Assembly: GCA_009840005.1 (NCBI GenBank)
Contig: VXOR01000061.1
Coordinates: 148,853-212,852, forward strand
Direction: 5' to 3'
DNA: 64,000 nt
DNA from: Gemmatimonadota bacterium
GTDB taxonomy: Bacteria > Latescibacterota > UBA2968 > UBA8231
Each line of letters opens with the position of its first letter. The first letter of the stretch is position 1. Shown piece by piece: positions 1 to 64,000 of this stretch. A program made the position numbers and the translations under genes. Under the pieces are notes generated by a model that was not told the DNA's origin, searched no databases, and saw only the letters and a list, made by a program, of their open reading frames with translations.

Positions 1-3000
1 CCAAAAGCTGCGCCGCACCTTGCCCTAGCAAATATCCCGCGACCGTGCCGACCACGCCCAACGCCACCGCTTCTGCCATAAACAACCCGCTAACGTGTCC
101 AGGAGCTAAGCCGACCGCGTTAAAGGTGCCGATTTCCTGCGTCCGCTCGTACACCGCCCCGAGCATGGTGTTGAACACGATCAACCCGGCGATCAGCAGC
201 GGCACGATCAGCGACCCCCATCCCGACACCGACGCTACCCCAACCGAATTGACGAGCAAGCGCTGCCCTCCAAGACCGGCGAACAGGTTCAAGTCCAAGG
301 TCTCCGCCAGCTCTACCACAGCCCTGCGCGTTGCCTCCGTGCCTTCATCCAACCGGATCCCCACCGACGCCAGCCGCACCCCTTCCCACCGTATCAGCGC
401 GGCAAACGGCAAGACCGGCGTCGCCGACGCGGGCAAATGGGCAAACGGCCGCAACTTCCCTCCCTGCTCACGTCCCACTTCCGCTTCCGAAGGCTGTTGC
501 GCCTCTGGATCCAACGGCGTCAACGGCTCGCCGTTCAAATCGAGCCGGTCCAGCGCATCATCCGCGAGCAACCCAACCACCCGAAACACCTCCCCAAAAA
601 CCCGCACCCGCTCCCGCTCCAATCCCTCGGCCCTGACGCCCAAAGAATCCGCTAACCCCACCGGCAACAGACAGGCGTCCTCTTCCCCGGGCCGCAGCCA
701 CCGCCCAGCCACCACCTCTGGCCCGAGCAAATTCTCTTCCTGCGCCGCTAGCCCAACAAATCCCCAGACCCCAACCGCCCGCTCCTCCGCGTCATCCCTT
801 CGGCTGAGCGACTCGACGACTCGACTGAGCTCGCCGAAGTCTGAGCTCGCCGAAGTCTCAGGTCGAAGCCGCTCGACTCGGTAGGACGACGCCAGCGATC
901 TCACCGACATCCACGCACGCGGCGCGACCTGATCGTCGCCAAACCAATCGCGCAACAGATCGTAGCCTTCCATCTCCATAGTCTGCCAGCCCGGCATCCG
1001 CACCAACGCGCCCTCGTACGCCGCGTCCGCACCAATCGGAATCCAATTCGTGTGCAGCGCAGCGCGGACCGAGGTGAAGGACAGCACGGAAAAGGTCAAC
1101 AGCACCAGCGTCGCGCAGGTCAGCCCCGTGCGCCACGGTCGCCGCCGCAAATGCGCCAACCCCACGGCGACCGACGTCAGCACCGCGCCCGACCGCTGCA
1201 CCGCAATCTGCCCGCGCCGATTGCTCAGTTCCTGCAACTCCCGATTCAACCGCGACATCCCCAGAAACGTGACCAAAATCCCCAACGCCAAGATGACGAA
1301 GCCGAGTAAGATGATCGCCGGCGAAATCGACAACTCAAAGGCCGGATGCACATAGCGCAGGGCGACAAAGCCCACTAAGAAGAGCGCGAAATACCCAAAT
1401 ACCTGCCGCCGCAAATCGGCAAACCCAAACGCCAACCGCTCGGCAAAGTGGGCAAAGGGAATCAGCACGGCCAACAAAAAGAGCGCACCCTGCACCACCC
1501 CCGCTTGCGTCCGCTCCACATCCCGATAGGCCGCCGCGGCCAAGGCCCAAGCGCGGCGCGCCCGATCTAAAAAATCTTGGTGCCGGTGCTCGGCGTGCGC
1601 CACTTCTGCTTCTTTGAGCAACCCGGCCGACCGCTCGTGAAAAGCCGCTAGCCGCCCATTGCGCACGCCGTGTCGCTCCAGCCGGTCAATCCGCTCGCCA
1701 TTGAGCACGTGCATATCAGCAGCCACCCGATACACCGTCTCCACGATGCGCCCCTTCCCATCGACCGCATAGCCCACCCCACTCGGCTCATCCTCCGTCC
1801 CATTGAGCAACAGCAGGCGTCGCCCCAACCCATAGCGGCCCGTCGCCATCACGGCCTTGAATCGCTCACTAGGCTGAGTAAAAATCACGCCGACCGGCTC
1901 CGTCCACGACCCCACTCGATTCACATAGCTAAATAGCTCCATTTCTGGAGCCGTCAGCGGCAGGCAGGCCCCGTACACCACCGGCTCGGCTTCCAACACC
2001 GCGTCAATGGCTTGCACCCGCTCCAAGGTCAACAAATTGCGCGGATCAAAAATCCCAAACAGCGTCGTCCCCCGCAGCGGTGCAGTGACAATTTGCACCT
2101 CGTCCTCGGCGCTATCCATCGTCACTGTCAGCGCACGCCCCGGCAACTTGCGCTCCCCATTGATCCCCCAGTCCGGCGCATCCGTCACCGCCCCAGTCTC
2201 CGCATCGAGCCGATACGCTTCCAGCCGCACCGGCTTCGTGTAGATAATGCCAGACTCAACTCCGGGAATGGCAAACCGCCCCGAGTCATCCGCAGCCGCC
2301 CAAAAATCAGGCCGCACCCCAGCCAACGTCGGATGGCGCAGCCGCAGCCGCACCAACGCCCCAACCGTGGGCTGATCCGGCAGATAGCTGCGCGGCCCGT
2401 AGTGGACCACCTCCCCGCCGATGGTGCCAAACGCATCGTTGCCCCAAGCCCACGGCTCCAGTTCCGGGTCGTCAATAAGCGCAGGCAGCACGCCCTGCAG
2501 CAGCGCAACTTGGTCGCCCAACCAGTCAAAGCGCACCGCCGCAGGATCATCGTCGGGCGAGTCAAAACGGGCGCGGCTGTCGTTGACCGTGCAAAAGGCC
2601 AACGCCGGACATCCGGTGAGGGCCGCTACCGCCGCATCCAACGGCACCGTCAGCCCCATTCCCCCCAAACCCTGGCGGGCAAAGTCCTGCTTCAGGCCAT
2701 TGACCAGCACCCGCTTGCCCCCCAACGCGGAGTCTTCGTATGCCGTTACCAGCCTTAACAACCGCTCGGTAATCGGCGGCGCGAGCAAGGAGACGCGATA
2801 CGGCTCTCTCGGCCTGAACGCCCCGAGCCGCGGACTGTGCGACGACAGATCCAAGCCGACCAAAAAGCGCGTCTCCAGCGCGCTGAGCCGCCGCAAAAGC
2901 GCACCATCCTCCACGTCTCGGCTGAGCTTGCCGAAGCCCTCGCCTTCCCGCTGCCCTGCAGCCGCCAGCAACAACGGCGCAAAATGGCGCATCCCCGCCA

Positions 3001-3901
3001 TGTTCTGGAAGTGCCCGGCCGTCCACAGCAACGCGACCGTGCGCTTAGGCGGCCGCTCGGCAAACCCCCGGGCCAATTCCAACAGCGCGGCCGCACTCAC
3101 CGCTTGCTCGGCCCCCGGCGCTAACGCTGGCACCGGCGACACCGCGTCGTAATGCGCGGCGAGGAAAACGACCTCCTCCCCCAGCGTCGCATCGCGCCCA
3201 GGGATCACGGCGACCAAGTTCTGCGCCACCACCTCCCGCCACACCATCCGCCCCCACAAGCGCACCTGCGCCCGCGATCTTTCCAACTCCCGCAACCGTT
3301 CCGCCACGTCTTTGCGTGAATAGAGACGCGGCAAGTCGGCCGGCACGTCGAGGAACTTTTGCTCGGCTTCCTTGCGATGCGCCCCAGCCGATTCCAAGAA
3401 CACCACGGCCGCGGCCCCCAAGTGAAACGCATCCACCCAAGCTGTGCCCGAGACATAGTCGAGCAGGACGATCCGCCCGGCCACCGACTGCCCTTCAAGG
3501 CGGCCGCCATCCCCACCATACACCAACCGACCCTTAATCCCCTCGGCCGGCAGCGTCGGCGTCCGCACCAAATTGGGCCATACCCCGAACAATTCGAGCC
3601 GCTCGCCGGCGCATTCGAGCCAGAATCCCTCGTCGATCGGCACCAACACCGGGAACTCGTGCCGGTAGATCTCTACTATCCCCAGACGCTCTAGCTCAGC
3701 AACCAGCCACTCGCGGGCTACCGCAGCCCCCGGATAGCCCGTCATCCGCGAGGCGGGTGCGGAGAGCGCCTCCACCGTGCGCCGCAGACCCGCTTCCCGC
3801 TCGGACTCGGCGGCGAGCGCCGGGCTTGTGAGCATCACTAACAGAAGCAAAAAAAGGTAAGCCTCCGTGCACAACACCCGGAGGCTTGTTCGGCTAGTCA
3901 A
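1..3901 (-). CDS. ABC-type (FtsX-like) permease with N-terminal M28-like peptidase domain, 3' end cut by window edge
   Basis: One frame stays open from about 3901 to the window edge (about 1,300 codons) on the minus strand. A signal-peptide-like N-terminus (h-region FLLLLVMLTSPALA) is followed by an extracytoplasmic M28-like domain with the AAHYDA metal motif near residue 260. A membrane region lies around nt 1335-1550 (residues 785-855). A second large periplasmic domain follows, and the end reads like FtsX (VYERTQEIGTFNAVGL, then EAVALGVVGTVAGYLLG). FtsX permeases normally pair with an ATPase, which would lie outside the window. The peptidase site looks degenerate: the usual D-D-N-x-S-G is GAEQAVSA and the usual E-E is AGH. 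The start is uncertain. TTG at 3901 gives a complete signal peptide, while ATG at 3835 leaves only its tail, and a terminator-like hairpin lies between them. Confidence 0.8.
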   Translation of the reverse strand, partial: MTSRTSLRVLCTEAYLFLLLLVMLTSPALAAESEREAGLRRTVEALSAPASRMTGYPGAAVAREWLVAELERLGIVEIYRHEFPVLVPIDEGFWLECAGERLELFGVWPNLVRTPTLPAEGIKGRLVYGGDGGRLEGQSVAGRIVLLDYVSGTAWVDAFHLGAAAVVFLESAGAHRKEAEQKFLDVPADLPRLYSRKDVAERLRELERSRAQVRLWGRMVWREVVAQNLVAVIPGRDATLGEEVVFLAAHYDAVSPVPALAPGAEQAVSAAALLELARGFAERPPKRTVALLWTAGHFQNMAGMRHFAPLLLAAAGQREGEGFGKLSRDVEDGALLRRLSALETRFLVGLDLSSHSPRLGAFRPREPYRVSLLAPPITERLLRLVTAYEDSALGGKRVLVNGLKQDFARQGLGGMGLTVPLDAAVAALTGCPALAFCTVNDSRARFDSPDDDPAAVRFDWLGDQVALLQGVLPALIDDPELEPWAWGNDAFGTIGGEVVHYGPRSYLPDQPTVGALVRLRLRHPTLAGVRPDFWAAADDSGRFAIPGVESGIIYTKPVRLEAYRLDAETGAVTDAPDWGINGERKLPGRALTVTMDSAEDEVQIVTAPLRGTTLFGIFDPRNLLTLERVQAIDAVLEAEPVVYGACLPLTAPEMELFSYVNRVGSWTEPVGVIFTQPSERFKAVMATGRYGLGRRLLLLNGTEDEPSGVGYAVDGKGRIVETVYRVAADMHVLNGERIDRLERHGVRNGRLAAFHERSAGLLKEAEVAHAEHRHQDFLDRARRAWALAAAAYRDVERTQAGVVQGALFLLAVLIPFAHFAERLAFGFADLRRQVFGYFALFLVGFVALRYVHPAFELSISPAIILLGFVILALGILVTFLGMSRLNRELQELSNRRGQIAVQRSGAVLTSVAVGLAHLRRRPWRTGLTCATLVLLTFSVLSFTSVRAALHTNWIPIGADAAYEGALVRMPGWQTMEMEGYDLLRDWFGDDQVAPRAWMSVRSLASSYRVERLRPETSASSDFGELSRVVESLSRRDDAEERAVGVWGFVGLAAQEENLLGPEVVAGRWLRPGEEDACLLPVGLADSLGVRAEGLERERVRVFGEVFRVVGLLADDALDRLDLNGEPLTPLDPEAQQPSEAEVGREQGGKLRPFAHLPASATPVLPFAALIRWEGVRLASVGIRLDEGTEATRRAVVELAETLDLNLFAGLGGQRLLVNSVGVASVSGWGSLIVPLLIAGLIVFNTMLGAVYERTQEIGTFNAVGLAPGHVSGLFMAEAVALGVVGTVAGYLLGQGAAQLL
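801..880. repeat. Short GC-rich repeat carried in frame inside the FtsX/M28 gene
   Basis: GAGCTCGCCGAAGTCT occurs twice in tandem, with surrounding CGACTCGACTGAG and CGGCTGAGCGACTCG units. Related strings occur at 2915-2944, 28130-28156 and 44610-44660. In each case the repeat is read through in the coding frame, adding Ser/Glu/Arg-rich segments such as SSDFGELSRVVESLSRRDD. Confidence 0.7.
2915..2944. repeat. Second in-frame copy of the GAGCTTGCCGAAG repeat
   Basis: CGGCTGAGCTTGCCGAAGCC matches the repeat at 44610-44660 and lies inside the M28-like domain, where it encodes GFGKLSRDVEDG on the minus strand. Confidence 0.55.
3849..3887 (-). terminator. Rho-independent terminator-like hairpin after the GIY-YIG gene
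   Basis: Read on the minus strand, AAGCCTCCG and CGGAGGCTT form a perfect 9-bp stem around an 11-nt loop. Two bases later a run of seven T follows. It sits about 45 nt after the GIY-YIG stop codon but also overlaps the probable signal-peptide codons of the next gene, so it may act as an attenuator for that gene. Confidence 0.6.
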
Positions 3902-3932
3902 TTGCCATTGCCTTTTGCAAAATTTTCTGCCG

Positions 3933-4214
3933 TTACCAATCTTCAGACAAATCGGCGAACGTTGGATTGGTGGTTCTTATCAGATCGAGTTTTCTCTTTC
4001 GAGTCCATCCCTTTAGCTGTTTCTCTCTTGATATGGCTTCGTGGATGTCGGATGTCGCTTCAAAGTATATCAGTCTATTGATGTTATATTTGCTTGCGAA
4101 ACTTGGAACTAGCTTGTGTTTATGTTCATAGATTCTTCTTTGCAGATTGTTGGTAACACCTATATAGAGGGTTCCTGAGCGATTTGTCATGATATAGACG
4201 AAGTATTCTTTCAT
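3933..4214 (-). CDS. GIY-YIG domain protein (UPF0213/YhbQ type)
   Basis: This 93-residue protein is essentially a single GIY-YIG nuclease domain. Y-V-Y-I-M at residues 5-9 and the T-L-Y-I-G-V-T-N block correspond to the GIY and YIG strands. They are followed by R27 and the YEHK helix and, later, by E-K-Q-L-K-G-W, which is typical of the small stand-alone family. Such proteins are thought to act on DNA, but most have no assigned cellular role. The gene is visibly AT-richer than its neighbours, has a short-element copy directly upstream and a hairpin terminator downstream, and appears to be a monocistronic accessory gene. Confidence 0.85.
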   Translation of the reverse strand: MKEYFVYIMTNRSGTLYIGVTNNLQRRIYEHKHKLVPSFASKYNINRLIYFEATSDIHEAISREKQLKGWTRKRKLDLIRTTNPTFADLSEDW

Positions 4215-4237
4215 TATCGTCTCGTCTTACATTCCAT

Positions 4238-4392
4238 CTACGTACACGACAGTAGAGGTGGTTTGAGATGCTTCGCTCCGCTCAGCATGACACGGCGAAG
4301 CAGAGCACACTTGTCATGCTGAGCGGAGCGAAGCGGAGTCGAAGCATCTGAGACCTCGATGTCCATGTATAACGTTACTGGCGTGTACTAAG
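4238..4392. mobile_element. MITE-like element, family 1, decayed copy
   Basis: The ends CTACGTACACGACAGTA and TACTGGCGTGTACTAAG are near-inverted repeats. They match the ends of the 156-bp copies at 12809-12964 and 36261-36416. Inside are two arms of the palindrome ATGCTTCG...GCTCAGCATGAC. An imperfect direct repeat CATTCCA flanks the element (from 4230 and from 4393). No gene lies here. Confidence 0.7.
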
Positions 4393-4402
4393 CATTCCAC
4401 TC

Positions 4403-4520
4403 TTGTCATGCTGAGGAAGCCGTCAGGCTGACGAAGCATCTCCTACCCACCAGCCGCACCGAACTCAAAAAAACTCCCCAGAAAGAGATTCTTCGCTGCG
4501 CTCAGAATGACAAAAATGCT
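4403..4520. repeat. Fragments of REP-like palindromes between family-1 element and the Nramp-like gene
   Basis: TGTCATGCTGAGGAAGC and CTGACGAAGCATCTC (4404-4443) and ATTCTTCGCTGCGCTCAGAA (4488-4507) are arms of the same dispersed palindrome family. With the preceding element they fill the 354-bp gap before the Nramp-like gene. No coding potential of note is seen. Confidence 0.6.
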
Positions 4521-4568
4521 TCCTCCGACATGTACCTCTGTCAAGCGAAACATTCTCTACGCATTCCC

Positions 4569-6005
4569 TCACCCCCAGAGTTTGGGCAACTGCTCCCGCA
4601 ATGTGACAAACGAGAAATAGCCAAAGAAGGCGCAGGCCCAAATCAAGGCCACAAAGCGCACCGGGTGCATGGCCAGCGCCCCTTTGAGCACGCGGTTGTT
4701 CTGCCACAAGAGCAATACCGAATACAGCAGCATAACTCCCGCATTGAGCGAGGCGCTCAAGACCAGCAACTGCACCGGCTTGTTGAAGTCCGAGAGCATG
4801 ATCAGCACGCCGAAGAGAATCTGCGCCCACAGCAGAAGGAAGTAGAGCCGGTTCCGCGTCCACTTGGTGTGTTCGCGCAGCCAGTTCGTCTTGATGATGT
4901 CGGTGGAGATGCGTGAGCAGGCGTCCAACAATCCCAGCTCGGTCGTCAGCAAAATGGCGATGCCCATCCAATTGAACAGGTGCTTAAAAAAGACGCCGTG
5001 CTCCTGCGCGATAAAGTCGCCCTCAGTCCCAACAAATCCCAACCCCTGTTCCAACCCAGGAGCCTGTCGCGTAGTGGCATAAGCGATGAGCGACAGCAGC
5101 ATCAGCGACAAGACCGAGAGCAGGTAGAAGGTGATCAAATGCTCGCGATTGGCCGCCTGCCACCAGCCGCGCCAGCGCCGCATATTCTCCGGCGTCTGCT
5201 CGAAGTGATAGCCAATGTCGCCCACGGCCTCTTCCCGCCCGGTCAGTGGGCTGGTCAGCCGCCCCACGTACGCGCCCATGGCATAGCCTTTGTCGCGGAC
5301 GAAATCGCTCTGCGCCAAGTTCATCGTCCCGCCGGCACCCGCAAAGGCCAAAGCTCCTAAGAAAAGCGGCAATTCCATCTCCTCTGGGATATAGCCGATA
5401 TTGACGATGCCCTTGCACATGTCCCACACGTGAATTGGCTCTACTACCAAAAAGAAAATGACCAACAGCAGGACCAGCACCGCGGCGATCAGCACCGTCT
5501 GGATGCGCTCCACCGTGCGGTACACTACCGGCCCCAAACTCAGCGCCAACCCGACCACCAACAAGCTCGCAATCGAATAGCCGACCCGCGTACTCTCGTC
5601 GCCACCGAACTCCCAAGTCAGAATGGTCGCCGCTCCAGACGCCCAGCCCGGCCACATCCACGGGACCACATTGCACACCAGAAAAACTCCGGCCCAGCCT
5701 GACCATTGGCGACAAAACCCAGTCACCGCGGTCTCGCCAGTAGCCAAGGTCCAGCGCTCGATTTCCATGTTGATGAAATACTGGGTCAGCACCCCCACCA
5801 TGCAGGCCCAGAACACCACGAAGCCGAACTTGTACGTTATGTAGGGCCAGAGCACGAACTCCCCACTGCCCAGCGAAAGCCCCAACAGCAGGATGCTCGG
5901 CCCAACCAGCTTGCGCCAGTGGGGCGGCTCGGGTAGATCGCGGTACTGCCCCGCCGGCAGCCGATCACAAGGTATTACCTCATGCGGCACGGGCTTAGTT
6001 GTCAT
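4569..6005 (-). CDS. Nramp-related membrane transporter
   Basis: A 478-residue polytopic membrane protein with about eleven hydrophobic helices. The first helix has LLGLSLGSGEFVLWPY, followed by GVLTQYFINMEIERWTLATG, the layout of the Nramp (divalent metal/H+ symporter) fold. The hallmark DPGN of TM1 is replaced by GSGE, so metal selectivity cannot be assumed; this is an Nramp-related subgroup. ATG at 6005 is preceded by GGAGGACGAT, a good ribosome site. A terminator separates it from the upstream outer-membrane operon, so it probably has its own promoter or depends on read-through. Confidence 0.75.
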   Translation of the reverse strand: MTTKPVPHEVIPCDRLPAGQYRDLPEPPHWRKLVGPSILLLGLSLGSGEFVLWPYITYKFGFVVFWACMVGVLTQYFINMEIERWTLATGETAVTGFCRQWSGWAGVFLVCNVVPWMWPGWASGAATILTWEFGGDESTRVGYSIASLLVVGLALSLGPVVYRTVERIQTVLIAAVLVLLLVIFFLVVEPIHVWDMCKGIVNIGYIPEEMELPLFLGALAFAGAGGTMNLAQSDFVRDKGYAMGAYVGRLTSPLTGREEAVGDIGYHFEQTPENMRRWRGWWQAANREHLITFYLLSVLSLMLLSLIAYATTRQAPGLEQGLGFVGTEGDFIAQEHGVFFKHLFNWMGIAILLTTELGLLDACSRISTDIIKTNWLREHTKWTRNRLYFLLLWAQILFGVLIMLSDFNKPVQLLVLSASLNAGVMLLYSVLLLWQNNRVLKGALAMHPVRFVALIWACAFFGYFSFVTLREQLPKLWG

Positions 6006-6031
6006 ATCGTCCTCCGTGTGGACATGGCAAG

Positions 6032-6067
6032 AAAAAAGCCCCCAAAGCCCAGAGGCCCCGGAGGCTT
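6032..6067 (-). terminator. Rho-independent terminator after the PorV-like gene
   Basis: On the minus strand AAGCCTCC pairs with GGGGGCTT (one G-U pair), and the stem is followed directly by a T run. It lies 27 nt after the stop of the PorV-like gene. Confidence 0.75.
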
Positions 6068-6093
6068 ATTTCTCAGCAAATCGCAGCGCAGCC

Positions 6094-7116
6094 TCAGAAG
6101 CGGAACTGAAAGGAAAACTGATGCACGCTGTCGAGGATGCCAAACGAGGTGAAGGCGTAATCGACCGTGGCCATGTTCAAATCGAGACCTAGCCCAGCCG
6201 TCAGGCCCTCCTCGCTGCGGCCAGCCGGGACGACCGCGCCGCTGACCTCATCGACTTTCTCGTCCTCTACGCCCTGATAGTTGTACTTGTAGCCAGAGCG
6301 GAGGCTGAGCATGTCGAAAAGCTCCACCTCAGCCGCCGCGTACACAAGCTGCTCGGCGTCTTGCGGTTTGGTGGCATCGGCGAGCAAGGTCACCTTCATG
6401 CCGCTGTCTGGGTCGTCGAGGATGGCGGCGGCCGCGCCAATGCTAAATATCAGCGGCAGTGGCGCGCCAATGTCGTAGAACGTCAGATCGCTGCCCAGAT
6501 TGTTGATCCGAGCGCCGATGGTGTACGTGGAATTGACGCGGTAGAGCGCGCCGAAATCAGCCGCATACGCGGTGGCACTAACGCCGTCAATGGTCTGGCT
6601 GACGATCTTGCCGGTCACCCCTAAGTTGAGTCGGTCGGTGATATTGCGTGCCCACGTCGCGCCCAAGGCCAGATCTCGGTAACTGTAGGTATCCGAGGTC
6701 TCGGTGTCGTTGGGATCGAACGTTCCCGCATCGAGCACGAACTGCGGCACCACGTCGCGGTCGGCCGCAATGTCGCTCAACCCGAGCGTCACCACGCCAA
6801 TGCCCAAGGTGCCCATGTCGCCCATATCGCGCGCGAATCCGATGGCGTCATGCGACAAATCCGCGATCCACGAGTTGTGCGACAGCACCACTTGGCTTTC
6901 GCCACCGCTCAAGGCCGCGCCGGCTGGGTTCCAGAATAGCTGGTGGACGTCGCCGGCCACGGTCGTATAGGCCGAGCCGAGCGAAACCGGCCTAGCACCT
7001 ACGCCGATCTTGAGAAAGGCGGCACCGGTCAGGCCAGACTTGCGCACATCGGCGACCCCGGGTTGCGCCAACGAGATGGCCAACCCTATCACTGCAATGA
7101 GTTTTAACACTTTCAT
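6094..7116 (-). CDS. PorV/PorQ-like outer-membrane beta-barrel protein
   Basis: A 340-residue protein. It starts at ATG 7116, behind AGGGGAGACTTGAAA, with a clean signal peptide (MKVLKLIAVIGLAISLAQPGVA). The opening of the mature protein (AFLKIGVGARPVSLGSAYT) and the block QLFWNPAGAAL are typical of the PorV/PorQ family, FadL-like barrels of FCB bacteria. The C-terminus ends F-Q-F-R-F as expected for a barrel. In type IX secretion, PorV acts as a shuttle for exported proteins. Here the gene directly follows one encoding a protein with a C-terminal sorting-like domain, so a partner role is plausible but inferred. Third gene of a minus-strand operon. Confidence 0.8.
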   Translation of the reverse strand: MKVLKLIAVIGLAISLAQPGVADVRKSGLTGAAFLKIGVGARPVSLGSAYTTVAGDVHQLFWNPAGAALSGGESQVVLSHNSWIADLSHDAIGFARDMGDMGTLGIGVVTLGLSDIAADRDVVPQFVLDAGTFDPNDTETSDTYSYRDLALGATWARNITDRLNLGVTGKIVSQTIDGVSATAYAADFGALYRVNSTYTIGARINNLGSDLTFYDIGAPLPLIFSIGAAAAILDDPDSGMKVTLLADATKPQDAEQLVYAAAEVELFDMLSLRSGYKYNYQGVEDEKVDEVSGAVVPAGRSEEGLTAGLGLDLNMATVDYAFTSFGILDSVHQFSFQFRF

Positions 7117-7138
7117 TTTCAAGTCTCCCCTGTTCGGT

Positions 7139-9661
7139 TCAGCGCAAAATGGCAAAGTGCCCGGTCTGCGTCCCACCCGGGTACTCGGCCACGTAGATGT
7201 ACAGCCCGCTAGTTACCTCAATGCCATCCTTGGAAAACATATCCCAGAACAGCGTGCCGTCGAATGGGTTGGGGATATCACTGTTGAAGTGGAGCACGTC
7301 GATAACCTGCCCAGCCACATCAAAGATGGTGATCTTAGTGTCGTTCGGCAGGTTAAAGAAGAGCATCTTGTGCTCAGTGCCCGTGTCGTGTAGCGCACCC
7401 TTCTTATAGGGATTGGGCACCACGCGGATGGCGAGATCGCCGCTTACGAGTTCGTTGGCATCGGCCAGCGGCGCTTTGAGAATAAACGGCGCACCAATGG
7501 ACTTTTGCCCCTCCAAGGTACCGGGGAAAAACGAACTAGCGGTCGCGTAGTGGTACGTGCCCTTCCACAACCCATCGCGGCCGTTAAAGTTGTGCCGATG
7601 CGTCTCCAGCGAGCTGAAGGGCTGACCGTTAATCTCGCCCGACTCGTTGTCGTACGCAGCGACATAGTAGTAATAGGTAAACCCAAAGGTCACCAAGTCG
7701 CTGTTATCGGCAAACTTGTATCTGAACACATCGCTGTCCGGCCCGTCGTTGAGGTAGTTGCCCAACTCACTGCTAGGCACGTGGGCAATCAGCCGATAAG
7801 GCCCCCACGCCGCTGGCTCCTGAGGCCGGTAGCCCCCCGAGCTGATGTTGGGGTTGTTGTCGGCACCAAAGGCAGCCAGTTGCGCGTCCGTGGGATTGAC
7901 CTCGGTCTGGTGGTGATAGCGGTCGATGAGGCGCAGGCCGACGTCGAGCGAATTGACCCGGGGGAACAGCGTCGAGCGATAGACCTTGTAGCCAGCAAAG
8001 TCAGATGCCGCTTCGGCGCTATCGTCCCACTTGACATCGACTTTGACATCCGTGTTGGGCGCTACTTCGATGTGGGGTGTCGGCGGCGGCGAAGGGACCT
8101 CGAAGTTGTTGTCATAGACCCACTGCGCCGTGCTGCGCGCAGCGCGTGCCCCCTGCAAGCGGAACCCCGCGTACTCTATGAGCACCAAGTTGATGGTTTC
8201 GCCCACCTCTAAGGAGAATGGGCCAATGCCCACCTGCAACATGCCGTCGAAGCCGTGGCCAATCGAGTAGCCCTGCGTCCACGCCCAATCGGGCTGGTCG
8301 TCCGCTGAACGGCTCGGATCGACCTCCCAGTTTTGGATGAAGGTGTTGTTGTACTTCATGTCGCCCAACGGCTGGCTGCGCTCGCCTTCGGGACGCACGG
8401 CATTGACGAAGGAGAGCGGGTCACCGGGGACGATGTCCGCGTGATCGGAATCGAACCAGTTGGGGTCGGGCACCAAGCTGCTCTCGTTCTGGATGGCCGC
8501 GCCTTTGTCCCAAAGACGGCTACCGATCTGGTCGCCGTCGAAAAACGTAGCCATCGCATAGATGTGATTCTCGCGCGGATTGGCGTAGCCGCCGTCGTCT
8601 TTGAGCACCGAAGTGAACCAACCGCGCTCGCCATCCACGCCGACCGGATGGCTGTCGTAGATGGTGCGCTTGTCCTCGGCGCTGGCGCTGCTGCCGCTTT
8701 CTGGCAACGCGCCCTGTTTGGCGGCGATCCACTGCATTCCATTGTAGATGTCGTAGTAGTATCTGCGCCGATTCATGGTATTGCCCAACAGGCGCGCCCC
8801 GTCGGCGGCCCAGCCGGTTGACGTGCCAAAAACCGGATGTGGCTCACCGAGCGCACTCGGCGACGGACCGCTAAAAACCACCGGCACATCCCAAGGCGCA
8901 CCGTCAGCGTCGGGCGTGGCGTCGTAGCCCGAGGTCGGCCCGGTAAACCACCCCGAAGCACCGCGCCGGCCATGAACGGCATTGCTCATCGAATTGATCG
9001 GCTCGTTTTGCAGATGCAGCGTGAGCGCATGGATGCGGTTGTCGGTCTTTTCGGCCGTGCCGTCGCCATCGGCGTCGAGTACGCCGGTGTTGGTCAATTC
9101 CAGTTCGATGACGATGAAGTCGTTGAGGTTGGCGTGATTGGCGGCAAACTGCCGCATCCGCCAGCGCACATCAACGCCTAAGTTGGTCGGCATCGCGCCC
9201 TCGTAGCGCATCTCATTGCGGTCGTCATCAACCCAATAAGCTCCCGGACTGGTGAAGTTACGCCCCGCATCGCCAGCACCAGCCAAATTGCTGGTGTAGA
9301 AGCCGTGCAAGTACTGCTTGGCCCGGGGCGCATTACTGGCCGTGGTGATATTGATCTCTTCGGGGCTGTATTCCGCCATCTGCAAATCCTGGCCCCAAGG
9401 CAGGTGCAGATTTTCGCCGCCCGGATAGGTTTGGGTCGGCGTCGTCCACTGGCGATCCCAGTTGCCGACGCGGAAGAGAGTAAAGCGGGCGGTCGGATCG
9501 TCATCGGTTTCGCGATACCAAGAGCCGGCGTTGCTGGGGAAGAAGGATTCCCACAGATCGCCAGCCGTGAACACGCCGCCCTCTTGCGCGGCGATCGTCC
9601 CGGCCGTGGCGATCACCAACACGGTCGCCAGCCGAGACGCAATTTTCATGCGTTTAATCAT
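7139..9661 (-). CDS. Exported protein with FN3-like region and FlgD/type-IX-like C-terminal domain
   Basis: An 840-residue protein with a signal peptide (MKIASRLATVLVIATAGTIAAQ follows a short lead). A long N-terminal region of unknown fold precedes an FN3-like segment at about residues 525-700 (KVDVKWDDSAEAASDFAGYK, VYRST). The C-terminal 95 residues (VVPNPYKKG, ITIFDVAGQVIDVL, SGLYIYVAEY) match the FlgD-like or type A sorting domain of FCB secreted proteins. ATG 9661 has an AGGAGG site that overlaps the stop of the TonB receptor gene, so translation is probably coupled. Likely a cell-surface component working with the receptor; its ligand is unknown. Confidence 0.75.
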   Translation of the reverse strand: MIKRMKIASRLATVLVIATAGTIAAQEGGVFTAGDLWESFFPSNAGSWYRETDDDPTARFTLFRVGNWDRQWTTPTQTYPGGENLHLPWGQDLQMAEYSPEEINITTASNAPRAKQYLHGFYTSNLAGAGDAGRNFTSPGAYWVDDDRNEMRYEGAMPTNLGVDVRWRMRQFAANHANLNDFIVIELELTNTGVLDADGDGTAEKTDNRIHALTLHLQNEPINSMSNAVHGRRGASGWFTGPTSGYDATPDADGAPWDVPVVFSGPSPSALGEPHPVFGTSTGWAADGARLLGNTMNRRRYYYDIYNGMQWIAAKQGALPESGSSASAEDKRTIYDSHPVGVDGERGWFTSVLKDDGGYANPRENHIYAMATFFDGDQIGSRLWDKGAAIQNESSLVPDPNWFDSDHADIVPGDPLSFVNAVRPEGERSQPLGDMKYNNTFIQNWEVDPSRSADDQPDWAWTQGYSIGHGFDGMLQVGIGPFSLEVGETINLVLIEYAGFRLQGARAARSTAQWVYDNNFEVPSPPPTPHIEVAPNTDVKVDVKWDDSAEAASDFAGYKVYRSTLFPRVNSLDVGLRLIDRYHHQTEVNPTDAQLAAFGADNNPNISSGGYRPQEPAAWGPYRLIAHVPSSELGNYLNDGPDSDVFRYKFADNSDLVTFGFTYYYYVAAYDNESGEINGQPFSSLETHRHNFNGRDGLWKGTYHYATASSFFPGTLEGQKSIGAPFILKAPLADANELVSGDLAIRVVPNPYKKGALHDTGTEHKMLFFNLPNDTKITIFDVAGQVIDVLHFNSDIPNPFDGTLFWDMFSKDGIEVTSGLYIYVAEYPGGTQTGHFAILR

Positions 9662-9674
9662 CTTACTATTCCTC

Positions 9675-12600
9675 CTAGAAATCCACGGTGACGCCGAAAT
9701 TGGCCATGCGCGGGATGTCGTAAATCGCCTGACTCTGGCCAGTGAAGGCCCGGTTGAGGTTGCCCGTCGGGTCTCCCGCTTCCTCCCACTTGGTGGTAGA
9801 GGCGATGTTGCGATTATCCCACGTCAGGATGTTTTCGCGATCGAACAGATTGCGCACCTCAAAGAAGGCCCCTAACGACAAGCCGCCCAACGCAAGGCCG
9901 CGGTGGAGCCGCAGGTCTGTGCGCATATTCCAAGGGGCTTGCTGGGTCTCGCGCGCACGCGGATCTTCCGTGGTAGCTGTCACATTGTAGTTGAAGCCGC
10001 TATCAGCCGTCGAGATCAAGGTCAACCCCACCTCTGCTGGCAACTCGGCCAACAGTGTAACGGCGATGCGGTGGGCACGGTCATAGCCGGTGACCAGCGG
10101 ATTGCCACCGCCGTTGACATTGGCCTCGTACGTGTTGAACCGCTCCTTGTTGGCCAGCGCCGTCTCCAAGGCTTGGACATCGGTTGCAGCGTTGACCGAA
10201 AACGAATTCTTGTCCGGGAAAGGCGTCGAGTTATTGCCGTTGCGCGATGACTTGATATAGCTGTACGCGTAGTTGACGCGACCGTTGATCTTGCTCTGCG
10301 ACCGGCGCTCCACTCCAAACTCAATGCCGCGGCTGTCGGCGTACCCGCCGCTGGTATTGATACTGTAGGTGGCAAAGCCAGCGTCGGCCGGGCTGATGGT
10401 AAAGCCGAGCCGCCCGTAGTTTTCGATGTCGCGGTAATAGGCCGTGACGTCGAACAAGTACTCGGGCGCGAAGCTGTACTGCAAGCCCATCTCGTACGCA
10501 GTGGCCGTCGTCGGGTCTGCCCCGACATCGGGCACGTTCGGCCACGCTGGGTTGGTGAAGCTGTCGTAGTCCTCGTAGAGGTACGAAAACGACGGCGGCG
10601 AGTAGAACTTGCCCCACGAGTAGTGCATGGCAGCCTGCTCGCTGATCGGATGCGAGATTCCCAGCCTCGGCTGCAAGTACCAGCGCGTTTCAACCTCCCC
10701 ACTGCGAATCGGGGTGCGGTAGGTGTGGGTCTGGCCGCCTTCATAGGTGTATTCGCCCTCTTCGGACGGGCGGAAAAAGTCGGTGAGTTGCTCGGCGTCT
10801 GCGTTGAAGCTGTCGAGCCGCAAGCCGGCGTTTAGGATAATGCCTTCGTACTCAATTTTGTCCTGTACGTATAAGGCCAGTTCGCTCGGGCTGCGCTCGT
10901 AGTCGGAAATCTCGTACGGCAGGTTGGAATAGCCCACCGTAATCTGCGTCCGCTGCATGAGCTTCGACACCGTGTGGCTGCGGAACAGCAGGCCGGCCTT
11001 GAGCTGGTGGTGGTAGTTGTACTGATGGGTAATGTCGGCCTTGAGCTGCATCACGTCGCGGTTGAGCTCCTCAAAGTAGAAGCCCGCCTGCGCCAAGCGG
11101 TACTGATTGTCGCCAAAGGGCAGGTCGAAGTTGCGCGAATTGCCGGGGTTGGTGGTAAAAAAGGTAAAGTTGCCGTCGGCATCGGCTCCAGAGCCGTCAA
11201 CGCCTAGGTACTTTTCCGACTCTTCGGCGCTGTCGATGAAGATGAAGTCGTCACTCTCGTTGGCCTCGACGATGCCGTCGCCGTTGTCGTCGGAGTAGCC
11301 GAACTTGCTCATGCGCGTAACCTGCGAGAGCTTGATCTCGTAGAAGGTGTTGTTAGAAAGCGAGTGGCTCATCCCCAGATAGGCCATCGTCCCCAACTTC
11401 TTGTTGCCCAAGGCTCCCTCGGGGAAATAGGCGTAGCGACCGCTGAAGTTGCGATTGACCCAACCTCCCAACTCACCGCCGTCGTCAATCATCACGTTGC
11501 CGGTCAGCTTGACATTCTGACTGAGCCGATTCGTCAGCTTGAGCGAATAGCGTTGCGAGCGGTTGAGCTGGTTGGGGAAGAGTCCCTCGTCGTTGAGATA
11601 ACGCGTGGTCAAGTAGAAATGGGTGCGCGGCAGCACTTTGCCACCCAGCGAAAGCTCCATCTCGGTGGAGGGATTGTCGCCGTAGGTAACGTCCTCGGGG
11701 TCGAAAATGTAGTACTTCTCGGCCTTGGCCTTATCGACCTCGTCTTCAGAGGCCAGCAAGTCGTCGCGCGACTGCAGGTAGCGGTCGAAATAGGTCGTCT
11801 CATCGACCGTGCCGTCTTCGGCAGGCTCGGGATTGACCAGCCCAGCATAGACATCCGGCCCGGCGTTTTTGTAGCCGCCAACGCCGCGACGGACAAACAG
11901 CCGCCCCTCTAACTCCTCGCCACCTTCGCGCGTAACTACATTGACGATGCCAGCGCTAGCCGCGTCGTACTCGGCGTTGAAGGTCCCGGCAATAATGTCC
12001 AGCGACTGCACGTTGCTGGCGTTGACGCCAACCGCAGTGAACTCGCCGTCCGAGGTGCGATTGACATCTACATAGGGATTCCAAGTGACCAGGCCTTCGC
12101 CGGCGCGGAAATACGTATCCGACACGTCGATCCCATCGACGAGCACTTTGGCCTCGGCCTTGCGCCCGCCGCGGATATAGCCGCGGAATACGCTCGGCGT
12201 CGTGTTAATCAGGTCCTGCAAGTCGGCCACCGGCATGGTGTTGTTGAGCTCGGCGCGGCCGACTGTCGCCCGGCTGGTCGTCAGCGAGCGCTCGACCAGC
12301 GGTGCCTCGGCAACCACCGTTATGGCCTCGCCTTCGATCGCCTCGGTCTTTAGTTCAAAATCGACCGTCGTCGTCAGGTCTAAGCGGACCTCGATCTGAG
12401 TCTGGCGCACCGTTTGGTGCCCTATGTAACTGGCTTCGACCGAGTACGCGCCGGGGGGAATATTGAGCAGAAAATAACGTCCCATGTCGTCGGCTGTAGT
12501 GCCGACACGCTCGCCGCCCACTTCGGCGACCACATTGGCCCCTGGCAATGCCTGCCCGGAATCGTCTTGTACTACACCGGCGATCTTGCCGTTGCCAGCG

Positions 12601-12677
12601 AATGCCGGCAGGGCGAGCAGGGCGCAAAACAGCGCCGCGCCTAGTGCCACCGGCCACTTCCTCCTCTCAATGTGCAT
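9675..12677 (-). CDS. TonB-dependent outer-membrane receptor with carboxypeptidase-regulatory-like domain
   Basis: The true start is ATG 12677 (CAGGAGGACACTC before it), giving 1,000 residues. Upstream in-frame codons come from a mobile element and were excluded. Order: signal peptide (ending ALPAFA), a CarboxypepD-reg-like domain (IAGVVQDDSGQALPGANVVA to about residue 110), a TonB plug (ITVVAEAPLVERS, IRGGRKAEAKVLVDGIDV, AGIVNVVTREGG), then a long barrel ending GVTVDF. The family imports large substrates or works with surface lipoproteins, energised by TonB. It is the first gene of an operon with the exported FN3-like protein and the PorV-like barrel. The substrate is not apparent. Confidence 0.88.
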   Translation of the reverse strand: MHIERRKWPVALGAALFCALLALPAFAGNGKIAGVVQDDSGQALPGANVVAEVGGERVGTTADDMGRYFLLNIPPGAYSVEASYIGHQTVRQTQIEVRLDLTTTVDFELKTEAIEGEAITVVAEAPLVERSLTTSRATVGRAELNNTMPVADLQDLINTTPSVFRGYIRGGRKAEAKVLVDGIDVSDTYFRAGEGLVTWNPYVDVNRTSDGEFTAVGVNASNVQSLDIIAGTFNAEYDAASAGIVNVVTREGGEELEGRLFVRRGVGGYKNAGPDVYAGLVNPEPAEDGTVDETTYFDRYLQSRDDLLASEDEVDKAKAEKYYIFDPEDVTYGDNPSTEMELSLGGKVLPRTHFYLTTRYLNDEGLFPNQLNRSQRYSLKLTNRLSQNVKLTGNVMIDDGGELGGWVNRNFSGRYAYFPEGALGNKKLGTMAYLGMSHSLSNNTFYEIKLSQVTRMSKFGYSDDNGDGIVEANESDDFIFIDSAEESEKYLGVDGSGADADGNFTFFTTNPGNSRNFDLPFGDNQYRLAQAGFYFEELNRDVMQLKADITHQYNYHHQLKAGLLFRSHTVSKLMQRTQITVGYSNLPYEISDYERSPSELALYVQDKIEYEGIILNAGLRLDSFNADAEQLTDFFRPSEEGEYTYEGGQTHTYRTPIRSGEVETRWYLQPRLGISHPISEQAAMHYSWGKFYSPPSFSYLYEDYDSFTNPAWPNVPDVGADPTTATAYEMGLQYSFAPEYLFDVTAYYRDIENYGRLGFTISPADAGFATYSINTSGGYADSRGIEFGVERRSQSKINGRVNYAYSYIKSSRNGNNSTPFPDKNSFSVNAATDVQALETALANKERFNTYEANVNGGGNPLVTGYDRAHRIAVTLLAELPAEVGLTLISTADSGFNYNVTATTEDPRARETQQAPWNMRTDLRLHRGLALGGLSLGAFFEVRNLFDRENILTWDNRNIASTTKWEEAGDPTGNLNRAFTGQSQAIYDIPRMANFGVTVDF

Positions 12678-12808
12678 GAGTGTCCTCCTGTAACTTGCTA
12701 GAGGTGAGGTAAAGCAGAATCTAGCGCACTTGCCGCAAGTTTTGCACAAGTGTGCCAGAGAAACAATCAATAGAAGAATTTTAGGCCACTCCGTCAATAG
12801 GTAAAGAG

Positions 12809-12964
12809 CTAAGTACACGACAGTAATCCACTGGACGTTAGGCATGGGCGGTATGAGATGCTTCGACTCCGCTTTGCTTCGCTCAGCATGACCGGTGCTG
12901 ACGCCCATGTTGTCATGCTGAGCGAAGCGAAGCATCCCATACCACTCTACTGTCATGTACTTAG
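12809..12964. mobile_element. MITE-like element, family 1 (156 bp) with 9-bp target duplication
   Basis: The left end CTAAGTACACGACAGTA and right end TACTGTCATGTACTTAG are inverted repeats. The 9-mer GGTAAAGAG flanks the element exactly at 12800-12808 and 12965-12973. The interior holds two palindrome arms (ATGCTTCGACTCCGC and AGCGAAGCGAAGCAT). It occupies most of the 336-bp gap between the TonB receptor gene and the oxidoreductase gene, and contains no gene. Confidence 0.85.
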
Positions 12965-13013
12965 GGTAAAGAGTTAGACGCTCGGGCCGGTTCGTCCCCG
13001 CAACTCCACTCGC

Positions 13014-14108
13014 CTACCGCCCCTCCCGCCAAGAGACCAACGGATGCTCCCGCCGCTGCATGGGAAACTCCACCCTTCCCCCGGTAATCTCCGCCTCGTA
13101 AGCCCCCAAGATCATCTCCAAAGCCGCCACGGCGTCGCGTGCGCTCGACAGCGGCTCGCGGTCGGCTTCGGCCGCATCGAGCAAATCGGCGACCGCCAGA
13201 TCGTTGCCCGTGCTCAGCGCTTCATCCGCCACCTCGTCTAAGGGGACCCACTGCTGGCTCGCATCGGTTGGATCAAACACCGGATGCGGATAGAGCATGG
13301 CCGGGCCACTGCCGCCGCCGCGCAATGAGATCACCCCTTCGCTACCCTCGATTTCCATACCCATTCTCGCCCCCCCTCCCTCGACGTATTTCCGCGAATC
13401 AAAAAAGCCGGCCACCCCGCTCTCAAAGGCGAAGTAGCTGTTAATGCAATCGCCAGCGATCGGCCCCACCGGCTCGGTCGCCTCCCGCACATCTTCAACC
13501 TGTAGCGCGCGGCCTTCGTGTGTGATGTGCGCCGTCATCCACGCCACATCGCCGACAAACAGGCGCATCATGTTGAACAAGTGCGTCCCCAACACGATCA
13601 TGTCCTCACCACCGCCGCGCCGGTCTTGTTTGCCGTGGGCGCGAATGGCCTGCACCGCGCCGATCCGCCCCTGCGCCAACACCTCCTTTACGTGCCGGAT
13701 GCGCGGCATATACGCCCCCTGATGCGCCACCGCCACCTTGCGCCCGGTCGCCTCGGCCTTAGCCACAATTTGGTCGCCCTCAGCCAAGTTCCACGTCATG
13801 GGCTTTTCGCAGTACACGTGCGCCCCCACCTCCAAACAGGCCAACACCATCTCCAAGTGGCAATCGGTCCAGCGCGGCCCAACCGTCACCACTTCCGGCT
13901 GCTCGGCCTCTAACATCTCGCGCCAGTCGGCGTACGCTCGGGGAGCAGCCAATTCCTCCTGCTTGGCCTGCCGTTCCTCAACGTCCTCATCGGCGACGGC
14001 CACCACCTCGATGCGCGGATGGTTCTTCAAACCCGAGTGCAACCCATGTCCCCAATTGCCCTTTCCAGTGCGACCAATAGCGGCCGCTCGATATACTTTG
14101 TCGCTCAT
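13014..14108 (-). CDS. Gfo/Idh/MocA family oxidoreductase
   Basis: A 364-residue NAD(P)-dependent dehydrogenase-like protein. The N-terminal Rossmann region (AAAIGRTGKGNWGHGL) is followed by VVAVADEDVEER and the family hallmark YCEKPM near residue 120. The C-terminal half (IVLGTHLFNMMRLFVGDVAW and on) fits the GFO/IDH C-terminal domain. These enzymes usually oxidise or rearrange sugars and cyclitols; the substrate cannot be read from sequence. ATG 14108 has AAAGGAGGACTAGAC upstream, and a sigma-70-like promoter lies 54-82 nt upstream. Probably transcribed alone. Confidence 0.87.
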   Translation of the reverse strand: MSDKVYRAAAIGRTGKGNWGHGLHSGLKNHPRIEVVAVADEDVEERQAKQEELAAPRAYADWREMLEAEQPEVVTVGPRWTDCHLEMVLACLEVGAHVYCEKPMTWNLAEGDQIVAKAEATGRKVAVAHQGAYMPRIRHVKEVLAQGRIGAVQAIRAHGKQDRRGGGEDMIVLGTHLFNMMRLFVGDVAWMTAHITHEGRALQVEDVREATEPVGPIAGDCINSYFAFESGVAGFFDSRKYVEGGGARMGMEIEGSEGVISLRGGGSGPAMLYPHPVFDPTDASQQWVPLDEVADEALSTGNDLAVADLLDAAEADREPLSSARDAVAALEMILGAYEAEITGGRVEFPMQRREHPLVSWREGR

Positions 14109-14161
14109 GTCTAGTCCTCCTTTGAGTTGAGTTTGTAGTAGATATCGTGGATATGTAAATA

Positions 14162-14190
14162 TATAGAAACTATTCGGTGGGTTGTGTCAA
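14162..14190 (-). promoter_or_regulatory. Sigma-70-like promoter of the oxidoreductase gene
   Basis: On the minus strand TTGACA (14190-14185) is followed, after 17 nt, by TCTATA (14167-14162). The start codon is 54 nt downstream. Confidence 0.55.
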
Positions 14191-14258
14191 TCGCGCGGAT
14201 GCTCGCCCTTGCGCCAGTTATGCTCTAGTCGTAAATCCTATATTGAGGAGAAAAAAAT

Positions 14259-14966
14259 ATGGCCCTTTTAACTGACGAAGAATTATTGGAGACGCTTGAA
14301 ACCCAGCTACCGGCGCTGCTCAGGCGGCACCCCGAGTTGGAGCAGCGCGCCTATGCGGCGTTCATCGAAGCGTTTGCCACCAAAAAGGAAGTGGCCGCAG
14401 TGCTCGCTGAGTTGCATGCCTTCCGCGGCGAGTTTGGTCAGTTCCGCTCGGAGGTCAACGAGCGCTTCAAAAAAATCGACGGACGATTCGAAAAAATCGA
14501 CGGACGATTCGAAAAAATCGATGTGCAGCTTGAGCAGATGAAACAGCAAACGACCGAGATAAAGGATAGGACCGATAAACTCGATCTGACCGTCGGGGGG
14601 TTTCAGCGGCGGGCGGGCCGGAAGCTAGAGGACATGGTTGCCGGAGCGTTGCGCTTTGGCCTGAAGCGGCAAGACGTGTCTGCCGACAACGTGCGGCTAC
14701 GGCAGAAGCTAGCGGATGTGGAAGGAGTGGTGGGCCCGGCCGGACGAACCTACGAAGTCGATATTCTAATCGACAACGGTTCGCTGCTGGTCTTTGAGGT
14801 GAAGTCGGCCGCCTGTAAGGTCGAAGAGGTGGATCGGTTTGCCGACAAGGTGCAACTGGTGCGGCGGCAGCATCCCGACAAAGCGGTCGAAGGGGCCCTC
14901 ATCAGCTTAGAACCGGCTGATAGGGTGAAAGCGCGATGTGCTGAGTGGGGCATCCAAATCCTCTGA
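14259..14966 (+). CDS. Coiled-coil protein with PD-(D/E)XK nuclease-like C-terminus
   Basis: A 235-residue protein. After a helical N-terminus comes a coiled coil with a heptad-like tandem repeat (KKIDGRFEKIDGRFEKID, residues 70-87), which is also a near-perfect nucleotide repeat at 14467-14520. The C-terminal half has EVDILIDNGSLLVFEVKSA, a D...E-x-K pattern typical of restriction-like nuclease folds found in DUF3782-type proteins. The ATG is preceded by TTGAGGAGAAAAAAAT. Function unknown; related proteins are often multi-copy in cyanobacteria and chemoautotrophs. The repeat makes length variation between strains likely. Confidence 0.75.
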   Translation: MALLTDEELLETLETQLPALLRRHPELEQRAYAAFIEAFATKKEVAAVLAELHAFRGEFGQFRSEVNERFKKIDGRFEKIDGRFEKIDVQLEQMKQQTTEIKDRTDKLDLTVGGFQRRAGRKLEDMVAGALRFGLKRQDVSADNVRLRQKLADVEGVVGPAGRTYEVDILIDNGSLLVFEVKSAACKVEEVDRFADKVQLVRRQHPDKAVEGALISLEPADRVKARCAEWGIQIL

Positions 14967-14977
14967 GCCGCGGCTGT

Positions 14978-16972
14978 TCATCGCACCCCCACATACACCA
15001 CATTCCCCATCTCCCCAAGGCAAAAGTCAATCACCATCCACATGGCCGCTCCCAAGAGCTGCCCGGCGATCAGCCCGGCGAAGAGCGGCTTGTACGTGAG
15101 GTAGCCGCGCGTGCCCGTGAATTTGAAGATCACGGCCTTGCACAACCAGCCCAAAAACACCGAAAACCACGCCACGCCCATGACCCAACTGTCGCTCACC
15201 GGCAGGCCGATGTAGTGCAGCGGCCACCACGGGAAGTGGTGCTGCATGTAAATCAGCCCACCCATCAAGGCCGCACCCACGCCTGTAAACAGCAGCCGCG
15301 GGCGGATGTGATCCCAGCCGACGGGATTGTGAATCTTGTCTTCCAAAAAGCGATAGGCCAGCGTCGGCACCCCAAATTGGCGCAGGTTGATCCCCCCGTG
15401 CGTGTAGTTCAAATAGAGGGTGATCCAGAAGGCCCCCATCATGCCTACTACGACCGCGATCACTAGCCCCCAAAACAGGCGGCGGTGATTGGCTCCGTGC
15501 CCGTGCGCCAGCTTGAGCGCGTTGGCGGTGGAAGCCATGACCGTAGTGCGCATTTCAGCGGCCCAAGAATAGCTCAGGCTAATCGACGCCAGCCCCTTCC
15601 AGCCGATGACATCCGTACCCAAGGTATAGACCGCAAAGGGCTGCGGCAGCATGGTCGAAGAGGTAAAGCCCACGCCGCCCTGGGCGATGACCCGCGCAAT
15701 GGCCAGGAAAATGGCAAACGCCCCGCAGAAAAACACCACCGCCGCCACCACCGGCACCCCACTCATCAGCAGCCATCCGAAAAAGTAAGCCGCGCAAACA
15801 ATCCACAGCCACACGGCCGCCCGGTACGAGAGAATCTCGTCGCCATCGTCGGCCTGCACACCGCGCTTAAACGCCGCGCTGAACACTTGGCGCAAGTGGC
15901 CCCGCGCCGTCCACAAAATCGCCACCACCAGCACCAACATCGCCCCCATCCCCTGATGCGACAGGGCTATCGAAGAACCCGTCAGCGCCTCGTTGTGCCC
16001 CTTGACCTCAAAGCCAATGACATTGAAAACCCCGGTCTGGCAGCGACTCAACAAATGGAAAAACCACACCGAGAAGGCCACGTTGAGGTTGAGGAAATAC
16101 GCCACGCCAATGATGGCGAAATTGACGAAGATGTGCAGCCGCACGCTGTCGCGGAACAGCATCAGCGGCTCAAACACCAGCCTCACCTCGGGCACGTAAA
16201 AGAAGTAGTGATTAAGCCCGTCCAGCACTTGAATGGCAAAGGGCAACGCAAACCCGACCCACATCAGCGGATTGCGAAACAACTGCGGAAAAATGCCCTC
16301 GTCGTTGCCGCGCAGCATCTCCAAGGGTACCTGCGCCAGCGGAAAGACCAGCCGCTCCTGTTCGACCCAAGGCCGCCGGAAGACGACCATCGTGGCGATC
16401 ATCAGTAAGTAAACCGCCACCATTGCGCTGCCCCAAGCCATAAGCGGCACCAGCCAAGCTCCCCACGGAATGCCCATCCCCGCGGGCAGCCCTTCATAAA
16501 AAAAGCGCGCGGCCTCGGCTTCGTGCGGCGCGAGCCAAGAGGGGATCAGCGGTTGAATCAGCTCGGTCCAGCGGTTTTCTGGCGTGGCGTAGTAAAAGGG
16601 ACGGGTGAGGATGTGGCACAGGTTGGTCACCAATCCCCACGTGGGAATCGCCGACGCCACGACCATCATCGCGTACACGACCACCAGCTCGCTCGTGCGC
16701 AGCGCCCAAGACTTGACGGTGACTTTCAACAGGGGGTTGATCAGCCCGACGAGAACCAAAAAGACCATCATCGCGCCCGCCGCAATGTAATCCGAGGTCA
16801 GACCGGCGTTTTGCAGGACGAGTACTGAGTAGGGACAAGCTAAGTTCAAGAAGAGCGCCGCCCCCGCGCCCAATACGAGGGCACGCCGCGTCACCTCCAA
16901 ACCAGTTCGCTCCGTTTGCATGGCCGCAAAATAGCCGCTAGCCCCAACGGCGGCAACCGCAGCACGGCTCAT
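14978..16972 (-). CDS. DUF6785-type polytopic membrane protein
   Basis: A 664-residue integral membrane protein with a dozen or more hydrophobic segments. Diagnostic blocks shared with the paralogue at 25293-27227 are YYATPENRW, FYEGLPAG..IPWGAWL, ERLVFPLAQVPLEML and the C-terminal WFSVFLGWLCKA. I assign it to the DUF6784/DUF6785 proteins, common in Latescibacteria, Poribacteria and Planctomycetes. They resemble oligopeptide-transporter-like carriers, but their substrate is not established. GTTGGAGCGCGGCA before ATG 16972 supports that start; ATG 16921 is an alternative. It converges with the coiled-coil gene, with only 11 bp between stops. Confidence 0.8.
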   Translation of the reverse strand: MSRAAVAAVGASGYFAAMQTERTGLEVTRRALVLGAGAALFLNLACPYSVLVLQNAGLTSDYIAAGAMMVFLVLVGLINPLLKVTVKSWALRTSELVVVYAMMVVASAIPTWGLVTNLCHILTRPFYYATPENRWTELIQPLIPSWLAPHEAEAARFFYEGLPAGMGIPWGAWLVPLMAWGSAMVAVYLLMIATMVVFRRPWVEQERLVFPLAQVPLEMLRGNDEGIFPQLFRNPLMWVGFALPFAIQVLDGLNHYFFYVPEVRLVFEPLMLFRDSVRLHIFVNFAIIGVAYFLNLNVAFSVWFFHLLSRCQTGVFNVIGFEVKGHNEALTGSSIALSHQGMGAMLVLVVAILWTARGHLRQVFSAAFKRGVQADDGDEILSYRAAVWLWIVCAAYFFGWLLMSGVPVVAAVVFFCGAFAIFLAIARVIAQGGVGFTSSTMLPQPFAVYTLGTDVIGWKGLASISLSYSWAAEMRTTVMASTANALKLAHGHGANHRRLFWGLVIAVVVGMMGAFWITLYLNYTHGGINLRQFGVPTLAYRFLEDKIHNPVGWDHIRPRLLFTGVGAALMGGLIYMQHHFPWWPLHYIGLPVSDSWVMGVAWFSVFLGWLCKAVIFKFTGTRGYLTYKPLFAGLIAGQLLGAAMWMVIDFCLGEMGNVVYVGVR

Positions 16973-17107
16973 TGCCGCGCTCCAACCCTGCCGTTAATTT
17001 CAAATAGGAATGAAGAATAAATCGATCAGTAGCCATGCCCTACTGCCCTGCCTTTTGCCAGCGGCATTCTTGGCCCCGTACCTTTGTGGTGTAGAATAGG
17101 AGCACCA

Positions 17108-17824
17108 GTGCGCAAATCCCCGTACACGGCTGCGGACTTCAGGGCCAGCAAGCCCGAGGTCATGGGACTAGTCGAAGTCCTGTTCAACCGCCGCCTCTCT
17201 ACCCTGCTCACCCGCCTGTTGGTCCGCACCCCCCTCAGCCCCAACCAAGTGACGGTCCTTTCCTTTCTCGTCATCCTGCCCGGCGCGTACCTGCTCTCCA
17301 CAGGCGAGCGCTTCGCCCTCATCGGGGCCGGCCTCCTCATCCAACTATCCTTTACGCTCGACTGCTGCGACGGCGAAATCGCCCGTTTGCGCGGCCTCAG
17401 CTCGCCGTTTGGCGCTTGGCTCGACGGCCTGTTCGACCGCATCGCCGAACTGGCGCTCTGTCTCGCGTTAGGACACGCATTAGAGCGCCAAAGCGGCGAC
17501 CCGCACGCCTATCTCTACTCGTTTGTCGTCTTCGCCTCGCTGGCTATGACCCACATCGCCACCCTGATGAATGCCGCGGCCTTTGGCAAGGGGCAGCTAG
17601 CGGAATCCGCAAGCCGCGGTTTGCTTGGTCGCTTGGCCGACTTCGCACGCATTCCACCGCTGAAATTGCGCAACTATCTGCGCAGCGGCATCGACGTCTA
17701 TTTGATGGTTTTTGCCTTGGGCGCGGTGTTTGACCAGCTCATGGGGGTCGTCTATTATTTCGCCATTGTGCAGAACCTCTATTGGCTGGCCATCATCTCG
17801 ATGGTGATTAAACAAAAAAAGTAA
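17108..17824 (+). CDS. CDP-alcohol phosphatidyltransferase family protein
   Basis: I place the start at GTG 17108, where AGGAG lies 7 nt upstream, giving 238 residues. The full catalytic signature is present: D-x2-D-G-x2-A-R-x-n-G-x3-D-x3-D as DCCDGEIAR, then GAWLDGLFD. Several hydrophobic helices place it in the inner membrane. The family transfers a phospho-alcohol from a CDP-linked donor to a second alcohol, making phospholipid head groups or soluble phosphodiesters. The acceptor is unknown. It begins a four-gene plus-strand operon with a mechanosensitive channel and Mg2+ transport genes; 13 bp separate it from the next gene. The family is Mg2+-dependent. Confidence 0.85.
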   Translation: MRKSPYTAADFRASKPEVMGLVEVLFNRRLSTLLTRLLVRTPLSPNQVTVLSFLVILPGAYLLSTGERFALIGAGLLIQLSFTLDCCDGEIARLRGLSSPFGAWLDGLFDRIAELALCLALGHALERQSGDPHAYLYSFVVFASLAMTHIATLMNAAAFGKGQLAESASRGLLGRLADFARIPPLKLRNYLRSGIDVYLMVFALGAVFDQLMGVVYYFAIVQNLYWLAIISMVIKQKK

Positions 17825-17837
17825 CTGGAGGGGTCTT

Positions 17838-18674
17838 ATGGAGCCCAGCCCATCCTCTGAGATACTCGCCGTCCTAGGTTCCATTAAAGAGAGCTTCTTC
17901 CACGTGCTGCCCAAGTTGGTCGTCGCCCTAGGCGTCCTGTTCGTCGGGTGGCTCGTGGCATGGTCGCTCCGCGCGCTCGTGCGCCGAGTGGTCGAGCGTT
18001 TTTCCAAGCGGATTTCCGCGGGAACGACCGCGGTCACTTGGCAGCAGGTTTTGGCCGACAAGGGACTCGGGCGCATCGTCTCAAGCAGCATCTACTGGCT
18101 CGTCTTGTTGGTCGCGATCACGGTGGCAAGCGAAGTCGTCGGCCTCCCGGTTTTGACCACTTATCTGGCCGCTTTGGCACACTACCTGCCCAGGGTCATC
18201 GCGGCGGTTGCGGTCTTATTCGTCGGCGTCGTCGGAGGTCGCCTCATCAGCAATGCGGCCATGAGTACGGCCTTTCGCTTGCTGCCGCATCAGGGGCAGC
18301 AATTGGCCCGCCTCATCCGGGGAGTCATCGTCGGCGCAGCCATTCTCGTGGCGATCAAGCAACTCGGCGTAGATGTATCGCTGCTGACGAACATCTTCTT
18401 GATCGTACTCGCCGCACTCCTCACCGGCGCGGCCTTTGCGTTTGGGCTAGGTGCCCGCAGCGTTATCGCCAACATCCTCGCCATGCACTACGTCAACAAG
18501 TCCTACGACGTGGGGCAACGCATTCGCCTCGGCGACGACAACGGGCGCATCGTGCGGACGACCTCCACCACTGTCTTTGTCGAACACGATGAAGGCGAGT
18601 TGGGCATCCCTGGCCAACAGTTCTTCGAGGAGCGCTGCCTCCGCGTAAGCAAGGGAGTGTCCAGTGAATCTTGA
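17838..18674 (+). CDS. Small-conductance mechanosensitive channel-like protein (MscS family)
   Basis: A 278-residue membrane protein with four hydrophobic segments (VALGVLFVGWLVAWSLRALV, YWLVLLVAITVASEV, VIAAVAVLFVGVVGGRLIS, and an Ala/Leu-rich pore-like helix LIVLAALLTGAAFAFGLGA). After the pore helix, DVGQRIRLGDDNGRIV resembles the start of the MscS beta domain, but the protein ends soon after, lacking most of the cytoplasmic cage. It is therefore a short MscS/conserved-TM-helix variant. GGAGGGGTCTT precedes the ATG. Its last 11 bases overlap the next gene, which implies translational coupling with the MgtE-N/CBS protein. Confidence 0.75.
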   Translation: MEPSPSSEILAVLGSIKESFFHVLPKLVVALGVLFVGWLVAWSLRALVRRVVERFSKRISAGTTAVTWQQVLADKGLGRIVSSSIYWLVLLVAITVASEVVGLPVLTTYLAALAHYLPRVIAAVAVLFVGVVGGRLISNAAMSTAFRLLPHQGQQLARLIRGVIVGAAILVAIKQLGVDVSLLTNIFLIVLAALLTGAAFAFGLGARSVIANILAMHYVNKSYDVGQRIRLGDDNGRIVRTTSTTVFVEHDEGELGIPGQQFFEERCLRVSKGVSSES

Positions 18675-19530
18675 ACAACAGCTTCTCGCACAATTTGCAA
18701 CCGATCATCCGGCCGAAGTCGCGGCCGCCCTAGCGGCCATGTCGCACCGCGAAGCAGCGCTAGTGCTCGGCGACCTAGCGCCAGCGGCGGCGGCGGGCCT
18801 CTTGCACTGCCTGCCGTCGCTTTCTGCGGCCCTCGCCCTAGAGCAGCTATCCGCCGAAGAAGCGGCCGCCGTACTCACTGCCGCACGTCCAGATATCGCC
18901 GCGTCCATCTTGCGAGCAACCCCGAGCGAGCGCCGAGCCGCCGTCATCGCTTGCTTTCCCCCGCGCCTCCGAGCAGAGATTTCGAGCCTGCTCATCTATG
19001 CCGAGGATACGGCCGGAGCGCTCATGGACCCGGCAGTGCCCACCGCATTCGAGCAGGAGACTGTGTGCCAAGTGCTCGAGCGGGTCCAGCGCAATCCCGA
19101 GCACGCCCTCTACTATCTCTACGCGGTAGCCGACAATCAGCGACTCGTCGGCGTCGTCAACATGCGGGAGCTAATGAGCGCGCGGTCCGATACTTCGCTC
19201 GCGTCGGTTTGCACGCCCAACGTCGCGTCTATTGCCGCTAGTGCCACTTGGCAAACCGTGGTGGAGCACCCGGCGTGGGGAAGCGTCCACGCGCTGCCCG
19301 TGGTGGATGAGACCGGCCGGTTCGTCGGTGCCATCCGCTACAAAACCGCACGCGATTTGGAGCGGCGCCAAGCGAGCGACGCACTGACAGATAGTGGTTT
19401 GCAAACGGCCTCGGCCCTCGGCGAACTATTTGGCCTCGGCCTACGCGGATTGTTTGGCCTTGGTGTGCGTAGCCTGTTCCAATCGCCAACCTCCAAGGCC
19501 GCAGCACAGGAGTCGCGATGGGACAGCTAA
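18664..19530 (+). CDS. MgtE N-domain/CBS-domain protein without a membrane part
   Basis: A 288-residue soluble protein starting at GTG 18664 (GGGAGTGTCCA upstream). Residues 1-120 show the helical repeat of the MgtE intracellular N domain (HPAEVAAALAAMSHREAALV). Residues 120-235 read as a CBS pair (YAEDTAGALMDPAVP, VVDETGRFVGAIRY), the Mg2+-sensing part of MgtE. It has no TM domain and ends in a short Gly/Leu/Phe tail (LFGLGLRGLFGLGVRSLF). It overlaps both neighbours (11 and 13 bp) and precedes the full MgtE gene. It could act as a separate Mg2+ sensor or hetero-partner, perhaps for the adjacent channel; that role is inference. Confidence 0.78.
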   Translation: MNLEQQLLAQFATDHPAEVAAALAAMSHREAALVLGDLAPAAAAGLLHCLPSLSAALALEQLSAEEAAAVLTAARPDIAASILRATPSERRAAVIACFPPRLRAEISSLLIYAEDTAGALMDPAVPTAFEQETVCQVLERVQRNPEHALYYLYAVADNQRLVGVVNMRELMSARSDTSLASVCTPNVASIAASATWQTVVEHPAWGSVHALPVVDETGRFVGAIRYKTARDLERRQASDALTDSGLQTASALGELFGLGLRGLFGLGVRSLFQSPTSKAAAQESRWDS

Positions 19531-20828
19531 CCCCACACCAAGTGCTCATCCAGCAGTTCGCCGAACTCCATCCCGAAGAAGTGGCACGTCAGCTAAACGA
19601 CGCCAGCACAGACGAGACCATCGACGTGCTACAGCGCGCGGACGACGAGGTCGTGGCAAAAGTCTTACAGGGGATGGAGCTACATCTCGGCGCACGCATT
19701 TTGGCGCGCTTGGACGAGGCTGTCCTGAGTCGCCTCCTCGCGCAACTCGACCCGGCCTTTGTCGCGCGGCTAGTTGCTCATCTCGACGAGTCGGAGCGCG
19801 TGCGGATCCTCGCACTAGCGGGCTCAGAGCGCGGCCGAGAAATCCAAGAAATTCTCTCCTATCCCCCGGGCACCGCCGGATCTCTGATGGACGCTCAGGT
19901 CACCACCTTTGCGGTGGATTGCACGGCAGCCACCGCGCTAGAGCGAGTCCGCCAGCTAGGCAATCGCCGCGCCACGGATCTCGTACTGCGCGACAAAAAT
20001 GATCGCTACGCGGGCTTGGTGCGGCTGCCGAACGTAGTCGCCGCCGATCCCGAACTGCTGCTCGGCGAGCTCCGCGACGGCGCGACTGTGCAAGTACAGC
20101 CCATGACGCCGAGGGACGAGGTCGTCGAACTCCTCAACACCTACCGCCTCACCAGCCTGCCGGTGGTCGATTTCCAAGAGCAAGTCATCGGCGTCATTCG
20201 CCACGACGGCCTCGTGAGTGCGGCACAGCAAAACCTAGCGGCCGGTGTCCAAGAAATGGTCGGTGCGTCCGCCGAAGAGCGCGCCCTGTCCAAGCCGTGG
20301 GTGGGCATTCGCAGCCGGCTGCCCTGGCTCCACATCAACCTCGTAACCGCCTTTCTCGCGGCTGCGGTCGTCGGTCTCTTTGAGGACACCATTGCCAAGT
20401 TTACCGCCCTCGCAGTCCTGCTGCCCGTAGTCGCGGGTCAGTCGGGCAACACCGGCGCACAGGCCCTCGCCGTGACCATGCGGGGACTCGCACTGCGCGA
20501 AATCCGCACTTCGCACGCGGCCCGCGTCCTTGCCAAAGAGCTAGCCATCGGCTCTTGCAACGGACTGGCCATTGCCGCGGTGACCGCAATCGGCGTCTTC
20601 GTCTGGAGCCAGAGCCTAGGGCTGGCCCTCGTCATGTTGTGCGCCATGTTGGCGTCCATGATACTCGCGTCCATAGCCGGCGCGGCCATCCCGATCGTGC
20701 TGTCCAAGCTGGGCCACGATCCCGCGACCGCGGCCTCGATCATTCTCACGACCGCGACCGACGTAGTGGGCTTCCTGTCGTTTTTGGGTTTGGCGACGCT
20801 GCTGGCCGGTATGCTCCCGACCGGTTAG
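19518..20828 (+). CDS. mgtE: MgtE-type magnesium channel/transporter
   Basis: A 436-residue protein with the full MgtE order. The intracellular N domain is residues 1-115 (HPEEVARQLNDASTDETIDV). A CBS pair at 115-250 includes YPPGTAGSLMDAQVTTF and LTSLPVVDFQEQVIGVIR. A five-helix membrane domain follows, with the signature LPVVAGQSGNTGAQALAVT. The family gates Mg2+ influx by intracellular Mg2+ bound at the N/CBS interface. The ATG overlaps the upstream gene by 13 bp. No terminator is seen; a mobile element follows directly. The symbol is a family assignment. Confidence 0.9.
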   Translation: MGQLTPHQVLIQQFAELHPEEVARQLNDASTDETIDVLQRADDEVVAKVLQGMELHLGARILARLDEAVLSRLLAQLDPAFVARLVAHLDESERVRILALAGSERGREIQEILSYPPGTAGSLMDAQVTTFAVDCTAATALERVRQLGNRRATDLVLRDKNDRYAGLVRLPNVVAADPELLLGELRDGATVQVQPMTPRDEVVELLNTYRLTSLPVVDFQEQVIGVIRHDGLVSAAQQNLAAGVQEMVGASAEERALSKPWVGIRSRLPWLHINLVTAFLAAAVVGLFEDTIAKFTALAVLLPVVAGQSGNTGAQALAVTMRGLALREIRTSHAARVLAKELAIGSCNGLAIAAVTAIGVFVWSQSLGLALVMLCAMLASMILASIAGAAIPIVLSKLGHDPATAASIILTTATDVVGFLSFLGLATLLAGMLPTG

Positions 20829-20863
20829 AAACAACGGACATTGCGGCTCTTTATATTATAGAA

Positions 20864-21006
20864 GTGACGTTACGCAGTACGTGGCCGGTGGTTGGTTTTC
20901 GGTCCGATTCTCGCTGGGATCGCGGGCAGGACGCCCTTGATTCGACGAGGCCGATGGCCGTAGGGGGCGGTTTCAAACCGCCCCCTACCCGGGTGCGTAA
21001 CATCAG
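20864..21006. mobile_element. MITE-like element, family 2, with internal perfect hairpin
   Basis: The ends GTGACGTTACGCA and TGCGTAACATCAG are inverted repeats and match the ends of the element at 37906-38067. Flanks TTATAGAA and TTATTAAC agree only partly. Inside, 20960-20988 is a perfect palindrome (GTAGGGGGCGGTTT, one C, and its complement), not followed by a T run and so not a standard terminator. It fills most of the 224-bp gap between mgtE and the aldolase gene. Confidence 0.65.
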
Positions 21007-21052
21007 TTATTAACGCAACTATAACACTAAACGAGAAACAAGGAGATACCTA

Positions 21053-22003
21053 GTGGATGCCATCGCAGCCATCGGCGGTAGCCGGCCCCTCAAAGCAGAA
21101 GAATTCGCCCGCCGCGCGTACAATTACGCCCTCAATCCCGCCCGCAACCCGCTCAAGGAAACCCTCGACCAGTGCGAGTCCGTGGCCAAAACCCCGCCCC
21201 TGCTGGGCGGCTTCAACGACGTGCCGTGGCACAAGCTGCGCGACGCCGAGGTCCACGCTTGGGCCAAGGCCGGCTGGTCGTGGATAGTCAACGACGCCGA
21301 GCACAGCCAGTGGGAAGGCTGGTACGGCCGCGAGCAAAACGCCGTCCTCGCGCGCCACGGCATCTTGCCAATCCAGCGCCTAGCTCGCGAGGCCCGCTCC
21401 GAACACGGTGACGCCTTCCAACTCGGAGCGCGAGCGACCATGCGCCCCTATGGCACCACCTACGAGGAGGCCGAGCGCTATTTCCGCGCCATCAACTTCC
21501 CCGTCCCCGGCCAAGCCACCCCAGACGACCGCGGTGGGTATCCGGTGCGCGACGGCGAGCGGACCATGATGTTCACGCCCGACGAACTGCGCGGCACCGA
21601 GACCGAGACCCAGGGCTGGATCCAGTTTGAGACCAAGGAATACATCATCGACATCGAGACCCGCGACCGCGTCCTCAACCTGATGGCCGCTCAAGGGCGC
21701 AACAAGGCATGTGGCTTTGTCGGCCCGTTCGACGCCATCCTGCGCGAGGGAGACCTCCCCGAAGTCAACGACGCAGTCAACGCCCTCTTCCGCGCCGCGG
21801 CCGAGCGCGGCATCTACACCGGCCGCGTCGTCGGGCACGGTGCCATGGAAGACCCTCAAGACATCGAAGACGGCATGGTCGAGGCCATCGACAACGGCGC
21901 GCGCCTGATCTGCGTCCACCCCCTTACCAACGACATGGTCTTTCGCGGGGCCTACGCCATGGCCGAGCCTTTCTTCCGCGCCTGCAAGCGCTGCGGCTTT
22001 TGA
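21053..22003 (+). CDS. HpcH/HpaI aldolase/citrate lyase-like protein
   Basis: A 316-residue protein starting at GTG 21053 (AAGGAGATACCTA upstream). The TIM-barrel aldolase pattern is seen in WSWIVNDAEHSQW (the D-x-E-H block), R-x-G-x-R in the middle, and WIQFETKEYIIDIE (the metal-binding E region). Class II HpcH/HpaI enzymes cleave 4-hydroxy-2-oxo acids to pyruvate or oxaloacetate semialdehydes; the substrate here is not apparent. A barrel protein follows after 27 bp, possibly cotranscribed. Confidence 0.78.
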   Translation: MDAIAAIGGSRPLKAEEFARRAYNYALNPARNPLKETLDQCESVAKTPPLLGGFNDVPWHKLRDAEVHAWAKAGWSWIVNDAEHSQWEGWYGREQNAVLARHGILPIQRLAREARSEHGDAFQLGARATMRPYGTTYEEAERYFRAINFPVPGQATPDDRGGYPVRDGERTMMFTPDELRGTETETQGWIQFETKEYIIDIETRDRVLNLMAAQGRNKACGFVGPFDAILREGDLPEVNDAVNALFRAAAERGIYTGRVVGHGAMEDPQDIEDGMVEAIDNGARLICVHPLTNDMVFRGAYAMAEPFFRACKRCGF

Positions 22004-22030
22004 ACACCCCTCACAATTTTAGGAGACCTT

Positions 22031-22804
22031 ATGCACCTGTTTTGCGTACTGTTCGGCATGCTCGCGCTCGTGGGCACTGCCGTCCATGCTCAACCCGAAG
22101 ACAACGCTCCAGCCGAGGAAACGGTCGCGCTTGAGGCCGTCCAAGTCCCCGTTCATGCCCCCCTCAGCTACGACCCCTACTACGTCCTGCCGGGCGGCCT
22201 AGGCTACACTAGCGTCGATATTGGCGTCCGCACCGCTTCCTCCACGTTCAAAGAACTCAAGGACGTGAGCGATATCGTGGCCATGGCCAAATTCAATCCC
22301 CACGCCCGCGTTGAAGTGGGCGCGCATCTCACCTTTGGCTTTTTCAAAGATGGAAATTCCAACTTTTCGTCGCTCGTCGTCGGCAGCAAGTACCAACTCG
22401 GCACCAACCGCGCGGCGACCGCTAACATCGTGCTGCCCGCCGGAGACATCGACAATCCCGGCTTGGCCGTCGGTCTCATGCAGACCATGCGAATTAGTCC
22501 CACCTTCCGCTTCAATACTCGATTGCAAGTCGCCGCACTCAAAGGCTACGCTGAAGAGGGGATCGTCGTCGATCTCTTGCTCGAACCAGCCCAAGTATTC
22601 AACGAAAAATTCAGCGCGTACCTCGACTTGCTCCTCACGTCCAACACTTCCGACTTGGAAGACGATCTCAGCGTCCGCTTAGAGCCGAATTTCGACATCG
22701 GCCTCGGCGATGGCATGGTGCTAAACCTAGGAGTCAGTGTGGATTTACAGGGCGACGAACGGGAGGACATGGGGTTGTTCATAGTGCTGTTGCGCGACAT
22801 GTAG
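22031..22804 (+). CDS. Putative outer-membrane barrel protein with signal peptide
   Basis: A 257-residue protein. A signal peptide (MHLFCVLFGMLALVGTAVHA) is followed by an acidic linker and then alternating hydrophobic strands (YTSVDIGVRTA, ARVEVGAHLTFGFF, SLVVGSKYQLG, DLSVRLEPNFDIGLGDGMVL), the look of a small transporter-like beta-barrel. No family is recognised with confidence. AGGAGACCTT precedes the ATG. It may be a porin for the aldolase pathway upstream, but only proximity supports this. Confidence 0.65.
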   Translation: MHLFCVLFGMLALVGTAVHAQPEDNAPAEETVALEAVQVPVHAPLSYDPYYVLPGGLGYTSVDIGVRTASSTFKELKDVSDIVAMAKFNPHARVEVGAHLTFGFFKDGNSNFSSLVVGSKYQLGTNRAATANIVLPAGDIDNPGLAVGLMQTMRISPTFRFNTRLQVAALKGYAEEGIVVDLLLEPAQVFNEKFSAYLDLLLTSNTSDLEDDLSVRLEPNFDIGLGDGMVLNLGVSVDLQGDEREDMGLFIVLLRDM

Positions 22805-22824
22805 GGCTTAACGATATTTTTCAG

Positions 22825-22938
22825 AGATTTTGGGTAGAAGCTATCTCATACATGCCTGTCCTTCGTAGGGCGTCCCCTGTGGGAGCCCTATCCCTAGCTG
22901 GCGAATACAGCGATGACTCAATTCTAAGCCCAAAATCT
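22825..22938. repeat. Inverted-repeat unit at the left border of the restriction-modification island
   Basis: AGATTTTGGG at 22825-22834 is mirrored by CCCAAAATCT at 22929-22938. An inner stem TAGGGC...GCCCTA lies at about 22867-22891. This may be another short non-autonomous element; no target duplication is clear. Confidence 0.45.
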
Positions 22939-22995
22939 ATTTATGAGACAGTTTGTAGAAAATTCTGAATTATCCCATCACCAAGGAGATAGCAA

Positions 22996-23964
22996 ATGAG
23001 AACATTATTTGATACGGAGAGAGACATTGAAATCGCTGAGCGATATCAAAGCGATGCTGATGTCGTTCTATTTGAAGGCGATTGTAAAGAATTATTGGAA
23101 GAGATACCATCGGATTCGGTAGATTTGGTGATTACTTCACCTCCCTACAACATTGGTAAGATATACGAGCGAAAAACTTCCTTGAGAGCCTATCTCGAGC
23201 ATCAGGAGCCTGTGATCGCTGAGCTGTATCGTACCTTATCAAGCACAGGCAGTATATGTTGGGAAATCGGGAATTACGTTCAAAAAGGTGAAGTATTTCC
23301 ACTCGATATTTATTTTTATGACCTATTCAAAAATTTTGGCATGAAGTTGCGTAATCGAATTATCTGGCGATTTAGTCACGGCCTTCACGCTTCAAAGCGA
23401 TTCTCAGGACGCTACGAAGTAATTTTCTGGTTTACAAAAAGTGAGGATTATGTGTTTAATCTCGATAGCGTTAGAGTTCCTTCAAAATATCCAGGAAAAA
23501 GGCACTACAAGGGACCAAATCGGGGCAAACCATCAGGTAATCCTCTTGGTAAAAACCCGTCGGATATCTGGGATATAGTCATACAGGACTGGGAAAATGA
23601 GGTATGGGATATCCCGAATGTGAAGGCAAATCACCCGGAGAAGACCATTCACCCATGCCAATTTCCTGTCGAGTTAGTGGAACGATGTACTTTAGCACTG
23701 ACGAATGACGATGGAGTTGTACTAGACCCATACTGTGGTGTTGGTACCACCGTAATTACAGCCTTGAAACACAATCGCAAAGCTATCGCGGCAGAACAAG
23801 ATAAGGAATATGTGGATATTGCGCGTGATAGGCTTCGGAGATTTATAGACGGGACCTTGCCTATTCGTCCATTGGGCAAGCCCGTTCACACTCCAACAGG
23901 CAGAGAGAAGGTTGTACAACGGCCTTTGGAATGGGGAAATTCAACGAAAGAAACCGGCCTATGA
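22996..23964 (+). CDS. Type II DNA methyltransferase, beta class (probably N4-cytosine)
   Basis: A 322-residue protein. The catalytic motif TSPPYN is near the N-terminus (residues 47-52), and the AdoMet-binding motif DPYCGVGTT is near residues 244-252. That IV-before-I order defines the beta class. SPPY rather than DPPY favours N4-cytosine methylation. The stop overlaps the start of the nuclease gene (ATGA at 23961-23964). M.BglII is also an m4C enzyme, which fits the BglII-like nuclease next door. AAGGAGATAGCAA precedes the ATG. Base composition is much AT-richer than in surrounding genes, indicating horizontal acquisition. With the nuclease broken, this is probably now a solitary methylase. 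Confidence 0.87.
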   Translation: MRTLFDTERDIEIAERYQSDADVVLFEGDCKELLEEIPSDSVDLVITSPPYNIGKIYERKTSLRAYLEHQEPVIAELYRTLSSTGSICWEIGNYVQKGEVFPLDIYFYDLFKNFGMKLRNRIIWRFSHGLHASKRFSGRYEVIFWFTKSEDYVFNLDSVRVPSKYPGKRHYKGPNRGKPSGNPLGKNPSDIWDIVIQDWENEVWDIPNVKANHPEKTIHPCQFPVELVERCTLALTNDDGVVLDPYCGVGTTVITALKHNRKAIAAEQDKEYVDIARDRLRRFIDGTLPIRPLGKPVHTPTGREKVVQRPLEWGNSTKETGL

Positions 23965-24644
23965 TTATTGCTGCCGAATACTCGTTTAATAGAGGTCTAT
24001 CCTCAATTCAGGAGAAATGGCCCTACGCGATAAAGGAGTTGGAAGGAATTATCAATTCTGTAGATGCTCGCCACTATATAGCAATCCTAAATGATTTGCA
24101 CGATTCGAGCGGCTTATCTTCTTGTGCATCCTATTCTGCGTCTATCTGCGTCCATCTGCGGATCACCTTGTAAATGATGTAGGACTGCTATAAGACTAAA
24201 AAGAGTAATGAAAAAACCATGCCGGGCAAAATGCTTTATAGCCCGCCTAGTCTCAACAGCGCTCTTACCCGAGAATTTAACTCTAGAGGCTGGCGTAAGA
24301 AGCGGGTGCTCTGTGAGTATCCTACGAACTACTATCGCTCTGCATATTCACCAAAACCATTACGCCAAAGAGCTTTTCGAGAAATGGATTTTCTAAAGGA
24401 ACGCCTTGGTATAGAAGTGCAGTTCGGTAAGTACGCATTCATGGTTTATAACGTTTGTGCAAAAATGACCATCTTTCACAAGCTAGACTTCATTGACGCT
24501 GGAGTAGAAATTGTTCCCGTAAAGTCCTTCGCAAATGAGATGTCAACAGGAGTCTCGTATTTCGAGCAGTTTGTATGGGACTTGCAGACACGGGGAGTCG
24601 CTGACATTGACATCCCTGTCTTAATTTTTGGTATTGATGCCTAG
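23961..24644 (+). pseudogene. BglII-family type II restriction endonuclease gene, split by a MITE
   Basis: Both halves are in the same frame. The first encodes MIIAAEYSFNRGLSSIQ to VDARHY. The second resumes at KTKKSNEKTMPGKMLYSP and runs through IEVQFGKYAFMVYN, FIDAGVEIVP, STGVSYFEQFVWDL and ADIDIPVLIFGID, blocks I recognise from the BglII nuclease family. Removing the 112-bp element plus one TA (114 bp) restores one continuous frame of about 189 codons; BglII itself is 223 aa. The inserted segment carries in-frame TAA and TAG stops, so full-length protein cannot be made. The start overlaps the methylase stop, as expected for a coupled R-M operon. Confidence 0.85.
24079..24190. mobile_element. 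MITE-like element, family 3 (112 bp), TA target duplication
   Basis: The ends TAGCAATCCTAAATGATTT and the complement of AAATGATGTAGGACTGCTA match at 16 of 19 positions. TA is duplicated on each side (24077-24078 and 24191-24192), the pattern of Tc1/mariner/IS630-mobilised elements. The middle contains TCTGCGTCTATCTGCGTCC, a low-complexity stretch. It is too short to encode a transposase. Confidence 0.85.
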
Positions 24645-24734
24645 CTTTCTTTTAGCCGGTATTGTCAAGTGCCTATCTTGTCTGACATACAGGAGTTCCA
24701 TCTTCAGGCTACAAACGTAAGGACAGTAGGTACC

Positions 24735-25280
24735 ATGCTCATTTTGCGCAGTATCGCACTGGCGATTTTGCTAGCACCAGCCATACTGGCCGCAGACGGC
24801 GCGGGCCACAGCGTCGGGTTCGTGGCCGGGCCGACCTATGGTCTGGGGCTCAGTTACGGTCGCCAAAATCCCACTACCGGCAACGGCTGGCAGGTCTCGG
24901 GATTTCCCTATTGGTCCCAAGAGGAACGCTATCTCTTTGGGGGCCTTACCCTGTTCAAGACCTTGCACCAAGGCGAGTGGGCACGGGCGTTTTTCTCTGG
25001 GGGCGTGGCCGCGTTTTACCGGCGGAGCGAACAATGGGATTTTGTTAGCGGCAGGCTAGACATCGAGGTGAAACCAGAGGTGAAAGTAGGGCTCCATGTC
25101 GAGGGCGACAAAGGCATCGACGAACGGCTAGATGTTGTAGCGGGGCCGGGCGTGGGGTTAGAGATCGGCACCAAAAACCTCGCCGTTTCCATGGACGTCC
25201 CAATCGCCTTTTTCCTCGTGTCCGACGATGGCTTTGCCATCCGCCCCATTCCCAATTTCGCCTTGCTCTACCGCTGGTAA
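24735..25280 (+). CDS. Putative exported barrel-like protein
   Basis: ATG 24735 begins a signal peptide (MLILRSIALAILLAPAILAA), giving 181 residues; upstream in-frame codons lack such a feature. The mature part has alternating strands (VGFVAGPTYGLGLSYGRQ, WQVSGFPYW, KVGLHVEGDKGIDERLDVVA) and ends FALLYRW, consistent with a small outer-membrane barrel or lipocalin-like protein. No family is recognised. It returns to the GC-rich composition of the chromosome, so it lies outside the R-M island. It converges on the DUF6785 gene with 12 bp between them. Confidence 0.6.
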   Translation: MLILRSIALAILLAPAILAADGAGHSVGFVAGPTYGLGLSYGRQNPTTGNGWQVSGFPYWSQEERYLFGGLTLFKTLHQGEWARAFFSGGVAAFYRRSEQWDFVSGRLDIEVKPEVKVGLHVEGDKGIDERLDVVAGPGVGLEIGTKNLAVSMDVPIAFFLVSDDGFAIRPIPNFALLYRW

Positions 25281-25292
25281 CGCCCCTGACAA

Positions 25293-27227
25293 TCACCAGC
25301 TAAAGATGCGGTTATCGGTCATGCCGGTACAGGCGTCGATAACCAGCCAGACCCCGGCGCTGGCAAACTGACCGAGGATCGCCCCCATGAAGAACGGGCG
25401 AACGGCGCGGAAACCGCGCGGCCCCCAGTATTTGAGCACGATGGCCTTGCACAGCCACGCCAAAAAAATCGAAAACCAAGAGTGACTCATCAGCCAGAGG
25501 CCGGCGATGGGAAAGCCAATGGGGTGTACGGGCCACCACGTCAGGTAGTGCCGGGCCAGCATCAGGCCGCTCATGACCGCCGCGCCGATCCCCGTAGAAA
25601 ACCAGCCTTCCCAACTGGGCCCGGTGGGATTGAGCAAGAGGCGGGCGACAAAGCTCTCGAATGGGGCGCGGGCACCGCCGCCAAAAAACCAGCGGTTGAG
25701 GTTGATGCCGCCGTAGCGGTAGGACAAATCGAGAATCGCCCACATCGAACTAACCATGCTGACCAGCACCGCCAGCATCAGCGCCCAGAAGAAGAGACGG
25801 TGGCGGCCCTGCTGACCGTCGAGCAGCTTGAGGGCGTGAGCAGCCGAGGCCATTACCACGACGCGCAGTTCGGTAGCCCAAGTAAAAGAGAACCCAAGAG
25901 CAGTAATGCCGGTTTCGCCGACCGCGGTCGTGCCAATCCCCGTGGCGACAAAGCTCTGCGGCATCATCGGCGTGCGCGCCTCGGGCACTCCACTTTCAGC
26001 GACGATACGGGTCAGCGCCACGAAAATGGCAAAGGCGCTAATCAAAAAGAGCAGGGCGACCAGCGGCGGCATCCCACTCAGATAGAGCCAACCCCCAGCA
26101 AAACCCAAGCTCGCCAGCGCACCGACAACCGCGACGCGGTAGGAAAGAATCTCGTCGGAATCATCGACATCCTCGGCATTGAAAAACGCCTTGCGGCACA
26201 CGTCCTTGAGGTGCCCGCGCCCCACCCACAGCGTAAGGACGACTAGCGCGATCAGCGCCCCCATTTCCTGGTGGGCAATCGCCGGTGGATTGACGCTAAA
26301 GGTGTCCAAAGCCTCGCCAGAGGTGACGCCGAGTACGCCGTAGAGTCCCTTTTGCACATTGACCAGCACATTGCAAAACCACAGGCTGAAGGCGATCTCG
26401 AGGTTGATCAGATAAGCAAAGCCGAGGACCGGAAAGCTGAGCACCACCGGCAAATGCACACTGTCGCGGAAAAGGCCAATGCCCGAGGAAAGCTGAATTT
26501 GCGGAAAGACGTGGAAGTAGTTGTGGAAGGCATTGGTCGAAGAGATGAGGCAGGGAATGGCAAAGCCAATCCACAAACTCGCGCTTTTGAAGAACGGCGG
26601 CAGCCGACTCTCGTCACTTTGGCGCACCATGTCGAGCGGCAGTTGCGCGAGCGGATAGATGAGCTTTTCGCGCTCGATCCACTGGCGGCGGAGAACGACG
26701 GCCACGCAAATCATGGCGAAATAGACGGCGACAATGAGAGCACTCCACCCGAGCAAGGGGAGCAGCCAAGCGTCATAGGGAATGGACGCGCCCGTAGGCA
26801 GCCCCTCGTAGAAGTGCTTGATGGCGCGCGTGTCGTCGGGCACCAAGAAGTCGCGGATGTAGGGATGAAACAGGTCGTCCCAGCGGTTTTCCGGCGTGGC
26901 GAAGTAGAGCCAAGACCCCATGATCGGCAAGAGATATTCAGAGAGACCGCAGGTGGTAATCGCCGAGGCGATGAGCATCATGCTGTAGATCAGCAGCAGC
27001 TCGGCGCGGGCAAGGCCGCCGCTGGGGAAGGCGCATTTGTATAGCGCGTTGAATACGCCGACCAAAAAGAAAAACAGGAAAAGCGCCCCAGGAGTGGAAA
27101 AATCCTGGGTCATATACGAGCCGCGCAGGACCATGTTGCAATAGGGAGCACCTGCGGCGAGAATAGCAGCGCAGAGCGCGCCCAAGAAGAAGGCCCTGAA
27201 GGTGTACCCTGAGCGTGGAGGGGGCAT
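25293..27227 (-). CDS. Second DUF6785-type polytopic membrane protein
   Basis: A 644-residue paralogue of the protein at 14978-16972. It shares the order YFATPENRW, FYEGLPTGASIPYDAWL, EREKLIYPLAQLPLDMV, a long central membrane block, and SWFSIFLAWLCKAIVLKYWG near the end. Many hydrophobic helices place it in the inner membrane. The residue between conserved blocks differs widely, so the two probably carry different substrates. The ATG follows AGTGAACC, without a strong ribosome site. The neighbours give no clear pathway link. Confidence 0.8.
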   Translation of the reverse strand: MPPPRSGYTFRAFFLGALCAAILAAGAPYCNMVLRGSYMTQDFSTPGALFLFFFLVGVFNALYKCAFPSGGLARAELLLIYSMMLIASAITTCGLSEYLLPIMGSWLYFATPENRWDDLFHPYIRDFLVPDDTRAIKHFYEGLPTGASIPYDAWLLPLLGWSALIVAVYFAMICVAVVLRRQWIEREKLIYPLAQLPLDMVRQSDESRLPPFFKSASLWIGFAIPCLISSTNAFHNYFHVFPQIQLSSGIGLFRDSVHLPVVLSFPVLGFAYLINLEIAFSLWFCNVLVNVQKGLYGVLGVTSGEALDTFSVNPPAIAHQEMGALIALVVLTLWVGRGHLKDVCRKAFFNAEDVDDSDEILSYRVAVVGALASLGFAGGWLYLSGMPPLVALLFLISAFAIFVALTRIVAESGVPEARTPMMPQSFVATGIGTTAVGETGITALGFSFTWATELRVVVMASAAHALKLLDGQQGRHRLFFWALMLAVLVSMVSSMWAILDLSYRYGGINLNRWFFGGGARAPFESFVARLLLNPTGPSWEGWFSTGIGAAVMSGLMLARHYLTWWPVHPIGFPIAGLWLMSHSWFSIFLAWLCKAIVLKYWGPRGFRAVRPFFMGAILGQFASAGVWLVIDACTGMTDNRIFSW

Positions 27228-27327
27228 GGTTCACTTAGGAAAGGAGATTGTCATGGGAATCAAAGATAAGAAAATCCCAGAGGCCATCCTCGCACACGTG
27301 GACACGAGCGATAGACATGCATAACGC

Positions 27328-27356
27328 TTGACATTAATAACGTGCTGCGTTATTCT
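27328..27356 (+). promoter_or_regulatory. higBA promoter with overlapping operator; probably leaderless
   Basis: TTGACA (27328-27333), a 17-nt spacer and TATTCT (27351-27356) form a near-consensus promoter. The palindrome AATAACG-TGCTG-CGTTATT (27336-27354) covers the spacer and most of the -10, where HigA would be expected to bind. The predicted transcription start falls on or next to the A of the higB ATG at 27363, and there is no ribosome-binding sequence. Confidence 0.7.
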
Positions 27357-27362
27357 ATCTGA

Positions 27363-27644
27363 ATGATAGAATCGTTCCGCGACAGAGAGACTGAAAGAGT
27401 TTTCTTTCGCCAGAGGTCGCGAAGATTCTCAGGAACGCTGGCTCGCTCGGCTCTTAAGAAGCTTCTCTTGTTGGACGCCGCCGATTCAATACAAGACCTT
27501 CGGTTGCCACCTGGCAATCGGCTCGAAAGACTTGCCGGAGATCGCAGGGGCCAGTATAGCATCCGTATAAACGATCAATGGCGCCTGTGCTTCGAGTGGA
27601 AGTCAGGGCACGCTGCCAACGTAGAAATCGTTGACTATCACTAG
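27363..27644 (+). CDS. higB: HigB-like toxin (RelE superfamily)
   Basis: A 93-residue protein with the HigB pattern: F-R-D-R-E-T-E-R-V-F at the N-terminus, LRLPPGNRLERLAGDRRGQY in the middle and SIRINDQWRLCFEW then IVDYH at the end. These toxins are ribosome-dependent mRNA endonucleases. The toxin precedes its antitoxin by 9 bp, the inverted order typical of higBA. The ATG is probably at the 5' end of the mRNA. The symbol is a family assignment. Confidence 0.88.
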   Translation: MIESFRDRETERVFFRQRSRRFSGTLARSALKKLLLLDAADSIQDLRLPPGNRLERLAGDRRGQYSIRINDQWRLCFEWKSGHAANVEIVDYH

Positions 27645-27653
27645 GAGGCAGAT

Positions 27654-27980
27654 ATGCCTGTAATGCCCCCCATTCATCCGGGAGAGATTTTGCTCGAAGA
27701 GTTCCTCGAGCCCTTAGGTTTGAGCCAATATCGCCTGGCAAAGGACATCTCGGTCCCTCCACGCCGAATTAACGAGATCGTTCATGGCCAGCGCGCCATT
27801 TCCGCAGACACGGCTCTTCGACTATCTCGCTACTTCGGCACCACCGATCGATTCTGGCTCAATCTGCAGACGCGCTACGATCTGGAGCTGGAGAAAGATC
27901 GCTTGGGTGAACGATTGGAGGCGGAGGTACTATCGCTACGGAGCCAATGCGATGAGCGGCACCCTAGGAATCCTCACTAA
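27654..27980 (+). CDS. higA: HigA-like antitoxin (HTH-XRE) with aberrant C-terminus
   Basis: Residues 1-90 are a standard HigA: HPGEILLEEFLEPLGLSQYR, LAKDISVPPRRINEIVHGQR, then the FWLNLQTRYDLELEKDRLGE helix. AGGAGG lies 6 nt before the ATG. The normal family ending would be near EAEV (residue 92). Here the frame continues for about 16 more residues because its 3' end is joined at about 27930 to a duplicated piece of another locus (the CocE 5' region). The protein probably still neutralises HigB and represses the operon through the operator upstream, but the C-terminus was reshaped by the rearrangement. Confidence 0.85.
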   Translation: MPVMPPIHPGEILLEEFLEPLGLSQYRLAKDISVPPRRINEIVHGQRAISADTALRLSRYFGTTDRFWLNLQTRYDLELEKDRLGERLEAEVLSLRSQCDERHPRNPH

Positions 27981-28041
27981 TCCCGACGTCCACATGGCGG
28001 CGCACGTATTCCGCCCCAACGCCGCTGGCCGATTCGACATC
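27938..28041 (+). pseudogene. 5' fragment of a CocE/NonD hydrolase gene (duplicate of 32641-32780)
   Basis: The first 22 bp (27938-27959) are identical to 32641-32662, spanning the end of an upstream frame (T-E-P-M-R-stop) and the ATGAGC start. The frame then reads MSGTLGILTNPDV, followed by HMAAHVFRP and AGRF. Against the intact gene it lacks about 7 codons (QVLMRDG) and stops matching after about 35 codons. The frame itself runs on to 28104 with unrelated residues. It overlaps the altered 3' end of higA. A dead remnant, not a gene. Confidence 0.8.
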
Positions 28042-28085
28042 AAAGCACTCATAGAAAAAGAGAAGGGTGAGAAGACCAGCCCGGC

Positions 28086-30239
28086 TCAGAAATTAAACCT
28101 ATAGCTCAATTTCGTCAGCAGTATCCGCTCTGACTTCGGCGAGCTCAGTCGAGTCATGGTATCGGCCCGATGCTCGTTATAGGCGATATAGAACCGGCTG
28201 TTGTTCGGGCCGAACGTGTAGCTAAAAAGCAGATTGAGATCGACGGTGTCCCGGTGGAAGCTGCGTTGAAAAAAGCAGCGGATGAACAGATCCCGATGCA
28301 AAAAGTACGTCGTCCTCACCAGCAAGACGCGCTTTACCTCATCTAATGCGCCGGAGGGGAAATACTCCCAGACAGATTCCGTACTAGAGTCCAAAAAGAA
28401 CCCCTCCCACAGGTCGAACCGCAACGACCCAGATACGCGGCGTATATCACCGAGGTATTCGTCTGCAAAGTCGTACTGGTCCCGAAGTTGACCAATAAGG
28501 CTGAGCCGGTACTTGCGTCCGTTGCCGGTGTCAAAACCGGCACTGAAGGAGTCGCCGTTGTACTTTTTTTGTTGCCATCGCAATTGCCAATTATTGTGGC
28601 TGAAAAACGCCTGCGAGTCGTCCAGCCGCCGTACGTTCACATTGACGTTGCTCCAGCGCCATTCCCACCCCTCTTCATTGGTCCGCCGCTCGGCGACGAG
28701 ATTCTGTCCCAAATAGATATTTCTAATGCCGAGGAAATCGGGACGCCAACCGTAGCTGCCATAGAGGCCGACTTCTCGCTCGCCAACATCGGCGTCGTGG
28801 GGAATGAAGCCGATTTGATCCACGTTGAACTTAGGGTCGATCCAAGAGCCCCCAACTCCGTAAGAGAAGCGGTCAGAATTGTGCCTAAAGCGACCGCTGT
28901 ACATTTTGTTGTCTTGGTCCGTGTCTGCACCAAAACTCATCGCCGAGTTGAGGAAGAGCTTATCGTTGTCGTTCAAGCTCAAGACGAGATCGCTGCCCAC
29001 CGCCTGTTGCCCGAGCGGACCATCTTTCCCAACCGCCAAGGCACCAATCGAGGAATTAACTCCTACATCGCGCTTGAGACGCAGGACGCCGAAATGCGGA
29101 GGGTCGCCCTCCCCGTCCGACGGCCGGTTCCGCGCTGCGATCATGCCGATGCTGTTCTTGCCGAGCTTCCCCGTTATTTTAGCACCGGCATCCGGATCGC
29201 TAATGCGACGACTGTAGAAGAGATCCATCGCCGTAAAGAGCTGTTGGCCTTCGAGGAAGAAGGGCCTTTTCTCCTTCAAGAAGAGTTCAAATCTCGTCAG
29301 GTTTATCTGGTTCTCGTCGGCTTCTATGTGGGCGAAATCCGGGTTGAAGGTGGTGTCTAAGGTGAGGTTGGAGGCAATGCTGTATTTCAGGTCGAGCCCG
29401 AAATCGCTAGACCATCCTTCTGCGGACCGACTCCCCACATTGCCGAAGCCTCCGGTTGCATAAGGCAGTACCTCTAAGTGAAGCCCCGGTTTTATGTCTT
29501 CAAGTCCATGTAGGTGGCCAGCTTTGGACACTTTCAGGAGATACCGGTCGTCTCTCGATATAAATGCCCAGTTGCTGTTCTCCGTATAGGTTCGCTCAAT
29601 GCGCTGGACGTTTATGCCCCACGTATGTCGGCCCAATTCGGGGAACCGCAGCGTCTTGAATGGAATGGCGATCTCGGCACTCCAGCCTTGGTCGTGGACA
29701 TGGGTTTCAGCCTGCCAAATGCCGTCCCAGCTCTGATCGATTCCACCCCAGCCTCCGGACCCATCGTTTTCAACGCGAAAATCGTTCTGGACGCCATAGG
29801 CATTTATATAGAACCCATAGGCATTTTGGTGGTCGTGATAGGTGTCTAAGACGAGACCAACGAGATCCAGCGGAGCAAACCGGCCGTCCCGCTGCATGAT
29901 GCGACCCTTTATGTTGCCGGGCTCTGCATCCATCATATTGAGGCCGATGTACAAATAATCGGCGTCGTAGAGTACGTGTATAAAGGTTTGATTAGTCGCA
30001 GCGACGCCCTCTTCGGGTTCGATCAATATGAATCCCGTCGCCGGCGTAGCCCGCTTCCAGTCCTCATCGTCTAGGACGCCGTCTATGGTTGGCCGGAGGT
30101 TAGTCCTGAAGGCCCACACTTCCTTTTCGCTGAGCTTTTCGTGGGCTGAGGCAGACGGCGCGACGACGAGTGCAGCCCCTATCATCCAGAGTAGCCAAAG
30201 GTGTGTACGAATGCGCCGAGTCGGATGTGCCGTGCTCAT
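28086..30239 (-). CDS. Exported DUF5916-type protein with CBM9-like N-terminal domain
   Basis: The start is ATG 30239 (GAGAGGAGATAT upstream), giving 717 residues with a signal peptide (LWLLWMIGAALVVAPSASAH). Residues about 45-230 fit the CBM9-like fold (RPTIDGVLDDEDWKRATPA, TFIHVLYDADYLYIGLNMMD, WSAEIAIPFKTLRFPE). The remainder alternates strands up to KLSYRFNF, as in the barrel half of DUF5916 proteins. These are thought to be outer-membrane proteins of polysaccharide use, but none is well characterised. Near the C-terminus the dispersed repeat (GACTTCGGCGAGCTCAGTCG) is read in frame as TRLSSPKSE. The gene lies between the two copies of the CocE junction. Confidence 0.8.
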   Translation of the reverse strand: MSTAHPTRRIRTHLWLLWMIGAALVVAPSASAHEKLSEKEVWAFRTNLRPTIDGVLDDEDWKRATPATGFILIEPEEGVAATNQTFIHVLYDADYLYIGLNMMDAEPGNIKGRIMQRDGRFAPLDLVGLVLDTYHDHQNAYGFYINAYGVQNDFRVENDGSGGWGGIDQSWDGIWQAETHVHDQGWSAEIAIPFKTLRFPELGRHTWGINVQRIERTYTENSNWAFISRDDRYLLKVSKAGHLHGLEDIKPGLHLEVLPYATGGFGNVGSRSAEGWSSDFGLDLKYSIASNLTLDTTFNPDFAHIEADENQINLTRFELFLKEKRPFFLEGQQLFTAMDLFYSRRISDPDAGAKITGKLGKNSIGMIAARNRPSDGEGDPPHFGVLRLKRDVGVNSSIGALAVGKDGPLGQQAVGSDLVLSLNDNDKLFLNSAMSFGADTDQDNKMYSGRFRHNSDRFSYGVGGSWIDPKFNVDQIGFIPHDADVGEREVGLYGSYGWRPDFLGIRNIYLGQNLVAERRTNEEGWEWRWSNVNVNVRRLDDSQAFFSHNNWQLRWQQKKYNGDSFSAGFDTGNGRKYRLSLIGQLRDQYDFADEYLGDIRRVSGSLRFDLWEGFFLDSSTESVWEYFPSGALDEVKRVLLVRTTYFLHRDLFIRCFFQRSFHRDTVDLNLLFSYTFGPNNSRFYIAYNEHRADTMTRLSSPKSERILLTKLSYRFNF
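28130..28156. repeat. In-frame copy of the GACTTCGGCGAGCTC repeat
   Basis: GACTTCGGCGAGCTCAGTCG matches the complement of the repeat inside the FtsX/M28 gene (801-880). It lies about 15 codons before the stop of the DUF5916 gene. Confidence 0.65.
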
Positions 30240-30544
30240 ATATCTCCTCTCATTTGGGCCAAGGTTGCCGAGGGGCTGTCTGTTTCTAGCAGGCAAATTG
30301 CAGAATCCATCTGCCGCCAGAGCACGCAATAGGGATTTGTGCCTTCCCCAGACTTACAACGGAAGAAGGGGCGTTTAACAATGGCAAGTATTTCCTTGGT
30401 GGATCAGCCTCGCGGCTAGCAACCGGTAAGTCGTGCTCACCCTTATAGTTGCTTTTAGGAGACAAAGGTAGCCGAAATCTTGCAGTCGCAGCTTAATCAA
30501 CAATTTGCAGGTTCAGATGACGTTGTTGGGGTTCAAACGACGGC
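30240..30544. other. Intergenic region with no recognised feature
   Basis: These 305 bp separate two minus-strand genes. I see the DUF5916 ribosome site at its left edge and nothing else convincing: no terminator-type hairpin, no long frame, no repeat seen elsewhere in the window. Confidence 0.5.
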
Positions 30545-32374
30545 CTATTCAAAAATTCCGTCAGCATAATTTTCTGCCTGAGTACGAAATAGTACCGCAT
30601 AATCACCTTCGGCAGCCATGAGTTCATTATGCGAACCTATTCCGACTATTTTCCCATCATTGAGAACTATTATTTTATCTGCAAGCCGAACACTACCCAA
30701 CCGATGAGTAATAAAGAGAGCCGATTTGTCATTCGTAAGATCCCGAAATCGTTCATATAGATGAGATTCTGCGATCGGATCCAAGGCGGAAGAAGGCTCA
30801 TCCAAAACGATTAAATCTGCATCTCGTGCAAATGCTCGGGCGAGAGAGATTCGTTGCCATTGCCCTCCAGATAATTCAACTCCACCATCAAAATGCTTGC
30901 CTAATAGAGTATCGTATCCCTGGGGAAGTTCATTCGCGAAATCATCGACTTGGGCTTTTTGTGCTGCGCTTTCTATCCAATCTTTTTGATCTTTAGATAA
31001 ATCTCCTAAAGCTATATTATCTCTTATAGTTAAGTAAAATTTGGCAAAATCTTGGAACACCACTGAAGTTTTCTTTCTCAGATCTTCGCTAGCGTACTCT
31101 TTCAATGGAATCCCATCTAATAGAATTACTCCAGCGTCAGGCTGGTATAGGCGAAGCATGAGTTTAACTAAGGTAGACTTGCCAGCTCCATTGCGTCCCA
31201 CAACAGCGACTTTTTCACCAGGTTCAATGGTAAAGCTGACATTTTCGATCGCTGGCCGATCCGCTCCAGGATATTTGAAACTTACGTTTCTAAACTCATA
31301 ACCAGTACTTGTGTCTTTAGATTGAAAATTCTCGGCTATCTCGTTCACATTGTGTGGTAATTCTAGTTTGAGAAAGTCAAAGAAGTGCTTAACATGCAAT
31401 GAGACCAACTGAAAACTAGCAAGTTGGCCTAATACGAGACTCAAGGTTCGCATAGCTTGGGGTAACAAACCAATATATAGTACTGCATCACCTACGGTTA
31501 AAAAGCCATTATAGGCTTGAAGGGCTATCCATGAGAAAACACCAGCACTTACAGCTCCAGAAAGACCGCCAGAGACTATGCCTACTTTTAGCGCGCGCTG
31601 ACGGAAGCGTTGAGAGCGATCATAGACTCGCGAAAACGCCTCTTGATATTTGTCGAGAAAGAAAGACCCTAGATGAAATGCACGTACCTCTTTTGCCGTT
31701 TCTTGTGATGTCAAAACACTAGCATAGTATCTCTGTTCACGGGTATCATGGGCCTGGGCGCGAAATACCTGAGCTTTAAATCCATTAATCCAGAATGTAA
31801 CAAGCGAATGTGGTAACATTCCGACTAATACAATAACGCCTAAACTCCAGTGGACACCACCAAGAATAGCTACCGATCCCCCGAGCATTAATAGAGATCG
31901 AGTAGCTGAGATCATGATCTCTATTACTCCTACAAATCTCCGACCGGAACCTTCAGTAGCATTTCTCAGATGATTATAAAACTCCGGATTTTCAAAAATG
32001 GTGATCTCACTAAAAGAATTGACCTTTTTTAGCAGAGACACCTCACTGTGAGATTCGATCTTTTGCCCAACCCCTTCGCGAAGAGTCTGGCCAAAAGTCG
32101 CACAGACCTGAGCTAATATGCCAATTCCTACAAATCCTATGAGGAAATTTAAAAATGTATTAGGATCCGTAGCTTGTTCAGGCATAGTAAGGACATCAAC
32201 AATATATTTAGCTAACCATAAAGATAAAAAAGGAAGAGTAGCCTCTAGCGTACAAAGAAAAAAAATTGCAGTGACAGACAATCTCTCTAACGAGAATATG
32301 TATCTTAATATATCAATGGTAATTTTTATGGTTGTACTTGCTTTTTTAAAACCATCTATTATCGAGCTTATCAT
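30545..32374 (-). CDS. ABC exporter, fused membrane and ATPase domains
   Basis: A 609-residue half-transporter. The N-terminal 330 residues contain about six membrane helices of the ABC exporter type. The ATPase has Walker A GRNGAGKST, Q-loop VFQDF, signature LSGGQWQRI, Walker B LIVLDEPSSALD and switch ITHRLGS. It would act as a dimer; lipids, peptides or drugs are possible cargo and no precursor-peptide gene is seen beside it. GGAGTGGTGA precedes the ATG and a minus-strand promoter is present. The gene is strikingly AT-rich compared with both neighbours, so it is probably foreign. It lies within the segment bounded by the duplicated CocE junction. Confidence 0.88.
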   Translation of the reverse strand: MISSIIDGFKKASTTIKITIDILRYIFSLERLSVTAIFFLCTLEATLPFLSLWLAKYIVDVLTMPEQATDPNTFLNFLIGFVGIGILAQVCATFGQTLREGVGQKIESHSEVSLLKKVNSFSEITIFENPEFYNHLRNATEGSGRRFVGVIEIMISATRSLLMLGGSVAILGGVHWSLGVIVLVGMLPHSLVTFWINGFKAQVFRAQAHDTREQRYYASVLTSQETAKEVRAFHLGSFFLDKYQEAFSRVYDRSQRFRQRALKVGIVSGGLSGAVSAGVFSWIALQAYNGFLTVGDAVLYIGLLPQAMRTLSLVLGQLASFQLVSLHVKHFFDFLKLELPHNVNEIAENFQSKDTSTGYEFRNVSFKYPGADRPAIENVSFTIEPGEKVAVVGRNGAGKSTLVKLMLRLYQPDAGVILLDGIPLKEYASEDLRKKTSVVFQDFAKFYLTIRDNIALGDLSKDQKDWIESAAQKAQVDDFANELPQGYDTLLGKHFDGGVELSGGQWQRISLARAFARDADLIVLDEPSSALDPIAESHLYERFRDLTNDKSALFITHRLGSVRLADKIIVLNDGKIVGIGSHNELMAAEGDYAVLFRTQAENYADGIFE

Positions 32375-32422
32375 TCACCACTCCAAGAAGTTTGAAGTCG
32401 CGTAAGATCGGGCGGATGTAAT

Positions 32423-32450
32423 AAAATAAGAAGACTTGATAAATTGTCAA
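32423..32450 (-). promoter_or_regulatory. Promoter of the ABC exporter gene
   Basis: On the minus strand TTGACA (32450-32445) is followed, after 16 nt, by TATTTT (32428-32423). The start codon is about 49 nt further on. Confidence 0.55.
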
Positions 32451-32489
32451 TAAGTGCTTATTTATAAATGACTTACGTACAAATACCCC

Positions 32490-32519
32490 TTGACAAAAGC
32501 AAAAATAATCATTATTTTT
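32490..32519 (+). promoter_or_regulatory. Plus-strand promoter overlapped by a perfect 19-bp palindrome (Fur-like operator)
   Basis: TTGACA (32490-32495), a 17-nt spacer and TATTTT (32513-32518). AAAAATAATCATTATTTTT (32501-32519) is a perfect palindrome over the spacer and -10, and its centre ATAATCATTAT equals the core of the classical Fur box. Binding of a Fur-family repressor is inferred. It faces the CocE gene, but a terminator stands in between. Confidence 0.6.
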
Positions 32520-32540
32520 ATTTATAGTAATTACAACGAC

Positions 32541-32576
32541 AAAGGGAGCCCCGATTCGGTCGGTAGCTCCCTTTTT
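32541..32576 (+). terminator. Rho-independent terminator about 20-25 nt after the predicted transcription start
   Basis: AAAGGGAGC (32541-32549) pairs with GCTCCCTTT (32566-32574). A smaller inner stem CCGA/TCGG lies in the loop, and a short T run follows. Together with the promoter at 32490 it would make an RNA of only about 50 nt, or act as an attenuator of the CocE gene 79 bp downstream. Confidence 0.75.
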
Positions 32577-32654
32577 GCGGCCTAAAAAAATGTTCAACAG
32601 TAAGATGCTTTCCGGCAATGACCTGCTCGGGACCATCGAGACGGAGCCAATGCG

Positions 32655-34358
32655 ATGAGCGGTGCCCTAGGAATTCTCACCGAACCCAATGTTCAAGTGC
32701 TGATGCGCGACGGCGTCCACATGGCGGCGCACGTGTTCCGCCCCGACGCCGACGGCCGATTTCCCGGAATCCTGCTGCGCACCCCGTACGACCGCCCAAA
32801 GTCTGGATTCGAGCGATACGTGCGCGCGGGATACGCCGTCGTCTCCATGGACTCGCGCGGCCGCTACGGCTCCGCAGGCGACTGGGTGCCGTTCACCGAA
32901 GAGCACACGGGCGACGCCGAGGACGGCTACGACTCCGTGGAGTGGTTGGCGGCACAGCCTTGGTGCGACGGCAACATCGGCACCCTCGGTGCCTCGTACA
33001 ACGCCTATATGCAGTGGCAGCTAGCCAAGCTGCGCCCCCCGCATCTGGTAGCCATGTGCGCGTACACCATCCCCCTAGAATTGACCGAAGTCGATTGGCC
33101 GGGTGGATTCCGGCCGGGACGACGCATCAAGTGGTGGCTCACCTCCATGGCACCGGACTTGCGCCGCCGCCACGGACTGCCGCCGCCGCACACGCCAGAG
33201 CAAGCGCGACAGGAGTGGGACAAGATCGCCGGCGAAGGCCACTGGATCGGCTACCTGCCGTGGCTCGACTTCACCCGCCACCTACCACCGGGACTGGCGG
33301 AGTACGCAAAGGACTGGCTCGAGCACCCGCACCGGCGGGCCTGGAAGTTCGACGAGGTGCACAAGGAAGTAGCCGTGCCAAACCTCGACTTCAGCGGCTG
33401 GTACGATCATTGCAACGGCTCAATACAGCACCTACAGCTCATGCAGCGCCACGGTCGCACCGAGCGGGCGCGGTCGCAGACGAAGCTGATCGCCGGCCCG
33501 TGGAATCACCCGAGCCTCGGCAGCCGCATAGTAGCCGGGTTCGACTTCGGGCCACAAGCCGGTCTCGACCTGCCGGACCTAATCATTCGCTGGTTCGACC
33601 ACTGGCTCAAGGGGATCGACAACGGCGTCGATCGCGAGCCAGCAGTGCGCTATTTCGCAATGGCCGGACGGCAGGGCCAATGGCGCTCGGCCGACACTTG
33701 GCCGCCAGCGGACACAACGCCCCGTGAGTACCTGTTGAGCAGCGATGGCGACGCCAAGTTCGGCGGTTCCGGCCGACTGTCGATCAACGGCGGGCACACC
33801 AACGCCGAGGCCGACCGCTTTGACTACGATCCCCACAATCCCGTGCCGACGCTGTGGACGCGAGAGTGGTTCACAGGGCCAGCAGACCGCCGCCGACTGG
33901 AAGGGCGCGACGACATCCTCTGCTACCGCTCGGAACCGCTGACTGACGCCGTCGAGATCGCCGGTTATCCAGAAGTCGTGCTCTTCGTCAGCTCGTCGGC
34001 ACCGGACACGGATTTCTTCGCGCGGCTGGTGGACGAGCACCCGTCCGGCGGCCCAGCACCGGAAATGTGCTACGGCATGGTGCGCACCCGCCACCGCAAC
34101 TCCCTCGACGTCGAAGAACTGCTGACGCCCGGAGACGTGGTGGAACTCCGCATCCGCATGGGGCCGACGGCCTGCCGCTTTGAGCCGGGTCACCGCATCC
34201 GCCTAGAAATCACGTCGAGCGACTTCCCCAACCACGACCGCAATCACAACACCGGCAAAAACGACCTAGCCGACCCCGAGCTAGTCGTGGCGACCAACGC
34301 CGTGCATCACTCGGCAGTCCATCCCTCGCGACTCGTGCTGCCTGTGTCTGGGGAGTGA
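32655..34358 (+). CDS. CocE/NonD family hydrolase (X-Pro dipeptidyl-peptidase S15 type)
   Basis: A 567-residue alpha/beta hydrolase. The nucleophile elbow is GASYNAY (S in G-x-S-Y) after NIGTLGAS. Earlier blocks are ILLRTPYDRPKSGFERY, GYAVVSMDSRGRYGSAGDW and the W-x3-Q region. The C-terminal jelly-roll has FEPGHRIRLEITSSDFPNHD, as in the X-Pro/CocE C-terminal domain. Such enzymes hydrolyse acyl esters or X-Pro peptides. No signal peptide is seen, so it is cytoplasmic. The ATG overlaps a short upstream frame's stop (CGATGA); the first 22 bp around that junction are repeated at 27938. Confidence 0.87.
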   Translation: MSGALGILTEPNVQVLMRDGVHMAAHVFRPDADGRFPGILLRTPYDRPKSGFERYVRAGYAVVSMDSRGRYGSAGDWVPFTEEHTGDAEDGYDSVEWLAAQPWCDGNIGTLGASYNAYMQWQLAKLRPPHLVAMCAYTIPLELTEVDWPGGFRPGRRIKWWLTSMAPDLRRRHGLPPPHTPEQARQEWDKIAGEGHWIGYLPWLDFTRHLPPGLAEYAKDWLEHPHRRAWKFDEVHKEVAVPNLDFSGWYDHCNGSIQHLQLMQRHGRTERARSQTKLIAGPWNHPSLGSRIVAGFDFGPQAGLDLPDLIIRWFDHWLKGIDNGVDREPAVRYFAMAGRQGQWRSADTWPPADTTPREYLLSSDGDAKFGGSGRLSINGGHTNAEADRFDYDPHNPVPTLWTREWFTGPADRRRLEGRDDILCYRSEPLTDAVEIAGYPEVVLFVSSSAPDTDFFARLVDEHPSGGPAPEMCYGMVRTRHRNSLDVEELLTPGDVVELRIRMGPTACRFEPGHRIRLEITSSDFPNHDRNHNTGKNDLADPELVVATNAVHHSAVHPSRLVLPVSGE

Positions 34359-34423
34359 GCTGAATCGATCTTTGTCTTCAACAATTGCTCAAATATGTCG
34401 TTCGTCTTGGACCAGCCCAGCTT

Positions 34424-34810
34424 TTAGCCGCCCATTTGCGCGATCCTTCGCGCCATCCAAGAGATATAGGCCGTACGGGTCATTTTACGCCTTCGCGCCT
34501 CGAAATCGATGAAAGCGGCTACCTCTTCGTCGAGGTTCAAATGGGCGCGCACGCTACGACCTGACAGACGGATCAGGGGAATGGACACTAGCGCTTGTCC
34601 AGCGGGGGTTTCGATGTCTTCAAGGGCACTCGGCGCAGCAAGGGGCTCACCATCATGTTCCGCCTCAAGCGCACCATCGCGAAGCGCCTCTTCGGCATTC
34701 ATCAATGCCTCATCCATCGTCTTGCCCATGGCCACGATGCCGGGAAGGTCCGGGAAGGTCACGCCATAGGCCCCTTTTTCGCCGTCAATCAGTGCAGGAT
34801 ATCGGATCAT
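34424..34810 (-). CDS. hicB: HicB-like antitoxin
   Basis: The start ATG 34810 gives the usual HicB opening MIRYPALIDGEKGAYGVTFP (128 residues); GTG 34834, directly after the hicA stop, is an alternative. The partly degraded RNase-H-like domain ends near residue 65 (TMDEALMNAEEALRDGALEA). A ribbon-helix-helix DNA-binding tail follows (SVRAHLNLDEEVAAFIDFEA). It neutralises HicA and would repress the operon at the palindromes upstream of hicA. Order is toxin then antitoxin. Confidence 0.87.
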   Translation of the reverse strand: MIRYPALIDGEKGAYGVTFPDLPGIVAMGKTMDEALMNAEEALRDGALEAEHDGEPLAAPSALEDIETPAGQALVSIPLIRLSGRSVRAHLNLDEEVAAFIDFEARRRKMTRTAYISWMARRIAQMGG

Positions 34811-34834
34811 GGTCTCTTTTGTCTCCTTGGCCAC

Positions 34835-35026
34835 TTATTCATCCAGCCATCCGGCCTTCTTTGCAATAGAACGGGCGACACCCGGTGACAGCTTGTTGTG
34901 TCTCGGCAAGGTGATGATGCCTTTGATAAGTGGGTGCCGGTAAATGTCATGGCTGCCACCGTGGCGCACCATGTACCAACCTTCTCTCTCCAATTTTCTT
35001 TTAATCAGATTGGTCCTAGTTTCCAT
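34835..35026 (-). CDS. hicA: HicA-like toxin
   Basis: A 63-residue dsRBD-like mRNA interferase with the family's catalytic histidine in RHGGSHDIYRHP and the following GIITLPRHNKLSPGVARSI. The initial LIKRKLEREGWYMV helix is standard. It is immediately followed by hicB. AGGTCGCGAAG precedes the ATG. Confidence 0.88.
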   Translation of the reverse strand: METRTNLIKRKLEREGWYMVRHGGSHDIYRHPLIKGIITLPRHNKLSPGVARSIAKKAGWLDE

Positions 35027-35044
35027 CTTCGCGACCTAAAATGC

Positions 35045-35101
35045 GTACATATATGCACTTTTTTGAGGATCAAGTCAAAATTTTTGTGCATATATATACA
35101 C
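35045..35101 (-). promoter_or_regulatory. hicAB promoter with two near-palindromic operators
   Basis: TTGACT (35078-35073, minus strand) lies 17-19 nt from CATATA/TATATG (about 35055-35048). Two similar near-palindromes, GTACATATATGCAC (35045-35058) and GTGCATATATATACAC (35086-35101), flank or overlap the promoter and are likely sites for the ribbon-helix-helix domain of HicB. Confidence 0.6.
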
Positions 35102-35114
35102 TTTTATTGTCCCT

Positions 35115-36218
35115 TCAAGAAGCCTGCAACCTCCGCACCCGCGCCGGGGTATGGTCTTGGCCAATCTCCGAGGAGAGAATGCCCAACGAGCGATCCGCTA
35201 GCGGCAGGTCCACGCGGGCAAAACCGTCGCGATGCGATTGGCGCAGGGCAATGGCTATTTCGAGGGCTGCCCGGCCATCATCTCCTGAGCAGCGCGGATC
35301 CGATCCCGTCTCAATGGCCTGAATCAGATCCTCTACAATGGTCAAGCCCATGCCCTGTATGTGCGTCGGATAGGGAAAGGGCACATACGCGGGCACGCCG
35401 CGTCCCCTATTGCCACCTGGAGCCGTGCGGATGTACTCCATTTGCGTGCAATTGGCTATGGATCGGATGCGGCCCTCCGTGCCAATGACGTCGATTTCCC
35501 AAGCCGCAACCCCAGTGGGCGTGGCGCGGATAAAGGCACGCACCCCATTGTCAAAGACGAGGTAGCCGTTGCCCTGCGGGTCGGTCTCGCCCTCGGCCGC
35601 GGCGTCCGATTCCATTTCGCCAAAAACCCACTCGACCTGCCCCCCGGCCATGTAGCGCACAATGTCGAGGAGATGGCTGCCGTTGTGCGACAACCCGCAC
35701 TGGGCATAGCCGGTAACTTGGAGGATTTGCCCCAGCTCGCCTTTGTCGATGAGGTCGCGAGCCTGACTGAAGAACGGGTTCCAGCGGCGAGCGCAGTTGA
35801 TAGCCAGAGCCGTGCCGTGTTGGCGGCAAGCCTCGACCATAGCATCAGCTTCCGCCAAGGTCAGGGCGATGGGCTTTTCCGCCCATACGGCCTTGACGCC
35901 AGCGCGGGCGCAGTCCTCGACGATCTGCGAGCGAATGCGGGCCGTGGTGCAGACGCTGACCAAATCGAGGTTTTCTCGCTCCAGCATTTGGCGGTAGTCG
36001 CTGTAGAGATGGTCTTGCTCCAAACCCCAGCGGTCGCCGAAAATAGCGCGTTGTTCGTCGTGTAGATCGGCTCCAGCCACCAGTTCCGTATGGGGCGAAG
36101 CGCAGTATGAGGGGGCGTGGCAATAGGGCAGGAAAATGGAGCCGCCTTCGCTCATTTCATCGTCGAATGTGCTGCCCATGCGGCCCAAGCCGATAACGGC
36201 GGCGCGATACGTAGTCAT
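35115..36218 (-). CDS. Gfo/Idh/MocA family oxidoreductase
   Basis: A 367-residue protein with a classical Rossmann start (AAVIGLGRMGSTF, G-x-G-x2-G), the E-K-P motif in VWAEKPIALTLAEAD near residue 116, and a C-terminal domain beginning GYAQCGLSHNGSHLLDIVRY. It differs clearly from the oxidoreductase at 13014-14108, so they are distant paralogues. NAD(P)-dependent action on a sugar or cyclitol is expected. GGAGGAGACC precedes the ATG. Neighbouring sulfatase and GH2-like genes suggest glycan breakdown, without proof. Confidence 0.87.
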   Translation of the reverse strand: MTTYRAAVIGLGRMGSTFDDEMSEGGSIFLPYCHAPSYCASPHTELVAGADLHDEQRAIFGDRWGLEQDHLYSDYRQMLERENLDLVSVCTTARIRSQIVEDCARAGVKAVWAEKPIALTLAEADAMVEACRQHGTALAINCARRWNPFFSQARDLIDKGELGQILQVTGYAQCGLSHNGSHLLDIVRYMAGGQVEWVFGEMESDAAAEGETDPQGNGYLVFDNGVRAFIRATPTGVAAWEIDVIGTEGRIRSIANCTQMEYIRTAPGGNRGRGVPAYVPFPYPTHIQGMGLTIVEDLIQAIETGSDPRCSGDDGRAALEIAIALRQSHRDGFARVDLPLADRSLGILSSEIGQDHTPARVRRLQAS

Positions 36219-36260
36219 GGTCTCCTCCAGCGTTTTGGGTGGGATTTTACTATCGCGTAC

Positions 36261-36416
36261 CTAAGTACCCGACAGTAAATCGGTATGGGATGCTTCGCTT
36301 CGCTCAGCATGACAACATGAGCGTCAACACCTGTCATGCTGAGCGGAGCGAAGCGGAGTCGAAGCATCTCAGCTCTCCCATGCCGAACATCCATTGGATT
36401 ACTGTCGTATACTTAG
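36261..36416. mobile_element. MITE-like element, family 1 (156 bp), with degenerate 9-bp target duplication
   Basis: The ends CTAAGTACCCGACAGTAA and TTACTGTCGTATACTTAG are inverted repeats, the same length and layout as the copy at 12809-12964. Flanking 9-mers ATCGCGTAC and GTCGCTTAC agree at seven positions. The copy ends 14 bp from the sulfatase stop and is oriented between two minus-strand genes. Confidence 0.82.
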
Positions 36417-36430
36417 GTCGCTTACTTAGC

Positions 36431-37876
36431 TCATAGATAGGGATACGTCGCTTCTGGATCGTAGTCCGGCAACAGCGCGTCATGGGGTTGGCCGGGGATC
36501 AAGCGCGTGCCATCCACAAAACCCTCCGGTCGGTCTTTGAGGATTTCGCTGAGGCGATTTCGCCAAGGTTCCATCCTAGTTTCAGCGTCAGACTCACGAG
36601 CCAGATCGCGCATTTCCTCGGGGTCTTCGTCCAAGTCAAAAAGGTGCTCCTGACCCGTCTGCGAATACCAGATGTATTTGCAGCGCCCATCGGTGACATA
36701 GTGATTGCCGTGGTCGCGGGCGTAACAGCCGGCGTGTTCTCCGTGCAGAAATTCCCGGACGCCATCGGCATCGCCTTGCATGACGGGCAGGAGGCTTTTG
36801 CCCGTGCAGGTATCGGGAATGTCAATGCCAGCCGCAGCGAGAATGGTGGGCATGATGTCCTGGATGCCGACGGGACTATTGCTGACGACTTCTTCGGGAT
36901 AGTCCCAACTTTTTGGCGCACGCATGAAAAATGGAACTCGCGCCGACGCTTCATAAGGCCAAGTTTTGCGAAAGAGATTGTGGTCGCCCAGCATTTCGCC
37001 GTGGTCGGAGGTGAAGATGACTAGGCAGTTGTTGAGACCCCCGGTAAACTGAATGAGGCGGCCAATCTGATCGTCTATGAAGTTGATCATGCCGTAATAA
37101 GCGGCGCGACTACAGCGCATGTCGTGTTCGTCGAGACGAATTTCCCACGCATTGGGATTGAGCCCTTTTTCGGCACCATCGAATGCAGGTGCCCAATCGC
37201 CGACAAATGGATCGGGCAGGCTGCGATCGATATAGCGGTCGTAATAAGGAGCGGGTGGCGTGAGCGGAGGATGGGGGTCGATAAAGGAAACATTGAGAAA
37301 AAACGGTGCCGACGGATCGCGCTTGCGCAGAAAGTCCATAGCCCGATCAACGCACCAGAAAGTATGCATCTGTTCTTCGGGCAAATGGTGCGGGCGACCG
37401 ACCCAGCCGTTGGCGGAAATGCCGTGGGCCATGCCGGGATCTACTTCATTGCGGCCGTGGTATTGCCGCAGCCATTCGACATAGTCGTTGTCAGCACCCC
37501 GGGTGGCATCGGCCAGTTGCATGTGGTCAAAGCCGTAGCGCTTGCGATGGGGAGTTAAGTGGAGCTTGCCGATCATCTCCGTCTGATAACCCGCTTTGGA
37601 CAACTCGCCGGCCAAGGTGTGCGGCGGGTCCCACGGAGCGCTCTTAAAGCCAACGGCCCCATTGGCCGCGGGTGCCGTGCCAGTCATCAAGCTGCGGCGC
37701 GCAGGAATGCAACTGGGACACTCGGAATAGCCGTGGTGAAAATGCGTACCCGTGCGGGCCAGCCAGTCTAAGTTGGGCGTTTGCAGACACGAGGGACTGT
37801 GGGGATCGAGGCCCATGCAGTCGCCGCGCTGCTGGTCGGTCATAATGAGCAGGATATTGGGGCGAGCGTCTGGCAT
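36431..37876 (-). CDS. Type I sulfatase
   Basis: A 481-residue arylsulfatase-type enzyme. The N-terminal metal-binding block is NILLIMTDQQRGDCMG. The modified-cysteine motif C-x-P-x-R-S is CIPARRS (Cys about residue 56), requiring formylglycine formation by a maturase not in the window. The block YQTEMIGKLHL supplies the conserved lysine, and TSDHGEMLGDH the later metal ligands. No clear signal peptide is present, so it may be cytoplasmic or exported in another way. Sulfated glycans are the usual substrates. The GH2-like gene lies upstream on the same strand, with an element between them. Confidence 0.9.
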   Translation of the reverse strand: MPDARPNILLIMTDQQRGDCMGLDPHSPSCLQTPNLDWLARTGTHFHHGYSECPSCIPARRSLMTGTAPAANGAVGFKSAPWDPPHTLAGELSKAGYQTEMIGKLHLTPHRKRYGFDHMQLADATRGADNDYVEWLRQYHGRNEVDPGMAHGISANGWVGRPHHLPEEQMHTFWCVDRAMDFLRKRDPSAPFFLNVSFIDPHPPLTPPAPYYDRYIDRSLPDPFVGDWAPAFDGAEKGLNPNAWEIRLDEHDMRCSRAAYYGMINFIDDQIGRLIQFTGGLNNCLVIFTSDHGEMLGDHNLFRKTWPYEASARVPFFMRAPKSWDYPEEVVSNSPVGIQDIMPTILAAAGIDIPDTCTGKSLLPVMQGDADGVREFLHGEHAGCYARDHGNHYVTDGRCKYIWYSQTGQEHLFDLDEDPEEMRDLARESDAETRMEPWRNRLSEILKDRPEGFVDGTRLIPGQPHDALLPDYDPEATYPYL

Positions 37877-37905
37877 ATCATTCTCCGATTAAGAGACTTA
37901 GGTCA

Positions 37906-38067
37906 CTGGTGTTGCGCATTGTCTTGCCAGTGTGCTAGCATTGGTAAGTATAGAGATGCTTCGACTCCGCTTTGCTCCGCTCAGCATGACCTAGGTAGCA
38001 AGACATCAGCACCGTCATGCTGAGCGAAGCGAAGCATCTCATACCTAGGGCCTGTGCGTAACATCAG
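37906..38067. mobile_element. MITE-like element, family 2 (162 bp), with exact 8-bp target duplication
   Basis: The ends CTGGTGTTGCGCA and TGCGTAACATCAG are inverted repeats. TTAGGTCA is duplicated at 37898-37905 and 38068-38075. The right duplicate supplies the TAA stop of the GH2-like gene. The interior carries the same palindrome arms (AGATGCTTCGACTCCGC, AGCGAAGCGAAGCATCT) as family 1. Confidence 0.83.
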
Positions 38068-40164
38068 TTAGGTCAAATGCAGCGTCACCGACTGAACGTG
38101 GTCGTATCCACCCGGCGCGCGAATCGGCTGCCGCTGGCTCTCGACATCCACGCTTGCACCCTGACAGGTAAAGCGGTACGCACCCGCTTCGGGCAACACA
38201 AACCACGACGTACCCGCCAGATCGGCCCGCACGGCATAGGGCAGGACCGCCTGTCCATCCAGTGGAATCACCAAAACACAGGCGCGGGCGACCGGTTGCC
38301 CGTCGCGCATCACCCGCACCAGCACCTCCGGCAATCGCTCCTGCGCCAGCGGCCCCACATCCCGCCCAGCGAGCCGGCGGAACAACTCCTGCGACCAAGC
38401 CGTCGTCGCCGTTGGGCGCGAGACCGGCTGCTGCGGGTCGCACCAATTGAGACACAGCCGGTGCTTGCCCCACGCCGCCGGCGTCCCCACGCCAAAAGGG
38501 TCAATGCGGGCGTCCGCCCCCGACTGCGACGGCCATGTGACCTCCATGTCGAGCGGTCCGGCCAACATCCCCGGCACGTGGTCGGTAAAGCCTCGGTAGT
38601 CCATGTCGGCGAGGAAAAACGTCTGTAACCCGTGTATATTGCGCTCCGGCATTGAAGTCAAAAATTCCCCCCAGCCTTCCCCCAGTGGTGGCTCCTCCTG
38701 CTCTCCCCAAGAGCCCCCCGCGAAGATGCCCGCCTCACCGACCCGGATCGGTTTCACTGGGAGGCCGCTGCGAATCGCATCAATGCTCGCCTCGATGCTC
38801 TCCAAGCTACTGAACAGCCGATAGCAATCAATCAGCTCAATCAGCTCGTCCGTAGCCACAGACGGGTCAAACGTAACTTCGGCGATGCGGCTGTCGTCGA
38901 GTTCCTTCACCTTGCGCAGCAGAGGCACGCAGTATTCGGGCTCTCTCGCGTCCGTGATGTCCCAGAACAGGATCGACGGATGGTTGCGGACCGAGCGAAT
39001 CCAGTAGTCGGCCACCGCTAGCTGGTACTCCCTTACCAGCGCCTTCTCCCGCACGTCCATCTCCGGCGTGTACACCTGTCCCGTACCAACGCAAAAGTTG
39101 GCACCCACCACGAACACGCCAAGCTCGTCGGCCACGTCGTAAAACACCGGCGGCGGATCGTAGCGGTGGTGCTCGACAATGCTGACGTTGGCCTCGGCCA
39201 GATCGACGAACTTCCGCGTCAGCCACTGGCGCTCGTACACGTACGGCACCGTGTGGTCGCCCCAAGGCATTAGCTGAATGCCGTTGAGCAGCAGCCGATC
39301 CCTCTCGGCCCAGATCTCGCGGAAACCAAAGCGAGTCACAGCAGTATGCAACGTGCGACCTGCCGAGTGCAGCGAACTTTCGAGAAAGTATAGAACCGGC
39401 TCGCCGTACGGCGGACGACCCCACAGCACGGCGTCGCCCCAAGGCGCTGTGGTCTCTAGGCGACGGCTCTCTCCCGGTGCCAGATCAAGATCGCAACCTG
39501 CGAGTTCCAACTCGGTCTCGCCCGCACGGCGCACCCGCAGGCGAATGTCGCCGCAGAACGCTTCCTCGGCATCATTGCGAACGGTCAACCCAACGCGGAT
39601 TTCGCGCTCTCGCACCGACGTGACGATCTGCACATCCTCGACCCGCACCCGCGACTCCCAACTCAGCCACACATCCGACTCCATGCCAACGGTGGCAGCG
39701 CTCGTGTACCAGAAGCGAGTGTCGAGGGCTTTTTCCGCTTCTTCACTCAGCCGTGAGGCGTCGGGATGCGCATAGCGGCCGCTACAGTTGTGAGTGAACA
39801 CGTCGAGCCGGTAATCGCGCCCCGGACGAATGCCATCGGTCAGGTCAATGCGCCAAGGCAATCTCATGCCGTAGTGCTCGCCGAGCACTTCACCGTCGAG
39901 ATAAGCGCGCCCAAAGTGACGGACCCTCCCTAAGTCAAGCACGATGCGCCCGTCTGCATCCCAGCCGTCGGGCAGGCGCAGTTCCGTGCGGTACCAACCG
40001 GACTCGGGCGGATCATCTTCAAACTCGCGCGATCGATGCGGCACGCGCACGCGCTCCCAGCCGTCGATCGGCGGATCGCCGTCGGGCCCCTCGGCAAACT
40101 CCCACTCGCCGTTCAGCAGCAGGCGGACATCGCCGCTCGTCCCCAGTGGCGATTGGTAGAACAT
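38068..40164 (-). CDS. Glycoside hydrolase family 2-like protein
   Basis: A 698-residue protein with GH2 architecture: a sugar-binding jelly-roll (LLNGEWEFAEGPDG, WYRTELRLPDGW), an immunoglobulin-like domain (VWLSWESRVRVEDVQIVTSV), then a TIM barrel (LLLNGIQLMPWGDHTV, HHRYDPPPVFYDVADELGV). The usual acid/base block N-H-P-S-x-x-x-W-x-x-x-N-E reads NHPSILFWDITDA, so the catalytic Glu is absent. A candidate nucleophile remains in VGEAG. It could be inactive, or use another acid. No signal peptide. The stop codon lies in a mobile element's target duplication. Confidence 0.78.
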   Translation of the reverse strand: MFYQSPLGTSGDVRLLLNGEWEFAEGPDGDPPIDGWERVRVPHRSREFEDDPPESGWYRTELRLPDGWDADGRIVLDLGRVRHFGRAYLDGEVLGEHYGMRLPWRIDLTDGIRPGRDYRLDVFTHNCSGRYAHPDASRLSEEAEKALDTRFWYTSAATVGMESDVWLSWESRVRVEDVQIVTSVREREIRVGLTVRNDAEEAFCGDIRLRVRRAGETELELAGCDLDLAPGESRRLETTAPWGDAVLWGRPPYGEPVLYFLESSLHSAGRTLHTAVTRFGFREIWAERDRLLLNGIQLMPWGDHTVPYVYERQWLTRKFVDLAEANVSIVEHHRYDPPPVFYDVADELGVFVVGANFCVGTGQVYTPEMDVREKALVREYQLAVADYWIRSVRNHPSILFWDITDAREPEYCVPLLRKVKELDDSRIAEVTFDPSVATDELIELIDCYRLFSSLESIEASIDAIRSGLPVKPIRVGEAGIFAGGSWGEQEEPPLGEGWGEFLTSMPERNIHGLQTFFLADMDYRGFTDHVPGMLAGPLDMEVTWPSQSGADARIDPFGVGTPAAWGKHRLCLNWCDPQQPVSRPTATTAWSQELFRRLAGRDVGPLAQERLPEVLVRVMRDGQPVARACVLVIPLDGQAVLPYAVRADLAGTSWFVLPEAGAYRFTCQGASVDVESQRQPIRAPGGYDHVQSVTLHLT

Positions 40165-40270
40165 GCTATCCCTCTCTTCTTCTCTTGAGTGGATGTATGG
40201 ACTAAGGATATGCCAAAATGTTAGTGAATGGACGGCAAAAGCTACTGGGCATTAGTTGGTTGGTCAATTA

Positions 40271-40342
40271 CTGACGTCACGCATCGATCCTTGGATAGGG
40301 AGATGCTGGCGTGAACAGCATCCCATACCTGCATAACATCAA
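40271..40342. mobile_element. Decayed family-2 element
   Basis: CTGACGTCACGCA at the left and TGCATAACATCA at the right resemble family-2 ends. An inner GGGAGATGCTG/CAGCATCCC palindrome remains. No target duplication is readable. It is part of the 471-bp gap upstream of the secreted-protein gene, which also holds the sites listed next. Confidence 0.45.
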
Positions 40343-40352
40343 TAACCCTTAC

Positions 40353-40389
40353 TGTCCGATAGTGAACACCCGCTGTTCGATAGCGTGCA
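40353..40389 (+). promoter_or_regulatory. Two tandem dyad sites, candidate enhancer for the sigma-54 promoter
   Basis: TGTCCGATAGTGAACA (40353-40368) and TGTTCGATAGCGTGCA (40374-40389) share TGTYCGATAGYG and are each imperfect dyads. They are 21 bp apart start to start, about two helical turns. They lie about 180-215 bp upstream of the sigma-54 promoter, the usual distance for an enhancer-binding activator. Confidence 0.6.
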
Positions 40390-40568
40390 GTACACACCCT
40401 CCGAGCATTCCGTATCAACTGACATTAGAGCCGCAAAAGGGCTGATAAAAAGAATCTGAGAGACGAACAAAAAAATCGGTTTACTTTTGTAACGCATTAT
40501 TTAACAGCAAGTTATAGGTATAAGACGAAAGAAAAATCAGCGCGATTGGCGACCGCTAACTCTCTCCA

Positions 40569-40585
40569 TTGGCACGATAGTTGCA
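40569..40585 (+). promoter_or_regulatory. Sigma-54 (RpoN) promoter
   Basis: TTGGCACGATAGTTGCA matches the -24/-12 consensus YTGGCACG-N4-TTGCW at every fixed position. The GG (40571-40572) and GC (40583-40584) are separated by exactly 10 nt. The predicted start is near 40595, some 40 nt before the ATG at 40636. Confidence 0.8.
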
Positions 40586-40635
40586 ATAGTGCGTACCGAA
40601 GCAACAACCCACACTCTTCCACAAAGGAGAGCATC

Positions 40636-41598
40636 ATGCAACGCTTAGCCATTTTCGCCCTAATCGCCGCTTGGTTCACCGTCGGCATGGCCGCTGCCAT
40701 TCCCCAAAGTCAGTACCGCGACTTTCCGCCCGATGCCGGACACCAAGCCCGCTTCGACTACCTCAACGGCCTAGCGATGCTCAAGGTTGAGTCTGGCGAC
40801 CAATTGCAGCAGGCCGTCGAGGCCATCCCCGTCGAGGCAGACATTGCCATCACTCCTCAGCAAGAAGCCGACCTGCGCGCTTGGCTCTACGACTTCTTGG
40901 TCGCCTTTTCCGTCTCGGGCAGTGACAGCCTCGCCGCCAAATTTTACCTGCGCGGAGGCGTCAATCCCGAAGGAATAGCGAATATAAAAAGGCAACTTGA
41001 AGCCATTAAACTGGGTGACCCCTTAACCGCTCAGCAGCTACAGGCCATGGGGATACAGATTCCTGAGTTACCCATTGCTACGACGCCATGGTGGAGGTCG
41101 GCTCGTCCGCCGGCAAGAATGGGGCTACAGATGCCCGAGTTACCCATTGCTACGACGCCCTTTGACCTCTTCAAAGCCATGCACCGATTCAGCGTCAACA
41201 TAAAGAGCCACGATTCCCGCATAAACAGACGCGATTACTTTTTCGGCAACGCCTCCTTTTTCACCAGCGCGTACCGAGTGTTCGAGCTGCAAGGCGACTA
41301 TTACGAAAGCTATCGGGACTACGCCCAGACCCACGGCCTGCTCCCCATGAGGTCTATGGAGTGGTCTCCCGAACTGAGAGACCAGATTGAGGAAGGACTA
41401 AAGTTGGGAGGGCAGTGGGTAGCGGCCGAGTTCATGTTTTTCGCCGAAGAGCCTGAAGAGTTCGCCGGCTATAAGAGGCCGATGCGCCACCCATTTTTCG
41501 TGCGACTCGTCTGGAACCCAAGGCAGGCTATGTGGCGTCTTGTAGAAGCCTTCGCGCCTACTGATGCGCCGGTGCTGTTTCTATTTAATGCCACGTGA
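40636..41598 (+). CDS. Secreted protein of unknown function under sigma-54 control
   Basis: ATG 40636 (AAAGGAGAGCATC upstream) opens a signal peptide (MQRLAIFALIAAWFTVGMAAA), giving 320 residues. I do not recognise the family. A 13-residue internal duplication is present, GIQIPELPIATTP and GLQMPELPIATTP, separated by a short linker (nt 41047-41158), with near-identical nucleotides indicating a recent event. The C-terminal half is rich in aromatics (DYYESYRDYAQTHG, HPFFVRLVWNPRQAMWRLV). The sigma-54 promoter and enhancer-like sites suggest expression only under a specific signal. A bidirectional terminator follows. Confidence 0.7.
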   Translation: MQRLAIFALIAAWFTVGMAAAIPQSQYRDFPPDAGHQARFDYLNGLAMLKVESGDQLQQAVEAIPVEADIAITPQQEADLRAWLYDFLVAFSVSGSDSLAAKFYLRGGVNPEGIANIKRQLEAIKLGDPLTAQQLQAMGIQIPELPIATTPWWRSARPPARMGLQMPELPIATTPFDLFKAMHRFSVNIKSHDSRINRRDYFFGNASFFTSAYRVFELQGDYYESYRDYAQTHGLLPMRSMEWSPELRDQIEEGLKLGGQWVAAEFMFFAEEPEEFAGYKRPMRHPFFVRLVWNPRQAMWRLVEAFAPTDAPVLFLFNAT

Positions 41599-41614
41599 TC
41601 CAGCCTGTAAGCAA

Positions 41615-41659
41615 CGCGGAAGAAGCGGGCAGTTCACAAACGGACTGCCCGTTTCCGCG
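41615..41659. terminator. Bidirectional hairpin terminator between converging genes
   Basis: Inner stem CGGGCAGT/ACTGCCCG (41626-41633 and 41644-41651) and outer stem CGCGGAA/TTCCGCG (41615-41621 and 41653-41659) stack. T-rich and A-rich flanks are short, so strength is uncertain. It serves the secreted-protein gene (plus) and the binding-protein gene (minus). Confidence 0.55.
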
Positions 41660-41692
41660 GCCGCCTGCCCCAGTCGCTTCACCTCAATGGAG

Positions 41693-43552
41693 TCATGGAC
41701 TGATCGACAGGGGCGCGGATGGCCCTTGTCCACTGGCCGGCTCCAGTCGGATAAAAGTCTTCAACAACTCCCATTGCCAAGAGTGCGGGAAGCCGTAAGG
41801 GTCTTGCTGACTCGGCCAGCCAGTCCAGCGGGTAGTGTTGCAAGGATAGCGGATAATTAGCTGCGCTAGGAAAATGTCGGGCAACTCCCCCACCCAGATC
41901 TCCATCGCCTCGCTGAACAACTCCAACAGTTCCTCGTCGCCAACCTGTAGAGGCGCGATGCGCTCGACAATGCGATCGAACTCCTCGTTGCGCCAGCGCG
42001 AGGTGGTTGACCACAGCGGCACCGGCTGCCCCGTGGGCCGGAAGTACTGCGAGGTGTAGTAAGACAACATCAGGTAGGGATCCATGCCGCGCACCCCACT
42101 CGGCCCCTTGCACCCCAAGGAAACCTTCTGCTCCCCCGTCTGCACGAGCGAAGTCAAGCCGGGCGAAGTGTCAAAATTCGCATCAAAACCAGCGTCGCGT
42201 AGCTGTTGCGTCAGCGGCGGACCGTAAGCCCGCAACCACTGCGGCACGTACATGGCAATCTCGACGCGCTCGCCCTCCGCATTGACCCACAAGCCCTCCT
42301 CATCCTTGCGATAGCCTTTCCCCTCCATGATCCGATTTACTTCTTCCAAGTGCGGCTTGGAATCGTACCCGTGCCGCGCGAGGATCTCCTGCAGAGCCTC
42401 GTCAAAAGGCGCGAACCATTCGTAGGGCGTGAAGGGATGCAGCGCGACCACACCCGCTCCCGACTCGGCTAGCTGGACGAGTTTTTCCCGATCGATGGCC
42501 ATGCTGATCGCCCGGCGAATCTGCGGATCGTCAAAGGGCGGCTCCGAGCAGTTCATGTTGAGGTCAATCGGACACCAGTCCAAGTAGCCGTAGGGCGGCT
42601 GCCGACCGGCAAAGGTCACGACCCGCGCATTGCGCTCTAACACGCTTTCGAGGGTGAGCACCTGCATGATGGGTGCCATGTCGAGCTGATCGGTCAGCAG
42701 CAGTTGCGCGGCCTGACTCTCCTCCTGCTGCGGCACGTAGATGATGCGCTGGATTCGCGGCAGCCGCTTAAACCCCATCCTAGCCCCCCACCAGTCCTGG
42801 CGCAAATCGTATATCTTCTGGTACGGAGAAGCGTACACCAAGCGGTAGGGGCCCGTGCCCAAAGGCAAGCCGCCCTCGATGTCGTGGAAGGTGAACTCTA
42901 GCGGATCCTGGTCTTTCCATATATGCTCGGGCAAGACGAAGATGCCGTGGTTGCTGCTCAGCGTGGTCGCCCAAAACGCCGGCCCCGCCTTTTTCAACAC
43001 CAACCGCACGGTGTGATCGTCAACGACCTCAGTGGAGTCAAAAAACTCGGGCAGGTCGGCCAGATGCACCATGGACGCGGCGTGATCGCGCAGCATGTCA
43101 AAGGTGAATGCCACGTCGCGCGCGGTGAACGGGACGCCGTCCGCCCATTCAATGCCCTTGCGAATCTTCACGGTGAGCACGGTAAAGCTATCGTCGTACG
43201 CCCAGCTTTCGGCCAGCCAGTTCTCGTATTCCCCAGTGAGCACATTGTACATAATCAGCGGCTCGAACACCGCTGGCAGCGTACCCATGTGGAATCCCTG
43301 ATCGGAGCCGGGGATGTAGGGATTCTGATTGTCGAACAGGGAATACTGGTTCGGCCCGCCGTTCATCAAGATCATGGTGCGGTCCCGAGGGACGTCGTCC
43401 AGCACCACAGCCGGCCCGCAGCTAGCCAAAATTGCACACGCCACAAGGATGGCATTCAAGGGCGACCCAACCAACAGGCGAATAACATGTAGGGGTGACC
43501 GGCCGGTCGCCCCTACGAACGAAATCAAATGCCTCCAGGCCATCCCTCTCAT
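41693..43552 (-). CDS. ABC transporter substrate-binding lipoprotein, peptide/nickel/opine type (SBP family 5)
   Basis: A 619-residue protein. The lipobox LASC (cysteine near residue 45) predicts a lipoprotein after an unusually long N-region. Family-5 blocks are present (AVFEPLIMYNVLTGEYENWL, AESWAYDDSFTVLTVKIRKG, WADGVPFTARDVAFTFDML). ATG 43552 has GGAGGGTGAACG, and GGAGG lies inside the end of the upstream ATPase gene. A GTAGGGG palindrome is embedded in frame in the signal region. Last gene of a dehydratase-Opp operon. Substrates of this family include oligopeptides and oligosaccharides; the dehydratase at the head of the operon favours a sugar-related ligand. Confidence 0.87.
   Translation of the reverse strand: MRGMAWRHLISFVGATGRSPLHVIRLLVGSPLNAILVACAILASCGPAVVLDDVPRDRTMILMNGGPNQYSLFDNQNPYIPGSDQGFHMGTLPAVFEPLIMYNVLTGEYENWLAESWAYDDSFTVLTVKIRKGIEWADGVPFTARDVAFTFDMLRDHAASMVHLADLPEFFDSTEVVDDHTVRLVLKKAGPAFWATTLSSNHGIFVLPEHIWKDQDPLEFTFHDIEGGLPLGTGPYRLVYASPYQKIYDLRQDWWGARMGFKRLPRIQRIIYVPQQEESQAAQLLLTDQLDMAPIMQVLTLESVLERNARVVTFAGRQPPYGYLDWCPIDLNMNCSEPPFDDPQIRRAISMAIDREKLVQLAESGAGVVALHPFTPYEWFAPFDEALQEILARHGYDSKPHLEEVNRIMEGKGYRKDEEGLWVNAEGERVEIAMYVPQWLRAYGPPLTQQLRDAGFDANFDTSPGLTSLVQTGEQKVSLGCKGPSGVRGMDPYLMLSYYTSQYFRPTGQPVPLWSTTSRWRNEEFDRIVERIAPLQVGDEELLELFSEAMEIWVGELPDIFLAQLIIRYPCNTTRWTGWPSQQDPYGFPHSWQWELLKTFIRLEPASGQGPSAPLSISP
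43489..43516. repeat. REP-like palindrome inside the signal-peptide region
   Basis: GTAGGGGTGACCGG and CCGGTCGCCCCTAC pair along 14 bp with one G-U type mismatch. On the minus strand it encodes VGATGRSPLH within the N-region of the lipoprotein. Confidence 0.7.
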
Positions 43553-43555
43553 CGT

Positions 43556-44602
43556 TCACCCTCCTCCATAGGACAAACCGGCGACCTGCTCTTCCGACAG
43601 CACCGCAGCGTCCTCGTAGAGATAGCAAGCCGCAGCGCGACCAGCATCGGTCAGCACCAACGGCGGACGCTGCTGCTGACAGCGCGGCATGACGTGGGGA
43701 CAGCGCTCGGCAAAGGCGCAACCACCGGGAGTGTTCGGAATCTCTGCACCCTCTTCCACAGTCGGCCCGCTATGCGTGACCTCAACCGAGCCTTCGCCCC
43801 AGCGGCGTTTTGCATCCGGCAGCGGAATAGAACTCACCAGTAGCTGCGTATAGGGATGTTTCGGCGACTTAATAACCTGTTCCACATCCCCCACTTCGAC
43901 CACCGCACCCTGATACATGACGAGAATAGTGTGGCTCAGTTGGTACGCCGTAGTCAGATCGTGCGTGATGTACACGAGACTAATGCCGCGCTCCCGATGG
44001 ATGCGAGACAAGGTCTCCAAGATAGTAGCGCGCAACGAGGCATCCACCATCGACACCGGCTCGTCGGCCACTATCACGCGCGGGTCGAGCAGCAACGCCC
44101 GCGCCACCATGATGCGCTGCCGCTGACCGCCGCTTAGTTGATGGGGATAACGCCCAAGGGTCTCCTCCGGGCGCAGCCCAACCGCTTGCAGCCCCTCCTC
44201 GATCCGCTGCCGCCGCTCGGCACGCGACAGTTCCGGAAAGAACTTGGCGATCGGCACTGTCAGAGAATGGTCCACCCGATAGAACGGATTAAACACCTCA
44301 AAGGGATCCTGAAACACAGCCTGCACCTGCCGGCGAAACGTCTGCCGCGCCTTGGCGTCGAGATCGCGCAATTCCGTGCCTTGGTAGCGCACCGATCCGC
44401 CAGTCGGAGGCAAAATGCCCAGCAGCAGACGCGCCAAGGTAGTCTTCCCACTACCGCTCTCTCCAGCAATGGCCACCACCACGGGATCGTCCTCCGGAAT
44501 CACCAACGAGGCGTCGGCGACCGCGACAATCCGCTGCCGATCAAACACGCCGCCGCCAAAGGCTCGGCTAGCACCCCGCGCTTCTAATAGTGGCGTACTC
44601 AC
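43556..44602 (-). CDS. Oligopeptide/dipeptide-type ABC ATPase (OppF/DppF-like)
   Basis: The start is GTG 44602, overlapping the previous stop (GTGA), giving 348 residues. ATP-binding parts: Walker A GESGSGKTT, Q-loop VFQDP, signature LSGGQRQRI, Walker B VIVADEPVSMVDA and switch ITHDL. The C-terminal oligopeptide-ATPase extension has the cysteine cluster GGCAFAERCPHVMPRC. It pairs with the OppD-like ATPase to drive the OppBC-like permease. An upstream in-frame ATG exists but lies in a dispersed repeat. Confidence 0.9.
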   Translation of the reverse strand: MSTPLLEARGASRAFGGGVFDRQRIVAVADASLVIPEDDPVVVAIAGESGSGKTTLARLLLGILPPTGGSVRYQGTELRDLDAKARQTFRRQVQAVFQDPFEVFNPFYRVDHSLTVPIAKFFPELSRAERRQRIEEGLQAVGLRPEETLGRYPHQLSGGQRQRIMVARALLLDPRVIVADEPVSMVDASLRATILETLSRIHRERGISLVYITHDLTTAYQLSHTILVMYQGAVVEVGDVEQVIKSPKHPYTQLLVSSIPLPDAKRRWGEGSVEVTHSGPTVEEGAEIPNTPGGCAFAERCPHVMPRCQQQRPPLVLTDAGRAAACYLYEDAAVLSEEQVAGLSYGGG

Positions 44603-45615
44603 GAGACGCCTCGGCTGAGCGACTCGGCTGAGCTTGCCGAAGTCTTGTCGAAGCCCTCGGCGTGCAAGTGACAAGCCGCCTGGCGCTCAGCAGCCACCTC
44701 TTCCAACTCCGGCACGCTGTCCGAGCAGCTATCCATCACCTGCGGACAGCGCGGATGAAAGGGACACCCCGGCGGCGGCTCCAGCAGCGAAGGCGGCAGT
44801 CCGGGAATGCCGCGAAACACGCCCTTGCGCTCCAGCGACGGCAGACTCTCTACTAACATCCGCGTGTACGGATGCAGCGGCTCTTCGAGCAGACTCTGCA
44901 CCGGCCCAAGCTCGGCCAGCCGCCCAGCGTACATCACGCCGATGCGATCCACGCACTGCGCCATCAGCCCCATGTCGTGACCCACCAAAATCACTGCGGC
45001 GTCGAGTTCCTGCTGCACGCGGAACAAAGTGTCCATCACCCGCTTTTGCACGACCACGTCTAGGGCACTAGTTGGCTCGTCGGCGATGATCACCTGCGGC
45101 CGCAAGGCCACGGCAATAGCCATGCCCACGCGCTGCTTCATGCCGCCGCTGAGTTCGTGGGGGTACATGCGCGCCGTCGCCGGGTCCAATTCGACCAGTG
45201 CCAGCAAATTTCTTACTCGCTCCTGCAGGGCCTCGCGGTCCGGCCGTTCCTCGTGCGCCTCAATCGTGTCGGCGATCTGCGCACCCACCCGCATCACCGG
45301 ATTGAGCGAGTTCATCACGCCTTGGGGAATCAGAGAGATGCGCGAAAAGCGCACGCTCCGCATCTCTTCCTCAGCCAGCGACAACAACTCCAGTCCGTCG
45401 AGATCAACTCGGCCCCCCTCAATCCGCCCGGGCGGCCGAATCAGTTGCATTAGAGCCATGGCCGTCGTCGATTTGCCCGAGCCGGATTCCCCCACCAAAC
45501 CCAGCCGCTCACCCGACCGCAACGCAAAGCCAACGCCCTCCACGGCGCGCACCGGCCCCCTCGGCGTGTGATAGTGAACGCGCAGGTCCTGCACCCGCAG
45601 CACGACGCGGCTCAC
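44599..45615 (-). CDS. Oligopeptide/dipeptide-type ABC ATPase (OppD/DppD-like)
   Basis: I place the start at GTG 45615, which overlaps the oppC-like stop as GTGA and has GGAAGG 7 nt upstream; ATG 45630 is possible. The protein has 338 residues. Walker A is GESGSGKST, the Q-loop is LIPQGVMNSLNP, the signature is LSGGMKQRV, Walker B is VIIADEPTSALDV, and the C-terminal cluster is GCPFHPRCPQVMDSC. The last 18 residues (DKTSASSAESLSRG) are encoded by the dispersed CGGCTGAGC repeat and extend beyond the family's normal end. Confidence 0.9.
   Translation of the reverse strand: MSRVVLRVQDLRVHYHTPRGPVRAVEGVGFALRSGERLGLVGESGSGKSTTAMALMQLIRPPGRIEGGRVDLDGLELLSLAEEEMRSVRFSRISLIPQGVMNSLNPVMRVGAQIADTIEAHEERPDREALQERVRNLLALVELDPATARMYPHELSGGMKQRVGMAIAVALRPQVIIADEPTSALDVVVQKRVMDTLFRVQQELDAAVILVGHDMGLMAQCVDRIGVMYAGRLAELGPVQSLLEEPLHPYTRMLVESLPSLERKGVFRGIPGLPPSLLEPPPGCPFHPRCPQVMDSCSDSVPELEEVAAERQAACHLHAEGFDKTSASSAESLSRGVS
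44610..44660. repeat. In-frame repeat forming the tail of the OppD-like protein
   Basis: CTCGGCTGAGCGACTCGGCT continues into GAGCTTGCCGAAGTCTTGTC. It is the same family as 801-880, 2915-2944 and 28130-28156. It lies directly before the start of the OppF-like gene. Confidence 0.65.
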
Positions 45616-46469
45616 GACGAGACCTTCCATATACGCGGATTGGCAATGCGATCCAATCCCATGGAGACGAGGAACAAACCGAGGAAAATCAGCACGATCA
45701 TCGCAATCGGCGGTGCCCACCACCACCACATTCCCCGCAGCAGCGAAGTGTAGTACAAAGCCCAGTAAATGGTCATCCCAAGCGTAGGCTCATTCTGCGG
45801 CCCCAAGCCCAGCGCCTCTAAACCAATCGAAGCCAACACCGCCGCACCCACGGCACTGACAAAGCTGGCCGCCAGATAGGGCAGCAGATTCGGCAGCAGC
45901 TCGCGGGCGATGATTTCCAAGTCCCTCATGCCGGAAAGCCGCGCCACCTGCACGTACGCGCGCTCGCGCATCGACAGCACCTGCGAGCGAATCGTGCGCG
46001 TCGGCAGCATCCACGCCAACGAGGCCACCACGAGAGCCATCATATCGACCGTAACAGCCGTGCGCAGCGAAGTCGCCAGCACCACTAAGAACAGCAGGCC
46101 GGGCACAGTCAGCAGCACGTCGGCAGCACCCCGAATCAAGGTGTCCACCAAACCGCCAAAGTACCCAGCGAGAAAGCCAAGGATAATACCGATACCAAGT
46201 CCCACGGCACCGGCGAGGAAGCCGATCCTAAGCGTAAGTGGCGTACCTGCCACCATCACCGCGAGCAAATCCCGCCCCGCCGCATCCGTGCCGAGCAGGT
46301 GCTCCAGCGACGGCGACAGATTCGGCTCAGCCGCACCGACGCGAGCCAAATCCGTATCGACGAACAGGGTTCCTACCGGACCAAAGGCGAGCACGACAAA
46401 GACGACGATTAAACCAGCCGTAAGCTGGGGATGGCGGCGCACCGCCGCGAAGATCGGCGAGAGCGTCAT
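45612..46469 (-). CDS. Opp-type ABC permease subunit (OppC/DppC-like)
   Basis: The start is ATG 46469, overlapping the preceding stop (ATGA), giving 285 residues. It has six predicted helices, LGTDAAGRDLLAVMVAGTPL near the start (the family's GTD-x-x-GRD block), and an EAA-like loop QVARLSGMRDLEIIARELLP contacting the ATPases. Inner membrane. The stop overlaps the OppD-like start. The 22 bp around its start are duplicated at 47943-47964, upstream of the inserted ATPase gene. Confidence 0.9.
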   Translation of the reverse strand: MTLSPIFAAVRRHPQLTAGLIVVFVVLAFGPVGTLFVDTDLARVGAAEPNLSPSLEHLLGTDAAGRDLLAVMVAGTPLTLRIGFLAGAVGLGIGIILGFLAGYFGGLVDTLIRGAADVLLTVPGLLFLVVLATSLRTAVTVDMMALVVASLAWMLPTRTIRSQVLSMRERAYVQVARLSGMRDLEIIARELLPNLLPYLAASFVSAVGAAVLASIGLEALGLGPQNEPTLGMTIYWALYYTSLLRGMWWWWAPPIAMIVLIFLGLFLVSMGLDRIANPRIWKVSS

Positions 46470-46478
46470 CGGCGGTAG
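46457..46478. repeat. Direct repeat, copy next to intact oppC-like start
   Basis: A 22-bp sequence identical to 47943-47964. Read on the minus strand it contains Y-R-R-stop overlapping ATGACGCTCTCGC, the first codons of the permease. Similarity extends weakly upstream: the ATPase frame ends LDVDCPYGDPPMDYRR, while the OppB-like protein ends LDLVYPLLDPRIAYRR. Confidence 0.85.
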
Positions 46479-47821
46479 TCCATGGGCGGATCGCCGTAGG
46501 GACAATCCACATCGAGCAGAAAACGCCAAGCAGCGACGACCTCGATTGTACCGGTATTAACAACAATGCGTTCCCCTTCGCCGCGGCTAGCAGGTCCACC
46601 ACGAGTCACCAAGACACCCGTTGCCAAGTTTAGTTCGCCCATAGCGTCGCGCAGTGCAGCCACTTCCCGTTGCTTGGTCCGCGGGTCTGCAAGGGACTCG
46701 CAGACCTGGATCAATAGGCGCGAGCCGTCGCCCATGCGAGCGACGAAATCCACTTCGCGACCGGCCTTCGACTTGTAGTAGAAAATCTCGGGAGTAGCTC
46801 GGCGGAGCGCCGTGAACACGAGATTTTTGAGCAGATGGCCGGTATTTACGAGGATGCCAGAGGAGACCGATTCGACCAATGCGTGATCGACGCAGTAGAT
46901 TTTCTTGGGGTTCGCGTTGGCCCGCGCCAAGGATGCGTCAAATACGCGCACCGTGAACAGGAAGAACGCATCCTCGAACCAGGTCAGATAGGAGGAGACC
47001 GCCGACTTCGGGGCGCGATAGCCGAGTGACTTCAAGTAGCCAGTAAGGCGGTTGACCGAGTACAGAGACGCAATGTTTTCTACCAGCCAGTGAGCCAGCT
47101 CCGAGACCGCTCGGGGATGGGAGATGTCGTGCCGTTCAATGAGGTCGCGGAACAGTAGCGCACCCCAATACTCTTGATGCGTTTTGATCCGCAGCCGGCG
47201 GTCGAAATCCGCAACCTCCGGGAATCCGCCACGCTCCCAGTACTGATCGAATCCTTTCTGGATCAACAGGCGTCGCCGGGCGGACCAAGGACCGGCACTG
47301 TCTATGCCCTTGCAGTCGAGGAACTCGCGAAACGAGAAGGGAAACAGTTCCCAAGAAAGTGCCCGTCCGCGCATCTGCGTCGCGATTTCCCGAGACAGCA
47401 TCTGCGCCGACGAGCCAGTGATGTACACCTCGCACTTCTCGGTGCGCATGATCCGGTCCACAAAAGACTCCCAACCGGGTACGACCTGAATCTCGTCGAA
47501 AAAGCAATGGACCGTCTGTGTGTTCTTTTTTTCCGGGTAGAGCGAATAGTATGTCTCCATCACAGCGGACAGCCCATCGCGTTGCAGGAAATGCAGGCGG
47601 TCGTCGAAGAAGTTCAGGTACAGGATGTTGTCGCGGGATGTACCAGCGTCGAGTAGCTTGCAGATCAACTGGAACAGCAAGGTGGATTTTCCACTGCGTC
47701 GCGGACCGATGCAGACCATTGCCTTCCCCGGCACCGTACTTACTGCGACCCGTCGCGGAACGCCGGTTACCAGCGTTTCCTCCTGAAAGTCTAGGATGAT
47801 TTCCTTTAGCACATCCATCAT
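46466..47821 (-). CDS. AAA ATPase with DUF4143-type C-terminus, inserted in the opp operon
   Basis: A 451-residue protein. Walker A is GPRRSGKST (residues 39-47), Walker B is VHCFFDEIQ, sensor ITGSSAQML, then a PD-(D/E)XK-like C-terminal region (IFYYKSKAGREVDFVARMG) as in AAA_14/DUF4143 proteins. Their role is unknown; they are frequent accessory genes in mobile surroundings. The natural end of the family is near AAWRFLLD; the final 15 residues look like the tail of an OppB protein, acquired at the insertion. An AT-rich leader with a palindrome precedes it. It separates the OppB-like and OppC-like genes and is bounded by a 22-bp direct repeat. Confidence 0.87.
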   Translation of the reverse strand: MMDVLKEIILDFQEETLVTGVPRRVAVSTVPGKAMVCIGPRRSGKSTLLFQLICKLLDAGTSRDNILYLNFFDDRLHFLQRDGLSAVMETYYSLYPEKKNTQTVHCFFDEIQVVPGWESFVDRIMRTEKCEVYITGSSAQMLSREIATQMRGRALSWELFPFSFREFLDCKGIDSAGPWSARRRLLIQKGFDQYWERGGFPEVADFDRRLRIKTHQEYWGALLFRDLIERHDISHPRAVSELAHWLVENIASLYSVNRLTGYLKSLGYRAPKSAVSSYLTWFEDAFFLFTVRVFDASLARANANPKKIYCVDHALVESVSSGILVNTGHLLKNLVFTALRRATPEIFYYKSKAGREVDFVARMGDGSRLLIQVCESLADPRTKQREVAALRDAMGELNLATGVLVTRGGPASRGEGERIVVNTGTIEVVAAWRFLLDVDCPYGDPPMDYRR

Positions 47822-47859
47822 AATGCGATAGCAGTCAATTTTATTTCTGATTTTACAAT

Positions 47860-47885
47860 AAACTGGACATAAAAATTACCAGTTT
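47860..47885 (-). promoter_or_regulatory. Inverted repeat upstream of the AAA ATPase gene
   Basis: AAACTGG (47860-47866) and CCAGTTT (47879-47885) are separated by 12 AT-rich bases, 39-64 nt before the start codon. It is probably an operator or part of the module's own promoter; the surrounding sequence is AT-rich, unlike the operon. Confidence 0.5.
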
Positions 47886-47942
47886 GAAATATAATTGGCA
47901 ACTAGTACCACCGATAAAACCCATCGTTGTCCGGATATAGGT

Positions 47943-47964
47943 GCGAGAGCGTCATCGGCGGTAG
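47943..47964. repeat. Direct repeat, copy at the end of the oppB-like gene with a truncated oppC start
   Basis: Identical to 46457-46478. Here the ATGACGCTCTCGC start runs into unrelated sequence and stops after 15 codons (MTLSHLYPDNDGFYRW), so it is a dead copy of the permease 5' end. Confidence 0.85.
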
Positions 47965-48953
47965 GCAATGCGCGGGTCGAGGAGCGGATACACCAAGTCG
48001 AGAATCAACGTCACCACGGCGATGGCCAAGATGACCATAAGCACGACGCCGTAAATGACAAAGTAGTCAAAGGTCTGCACGGCGCGATACAGCACCGTGC
48101 CCACGCCCGGGTACGCGAACACTACCTCCACCAATACAGCCCCAGACACCACGTAGCCCATGGCCAGCGCCAAAGCCGTAGTCTGTGGCAACAGCGCGTT
48201 GCGCAGGGCATAGCGAAAGAAAATGTCGCGGCTCTTCAAGCCCCGCGCCTCGGCGTAGTTGACGTAGTCCTCGCCCTGGACAGTCACCATCATGCCGCGC
48301 ATCGACAAAGCCCAAAACCCCACCGACGACAGCACAATCGACAAGGCGGGGACGATGGAGTGATAGAGTACGTCTAGGGCAAAGGCCAACGTCGGCCCTG
48401 GCAGTGTTCCCAAAGTGAAACCGCCTCCTAGTGGAAAGGCGCGCAGAGTAAAGCCCAAGAGAAAGACGAGAACTAGTCCGAGCAAGTAATAGGGAATCGC
48501 CGACAGCGCCAAGAAAGGCGCGGCAAAGTAGTGCAGAGCACCGGGTGATCGCGGCCAAGCCAGCAGCGCGCCGAGCACTGTGCCGAGGGCAAAGGCGATC
48601 AGCGTCGCCGTCGTCAGCAGCCCAAGCGTCCACGGCAAGGCGCGCATGATAATGTCGGAAGCGCGGCTCGGAAAGTTGGCAATGGAAACCCCGAAGTCGA
48701 GGCGCGCCACATCGCCTAAGTAGCGCAAATACTGCTTCCACAGGGGCTGGTCGAGACCAAAGCGGGCCTCGTACGTGGCCACCACGGCCTCCATGTCGGT
48801 CTTGCCCGCGCCGCCAAAGGAAACCGCCTGCAACAGACGCTCGCGGATGGGATTCACTGGGGCCATCCGAGGCATCAAGAAGTTAATGGTAGCCCCTGCC
48901 CACACGATCAGCAGGAACACCCCAAAGCGGCGAAAGACGTAATTAAGCGACAA
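47952..48953 (-). CDS. Opp-type ABC permease subunit (OppB/DppB-like)
   Basis: A 333-residue membrane protein starting at TTG 48953 (GGAG 9 nt upstream). The N-terminal VFRRFGVFLLIVWAGATINF helix, the periplasmic FGLDQPLWKQYLRYLG segment and the EAA loop YAEARGLKSRDIFFRYALRN are typical of OppB/DppB. It starts 6 bp after the dehydratase stop. Its stop originally overlapped the OppC-like start; the ATPase gene now intervenes. Confidence 0.9.
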   Translation of the reverse strand: MSLNYVFRRFGVFLLIVWAGATINFLMPRMAPVNPIRERLLQAVSFGGAGKTDMEAVVATYEARFGLDQPLWKQYLRYLGDVARLDFGVSIANFPSRASDIIMRALPWTLGLLTTATLIAFALGTVLGALLAWPRSPGALHYFAAPFLALSAIPYYLLGLVLVFLLGFTLRAFPLGGGFTLGTLPGPTLAFALDVLYHSIVPALSIVLSSVGFWALSMRGMMVTVQGEDYVNYAEARGLKSRDIFFRYALRNALLPQTTALALAMGYVVSGAVLVEVVFAYPGVGTVLYRAVQTFDYFVIYGVVLMVILAIAVVTLILDLVYPLLDPRIAYRR

Positions 48954-48959
48954 GTCAAC

Positions 48960-50096
48960 TCACTCCGCGTCGAAAAAACCGAGGTCCTCGCGCGCCGCGC
49001 CGCGAGCCACTTCCTCGTCGAGTGTGACTCCGAGGCCGGGAGCCTGCGGCAAGGGGATCCGCCCGTTGACGATCAGGTCGCGCTCCACCGTGAGACTATT
49101 CCACAATTCATTGTCGAGATGGTGAAATTCCAACACCTCGAAGTTGGGCGAAGCAGCGCACGTGTGGCACATGGCCACGGTGCCAATCGGGCTACAAATG
49201 TTGTGCGGCGAAATCGGGATGTAGTAAATGTCGGCCAGATCGGCGATGCGCCGTCCCTCGGACAGGCCGCCGGCCTTGGCCAAATCGGGCGAGATGATGT
49301 CCGTCGCCTGCGTCTCGACCAACTCGCGGAACCCGTGCCGCGTGTACAGGTTTTCGCCGGTGCAAATCGGCGTGCGCGTCGCATTCTTCACTTCCTTGAG
49401 CGCGGCGACATTTTCAGCCGGGATCGGATCTTCCAACCACATCAAATTCAGCGCTTCCAAGGCGTAGGCAACCTTGAGGATGTCGTGCGGAGCGTACGCC
49501 CAATGGGCATCGATGAGCAAATCCGTGTTGGGGTGCAGCGCCTCTCGGAGCGCCGTGACCACTTCGATGTGGAAGGCGATGTCGCTGTTGCTCATGGTGC
49601 GGTTGTAGTGGTCGCGCCGGTCGGGACGTGGGTCGATGTCGAACTTGATGGCGTCAAAGCCGCGGGCTTCCACTTCCTTGGCCTTGGCTACCCAAGATTC
49701 GGGATTGTCGTCCTCGTCCCCGGCGTGACAGTCGTTATACACGCGAATCGAGTCGCGGTACGCACCACCCAGCAATTGCCAAATCGGCACGCCAATCGCC
49801 TGCCCGGTGATGTCCCACAGCGCCATCTCAATGCCGCTAATCGCGCTCATCACCGCCCCTTGGTAGTACCCCGACGCCGACATCGAGCTTTTCATGTCGC
49901 GGAAGAGCTTATCGACGTTGCGCGGGTCTTGGCCGATGAGGGCGCGTTGGGTGAGGCGCTCATCGACCACAATGTGGTGGACGCCGGCCCCGTGATAGGC
50001 CTCGCCAATGCCGGTAATCCCCTCGTCAGTGCGCACCTTCACCAGCACCCACGGCATGGGTTGCAGCAGCACAGCACCCACGTCGACAATTTTCAT
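48960..50096 (-). CDS. Mandelate racemase/muconate lactonizing enzyme superfamily dehydratase (galactonate dehydratase-like)
   Basis: The start is ATG 50096 (GGAGGTAGCG upstream), giving 378 residues. Enolase-superfamily parts are visible: FDAIKFDID on strand 2, metal ligand plus base in LIDAHWAY, the second ligand in WLEDPIP, the third in CTGENLYTR, and the general acid histidine in PISPHN. The D-x-H pattern points to the D-galactonate/gluconate dehydratase type of acid-sugar dehydratases. First gene of the Opp-type operon, so the transporter probably brings in a related sugar or glycoside. Confidence 0.85.
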   Translation of the reverse strand: MKIVDVGAVLLQPMPWVLVKVRTDEGITGIGEAYHGAGVHHIVVDERLTQRALIGQDPRNVDKLFRDMKSSMSASGYYQGAVMSAISGIEMALWDITGQAIGVPIWQLLGGAYRDSIRVYNDCHAGDEDDNPESWVAKAKEVEARGFDAIKFDIDPRPDRRDHYNRTMSNSDIAFHIEVVTALREALHPNTDLLIDAHWAYAPHDILKVAYALEALNLMWLEDPIPAENVAALKEVKNATRTPICTGENLYTRHGFRELVETQATDIISPDLAKAGGLSEGRRIADLADIYYIPISPHNICSPIGTVAMCHTCAASPNFEVLEFHHLDNELWNSLTVERDLIVNGRIPLPQAPGLGVTLDEEVARGAAREDLGFFDAE

Positions 50097-50237
50097 CGCT
50101 ACCTCCGCGTATATACGTGCGTCTGTCTGTATCTTCAATCAGCGAGAGGCATTTATACAGCCATTGAGTAAGGACAGATGCCTTATTAGATTGAACATGA
50201 CTCCAAAAACGCCGCCAATGTATCGCCTACCCCACCC

Positions 50238-50260
50238 CTCGTCAAGCTCTCTAGGAGACC
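50238..50260. repeat. Left direct-repeat copy of the phyH leader, upstream of the RHH/RelE module
   Basis: CGTCAAGCTCTCTAGGAGA (50240-50258) matches CGTCAAGCTCTCCGGGAGA (50834-50852) at 17 of 19 positions. The right copy contains the ribosome-binding region of the PhyH gene. The left copy leads nowhere. The rest of this 216-bp gap holds no other recognised feature. Confidence 0.6.
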
Positions 50261-50312
50261 TGACGCCGCTCGCGATGCTTTGACGTTTTAACGCTATGAG
50301 GTTATCGCCTTT

Positions 50313-50546
50313 ATGACTAATGCGACCAAACGAATCACCATCGACTTTGATCCTGCGCTTCACCGTGCCCTTCAGCGACAGGCCGCCGAAGCGAACCGGT
50401 CGATTTCCGCCTTGGTCAATGATGCAGTGAGGCGCACCCTAACCGAGGATGTCGAGGATTTGAGTGCCTTCGACGAGCGGGACGCCGAACCCAATTTGCC
50501 GTTTGAGGATGTCGTCAAAGATCTCAAGCGCAGTGGCAAGCTATAA
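50313..50546 (+). CDS. Ribbon-helix-helix antitoxin
   Basis: A 77-residue protein with an N-terminal ribbon-helix-helix (KRITIDFDPALHRALQRQAA, then NRSISALVNDAVRRTL) and an acidic C-terminus (DLSAFDERDAEPNLPFEDVV) that would wrap the toxin. It overlaps the RelE-like gene by 14 bp. Antitoxin and autorepressor roles are inferred from family. Confidence 0.85.
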   Translation: MTNATKRITIDFDPALHRALQRQAAEANRSISALVNDAVRRTLTEDVEDLSAFDERDAEPNLPFEDVVKDLKRSGKL

Positions 50547-50793
50547 AATTCAGATCAAGCCCTCTGCCGTACGGGAAATTGAGGCGATTCCCCAAAAGAA
50601 ACAACGCCAGCGCATCATTGCTCGAATTCGCGCCCTAACGGACAATCCCCGTCCACGAGGGGTTGAAAAACTCTCTGGACTGGACCGCTATCGAGTGCGA
50701 CAAGGAGCCTATAGAATCATTTATTCAATTGAGGACGATGCCCTAATCGTCTATGTCGTGAAGGTTGGTCACCGCAGTACTATCTATAGATAG
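50533..50793 (+). CDS. RelE/ParE-type toxin
   Basis: The start is GTG 50533, inside the antitoxin frame, giving 86 residues. The pattern is RelE-like: YKIQIKPSAVREIEAIPQKK, RIRALTDNPRPRGVEKLSGL, YRVRQGAYRIIYSIED, VVKVGHRSTIYR. Ribosome-dependent mRNA cleavage or gyrase inhibition are both possible in this superfamily. A weak hairpin with a T run follows. Confidence 0.87.
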   Translation: MASYKIQIKPSAVREIEAIPQKKQRQRIIARIRALTDNPRPRGVEKLSGLDRYRVRQGAYRIIYSIEDDALIVYVVKVGHRSTIYR

Positions 50794-50794
50794 C

Positions 50795-50814
50795 AAGAGC
50801 CAATCTCTTTTTTT
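50795..50814 (+). terminator. Weak terminator-like hairpin after the RelE-type gene
   Basis: AAGAG/CTCTT (5-bp stem, 5-nt loop) followed by further T residues. The stem is short and AT-rich, so termination is uncertain. Confidence 0.35.
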
Positions 50815-50858
50815 GCATCTTTAACTCATCCTCCGTCAAGCTCTCCGGGAGAACCGCC

Positions 50859-51692
50859 ATGATTCGCCTCAACCAACAGCAACTCAACTTTTTCGACACC
50901 TTCGGCTACCTCGCGCTGCCGGGGTTGATGGCCGACTGCATCAACGAGATCATCGACGCCTTCGAGCAGGTTTGGGCCGAGCGCGGCGGCGGCCACTACG
51001 GCCAACCGCACGACGGCGAACGGCGCTCCTGCATCGTGCCCTTCATCGATCAACACGAGCGCCTGTGCGCGCTGCTCGACGATCCGCGCATCGAGGGCTT
51101 GCTCGCCAGCCTGCTCGGCGACGACTTCAACTACAGCGGTTCCGACGGCAACTACTACGCCGGCGACACCCGGTGGCACTCCGACGGCTACCAGAAGGAA
51201 ATCCGCCACGTCAAGATCGCCTTCTACCTCGACCACCTGACCCGCGACACCGGCTGCCTGCGCGTGATCCCGGGCAGCCACCGCCGCGGCGACCAGTACG
51301 CCGAGACGCTTGAAGCGAACGTCAAGCAATCGCAGGAGCAATGGGGCATCTCCGGCGACCAAGTCCCAGCCGTCGCGCTCGAAATCGTCCCCGGAGACGT
51401 CGTCGTCTTCCAGCACAACCTCAAACACGCAGCTTTCGGTGGCAGTGGCCGTCGCCGCATGTTCACCATCAACTGCATGGTGCGCGTGCCCGACGAGCAG
51501 ATCGACCTCGTCAAACAAGACATCGCCGGACTAGCCCGCTTCTGGGCGGAGCGCGCCTACGGCGAGAAGATGATCGCCACGGCGAGCGAACGCCGCATGG
51601 TGCACCTCGAACAGCGCATGGCCAACGACGGCCACCTCAAAGAACTAGCGGCGAAGGCGCGGGCCGAGATGCCCGAGCCTTCGCGGGGCTAG
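50859..51692 (+). CDS. Phytanoyl-CoA dioxygenase (PhyH) family protein
   Basis: A 277-residue Fe(II)/2-oxoglutarate oxygenase. The facial triad is visible as WHSDGY (H-x-D) and the distal H in VVFQHNLKHAAFGG, with R-R following for 2-oxoglutarate binding. YLDHLTRDTGCLRVIPGSH is the usual block between them. The substrate is unknown; this family is greatly expanded in Latescibacteria and Poribacteria. CGGGAGAACCGCC precedes the ATG. Before a WD40-protein gene was inserted it was probably followed directly by the sugar isomerase gene, whose 5' fragment still lies 7 bp downstream. Confidence 0.88.
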   Translation: MIRLNQQQLNFFDTFGYLALPGLMADCINEIIDAFEQVWAERGGGHYGQPHDGERRSCIVPFIDQHERLCALLDDPRIEGLLASLLGDDFNYSGSDGNYYAGDTRWHSDGYQKEIRHVKIAFYLDHLTRDTGCLRVIPGSHRRGDQYAETLEANVKQSQEQWGISGDQVPAVALEIVPGDVVVFQHNLKHAAFGGSGRRRMFTINCMVRVPDEQIDLVKQDIAGLARFWAERAYGEKMIATASERRMVHLEQRMANDGHLKELAAKARAEMPEPSRG

Positions 51693-51759
51693 GAAAATCA
51701 TGAGCGACCACTACGAATTCAAGATGGGGATGTACCTCGGCGAGCTGCAGTAGCCCTTC
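51682..51759 (+). pseudogene. Truncated 5' copy of the downstream sugar isomerase gene
   Basis: This 78-bp stretch matches 54599-54676 with a few differences. It reads MSDHYEFKMGMYLGELQ from ATG 51700 and stops at TAG 51751, where the intact gene has CAA. The shared part includes the AGGAAAATC ribosome site and begins in the last codons of phyH. It is the left border of the inserted WD40-protein gene. Confidence 0.85.
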
Positions 51760-51839
51760 AGTGTAAAAAATGCAATAGGCTCTCGCACGTATTCGACGTA
51801 TATTGGACGTTTACCTGTTCTGTTTCAGGAGGAACCCCC

Positions 51840-54554
51840 ATGAAAAGCCTCGTTTTCCATCTTGCGCTAATCGGCTTCGTGCTCTCGCCGTTGACGACCG
51901 CTCACGCGTCGCCCCCGCCGTTAGACCGAAGGCATGGCTCTGCGCCGTTTGAGCACGATCACCCCCACCCGCACCCGGCAGCCAAGCAACTGGCCGCGGC
52001 CGATTTGGACGCGGGCGAACCGCGCACGGTGCGGACAATCTACTTCACGCCCAAAGACCGGTCCTATAACTCTCAAGCCGTTACTCAGATTAAAAAAGAC
52101 CTGCGCAAGGCCCAAGCCTTCTTTGCCGAGCAGATGCAGGTGCACGGGTACGGCAACAAGACCTTCCGCTTTGAGACCGATGCCCAAGGGGAGCCACTAG
52201 TACATCGCGTCGATGGGCAACGCCCTGAGAGCTACTATTTCCTCAACGGAGTTTTACAGGGTTTTCACGCTGAGGAAGTTGAAAAGGCAATGTCTGATCT
52301 TAGTGAGGACATTTATGATGAGAACATTTATGTCTTCTATTCTGACCTTTCTGTTGAGAGTCCTAACGTCACTGGGTATAGAAGATCGAAAAGGGGTGGC
52401 GATGTAGATTACCCTTTTACAAACTATCGGGATTTGGAGTGGCAAACCCTCGCCCACGAACTGGGACATGCGTTCGGTTTGGGGCACGATTTTCGCGACC
52501 GTGCATACATCATGTCCTATGGCCCGGGACTGAATCAGTTATCGGCGTGCTCCGCCCAATTCCTATCCGCACATCCCTACTTCGATTCGGCCATTCCCCT
52601 TGAAGATGTGTCGCCGCCTCGCATCAGCATATTGTCGCCGACCCGGTATCCGCCCGGCTCCAGTACTATTTCCATCCAACTCAAAATCAGCCACTCAGTC
52701 GAGCTGCATCAAGTGATTGTAAAAAACGGAATCGATGTTGTGACGTGGCAAGAGCTCGATGGCAAGGACGCCACTGTTACGTTCGACTACGATGGTTTTT
52801 TTGCTAGCACTGGCTTTCGCAGTCTGCCCGATGTTGTCGCCCATCCAATTTTTATCGAGGTCATTGATACCAAGGGAAATATGACCTCGAGAGAATTCCG
52901 GCATGGGGAGAAGTCGCCACACCTGATTACCACCTTGCAAGAAGAGCCACTGCCGCCGGGGGTCCATCTTTGGCCGAAGGTGTTGTTTTCCCCCGACGGC
53001 AAAACCTTGGTGTCTTTTGGGGAGCAGATCACCCTGTGGGATGTAGCGACCTTAACGAGGACCGCCATCTTTTACGCGCATGACTATTGGGTCGGTTCAG
53101 TGTCGTTTTCCCCCGACGGCAAAACCCTAGCCTCTACTGGGATTTACGATAAGGCAATCAAGCTGTTTGATGTTGTGGCCCACAGGCATATCGCCACGCT
53201 CCGCCATAGTAATACAATCCTAAAGGTGTCGTTTTCCCCCGACGGCAAAACCCTAGCCTCTGGCAACACCGACGAGATCACCCTGTGGGATGTCGCGACC
53301 CGAACGAAAACCGCCACCTTGGACCCGCCGGCGGGGCATTCGGCCTGGGATAACCGGATTGATTTGCTGTCGTTTTCCCCCGACGGGAGCATCTTGGCCG
53401 CCGCGTCCCCAACGAGTACGATCGCACTATGGGATATGGCAACTCGAACGCGAATCAAAAGGTTCCCCAATGAGCATCAAATCGTTGCGTTGTCGTTTTC
53501 GCCCGACGGGAGCATCTTGGCCTCTGGGCAAGCCGGTGGCGATGTTTACCTGTGGGACGTCAAGGGCCAGAAACAGCAGATAGGTGGTTGCGACCATGCA
53601 GGGGAGATCAGCTCGGTGGTATTTTCCCCCAACCAAGACTTCTTCGTCACCGCCGGGACCGACGGCGAGGTCTTCCTGTGGGATACCGATACCCAAGAAA
53701 CTGTGGCCATTTTAGCCCAGATAAGTCCGGTTGCAGCGGTGTCATTTTCTCCCACCCAAAACATCATGGTCTCCTCAGAGGAAGGTAGCCAGCTGTTCTT
53801 GTGGGATATGTCCGAGTGGCTCGGGGGTAGTCCGCCCACGCTGCCGAAAACCTCCGGCGGAGCCGATAATCCCGTCATTGTCCAAACCCTATCCGAACAA
53901 ACCGCCGATAGCTCCGACGATAGCTCCGACGATAGCTCCGTCAATGTCCGAGCCACATCCGACCTAACCGCAGACACGGCCTATGAGGTGACCGAAGCTA
54001 AGTTAAAACATGGGGTCGGGGTCGCCCTATATCTCAGCTCTACCTACGAATACGAACCATCCATAGAGAGCATCCCAGAGGCGGTGACCGTATCCGGCAT
54101 CCCGGGCGTAACCGTCTTCGGCTGGGGTCGTTTAAGCGACAGACGACTCATTGTTGACATAGGCTTCTCGGGCGACCTAGACAGCGACGCGGTGCTAACC
54201 TTTACCGTTGCCGCCGACGCCATCGCCGACTACGACGGCCCCCCATTCTCCGCACAAATTCCGGTCACCGCAAGCCAAGAAAACGCCCTTACGCCCAACT
54301 TCCCCAACCCATTTAACCCAGAGACCTATATCTCGTATCAGTTGGCCGAACCCAGCGAAGTTACGCTTACCATCTACGCCCTAAACGGACAGGTGGTGCG
54401 GCACTTGGTACAAGCCCATCAAGCCGCCGGGGCGCATGAAGCCTATTGGGATGGCCGCAGTGCATTCGGGCAGCCTGTCGCCAGTGGGGTGTATTTTTAC
54501 CGGTTGACCGCCGGCGATTTCACGGCGACGCGGAAGATGTTGATTCAAAAGTAA
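51840..54554 (+). CDS. Exported metzincin-like protease with WD40 propeller and type-IX/FlgD-like C-terminal domain
   Basis: A 904-residue protein. Signal peptide at residues 1-23 (ending TTAHA). The zinc site H-E-L-G-H-A-F-G-L-G-H is at 206-216, with a Met-turn-like YIMSYGPG about 20 residues later. A propeller of roughly seven WD40 repeats spans about 375-658 (repeated VSFSPDGKTLAS, TLWDVATRT). A Ser/Asp repeat (SSDDSSDDSS) and an Ig-like segment follow. The end (NFPNPFNPETYISYQLAEPS to SGVYFYRLTAGDF, residues 820-904) is a textbook FlgD/type A sorting domain. Probably secreted to the cell surface. AGGAGGAACCCCC precedes the ATG. It interrupts the phyH-isomerase pair. Confidence 0.85.
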   Translation: MKSLVFHLALIGFVLSPLTTAHASPPPLDRRHGSAPFEHDHPHPHPAAKQLAAADLDAGEPRTVRTIYFTPKDRSYNSQAVTQIKKDLRKAQAFFAEQMQVHGYGNKTFRFETDAQGEPLVHRVDGQRPESYYFLNGVLQGFHAEEVEKAMSDLSEDIYDENIYVFYSDLSVESPNVTGYRRSKRGGDVDYPFTNYRDLEWQTLAHELGHAFGLGHDFRDRAYIMSYGPGLNQLSACSAQFLSAHPYFDSAIPLEDVSPPRISILSPTRYPPGSSTISIQLKISHSVELHQVIVKNGIDVVTWQELDGKDATVTFDYDGFFASTGFRSLPDVVAHPIFIEVIDTKGNMTSREFRHGEKSPHLITTLQEEPLPPGVHLWPKVLFSPDGKTLVSFGEQITLWDVATLTRTAIFYAHDYWVGSVSFSPDGKTLASTGIYDKAIKLFDVVAHRHIATLRHSNTILKVSFSPDGKTLASGNTDEITLWDVATRTKTATLDPPAGHSAWDNRIDLLSFSPDGSILAAASPTSTIALWDMATRTRIKRFPNEHQIVALSFSPDGSILASGQAGGDVYLWDVKGQKQQIGGCDHAGEISSVVFSPNQDFFVTAGTDGEVFLWDTDTQETVAILAQISPVAAVSFSPTQNIMVSSEEGSQLFLWDMSEWLGGSPPTLPKTSGGADNPVIVQTLSEQTADSSDDSSDDSSVNVRATSDLTADTAYEVTEAKLKHGVGVALYLSSTYEYEPSIESIPEAVTVSGIPGVTVFGWGRLSDRRLIVDIGFSGDLDSDAVLTFTVAADAIADYDGPPFSAQIPVTASQENALTPNFPNPFNPETYISYQLAEPSEVTLTIYALNGQVVRHLVQAHQAAGAHEAYWDGRSAFGQPVASGVYFYRLTAGDFTATRKMLIQK

Positions 54555-54616
54555 TCGCGCCGGCTGAGCGACGGTTTGCGCGGCCACTTCAGCGATGGCG
54601 CGGGGATAGGAAAATC

Positions 54617-55543
54617 ATGAGCAATCAATACGAATTCAAGATGGGGATGTACCTCGGCGAGCTGCAGCAACCCTTCGAGCAATCGCTGGCCACGGCGCGC
54701 GACCTCGGCGCGCACTACGTCTGGTGCGGCACCCACTCCGACAATCGCAGCCTCTACGAGCTTGCTGACGCCGAGATAGACCAAGCCGCCGAACAGGTCG
54801 CTGCTCACGGTCTCGAGTTTTTTCTGCTCGACGGCGCGGGGTTGTTCAAGACAGTACACCTCGCCGAGCTTGAGCCGGGCAAGATGCTCGAACACGACCA
54901 ATTCAAGGATCATTTCACCAAGCTGGAACGAGCGATGGAAGTTTCAGCCCGCTTGGGGATCGGCGCTGTCGGCTGCAGCAGCTTCGCTTGGCCGGCCGAG
55001 TACACCGGCGGCAAGCCCACTTGGCCCATGCGCTGGGCAACGCGCGGCGGCATCATCTCCGACGGCGACATGGCCAAGCTCGTCGAGGCGTTCTCCATGT
55101 TCGCCGACCTCGCCGAAAAATACGACGTCGATGTCGCCTTCCTGATGATGCAGTGGAATTATGGCAACACCAGCCGCAACTTCCGCCGCATCGTCGAAGC
55201 CGTAGGCTCGCGGCGCTTCAAAGCGCTCTGGTGTCCGGCCGACAACTACAATTGCGGCGAAGTCGATAACGCCACCGCTGGCTTCGAAAACCTGCGCCCC
55301 TACCTGCACGGCGTCCACGCCAAGGATCTGCGCACCATAAACGGTTCAACGCTCGAATTCGAGTACACGCCCATCGGCGAGGGCCACGTCGATTACCCGA
55401 CGATCCTGCGCAACCTGCGCGACAACCGCTGCGACGTCGTCCTGTCGATCGCCACCCACTTCCTACCGGCAAGCGGCTCGCGGCTCGAAGCCATGCAGAC
55501 GAACTACGCCAACATCCGCAGGCTGATCGGCGAGTTGGCGTAA
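54617..55543 (+). CDS. Sugar phosphate isomerase/epimerase family protein (TIM barrel)
   Basis: The start is ATG 54617 (ATAGGAAAATC upstream), giving 308 residues. Blocks typical of the AP-endonuclease-2/xylose-isomerase-like barrel are GMYLGELQQPFEQSLATARD, the metal-ligand region ALWCPADNYNCGE, then HGVHAKDLRTING and YTPIGEGHVDYPTILRNLRD. It probably isomerises or epimerises a sugar or inositol derivative. Transcribed with the downstream domain-duplicated protein (29 bp apart). Its first 60 bp are duplicated at 51700-51759. Confidence 0.85.
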   Translation: MSNQYEFKMGMYLGELQQPFEQSLATARDLGAHYVWCGTHSDNRSLYELADAEIDQAAEQVAAHGLEFFLLDGAGLFKTVHLAELEPGKMLEHDQFKDHFTKLERAMEVSARLGIGAVGCSSFAWPAEYTGGKPTWPMRWATRGGIISDGDMAKLVEAFSMFADLAEKYDVDVAFLMMQWNYGNTSRNFRRIVEAVGSRRFKALWCPADNYNCGEVDNATAGFENLRPYLHGVHAKDLRTINGSTLEFEYTPIGEGHVDYPTILRNLRDNRCDVVLSIATHFLPASGSRLEAMQTNYANIRRLIGELA

Positions 55544-55572
55544 TACATTAGGCAATCCAACAAGGAATACGC

Positions 55573-56322
55573 ATGACTGATTCAGCGCAGGGCGACAGCG
55601 TCGTCATTCTGTTCCGAGGCGGACGCTTGCCTCAGTGGCATCAACTCGACGACGCGCAACGGCGCGACTACGAGCGCCAGCACGTGGACCTAATGCTGTC
55701 CGTCTCCGAGCGCCACGGCCTGATCGGCATCCACGGCTACCGCCTGCTGGCACCCCTCAATAGCTGGGAGCGATTCTGGACCATTGAATTCCCAGACCTA
55801 GCCGGTGCCGAGGCCTGGATGGCGGCTGAGACGGAACCTCCGTACGGACACTACGGCTTCTACGACTATTCACTCGCCCGCCGCTGGCAACCAGAGAGCC
55901 TAGCTTGGCTACCCCGCAAGCCCGAGCCTCCCGTAGCCCCCGACGCAGACCCGCACGTAATCCCACCCCTAGCCGTCGATCCCTCCTCAATCGTCGTGCT
56001 CTCCTTCGGCGGCTGGCGTCGCGGCTCCGACCAAGTTGACCCCCAGACGCACGGCGACGAGGAGCACCAGCAACGACTGCAAGAGGTCGCCCAAGACCAC
56101 GGCCTCATCCACGGGGAAGTCTTCCAACTGCTCGGGACCAACACCGAAGGCGAGTTCATCTGGATACTAGAATTCCCCGGGCTGGCCGGTGCCGAAGCCT
56201 ATATCGAAGCCGAGAAGGCACCACCCGCCGGGTCCTATCACAAACGCAACTACCACCTCGCCAGACGCTGGGCACCCGAGTACTTCGCTACTTGGCCGCC
56301 AGAGGCAACTGGACAAGAGTGA
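55573..56322 (+). CDS. Two-domain alpha/beta-barrel-like protein of unknown function
   Basis: The 249 residues form two copies of one domain: FWTIEFPDLAGAEAWMAAE with YSLARRWQPESLAWLP, and WILEFPGLAGAEAYIEAEK with YHLARRWAPEYFATWP. Each copy begins with a strand containing V-V-I-L-F or V-V-L-S-F. It resembles dimeric ferredoxin-like (ABM/DUF) domains made as a tandem fusion. I do not recognise a named family. Its TGA overlaps the ATG of the following broken gene (TGATG). Confidence 0.65.
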   Translation: MTDSAQGDSVVILFRGGRLPQWHQLDDAQRRDYERQHVDLMLSVSERHGLIGIHGYRLLAPLNSWERFWTIEFPDLAGAEAWMAAETEPPYGHYGFYDYSLARRWQPESLAWLPRKPEPPVAPDADPHVIPPLAVDPSSIVVLSFGGWRRGSDQVDPQTHGDEEHQQRLQEVAQDHGLIHGEVFQLLGTNTEGEFIWILEFPGLAGAEAYIEAEKAPPAGSYHKRNYHLARRWAPEYFATWPPEATGQE

Positions 56323-56497
56323 TGACGCGACTCCAACTCCTCTGCACCGCCCGCCCGCTCCACTGGCCCACCGCGGCGGCTCCAGCTATCTCGTCCAGAC
56401 GGGGGACGAGACCTTGGTCTTCGACGGGCAGGTGATCCTCGGGCAGGACCTGCTCGAAGTGCCCATAGGGACCATCGATACAGAGCCAGTGCGATGA
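56322..56497 (+). pseudogene. Remnant of an MBL-fold metallo-hydrolase gene
   Basis: ATG 56322 begins MTRLQLLCTARPLHWPT. After a one-base shift near 56370 another frame continues RGGSSYLVQTGDETLVFD, the N-terminal strand pair of beta-lactamase-fold hydrolases. It then jumps to GQDLLEVPIGTIDTEPVR and stop, with the middle of the protein, including all zinc motifs, missing. The stop overlaps the next ATG. The tail G-T-I-x-T-E-P also occurs before the CocE gene and its duplicate. Confidence 0.65.
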
Positions 56498-58116
56498 GCA
56501 CCGAGAATGCTGGCCAGCGCCCACCAGCGCCCGACTACGGAATCATCTTCAACAACGACGGCGGCTACCTGAAGCACGCCGAGTTCCCCATGTCCGTCGA
56601 GGATCTGCTGGAGCGGATCTACGGGCCCCTAGCGGGGACCCAGGTCGGCGCCCTATCGTGGTGTGTGGGAGTCGAAGAGGCACACTGGCCCTCGGACCGG
56701 CTACCGATGATCGGCGAGGCAGAGGGCCGCCGGTACTTGTCCGTCCGCGACATGCGCCGGGCCGAGAGCCTGCGGGCGATGTTCGATGCCGATGCCGACC
56801 TGTACGGCCAGCTCGTGCGCCGCGGCCACCAGATGGGGCTCGGCGTGTACGCCTCGGTGCGCATGAACGACAACCACTTCTGGTCCGATGCCGAACGCCG
56901 GGTCAAGCCGCTGCGACCCGAGGAGATGGCCGCAACGGAGCGACCCCATCTCACGGCGTTCCGCAAGCGCCACCCGGAGTGGGTGCTCGGCGAGGGGGCT
57001 CCAGCTTGGGCCGCCACGTCGTGGAACATGGCGGTGCCAGAGATCCGCGAGTACACCCTGCAACGCATCGCCGAGGCCTGCGAGCTAGCGGACTGGGACG
57101 GCGTCGAGCTCGACTGGCAGCGCCATGCCTTCCACCTGCCCGAAGAGGACGCCTACCGTCTGCGCTACACCCTCACCGACCTACAGCGCGCCGTGCGCCG
57201 CCTCACCGACGCGATCGCCCAGCGACGCGGACAGCCCTTCCACGTGATCGTGCGCGTCGGTGCCTCCCGGGAGACGAACCGCCGCGTCGGCTACGACCTA
57301 GAGGCTTGGATCGAGGAGGGCCTGTGCGACATCGTCGTCACCGGGGCGAACTCGGGGACCGATCCGGGCGTGGAGGTGGAGGCCTACGTGGAGATGATGC
57401 AAGGCAGCCAAGTGCGGCTGTATCCCGGGTTCGACAGCCACGGCGAGTGGGGGCGCGGGCACCTGCTGCCCGCCAAACAGTGGCGGGAGGCTTGGTTCCG
57501 CGGTCTGGCCACCGGCTTCTACGAGCGCGGTGCCACGGGCGTGCATCTGTTCAACTGGCACAATCACGTACACGCAGTCCGACCGCTGCTGCAAAGCCTC
57601 GGCGCACCCAACACCCTGCGGCGCACGGCCAAGGTGTACGCCGCGGTCAAGCGCCACATCCGCGATCGGGGAGAGTTGCGCTACGGTGCCGAGCGGGACG
57701 ACCGACTGCGCGGCGAGGTGCCCGTCGATCTGCTGCACACCCTAATGGGGGGAGGTCCGCGGTTCCGCATCGGCGTGTACGAAGACGTGTCGGAGGCCGC
57801 GACGCTGGAGCTACAGGTTGATCTCGACCACTTGTCGCCTCGGGATCAGGTCGCCGTGGAACTCGACGGGCAGCGGCTGGAAGATCCGGTGCGTCGCAGC
57901 CCGGCGGCTGAGGAGGCGGCGAATCCGGCGGACGTGTCCGAGAACACGTGGCTCGTCTGGCCGCTGGTCCCAGCACAGGTCGGCAAGGGCGTCCACGTCG
58001 TCAGCATCGACCTACTCGAACGCGACCCGCGACTGCGACCGCCGATCGTGGTGCGAAACGTGGAGATCCACGTCAGCTACCTCAACGGTGGGAACGCGAG
58101 CACCGGAGGAATTTGA
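56494..58116 (+). CDS. TIM-barrel glycosyl-hydrolase-like protein
   Basis: A 540-residue protein with no signal peptide. The barrel is suggested by GIIFNNDGGYLKHAEFPMS at the start, GHQMGLGVYASVRMNDNHFW, WDGVELDWQRHAFHLPEEDA (a typical D-x-E strand of GH families), FHVIVRVGASRETNRRVGYD, and GFYERGATGVHLFNWHNHVH. A C-terminal jelly-roll-like domain spans about 400-540. It resembles the loosely defined glycoside hydrolase-like families; substrate unknown. ATG overlaps the upstream stop. It is followed after 33 bp by a converging HicB-like gene. Confidence 0.65.
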   Translation: MSTENAGQRPPAPDYGIIFNNDGGYLKHAEFPMSVEDLLERIYGPLAGTQVGALSWCVGVEEAHWPSDRLPMIGEAEGRRYLSVRDMRRAESLRAMFDADADLYGQLVRRGHQMGLGVYASVRMNDNHFWSDAERRVKPLRPEEMAATERPHLTAFRKRHPEWVLGEGAPAWAATSWNMAVPEIREYTLQRIAEACELADWDGVELDWQRHAFHLPEEDAYRLRYTLTDLQRAVRRLTDAIAQRRGQPFHVIVRVGASRETNRRVGYDLEAWIEEGLCDIVVTGANSGTDPGVEVEAYVEMMQGSQVRLYPGFDSHGEWGRGHLLPAKQWREAWFRGLATGFYERGATGVHLFNWHNHVHAVRPLLQSLGAPNTLRRTAKVYAAVKRHIRDRGELRYGAERDDRLRGEVPVDLLHTLMGGGPRFRIGVYEDVSEAATLELQVDLDHLSPRDQVAVELDGQRLEDPVRRSPAAEEAANPADVSENTWLVWPLVPAQVGKGVHVVSIDLLERDPRLRPPIVVRNVEIHVSYLNGGNASTGGI

Positions 58117-58149
58117 TCGAGGATCCACGGACGAGGACACCGCAACCAA

Positions 58150-58476
58150 TTAGGAGGTGCTTGCAAGCCGCGCACTCACGAGCCGATTCAAGCTCACCCC
58201 TTGCTCGGCCGCTTGGATGGCGAGAGCGCGGTGCGATTCCGGCGGCACGCGCACCACGAACTTCCCACTGTAGCTGCGGTCCGCTATTGGCTCCGGCACG
58301 GCTTCTCCGGTGGTGTGCATATCTGCGAGACACTCGCGCACAAGGCACTGGATGCCGGACAACGCCGCAGCGGGCGTAGGTGCCAGCCAACTCAGCGATG
58401 GGAATTCAGCGCATAAACCCACATGTTCGTTGTCTTCAGCCGACCACGTGATGCGATAGGTGTAATGGTCGCTCAT
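58150..58476 (-). CDS. Orphan HicB-like antitoxin
   Basis: A 108-residue protein: an N-terminal HicB domain (YRITWSAEDNEHVGLCAEFP, then LSGIQCLVRECLADM) followed by an Arc/ribbon-helix-helix-like tail (FVVRVPPESHRALAIQAAEQ, SLNRLVSARLAS). No HicA-like frame is visible on either side. It may be a solitary regulator, or the toxin was lost. Confidence 0.75.
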   Translation of the reverse strand: MSDHYTYRITWSAEDNEHVGLCAEFPSLSWLAPTPAAALSGIQCLVRECLADMHTTGEAVPEPIADRSYSGKFVVRVPPESHRALAIQAAEQGVSLNRLVSARLASTS

Positions 58477-58523
58477 CTCGTGCCCTCCAATTTCTCGATT
58501 GCCTTAAAAATATAAACCTCACC

Positions 58524-60938
58524 TCACTTCGTCGGAATGACGAAATAGGGCGTCTGGATGCGCCAGTCCGGCCAGCGGGTGGCCCGGCCAGCGTCGAATA
58601 AGAACTCAAAGAACACCATCAGGTCCCAGGCGGGATCAATGGAATCGCCGGGAATCACCGCTCGATGTCCATCGCCGTCGGAGTGCATATCGACGCGGTC
58701 GAAGTCCAAGGCTTGATGGGCGATTCGGTGATAGCAGCGGACGGCGGACGGGATTGGAGATTCGCACCGGATGCGAAGCTCTAGGTCGCGCCCAGCCGTA
58801 GCGCAAGTCGGAGAAGCGAAGGTCACTGTCGGCGGATCGAGATGGACGTCGCCGCCGATGAAAGGTCCAAAGTCGGCGGACGGAATCTCCTGCTGTTCCG
58901 CAATAAGTGCGTCGATGGCCGCCAAGTCGCGTTCGATCACAACCAAATCGTCCTTCCAGTGGCCCACATGGCCCTTCTCGCGGAACCCAAAAACCAAATC
59001 GTCGCAGTAGGCGTCCTCAGCCGCCGCAGACAGCGCCGCCCAATGGTCCCGTGCCTGGAGTAGGTGTTGGCGAACAGTGGACAGGCGACGGACCGCACCA
59101 GCCCGATGGTGAAAAGCGAGATGGACGGCTGCCAATTGGCGGCAGGCATGGTACTCAGCCAAATGGGCGAACAAGGTGAAGTCGAGGAGGGTATGGCGCA
59201 GCTCCGGCTCCGTCGAATCTCCACCGAGATCGGTCAGCAGGCCGCGCACCTGAGCGGCTAGCTGGTGCAGGTGATGAGCCACTTGGGGCGGCGTCCATTT
59301 GCCGCAGAGCCGGTTGTCCAAGGCGTCTTTCACGTACTCGTCGATGCCGTAAAACTGGGTCGGGTCGCTGGGCTCGACCTGCGCGTCCTCCTCCAAGCTA
59401 CGACCGACGAAGCGCTCTGGCCAGAAAGTCCAGAGGCTAGCCGAATGCTGCAACACCACGGTGAGTAGAGGCAAAATCTGACCGCCGATGCGATAGAGTT
59501 CTTCCACGGAAGCTCCGGCGCTACCAAAGCGCTGGTGCAACTCCCGCTGCCAGACTTCAGAAGAAGCATCCGGGTCGTAGCCCAAGCGGCCGAACAGCAG
59601 GTAAAACATCCAGTGCCGCCGATGCTCCTCAGCGTGAGACCGAAAGGCGAGATCGGCGCTGGCTGACCACAGCGGCTGCTCGTCGCGGACCCCTTTATTC
59701 GTCAGCGGTGCCATCACCTCAAAGCCATCGCCGCCAAAAGTGCAGGAGCTAGCAAAGCGCCGCACCCATTCGGGATCGGCCCACAGCAGCACGCGCTGGC
59801 TCCCCGCGCTCCACAGACGGTGAATCAGCGCAAAGGAGCGAGGCTTGCGCAGCAGATCCCAAGTGCCGTAACGGCGGTAGTTTTTCTGGTCGAACTGCTG
59901 AATGGCCGGCATGGGATAGGGCATGCCCAAATGCTCGCACCAGTGCTTGGTAGAAATCACCGTGTCCGGGACGAGTTTCTGGGCGAGTTCGATAGTGTCG
60001 TCGGTAAGCCCTTTGGCACGCAAGTCCAAGCGGATGGAGCGACCGCATTCGGCAATGGCGCGAAACTGCGGCGCGTAGTATTCAGCCTGGCGATCCTCGG
60101 CGACGCCAGATTCGTAGTTCATGCGAAACTGAACCCCGTCGATCCCCGGACATGAGGCGAGCAAGCGCACGAGTCCAGCCGCATTGTATTGCGCTCGGAT
60201 CTCAGGTGTAAGCCCCTCCACCATAGAATCCCCGTAGTCCTGAGCGTGCTGAGACCAGACGCCGAAAGTGAAGTGCAAGCCGCGCTGACGAGTCCACTCG
60301 GCGATGCGAATCAGCATGTCCAGATGCCGGGCGCACTGCTCTGCGGTAAAACCAATGGGACGGACCTCGGGAAATTCGGGAACTTCCAACAGGAAAGGGT
60401 ACGGTGGCGACAAGTAGGCGATCTGGTGGCCGAAAGTGAGACTCAGGTTGTTGTAGCGGCAGCGCGCCAGCCGCTCCAAGTACTCGTCCCAAAACTCCTC
60501 GTCGTAGAACCAAGCCTCTTCGAGCCGACGGTTGCAGAGGAACAATTGCATACTGCGCCAAGCCAAGTGCGGCGATTGGATCGCAGGAGCAATTGCCGCA
60601 CAAACGTCAACTTCCGGCGCGGCCAGTTCGACGGCGCACGCTGCTTCGAGCAATGCGTACATCAGGCCGCGTTCATCCCTGCCGCAAATGAGGAATCTGC
60701 CAGCAGCAAGAGGATGGAGAACCAAGGATTCGGGTACGTCGGGACAGCGCACGCCAGCGCGAGCAAGAGCATCCTCCACGACCGACGACTGACCAGCTAG
60801 GCCGATGATGAAATCGGGATCGGATCCGGGCGCGGCTGTGACCTCAACGGATTCCCCGCACATGCTCAGTGCGCGCGTCAACTCCTCCAACGCCCAGCGG
60901 GCGGCGCGGGGTAGCTCTGTGTCAACGACTAGATTCAT
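58524..60938 (-). CDS. Glycosidase-like protein with GH20b/GH67N-type N-terminal domain
   Basis: A large 804-residue protein. Residues 1-110 look like the small alpha/beta domain found before hexosaminidase and alpha-glucuronidase barrels (DFIIGLAGQSS, RFLICGRDERGLMYALLEAA). A TIM-barrel region follows (RYNNLSLTFGHQIAYLSPPY, RGLHFTFGVWSQHAQDYGDS, GIDGVQFRMNYESG). A helical C-terminal third and a final beta domain complete it. No secretion signal. The substrate is unknown; catalytic residues cannot be named safely. Family placement is by fold resemblance only. Confidence 0.6.
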   Translation of the reverse strand: MNLVVDTELPRAARWALEELTRALSMCGESVEVTAAPGSDPDFIIGLAGQSSVVEDALARAGVRCPDVPESLVLHPLAAGRFLICGRDERGLMYALLEAACAVELAAPEVDVCAAIAPAIQSPHLAWRSMQLFLCNRRLEEAWFYDEEFWDEYLERLARCRYNNLSLTFGHQIAYLSPPYPFLLEVPEFPEVRPIGFTAEQCARHLDMLIRIAEWTRQRGLHFTFGVWSQHAQDYGDSMVEGLTPEIRAQYNAAGLVRLLASCPGIDGVQFRMNYESGVAEDRQAEYYAPQFRAIAECGRSIRLDLRAKGLTDDTIELAQKLVPDTVISTKHWCEHLGMPYPMPAIQQFDQKNYRRYGTWDLLRKPRSFALIHRLWSAGSQRVLLWADPEWVRRFASSCTFGGDGFEVMAPLTNKGVRDEQPLWSASADLAFRSHAEEHRRHWMFYLLFGRLGYDPDASSEVWQRELHQRFGSAGASVEELYRIGGQILPLLTVVLQHSASLWTFWPERFVGRSLEEDAQVEPSDPTQFYGIDEYVKDALDNRLCGKWTPPQVAHHLHQLAAQVRGLLTDLGGDSTEPELRHTLLDFTLFAHLAEYHACRQLAAVHLAFHHRAGAVRRLSTVRQHLLQARDHWAALSAAAEDAYCDDLVFGFREKGHVGHWKDDLVVIERDLAAIDALIAEQQEIPSADFGPFIGGDVHLDPPTVTFASPTCATAGRDLELRIRCESPIPSAVRCYHRIAHQALDFDRVDMHSDGDGHRAVIPGDSIDPAWDLMVFFEFLFDAGRATRWPDWRIQTPYFVIPTK

Positions 60939-61013
60939 ACACTGGTCATTTCCGCTGGCCCGAGGTCCGTCTCAGCTCTTTCGCGGCCTCGTAATACAGC
61001 ATCAAACGACGCG

Positions 61014-61442
61014 CTAAGCGAACGGATGGCGCCAGCGCAGGTCGGGAAAGCGGCTGAAGTCGCGGTCGGTGGTGATCCATTCGCTGCCTGACTCAATGGC
61101 TAGGGCGGCCAAATACGCGTCCTGGACCAGATTCCCCTTGCACTGCACCTGCCGACAAAGCCGGGTAAATATCTCCCAATGGCGTGCGCCGGGCGCGATG
61201 GCTACGCGATTGGGACGATCGCGAATTTGGTCTGCGAAAATCAGCGCTGTGTCCAGCGGACTGGGCGGATCGAAGATGCGGCTGTGAGTAGCGATGCGGA
61301 GAAAGCTAGACAACACGAGGTCGGTCAGGCCGTAGGCCTGGGGACTGTGGATCAGTTCTTCCAGCCAATCCCGATAAGCTGGGTGGTCGGGGATTTCCTC
61401 GCGGTGGGCGTAGAGCAGGACATTGACGTCAAGCAGGACCAC
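61014..61442 (-). CDS. vapC: VapC-like PIN-domain toxin
   Basis: A 142-residue PIN ribonuclease. The acidic residues are D5 in MVLLDVNVLLYA, a conserved E/D region in the middle, and D-A-Y-L-A-A-L-A with TTDRDFSRFP at the end. It overlaps vapB by 14 bp. VapC toxins cleave specific tRNA or rRNA sites with Mg2+. Confidence 0.88.
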   Translation of the reverse strand: MVLLDVNVLLYAHREEIPDHPAYRDWLEELIHSPQAYGLTDLVLSSFLRIATHSRIFDPPSPLDTALIFADQIRDRPNRVAIAPGARHWEIFTRLCRQVQCKGNLVQDAYLAALAIESGSEWITTDRDFSRFPDLRWRHPFA

Positions 61443-61680
61443 TATCCCGCTCCATCAGGTCGAGGAGGGACGAAGTATCGTCCAAATCGACGCCGGGCTG
61501 CACGCCTCGCCCTTTGAAGGTTTTCAAAGGGACGCGAGTCTGTGGCCGAGTAACTTCCGTACGCGCCAAGGCTTGGCGCAGCGCATCCTCGATCACCGCC
61601 TTGAGTGTGCGACCCGTCTGCGCAGCGTGTTGCTTGGCCTCTAACAGCAACTGGTCATCCAACTGAATCGTCGTTCTCAT
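61429..61680 (-). CDS. vapB: VapB-like antitoxin (ribbon-helix-helix)
   Basis: The start is ATG 61680 (83 residues), which gives a canonical MRTTIQLDDQLLLEAKQHAA opening and TLKAVIEDALRQALA helix. The tail (VPLKTFKGRGVQPGVDLDD) binds the toxin. Frames opening further upstream lack any conserved sequence. The promoter predicts a transcript beginning at or beside this ATG. Confidence 0.87.
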   Translation of the reverse strand: MRTTIQLDDQLLLEAKQHAAQTGRTLKAVIEDALRQALARTEVTRPQTRVPLKTFKGRGVQPGVDLDDTSSLLDLMERDSGPA

Positions 61681-61687
61681 ACATAAA

Positions 61688-61716
61688 AGCATATGATACA
61701 TACATAAACATGGCAA
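61688..61716 (-). promoter_or_regulatory. vapBC promoter, probably leaderless
   Basis: On the minus strand TTGCCA (61716-61711), 17 nt, TATGCT (61693-61688). The start codon is 7 nt after the -10 element. ATG-TATG repeats in the spacer may serve as VapB operators. Confidence 0.5.
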
Positions 61717-61753
61717 TTGCCCTTTTAAATTACCGGACGTTAGATTGCTAGTC

Positions 61754-63334
61754 ATGGCGGACTCTACGTACGACGGCATCATCCTCGGAACCGGCCACAA
61801 CAGCCTGATCCTACAGGCCTACCTGTGTCGGGCCGGCCTACGCGTCGTCAGCCTAGAGCGGAACGCCGTGCCCGGCGGCGGACTGTTCACCGAAGAGTGG
61901 CCAGTCGGCTCCGGCTTCCTGCACAACATCCACTCGTTCTACCACCGAGGTGTCACCCGGATGCCGTGGTACGCCGAACTCGAACTCGAGCGGCACGGTG
62001 CCCGCTACCTCGAACCCGACCTGAACGTAGCCATGCTGCTCCCAGATGGGCGCTCCTTGACTTGGTGGACGGACTTCGAGCGCACCGCCGACTCCTTCGC
62101 TCAGTTCAGCCGCCGAGACGCCGCTACCTTGCGCCGCTGGCGCGAGGCGTTCTTGCCGATCATGACGAAGATTCTGGAACCCGAAGCGCAGGCACCCCCA
62201 CTACCAGCCCCAGAGCGTCAGCGCCGTTTGGAAGCCACGGCCGAAGGCCGCCTGCTCCTAGAAACGAGCGCCTGCTCACCACGCGAGTTCGTGCTGCGCG
62301 AATTCGAGAACCCAGCGGTACAGGCTGGCCTCCTGTTCTTCAACGGCCTGCGCGAAGTCGATCCGCGCGCTCCCGGCTTCGGCCACCACATCCCAGCCCT
62401 GTTGGCCGCCCGCGGCAAGGCGCAAATGTGCGTCGGCGGCTCGGCCCGGCTGGCCGAAGCCCTCGTCACCGCCATCGCCGAGGCCGGTGGCGAAGTCCGC
62501 ACCGACATCGAGCTCGCGCAGATCGCAGTGCAACCTATCGCCAACGAGCCAAGCCGGGCCGCCGGAGTCGTCACGACCGAGGGCGAGCGGATCGACGCCC
62601 GCCATTTCATCGCCTCGGGCCTCAACCCGCAGCAGACCTTCCTCGACCTGATTGATCCCGCGCACTTGCCAGCTTTCTGGCGCGACCAAGCCGCCGCGTT
62701 CCGCTACAACCTGCTGGCACCCCTGTTCGGCCTCTACCTCAACCTCGACGAAGCCCCGCTCTACTCGGCGGCCGCGGCCAACCCCGAGCTGGACGACGCC
62801 TTCATGGTCCTCCTCGGCCTACAGTCAGTGACCGACTTCGACGACATAGTACGGGCGCACGAGCGGGGCCAGTTGCCGCCGACGGTGATGTGGGGATCCT
62901 GTCCCAGCCGCTTCGACGCCACTCAGGCACCCGACAATGCCCATACCGCCTTCATGTGGGAAAAGGTGCCCTTCCGCCTACGCGGCCACGCCGACAACTG
63001 GGACGCAGAGGCCACAGCCCACGGCCACCGCATGTTCGACGCCTGGGCCGATTACGCCCCGAATCTGCGGGATGTCGTACGCAAACACATGATCCGCCCG
63101 GCCCACCACATTCCCAAGCGGCTGCCGAACATGCGCGACAGCGACCTACTGGTGGGCTCCCTCGGCCGCGGTCAGGTCGGCTACAACCGGCCCTTCCCAG
63201 GCGCTGGCCACTACCGAGGCTATTTGGCGGGACTATACCTGTGCGGTTCGTGCTGCCACCCGTCGGGGAACATCACCGGGCTGCCGGGCTACAACGCGTG
63301 GCAGGTAATCGCCGCGGACCTAGGGTTGAATTAA
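61754..63334 (+). CDS. Phytoene-desaturase-like FAD-dependent oxidoreductase
   Basis: ATG 61754 gives 526 residues. The FAD-binding Rossmann motif is GIILGTGHNSLILQAYLCRA, followed by VVSLERNAVPGGGLFTEEW. The C-terminal end GLYLCGSCCHPSGNITGLPG is the usual closing FAD site of phytoene dehydrogenase/CrtI-related proteins. The substrate of this BFL-type subgroup is unknown; no carotenoid genes are nearby. No strong ribosome site is seen upstream of the start. It is divergent from vapBC. Confidence 0.82.
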   Translation: MADSTYDGIILGTGHNSLILQAYLCRAGLRVVSLERNAVPGGGLFTEEWPVGSGFLHNIHSFYHRGVTRMPWYAELELERHGARYLEPDLNVAMLLPDGRSLTWWTDFERTADSFAQFSRRDAATLRRWREAFLPIMTKILEPEAQAPPLPAPERQRRLEATAEGRLLLETSACSPREFVLREFENPAVQAGLLFFNGLREVDPRAPGFGHHIPALLAARGKAQMCVGGSARLAEALVTAIAEAGGEVRTDIELAQIAVQPIANEPSRAAGVVTTEGERIDARHFIASGLNPQQTFLDLIDPAHLPAFWRDQAAAFRYNLLAPLFGLYLNLDEAPLYSAAAANPELDDAFMVLLGLQSVTDFDDIVRAHERGQLPPTVMWGSCPSRFDATQAPDNAHTAFMWEKVPFRLRGHADNWDAEATAHGHRMFDAWADYAPNLRDVVRKHMIRPAHHIPKRLPNMRDSDLLVGSLGRGQVGYNRPFPGAGHYRGYLAGLYLCGSCCHPSGNITGLPGYNAWQVIAADLGLN

Positions 63335-63362
63335 CGGGGGCGACGGTCTCCACCTGACCCTG

Positions 63363-63917
63363 CTAAAAACCGCAGGCCCTTAAAACCGGATGTTCCAAAA
63401 CGGACGCGACTTCCGCCCAAGCCTGTTGGCTATTCTCTCGCTCAAGGTCTGGGTAAAATCCGAAATCGAGATACACTTTGATGGCGGGAATCCGTCCGCT
63501 TGAGGTGCCGAGAAAACTGCGCTGGTGGAATCGCTTGAGGTATGCCATCGCCACGGACATCATCGGCTTGGCAAGCCCGCGCCCCTGATAGTCCGGGTGA
63601 ATCGCAACCCAGTGAATCTGTCCCCAATCCTCGCCATTTAAATCGGGCTGCCACCACGCCGTGATAGTTCCAATCTCTTCGCCAGCGTCAGTGGTCAGGT
63701 AAAAACTCCGGTCCTCCAACGCCCCAAAATCGCGTTTGAATTCGCGCACAAAAAGCTGGTCGTCAACATTGAAGTACGGTTCTGCCGCTCGCTGAATCCG
63801 CGTCCAGATAGCCCCTTCATGCGGACGGAAGTTCCGCATGGCAAACCCTTGGGGAATCGGGAATTGCGGAATATCTTCCATGTGTTCGCGGATCATTCTG
63901 ACACTGTAGTTTTTCAT
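63363..63917 (-). CDS. GNAT family N-acetyltransferase
   Basis: ATG 63917 gives 184 residues; GTG 63923 is two codons upstream. The acetyl-CoA loop is seen in IHWVAIHPDYQGRGLAKPMM (Q-x-R-G-x-A/G type), with strand 4 EEIGTITAWWQPD before it and YLDFGFYPD after. The acceptor is unknown. Not linked to neighbours. Confidence 0.85.
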   Translation of the reverse strand: MKNYSVRMIREHMEDIPQFPIPQGFAMRNFRPHEGAIWTRIQRAAEPYFNVDDQLFVREFKRDFGALEDRSFYLTTDAGEEIGTITAWWQPDLNGEDWGQIHWVAIHPDYQGRGLAKPMMSVAMAYLKRFHQRSFLGTSSGRIPAIKVYLDFGFYPDLERENSQQAWAEVASVLEHPVLRACGF

Positions 63918-64000
63918 CGGCACCTGCTACTTTTTGTTCCATATTACGTGATGTGTGACTTTTTACATCTGTACGAGTCCGTCGAAGTCCAGCGGTTCTC

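Follow-up and report, generated by a model that had tools for sequence, protein, structure and literature searches.

Accessory genes between duplicated operon junctions in a Latescibacterota genus: probable insertions with long, variable target duplication

How can accessory genes enter tight operons and leave the genes on both sides unbroken? The question is raised by a 64,000-nucleotide stretch of a Latescibacterota contig (the window), in which, according to a preliminary description, extra genes lie four times between two direct copies of the same gene-gene junction. All four direct repeat pairs were found in the sequence where that description had placed them. The closest genomes to the window form one genus, whose habitat we take, from isolate names, to be sponge or sea water. 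We compared the window with six relatives from this genus (G001, G002, G004, G005, G008 and G011), and empty sites were read from alignments of the window with the syntenic stretches of these six genomes. Insertion held for three of the four cases (WD40, AAA and RHH/RelE, all with empty sites in relatives) and not for the fourth, which had been read as an insertion of DUF5916 and an ABC exporter. We interpret the three as insertions with long, variable target duplication, and we give this reading a probability of about 0.78.

Three loci and their empty counterparts

The features of the three loci are listed here with the evidence for each in brackets.

51682..51759, plus strand: upstream target copy, comprising the stop of phyH, the ATG of the isomerase gene and a dead 5′ fragment of that gene (repeat, relatives)
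51760..54598, plus strand: WD40 insert, 2,839 bp (alignment to relatives, Pfam)
54599..54676, plus strand: downstream target copy, running into the intact isomerase gene, AP_endonuc_2 (repeat, Pfam, relatives)
47943..47979, minus strand: target copy covering the oppB 3′ end (gene intact) and a dead 5′ fragment of oppC (repeat, relatives)
46494..47942, minus strand: AAA insert, 1,449 bp, with an AAA_14/DUF4143 gene (relatives, Pfam, PADLOC)
46457..46493, minus strand: target copy (oppB tail), running into intact oppC (repeat, relatives)
50233..50258, plus strand: left target copy in the phyH leader (relatives)
50259..50826, plus strand: RHH/RelE insert, 568 bp, a toxin-antitoxin module (relatives, Pfam)
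50827..50852, plus strand: right target copy, with 6 bp between its end and the phyH ATG (50859) (relatives)

Between phyH and the isomerase gene, the two 78-bp copies are 92% identical (self-BLAST E = 1e-25), and both map to one phyH-isomerase stretch of 77-78 bp in each of the six relatives. The insert holds one ORF of 904 amino acids (51840-54554), with a WD40 propeller and FlgD_ig detected by Pfam, and extends 80 and 44 bp past the ends of this ORF. An HExxHxxGxxH-type motif read from the sequence makes the product a putative metalloprotease. When a donor was sought in 60 genomes, the matches listed covered only parts of the insert, at about 66-79% identity.

At the oppB-oppC junction, the repeat (46457-46516/47943-48002) is 77% identical overall and 89% identical over its first 37 bp (self-BLAST E = 4e-6). 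The final 28 bases of the AAA_14/DUF4143 ORF (46466-47821) lie inside the duplicated oppB tail; the best PADLOC match of its protein is the candidate PDC-S01 (2.9e-99), and palindromes can be read in the insert upstream of the gene. The empty sites that the preliminary description had proposed to look for were present at both junctions, the phyH-isomerase junction being single in 6/6 relatives and the oppB-oppC junction in 5/6, where the overlap is 37 bp in G001, 60 bp in G002, 45 bp in G004, 35 bp in G005 and 37 bp in G011. The sixth relative, G008, carries a decayed AAA remnant with the same oppB-side breakpoint and a 28-bp repeat. The same AAA insertion is common to the window (46457-47979) and G008 (local 96278-96946) and is absent from closer relatives; this distribution, a point against the reading given above, suggests precise losses between the repeats, or transfer. 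A near-identical donor of the AAA insert was sought in 26 genomes and none was found, the G008 remnant sitting at the same site.

The RHH/RelE pair (50228-50258/50822-50852, 77% identity) is weak on its own because self-BLAST gives no match at 1e-3 (the three other pairs lie far outside chance), and the case is settled by the phyH leader of the six relatives, which contains the stretch once in all of them (26 bp in G001, G002, G004 and G005, 32 bp in G011, 14 bp in G008). The toxin ORF (50464-50793) corresponds to ParE_toxin in Pfam, its partner is putatively RHH-like, and the insert extends 54 and 33 bp past the toxin-antitoxin genes. RelE-type toxins act on RNA. A decayed toxin-antitoxin remnant is found in the phyH leader of another genome, G010, and relatives of the insert occupy different positions in G005 (85%) and G011 (83%). 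Both flanks of the G005 site (C1, near 3.43 Mb), whose repeat is much decayed, are present in six relatives: in G001, G010 and G011, which are empty, the overlap is 27-30 aligned bp, and in G002, G004 and G008 the flanks are separated by other sequence. At the G011 site, G001, G002 and G005 are empty; the flanks lie 1-4 bp apart there, so nothing was duplicated. Because the sequence outside the common core differs at all three insertions (window, G005 and G011), the ends of the toxin-antitoxin unit are not fixed. The duplicated junctions are unlikely to be an assembly artefact, as the pattern is also found in two chromosomes assembled into one contig each (G005 and G008).

Recurrence and placement of the duplications

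Unique repeat pairs of 25-300 bp, spaced 0.3-15 kb apart and at least 85% identical, were counted as direct versus inverted in a genus set of 1.62 Mb (seven sequences, window included). This set gave 30 direct and 0 inverted pairs; the 30 are not independent because the seven sequences are syntenic in part, and most are without empty-site proof, so that some may be intragenic or paralogous. Lowering the threshold to at least 75% identity gave 65 direct pairs and 1 inverted, and a looser count with low-identity pairs gave 73 direct versus 4 inverted, which is not our main figure because low-identity pairs may be tandem paralogues. The controls, small and of one genome each, gave 0 direct and 1 inverted pair in E. 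coli K-12 (0.35 Mb) and 7 direct and 3 inverted pairs in G028, from another family of the same class (0.40 Mb), both at the 85% threshold. As G028 is about equally dense in direct pairs (17.5 per Mb, against 18.5 per Mb in the genus), no genus-specific density is claimed.

Thirteen pairs passed an empty-site filter and eight were kept; five G002 pairs (53287 to 56123) were dropped as multi-copy, with a multiplicity of 11 to 38. Two of the eight unique pairs with an empty site in another genome are in the window and one is the G008 AAA site, and the toxin-antitoxin sites of the window and G005 are two more with an empty site beyond these eight. Recurrence of the pattern, a further point of the preliminary description, was supported, six further sites with empty counterparts being found in relatives. 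Sites in relatives include the following.

G002:C49:85688: 122-bp repeat, 2,277-bp insert; empty in the window, G001 and G011
G002:C49:41050: 46-bp repeat; empty in G011
G001:C25:103478: 133-bp repeat, type I restriction-modification; empty in G008
G001:C25:121757: 43-bp repeat; empty in G008
G008 local 182370: 232-bp repeat, DNA methylase and an unassigned convergent ORF; empty in G001

Duplication lengths are accordingly 26, 37 and 78 bp in the window and 43, 46, 122, 133 and 232 bp elsewhere. Other cargo at sites with an empty relative comprises an AAA-ATPase/PD-(D/E)XK protein in G001 and, in G002, a redoxin-like fragment and a beta-propeller protein. Restriction-modification cargo is in none of the three window cases and is represented by the type I system of G001 and the methylase of G008; a XamI-type system in G005 lies between 158-bp repeats, with no empty site among the sequences compared. 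No nuclease domain appeared among all 16 Pfam families matched by the G002 propeller gene, nor among the 25 of 48 Pfam families listed for the window WD40 gene.

The preliminary description had further proposed that start codons are targeted. A tally of the six sites at which genes could be placed (three further sites fall outside it) showed a start codon within the duplicated stretch at three, namely WD40, AAA and G002:C49:41050 (a mechanical ORF), and no start codon at the other three, namely RHH/RelE, G002:C49:85688 and G001:C25:103478, the last two covering gene 3′ ends. Start-codon targeting was therefore rejected as a general rule, and survival of intact neighbours accounts for the junctions. 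In a compact operon, an insertion whose duplication fell short of a gene boundary would break a gene, and duplications over a gene end, a leader or a stop-start overlap would keep intact copies of both neighbours. If only insertions with a boundary-spanning duplication persist in tight operons, the bias towards boundaries would need no targeting.

The spectrum of insertions was examined at 33 sites, each empty in no fewer than two relatives. At 5/33 (three in the window, the AAA site being counted twice) every comparison showed a duplicated stretch no shorter than 14 bp, 11/33 lay wholly within the range from an 18-bp overlap to a 30-bp gap, and 17/33 had at least one gap above 30 bp, the gaps being uncertain because intergenic sequence is divergent. 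Since only five sites show it in every comparison, long duplication is one of several insertion modes, and the presence of both overlaps and gaps fits two independent joining points better than a fixed staggered cut. One of the 17 larger-gap sites is window 40135-41739, a 1,603-bp segment where three relatives have about 80 bp, largely alignable among them; it contains an ORF with a 41-bp near-exact direct repeat (41047/41119).

Possible routes of insertion

What was observed directly is that the sites are empty in relatives, how long the duplications are, that the pattern recurs within the genus, and that one toxin-antitoxin module occupies three sites, its ends differing between them. On the reading that we prefer, a small DNA of one or a few genes would be joined to the chromosome at two separate target points, and the stretch between these points (about 26 to 232 bp) would end up on both sides of the insert. 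The joining would be illegitimate, with no dedicated recombinase. A staggered break filled by repair synthesis might produce it, or replication might change template to the incoming DNA and return to the chromosome at a position upstream of its exit point. The repeats would sit on gene boundaries because purifying selection retains the events that leave both neighbours intact, and addictive or defence cargo (toxin-antitoxin, restriction-modification) may aid retention. In line with this reading, matches to the competence family PF03772 occur in 9/11 genus genomes and matches to Ku in 0/11. A bolder extension is possible, and we regard it as doubtful: that this is a general active route in the genus, perhaps in the class, by which arbitrary small cassettes, restriction-modification genes being only some of them, are copied in with long target duplication, possibly through template switching fed by DNA uptake, and which may be a main source of gene-content turnover.

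The marked excess of direct over inverted pairs in the genus, and the tight fit of the WD40 and toxin-antitoxin inserts to their genes (80/44 bp and 54/33 bp), would also be expected if a dedicated mobility enzyme, acting in trans and making widely staggered cuts, inserted the cassettes. Such an enzyme is nevertheless unlikely, since the ends of the same module differ across three insertions, the repeats range from 26 to 232 bp, and the 11 inserts tested lack a significant terminal inverted repeat (11/11; the AAA insert has the lowest shuffle fraction, 0.075) as well as an obvious shared end motif (compared by score, no control). No transposase or integrase occurs among the Pfam families listed for the scanned ORFs of the three window inserts, and no tRNA was found in the 64-kb window, so for the ORFs, the window and the 11 inserts examined the preliminary description was right that transposase, tRNA and standard inverted repeats are missing. 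A mobile element with fixed ends was rejected on the same inverted-repeat result and on the varying module ends.

Campbell integration, in which a circle bearing the cargo and part of the junction undergoes a single crossover with the chromosome and excision between the repeats would restore the circle, would yield exactly the observed anatomy, and the lack of the AAA insert in close relatives would fit such excision. The origin of the copies bears on this route. Copies of the three window cases resemble alleles of the local junction, and at 3 of the 10 positions where the WD40 or AAA copies differ, the variants are also found segregating in relatives, as holds for the sole differing site (1/122) of the 122-bp pair of G002, the most recent of the clear cases. 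These matches to variants of other strains agree with Campbell integration, the evidence from the WD40 and AAA pairs being mixed; because of them, the copies may have been touched by allelic recombination or may stem from two parents. However, the 122-bp stretch is present once in each of eight other genomes, the window's included (the closest 97.5% identical to copy A), and the variant combination common to both G002 copies is in 0/8 of them, which argues that the duplication was made from local sequence and makes import of a foreign junction unlikely there. With the toxin-antitoxin module at unrelated sites also against it, we consider Campbell integration unlikely. An earlier statement from three genomes, that two of the 122-bp variants are private to G002, was withdrawn with eight genomes: single variants are shared, the combination is not. 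Among 26 genomes there was no near-identical donor of the G002 insert that lies between the 122-bp copies. A donor with intact flanks was not found.

Recombination between paralogous operons, which was the main alternative in the preliminary description, or tandem duplication followed by deletion, is very improbable. The low-identity direct pairs probably do include tandem paralogues, and one copy at the fourth locus looks like a fragment from an S15 locus; yet the relatives show one junction with the boundaries of the repeat and no trace of a second operon, and the copies resemble the local allele. The fourth locus has these features.

27926..28034, plus strand: fragment similar to an S15 peptidase gene in its leader and 5′ end, adjoining HigBA (repeat, relatives)
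32629..32761, plus strand: intact S15 peptidase gene, leader plus 5′ end (Pfam, relatives)

This pair is 81% and 90% identical in two blocks (self-BLAST E = 6e-16), and HigB and HTH domains were detected by Pfam in the HigBA module next to the 27926 copy. No empty site for the pair exists among the sequences compared. G002 and G005 are without HigBA and the 27926 copy here, yet have the sequence that follows the copy (28033-28066), and G011 has HigBA without the copy. DUF5916 and the ABC exporter vary separately among relatives, G011 and G005 being without the exporter and G001 having both genes with 1.4 kb more between them. The 27926 copy was rejected as a target duplication, as it does not bracket an insertion with its 32629 partner; it is probably an S15-type leader fragment carried along with the HigBA module. 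A third copy of the leader tail of this pair, at 56468-56499, precedes a 540-aa ORF without Pfam match.

Capture of fragments at staggered breaks by Ku/LigD end joining, whose fill-in before joining would give variable duplications, is hardly credible, since Ku (PF02735) is present in 0/11 genus genomes (single-contig G005 and G008 included, the window's own genome being outside the set), in a search that gave matches in B. subtilis and 3/15 other relatives. RNA-mediated insertion, an idea drawn from the gene-sized inserts, is disfavoured by the G008 insert with two convergent ORFs and by the palindromes upstream of the AAA gene.

Relation to described systems

The cases represent a real, recurrent insertion mode of a known type whose mechanism is poorly understood. 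Accessory genes between direct target copies, relatives with only one copy, duplications that are long and differ in length, and no transposase or terminal inverted repeats in the inserts and ORFs examined are all shared with insertion with long target duplication, which is reportedly the subject of Nobusato et al. 2000 (Gene 259:99) and Furuta et al. 2010 (NAR 38:2428). Described in 2000, this mode has been told mainly for restriction-modification genes. In the relevant passages of PMC3031569, which cites Nobusato 2000 and Furuta 2010, all restriction-modification types are said to be able to insert with long, variable target duplications; the part of PMC1643837 concerned with H. pylori reports the pattern as frequently tied to restriction-modification genes, and the corresponding text of PMC3874152 puts the duplications on the order of 100 bp, besides noting units whose duplications are short. 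Our cases differ from the published ones in the phylum, in repeats of 26-232 bp, and in WD40 and beta-propeller cargo. One hypothesis, as a section of PMC11708052 puts it, is that the restriction enzyme attacks the target, with replication breaks as the alternative. If the propeller cases share the published mechanism, a restriction enzyme opening the target, as set out in that section, is not the whole story, because the propeller cargo has no detected nuclease. As some cargos are without a visible nuclease domain, the cargo need not open the target, a conclusion that rests on the G002 propeller and window WD40 genes.

IS elements and composite transposons likewise have a direct target duplication, but here the duplication is long and variable, and no transposase or terminal inverted repeat was found in the inserts tested. 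In integrase islands a site-specific recombinase acts at an att site, which is often a tRNA, and rebuilds the target gene. Our cases share the restoration of the downstream gene through the duplicated piece; unlike those islands, they show no integrase in the scanned insert ORFs and no tRNA in the window, and their targets differ per case. In a eukaryote, passages of PMC2869330 describe transposed Arabidopsis genes flanked by direct repeats, which in some cases exceed 30 bp and often match the orthologous target site, and discuss circle (Campbell) integration. There, according to the same passages, the repeat is sometimes also at the parental site, whereas no parental site was found here. A limited search, with most subscription journals outside it, found no report of insertion with long target duplication in Latescibacterota. 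What is new is the phylum, together with propeller cargo in which no nuclease domain was detected. With its many cases, some closed genomes and cargo lacking a detected nuclease, this lineage makes it possible to ask whether it is the cargo or the host that produces the duplication, and it shows how tight operons can take up genes and stay unbroken.

Other features of the sequences deserve mention. A 1,919-bp segment of the window (22806-24724), with a BglII-type restriction endonuclease ORF (24219-24644) and an N6/N4 methylase (22996-23964), is absent from G001, G002 and G011, with an empty-site overlap of only 3 bp. Repeats of about 100-160 bp occur in both orientations at 4238-4393, 12806-12965, 36260-36419 and 37948-38045 of the window; they are partly self-complementary, some of the sites are without the repeat in relatives, and the family looks like a small non-autonomous mobile repeat. 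In G008, identical 193-bp direct repeats (L051/L052, local 55647-55839 and 61198-61390) lie 5.5 kb apart and flank an Omp85-like and a weakly solute-binding-like ORF, the right copy bordering a larger insertion of 11.6 kb.
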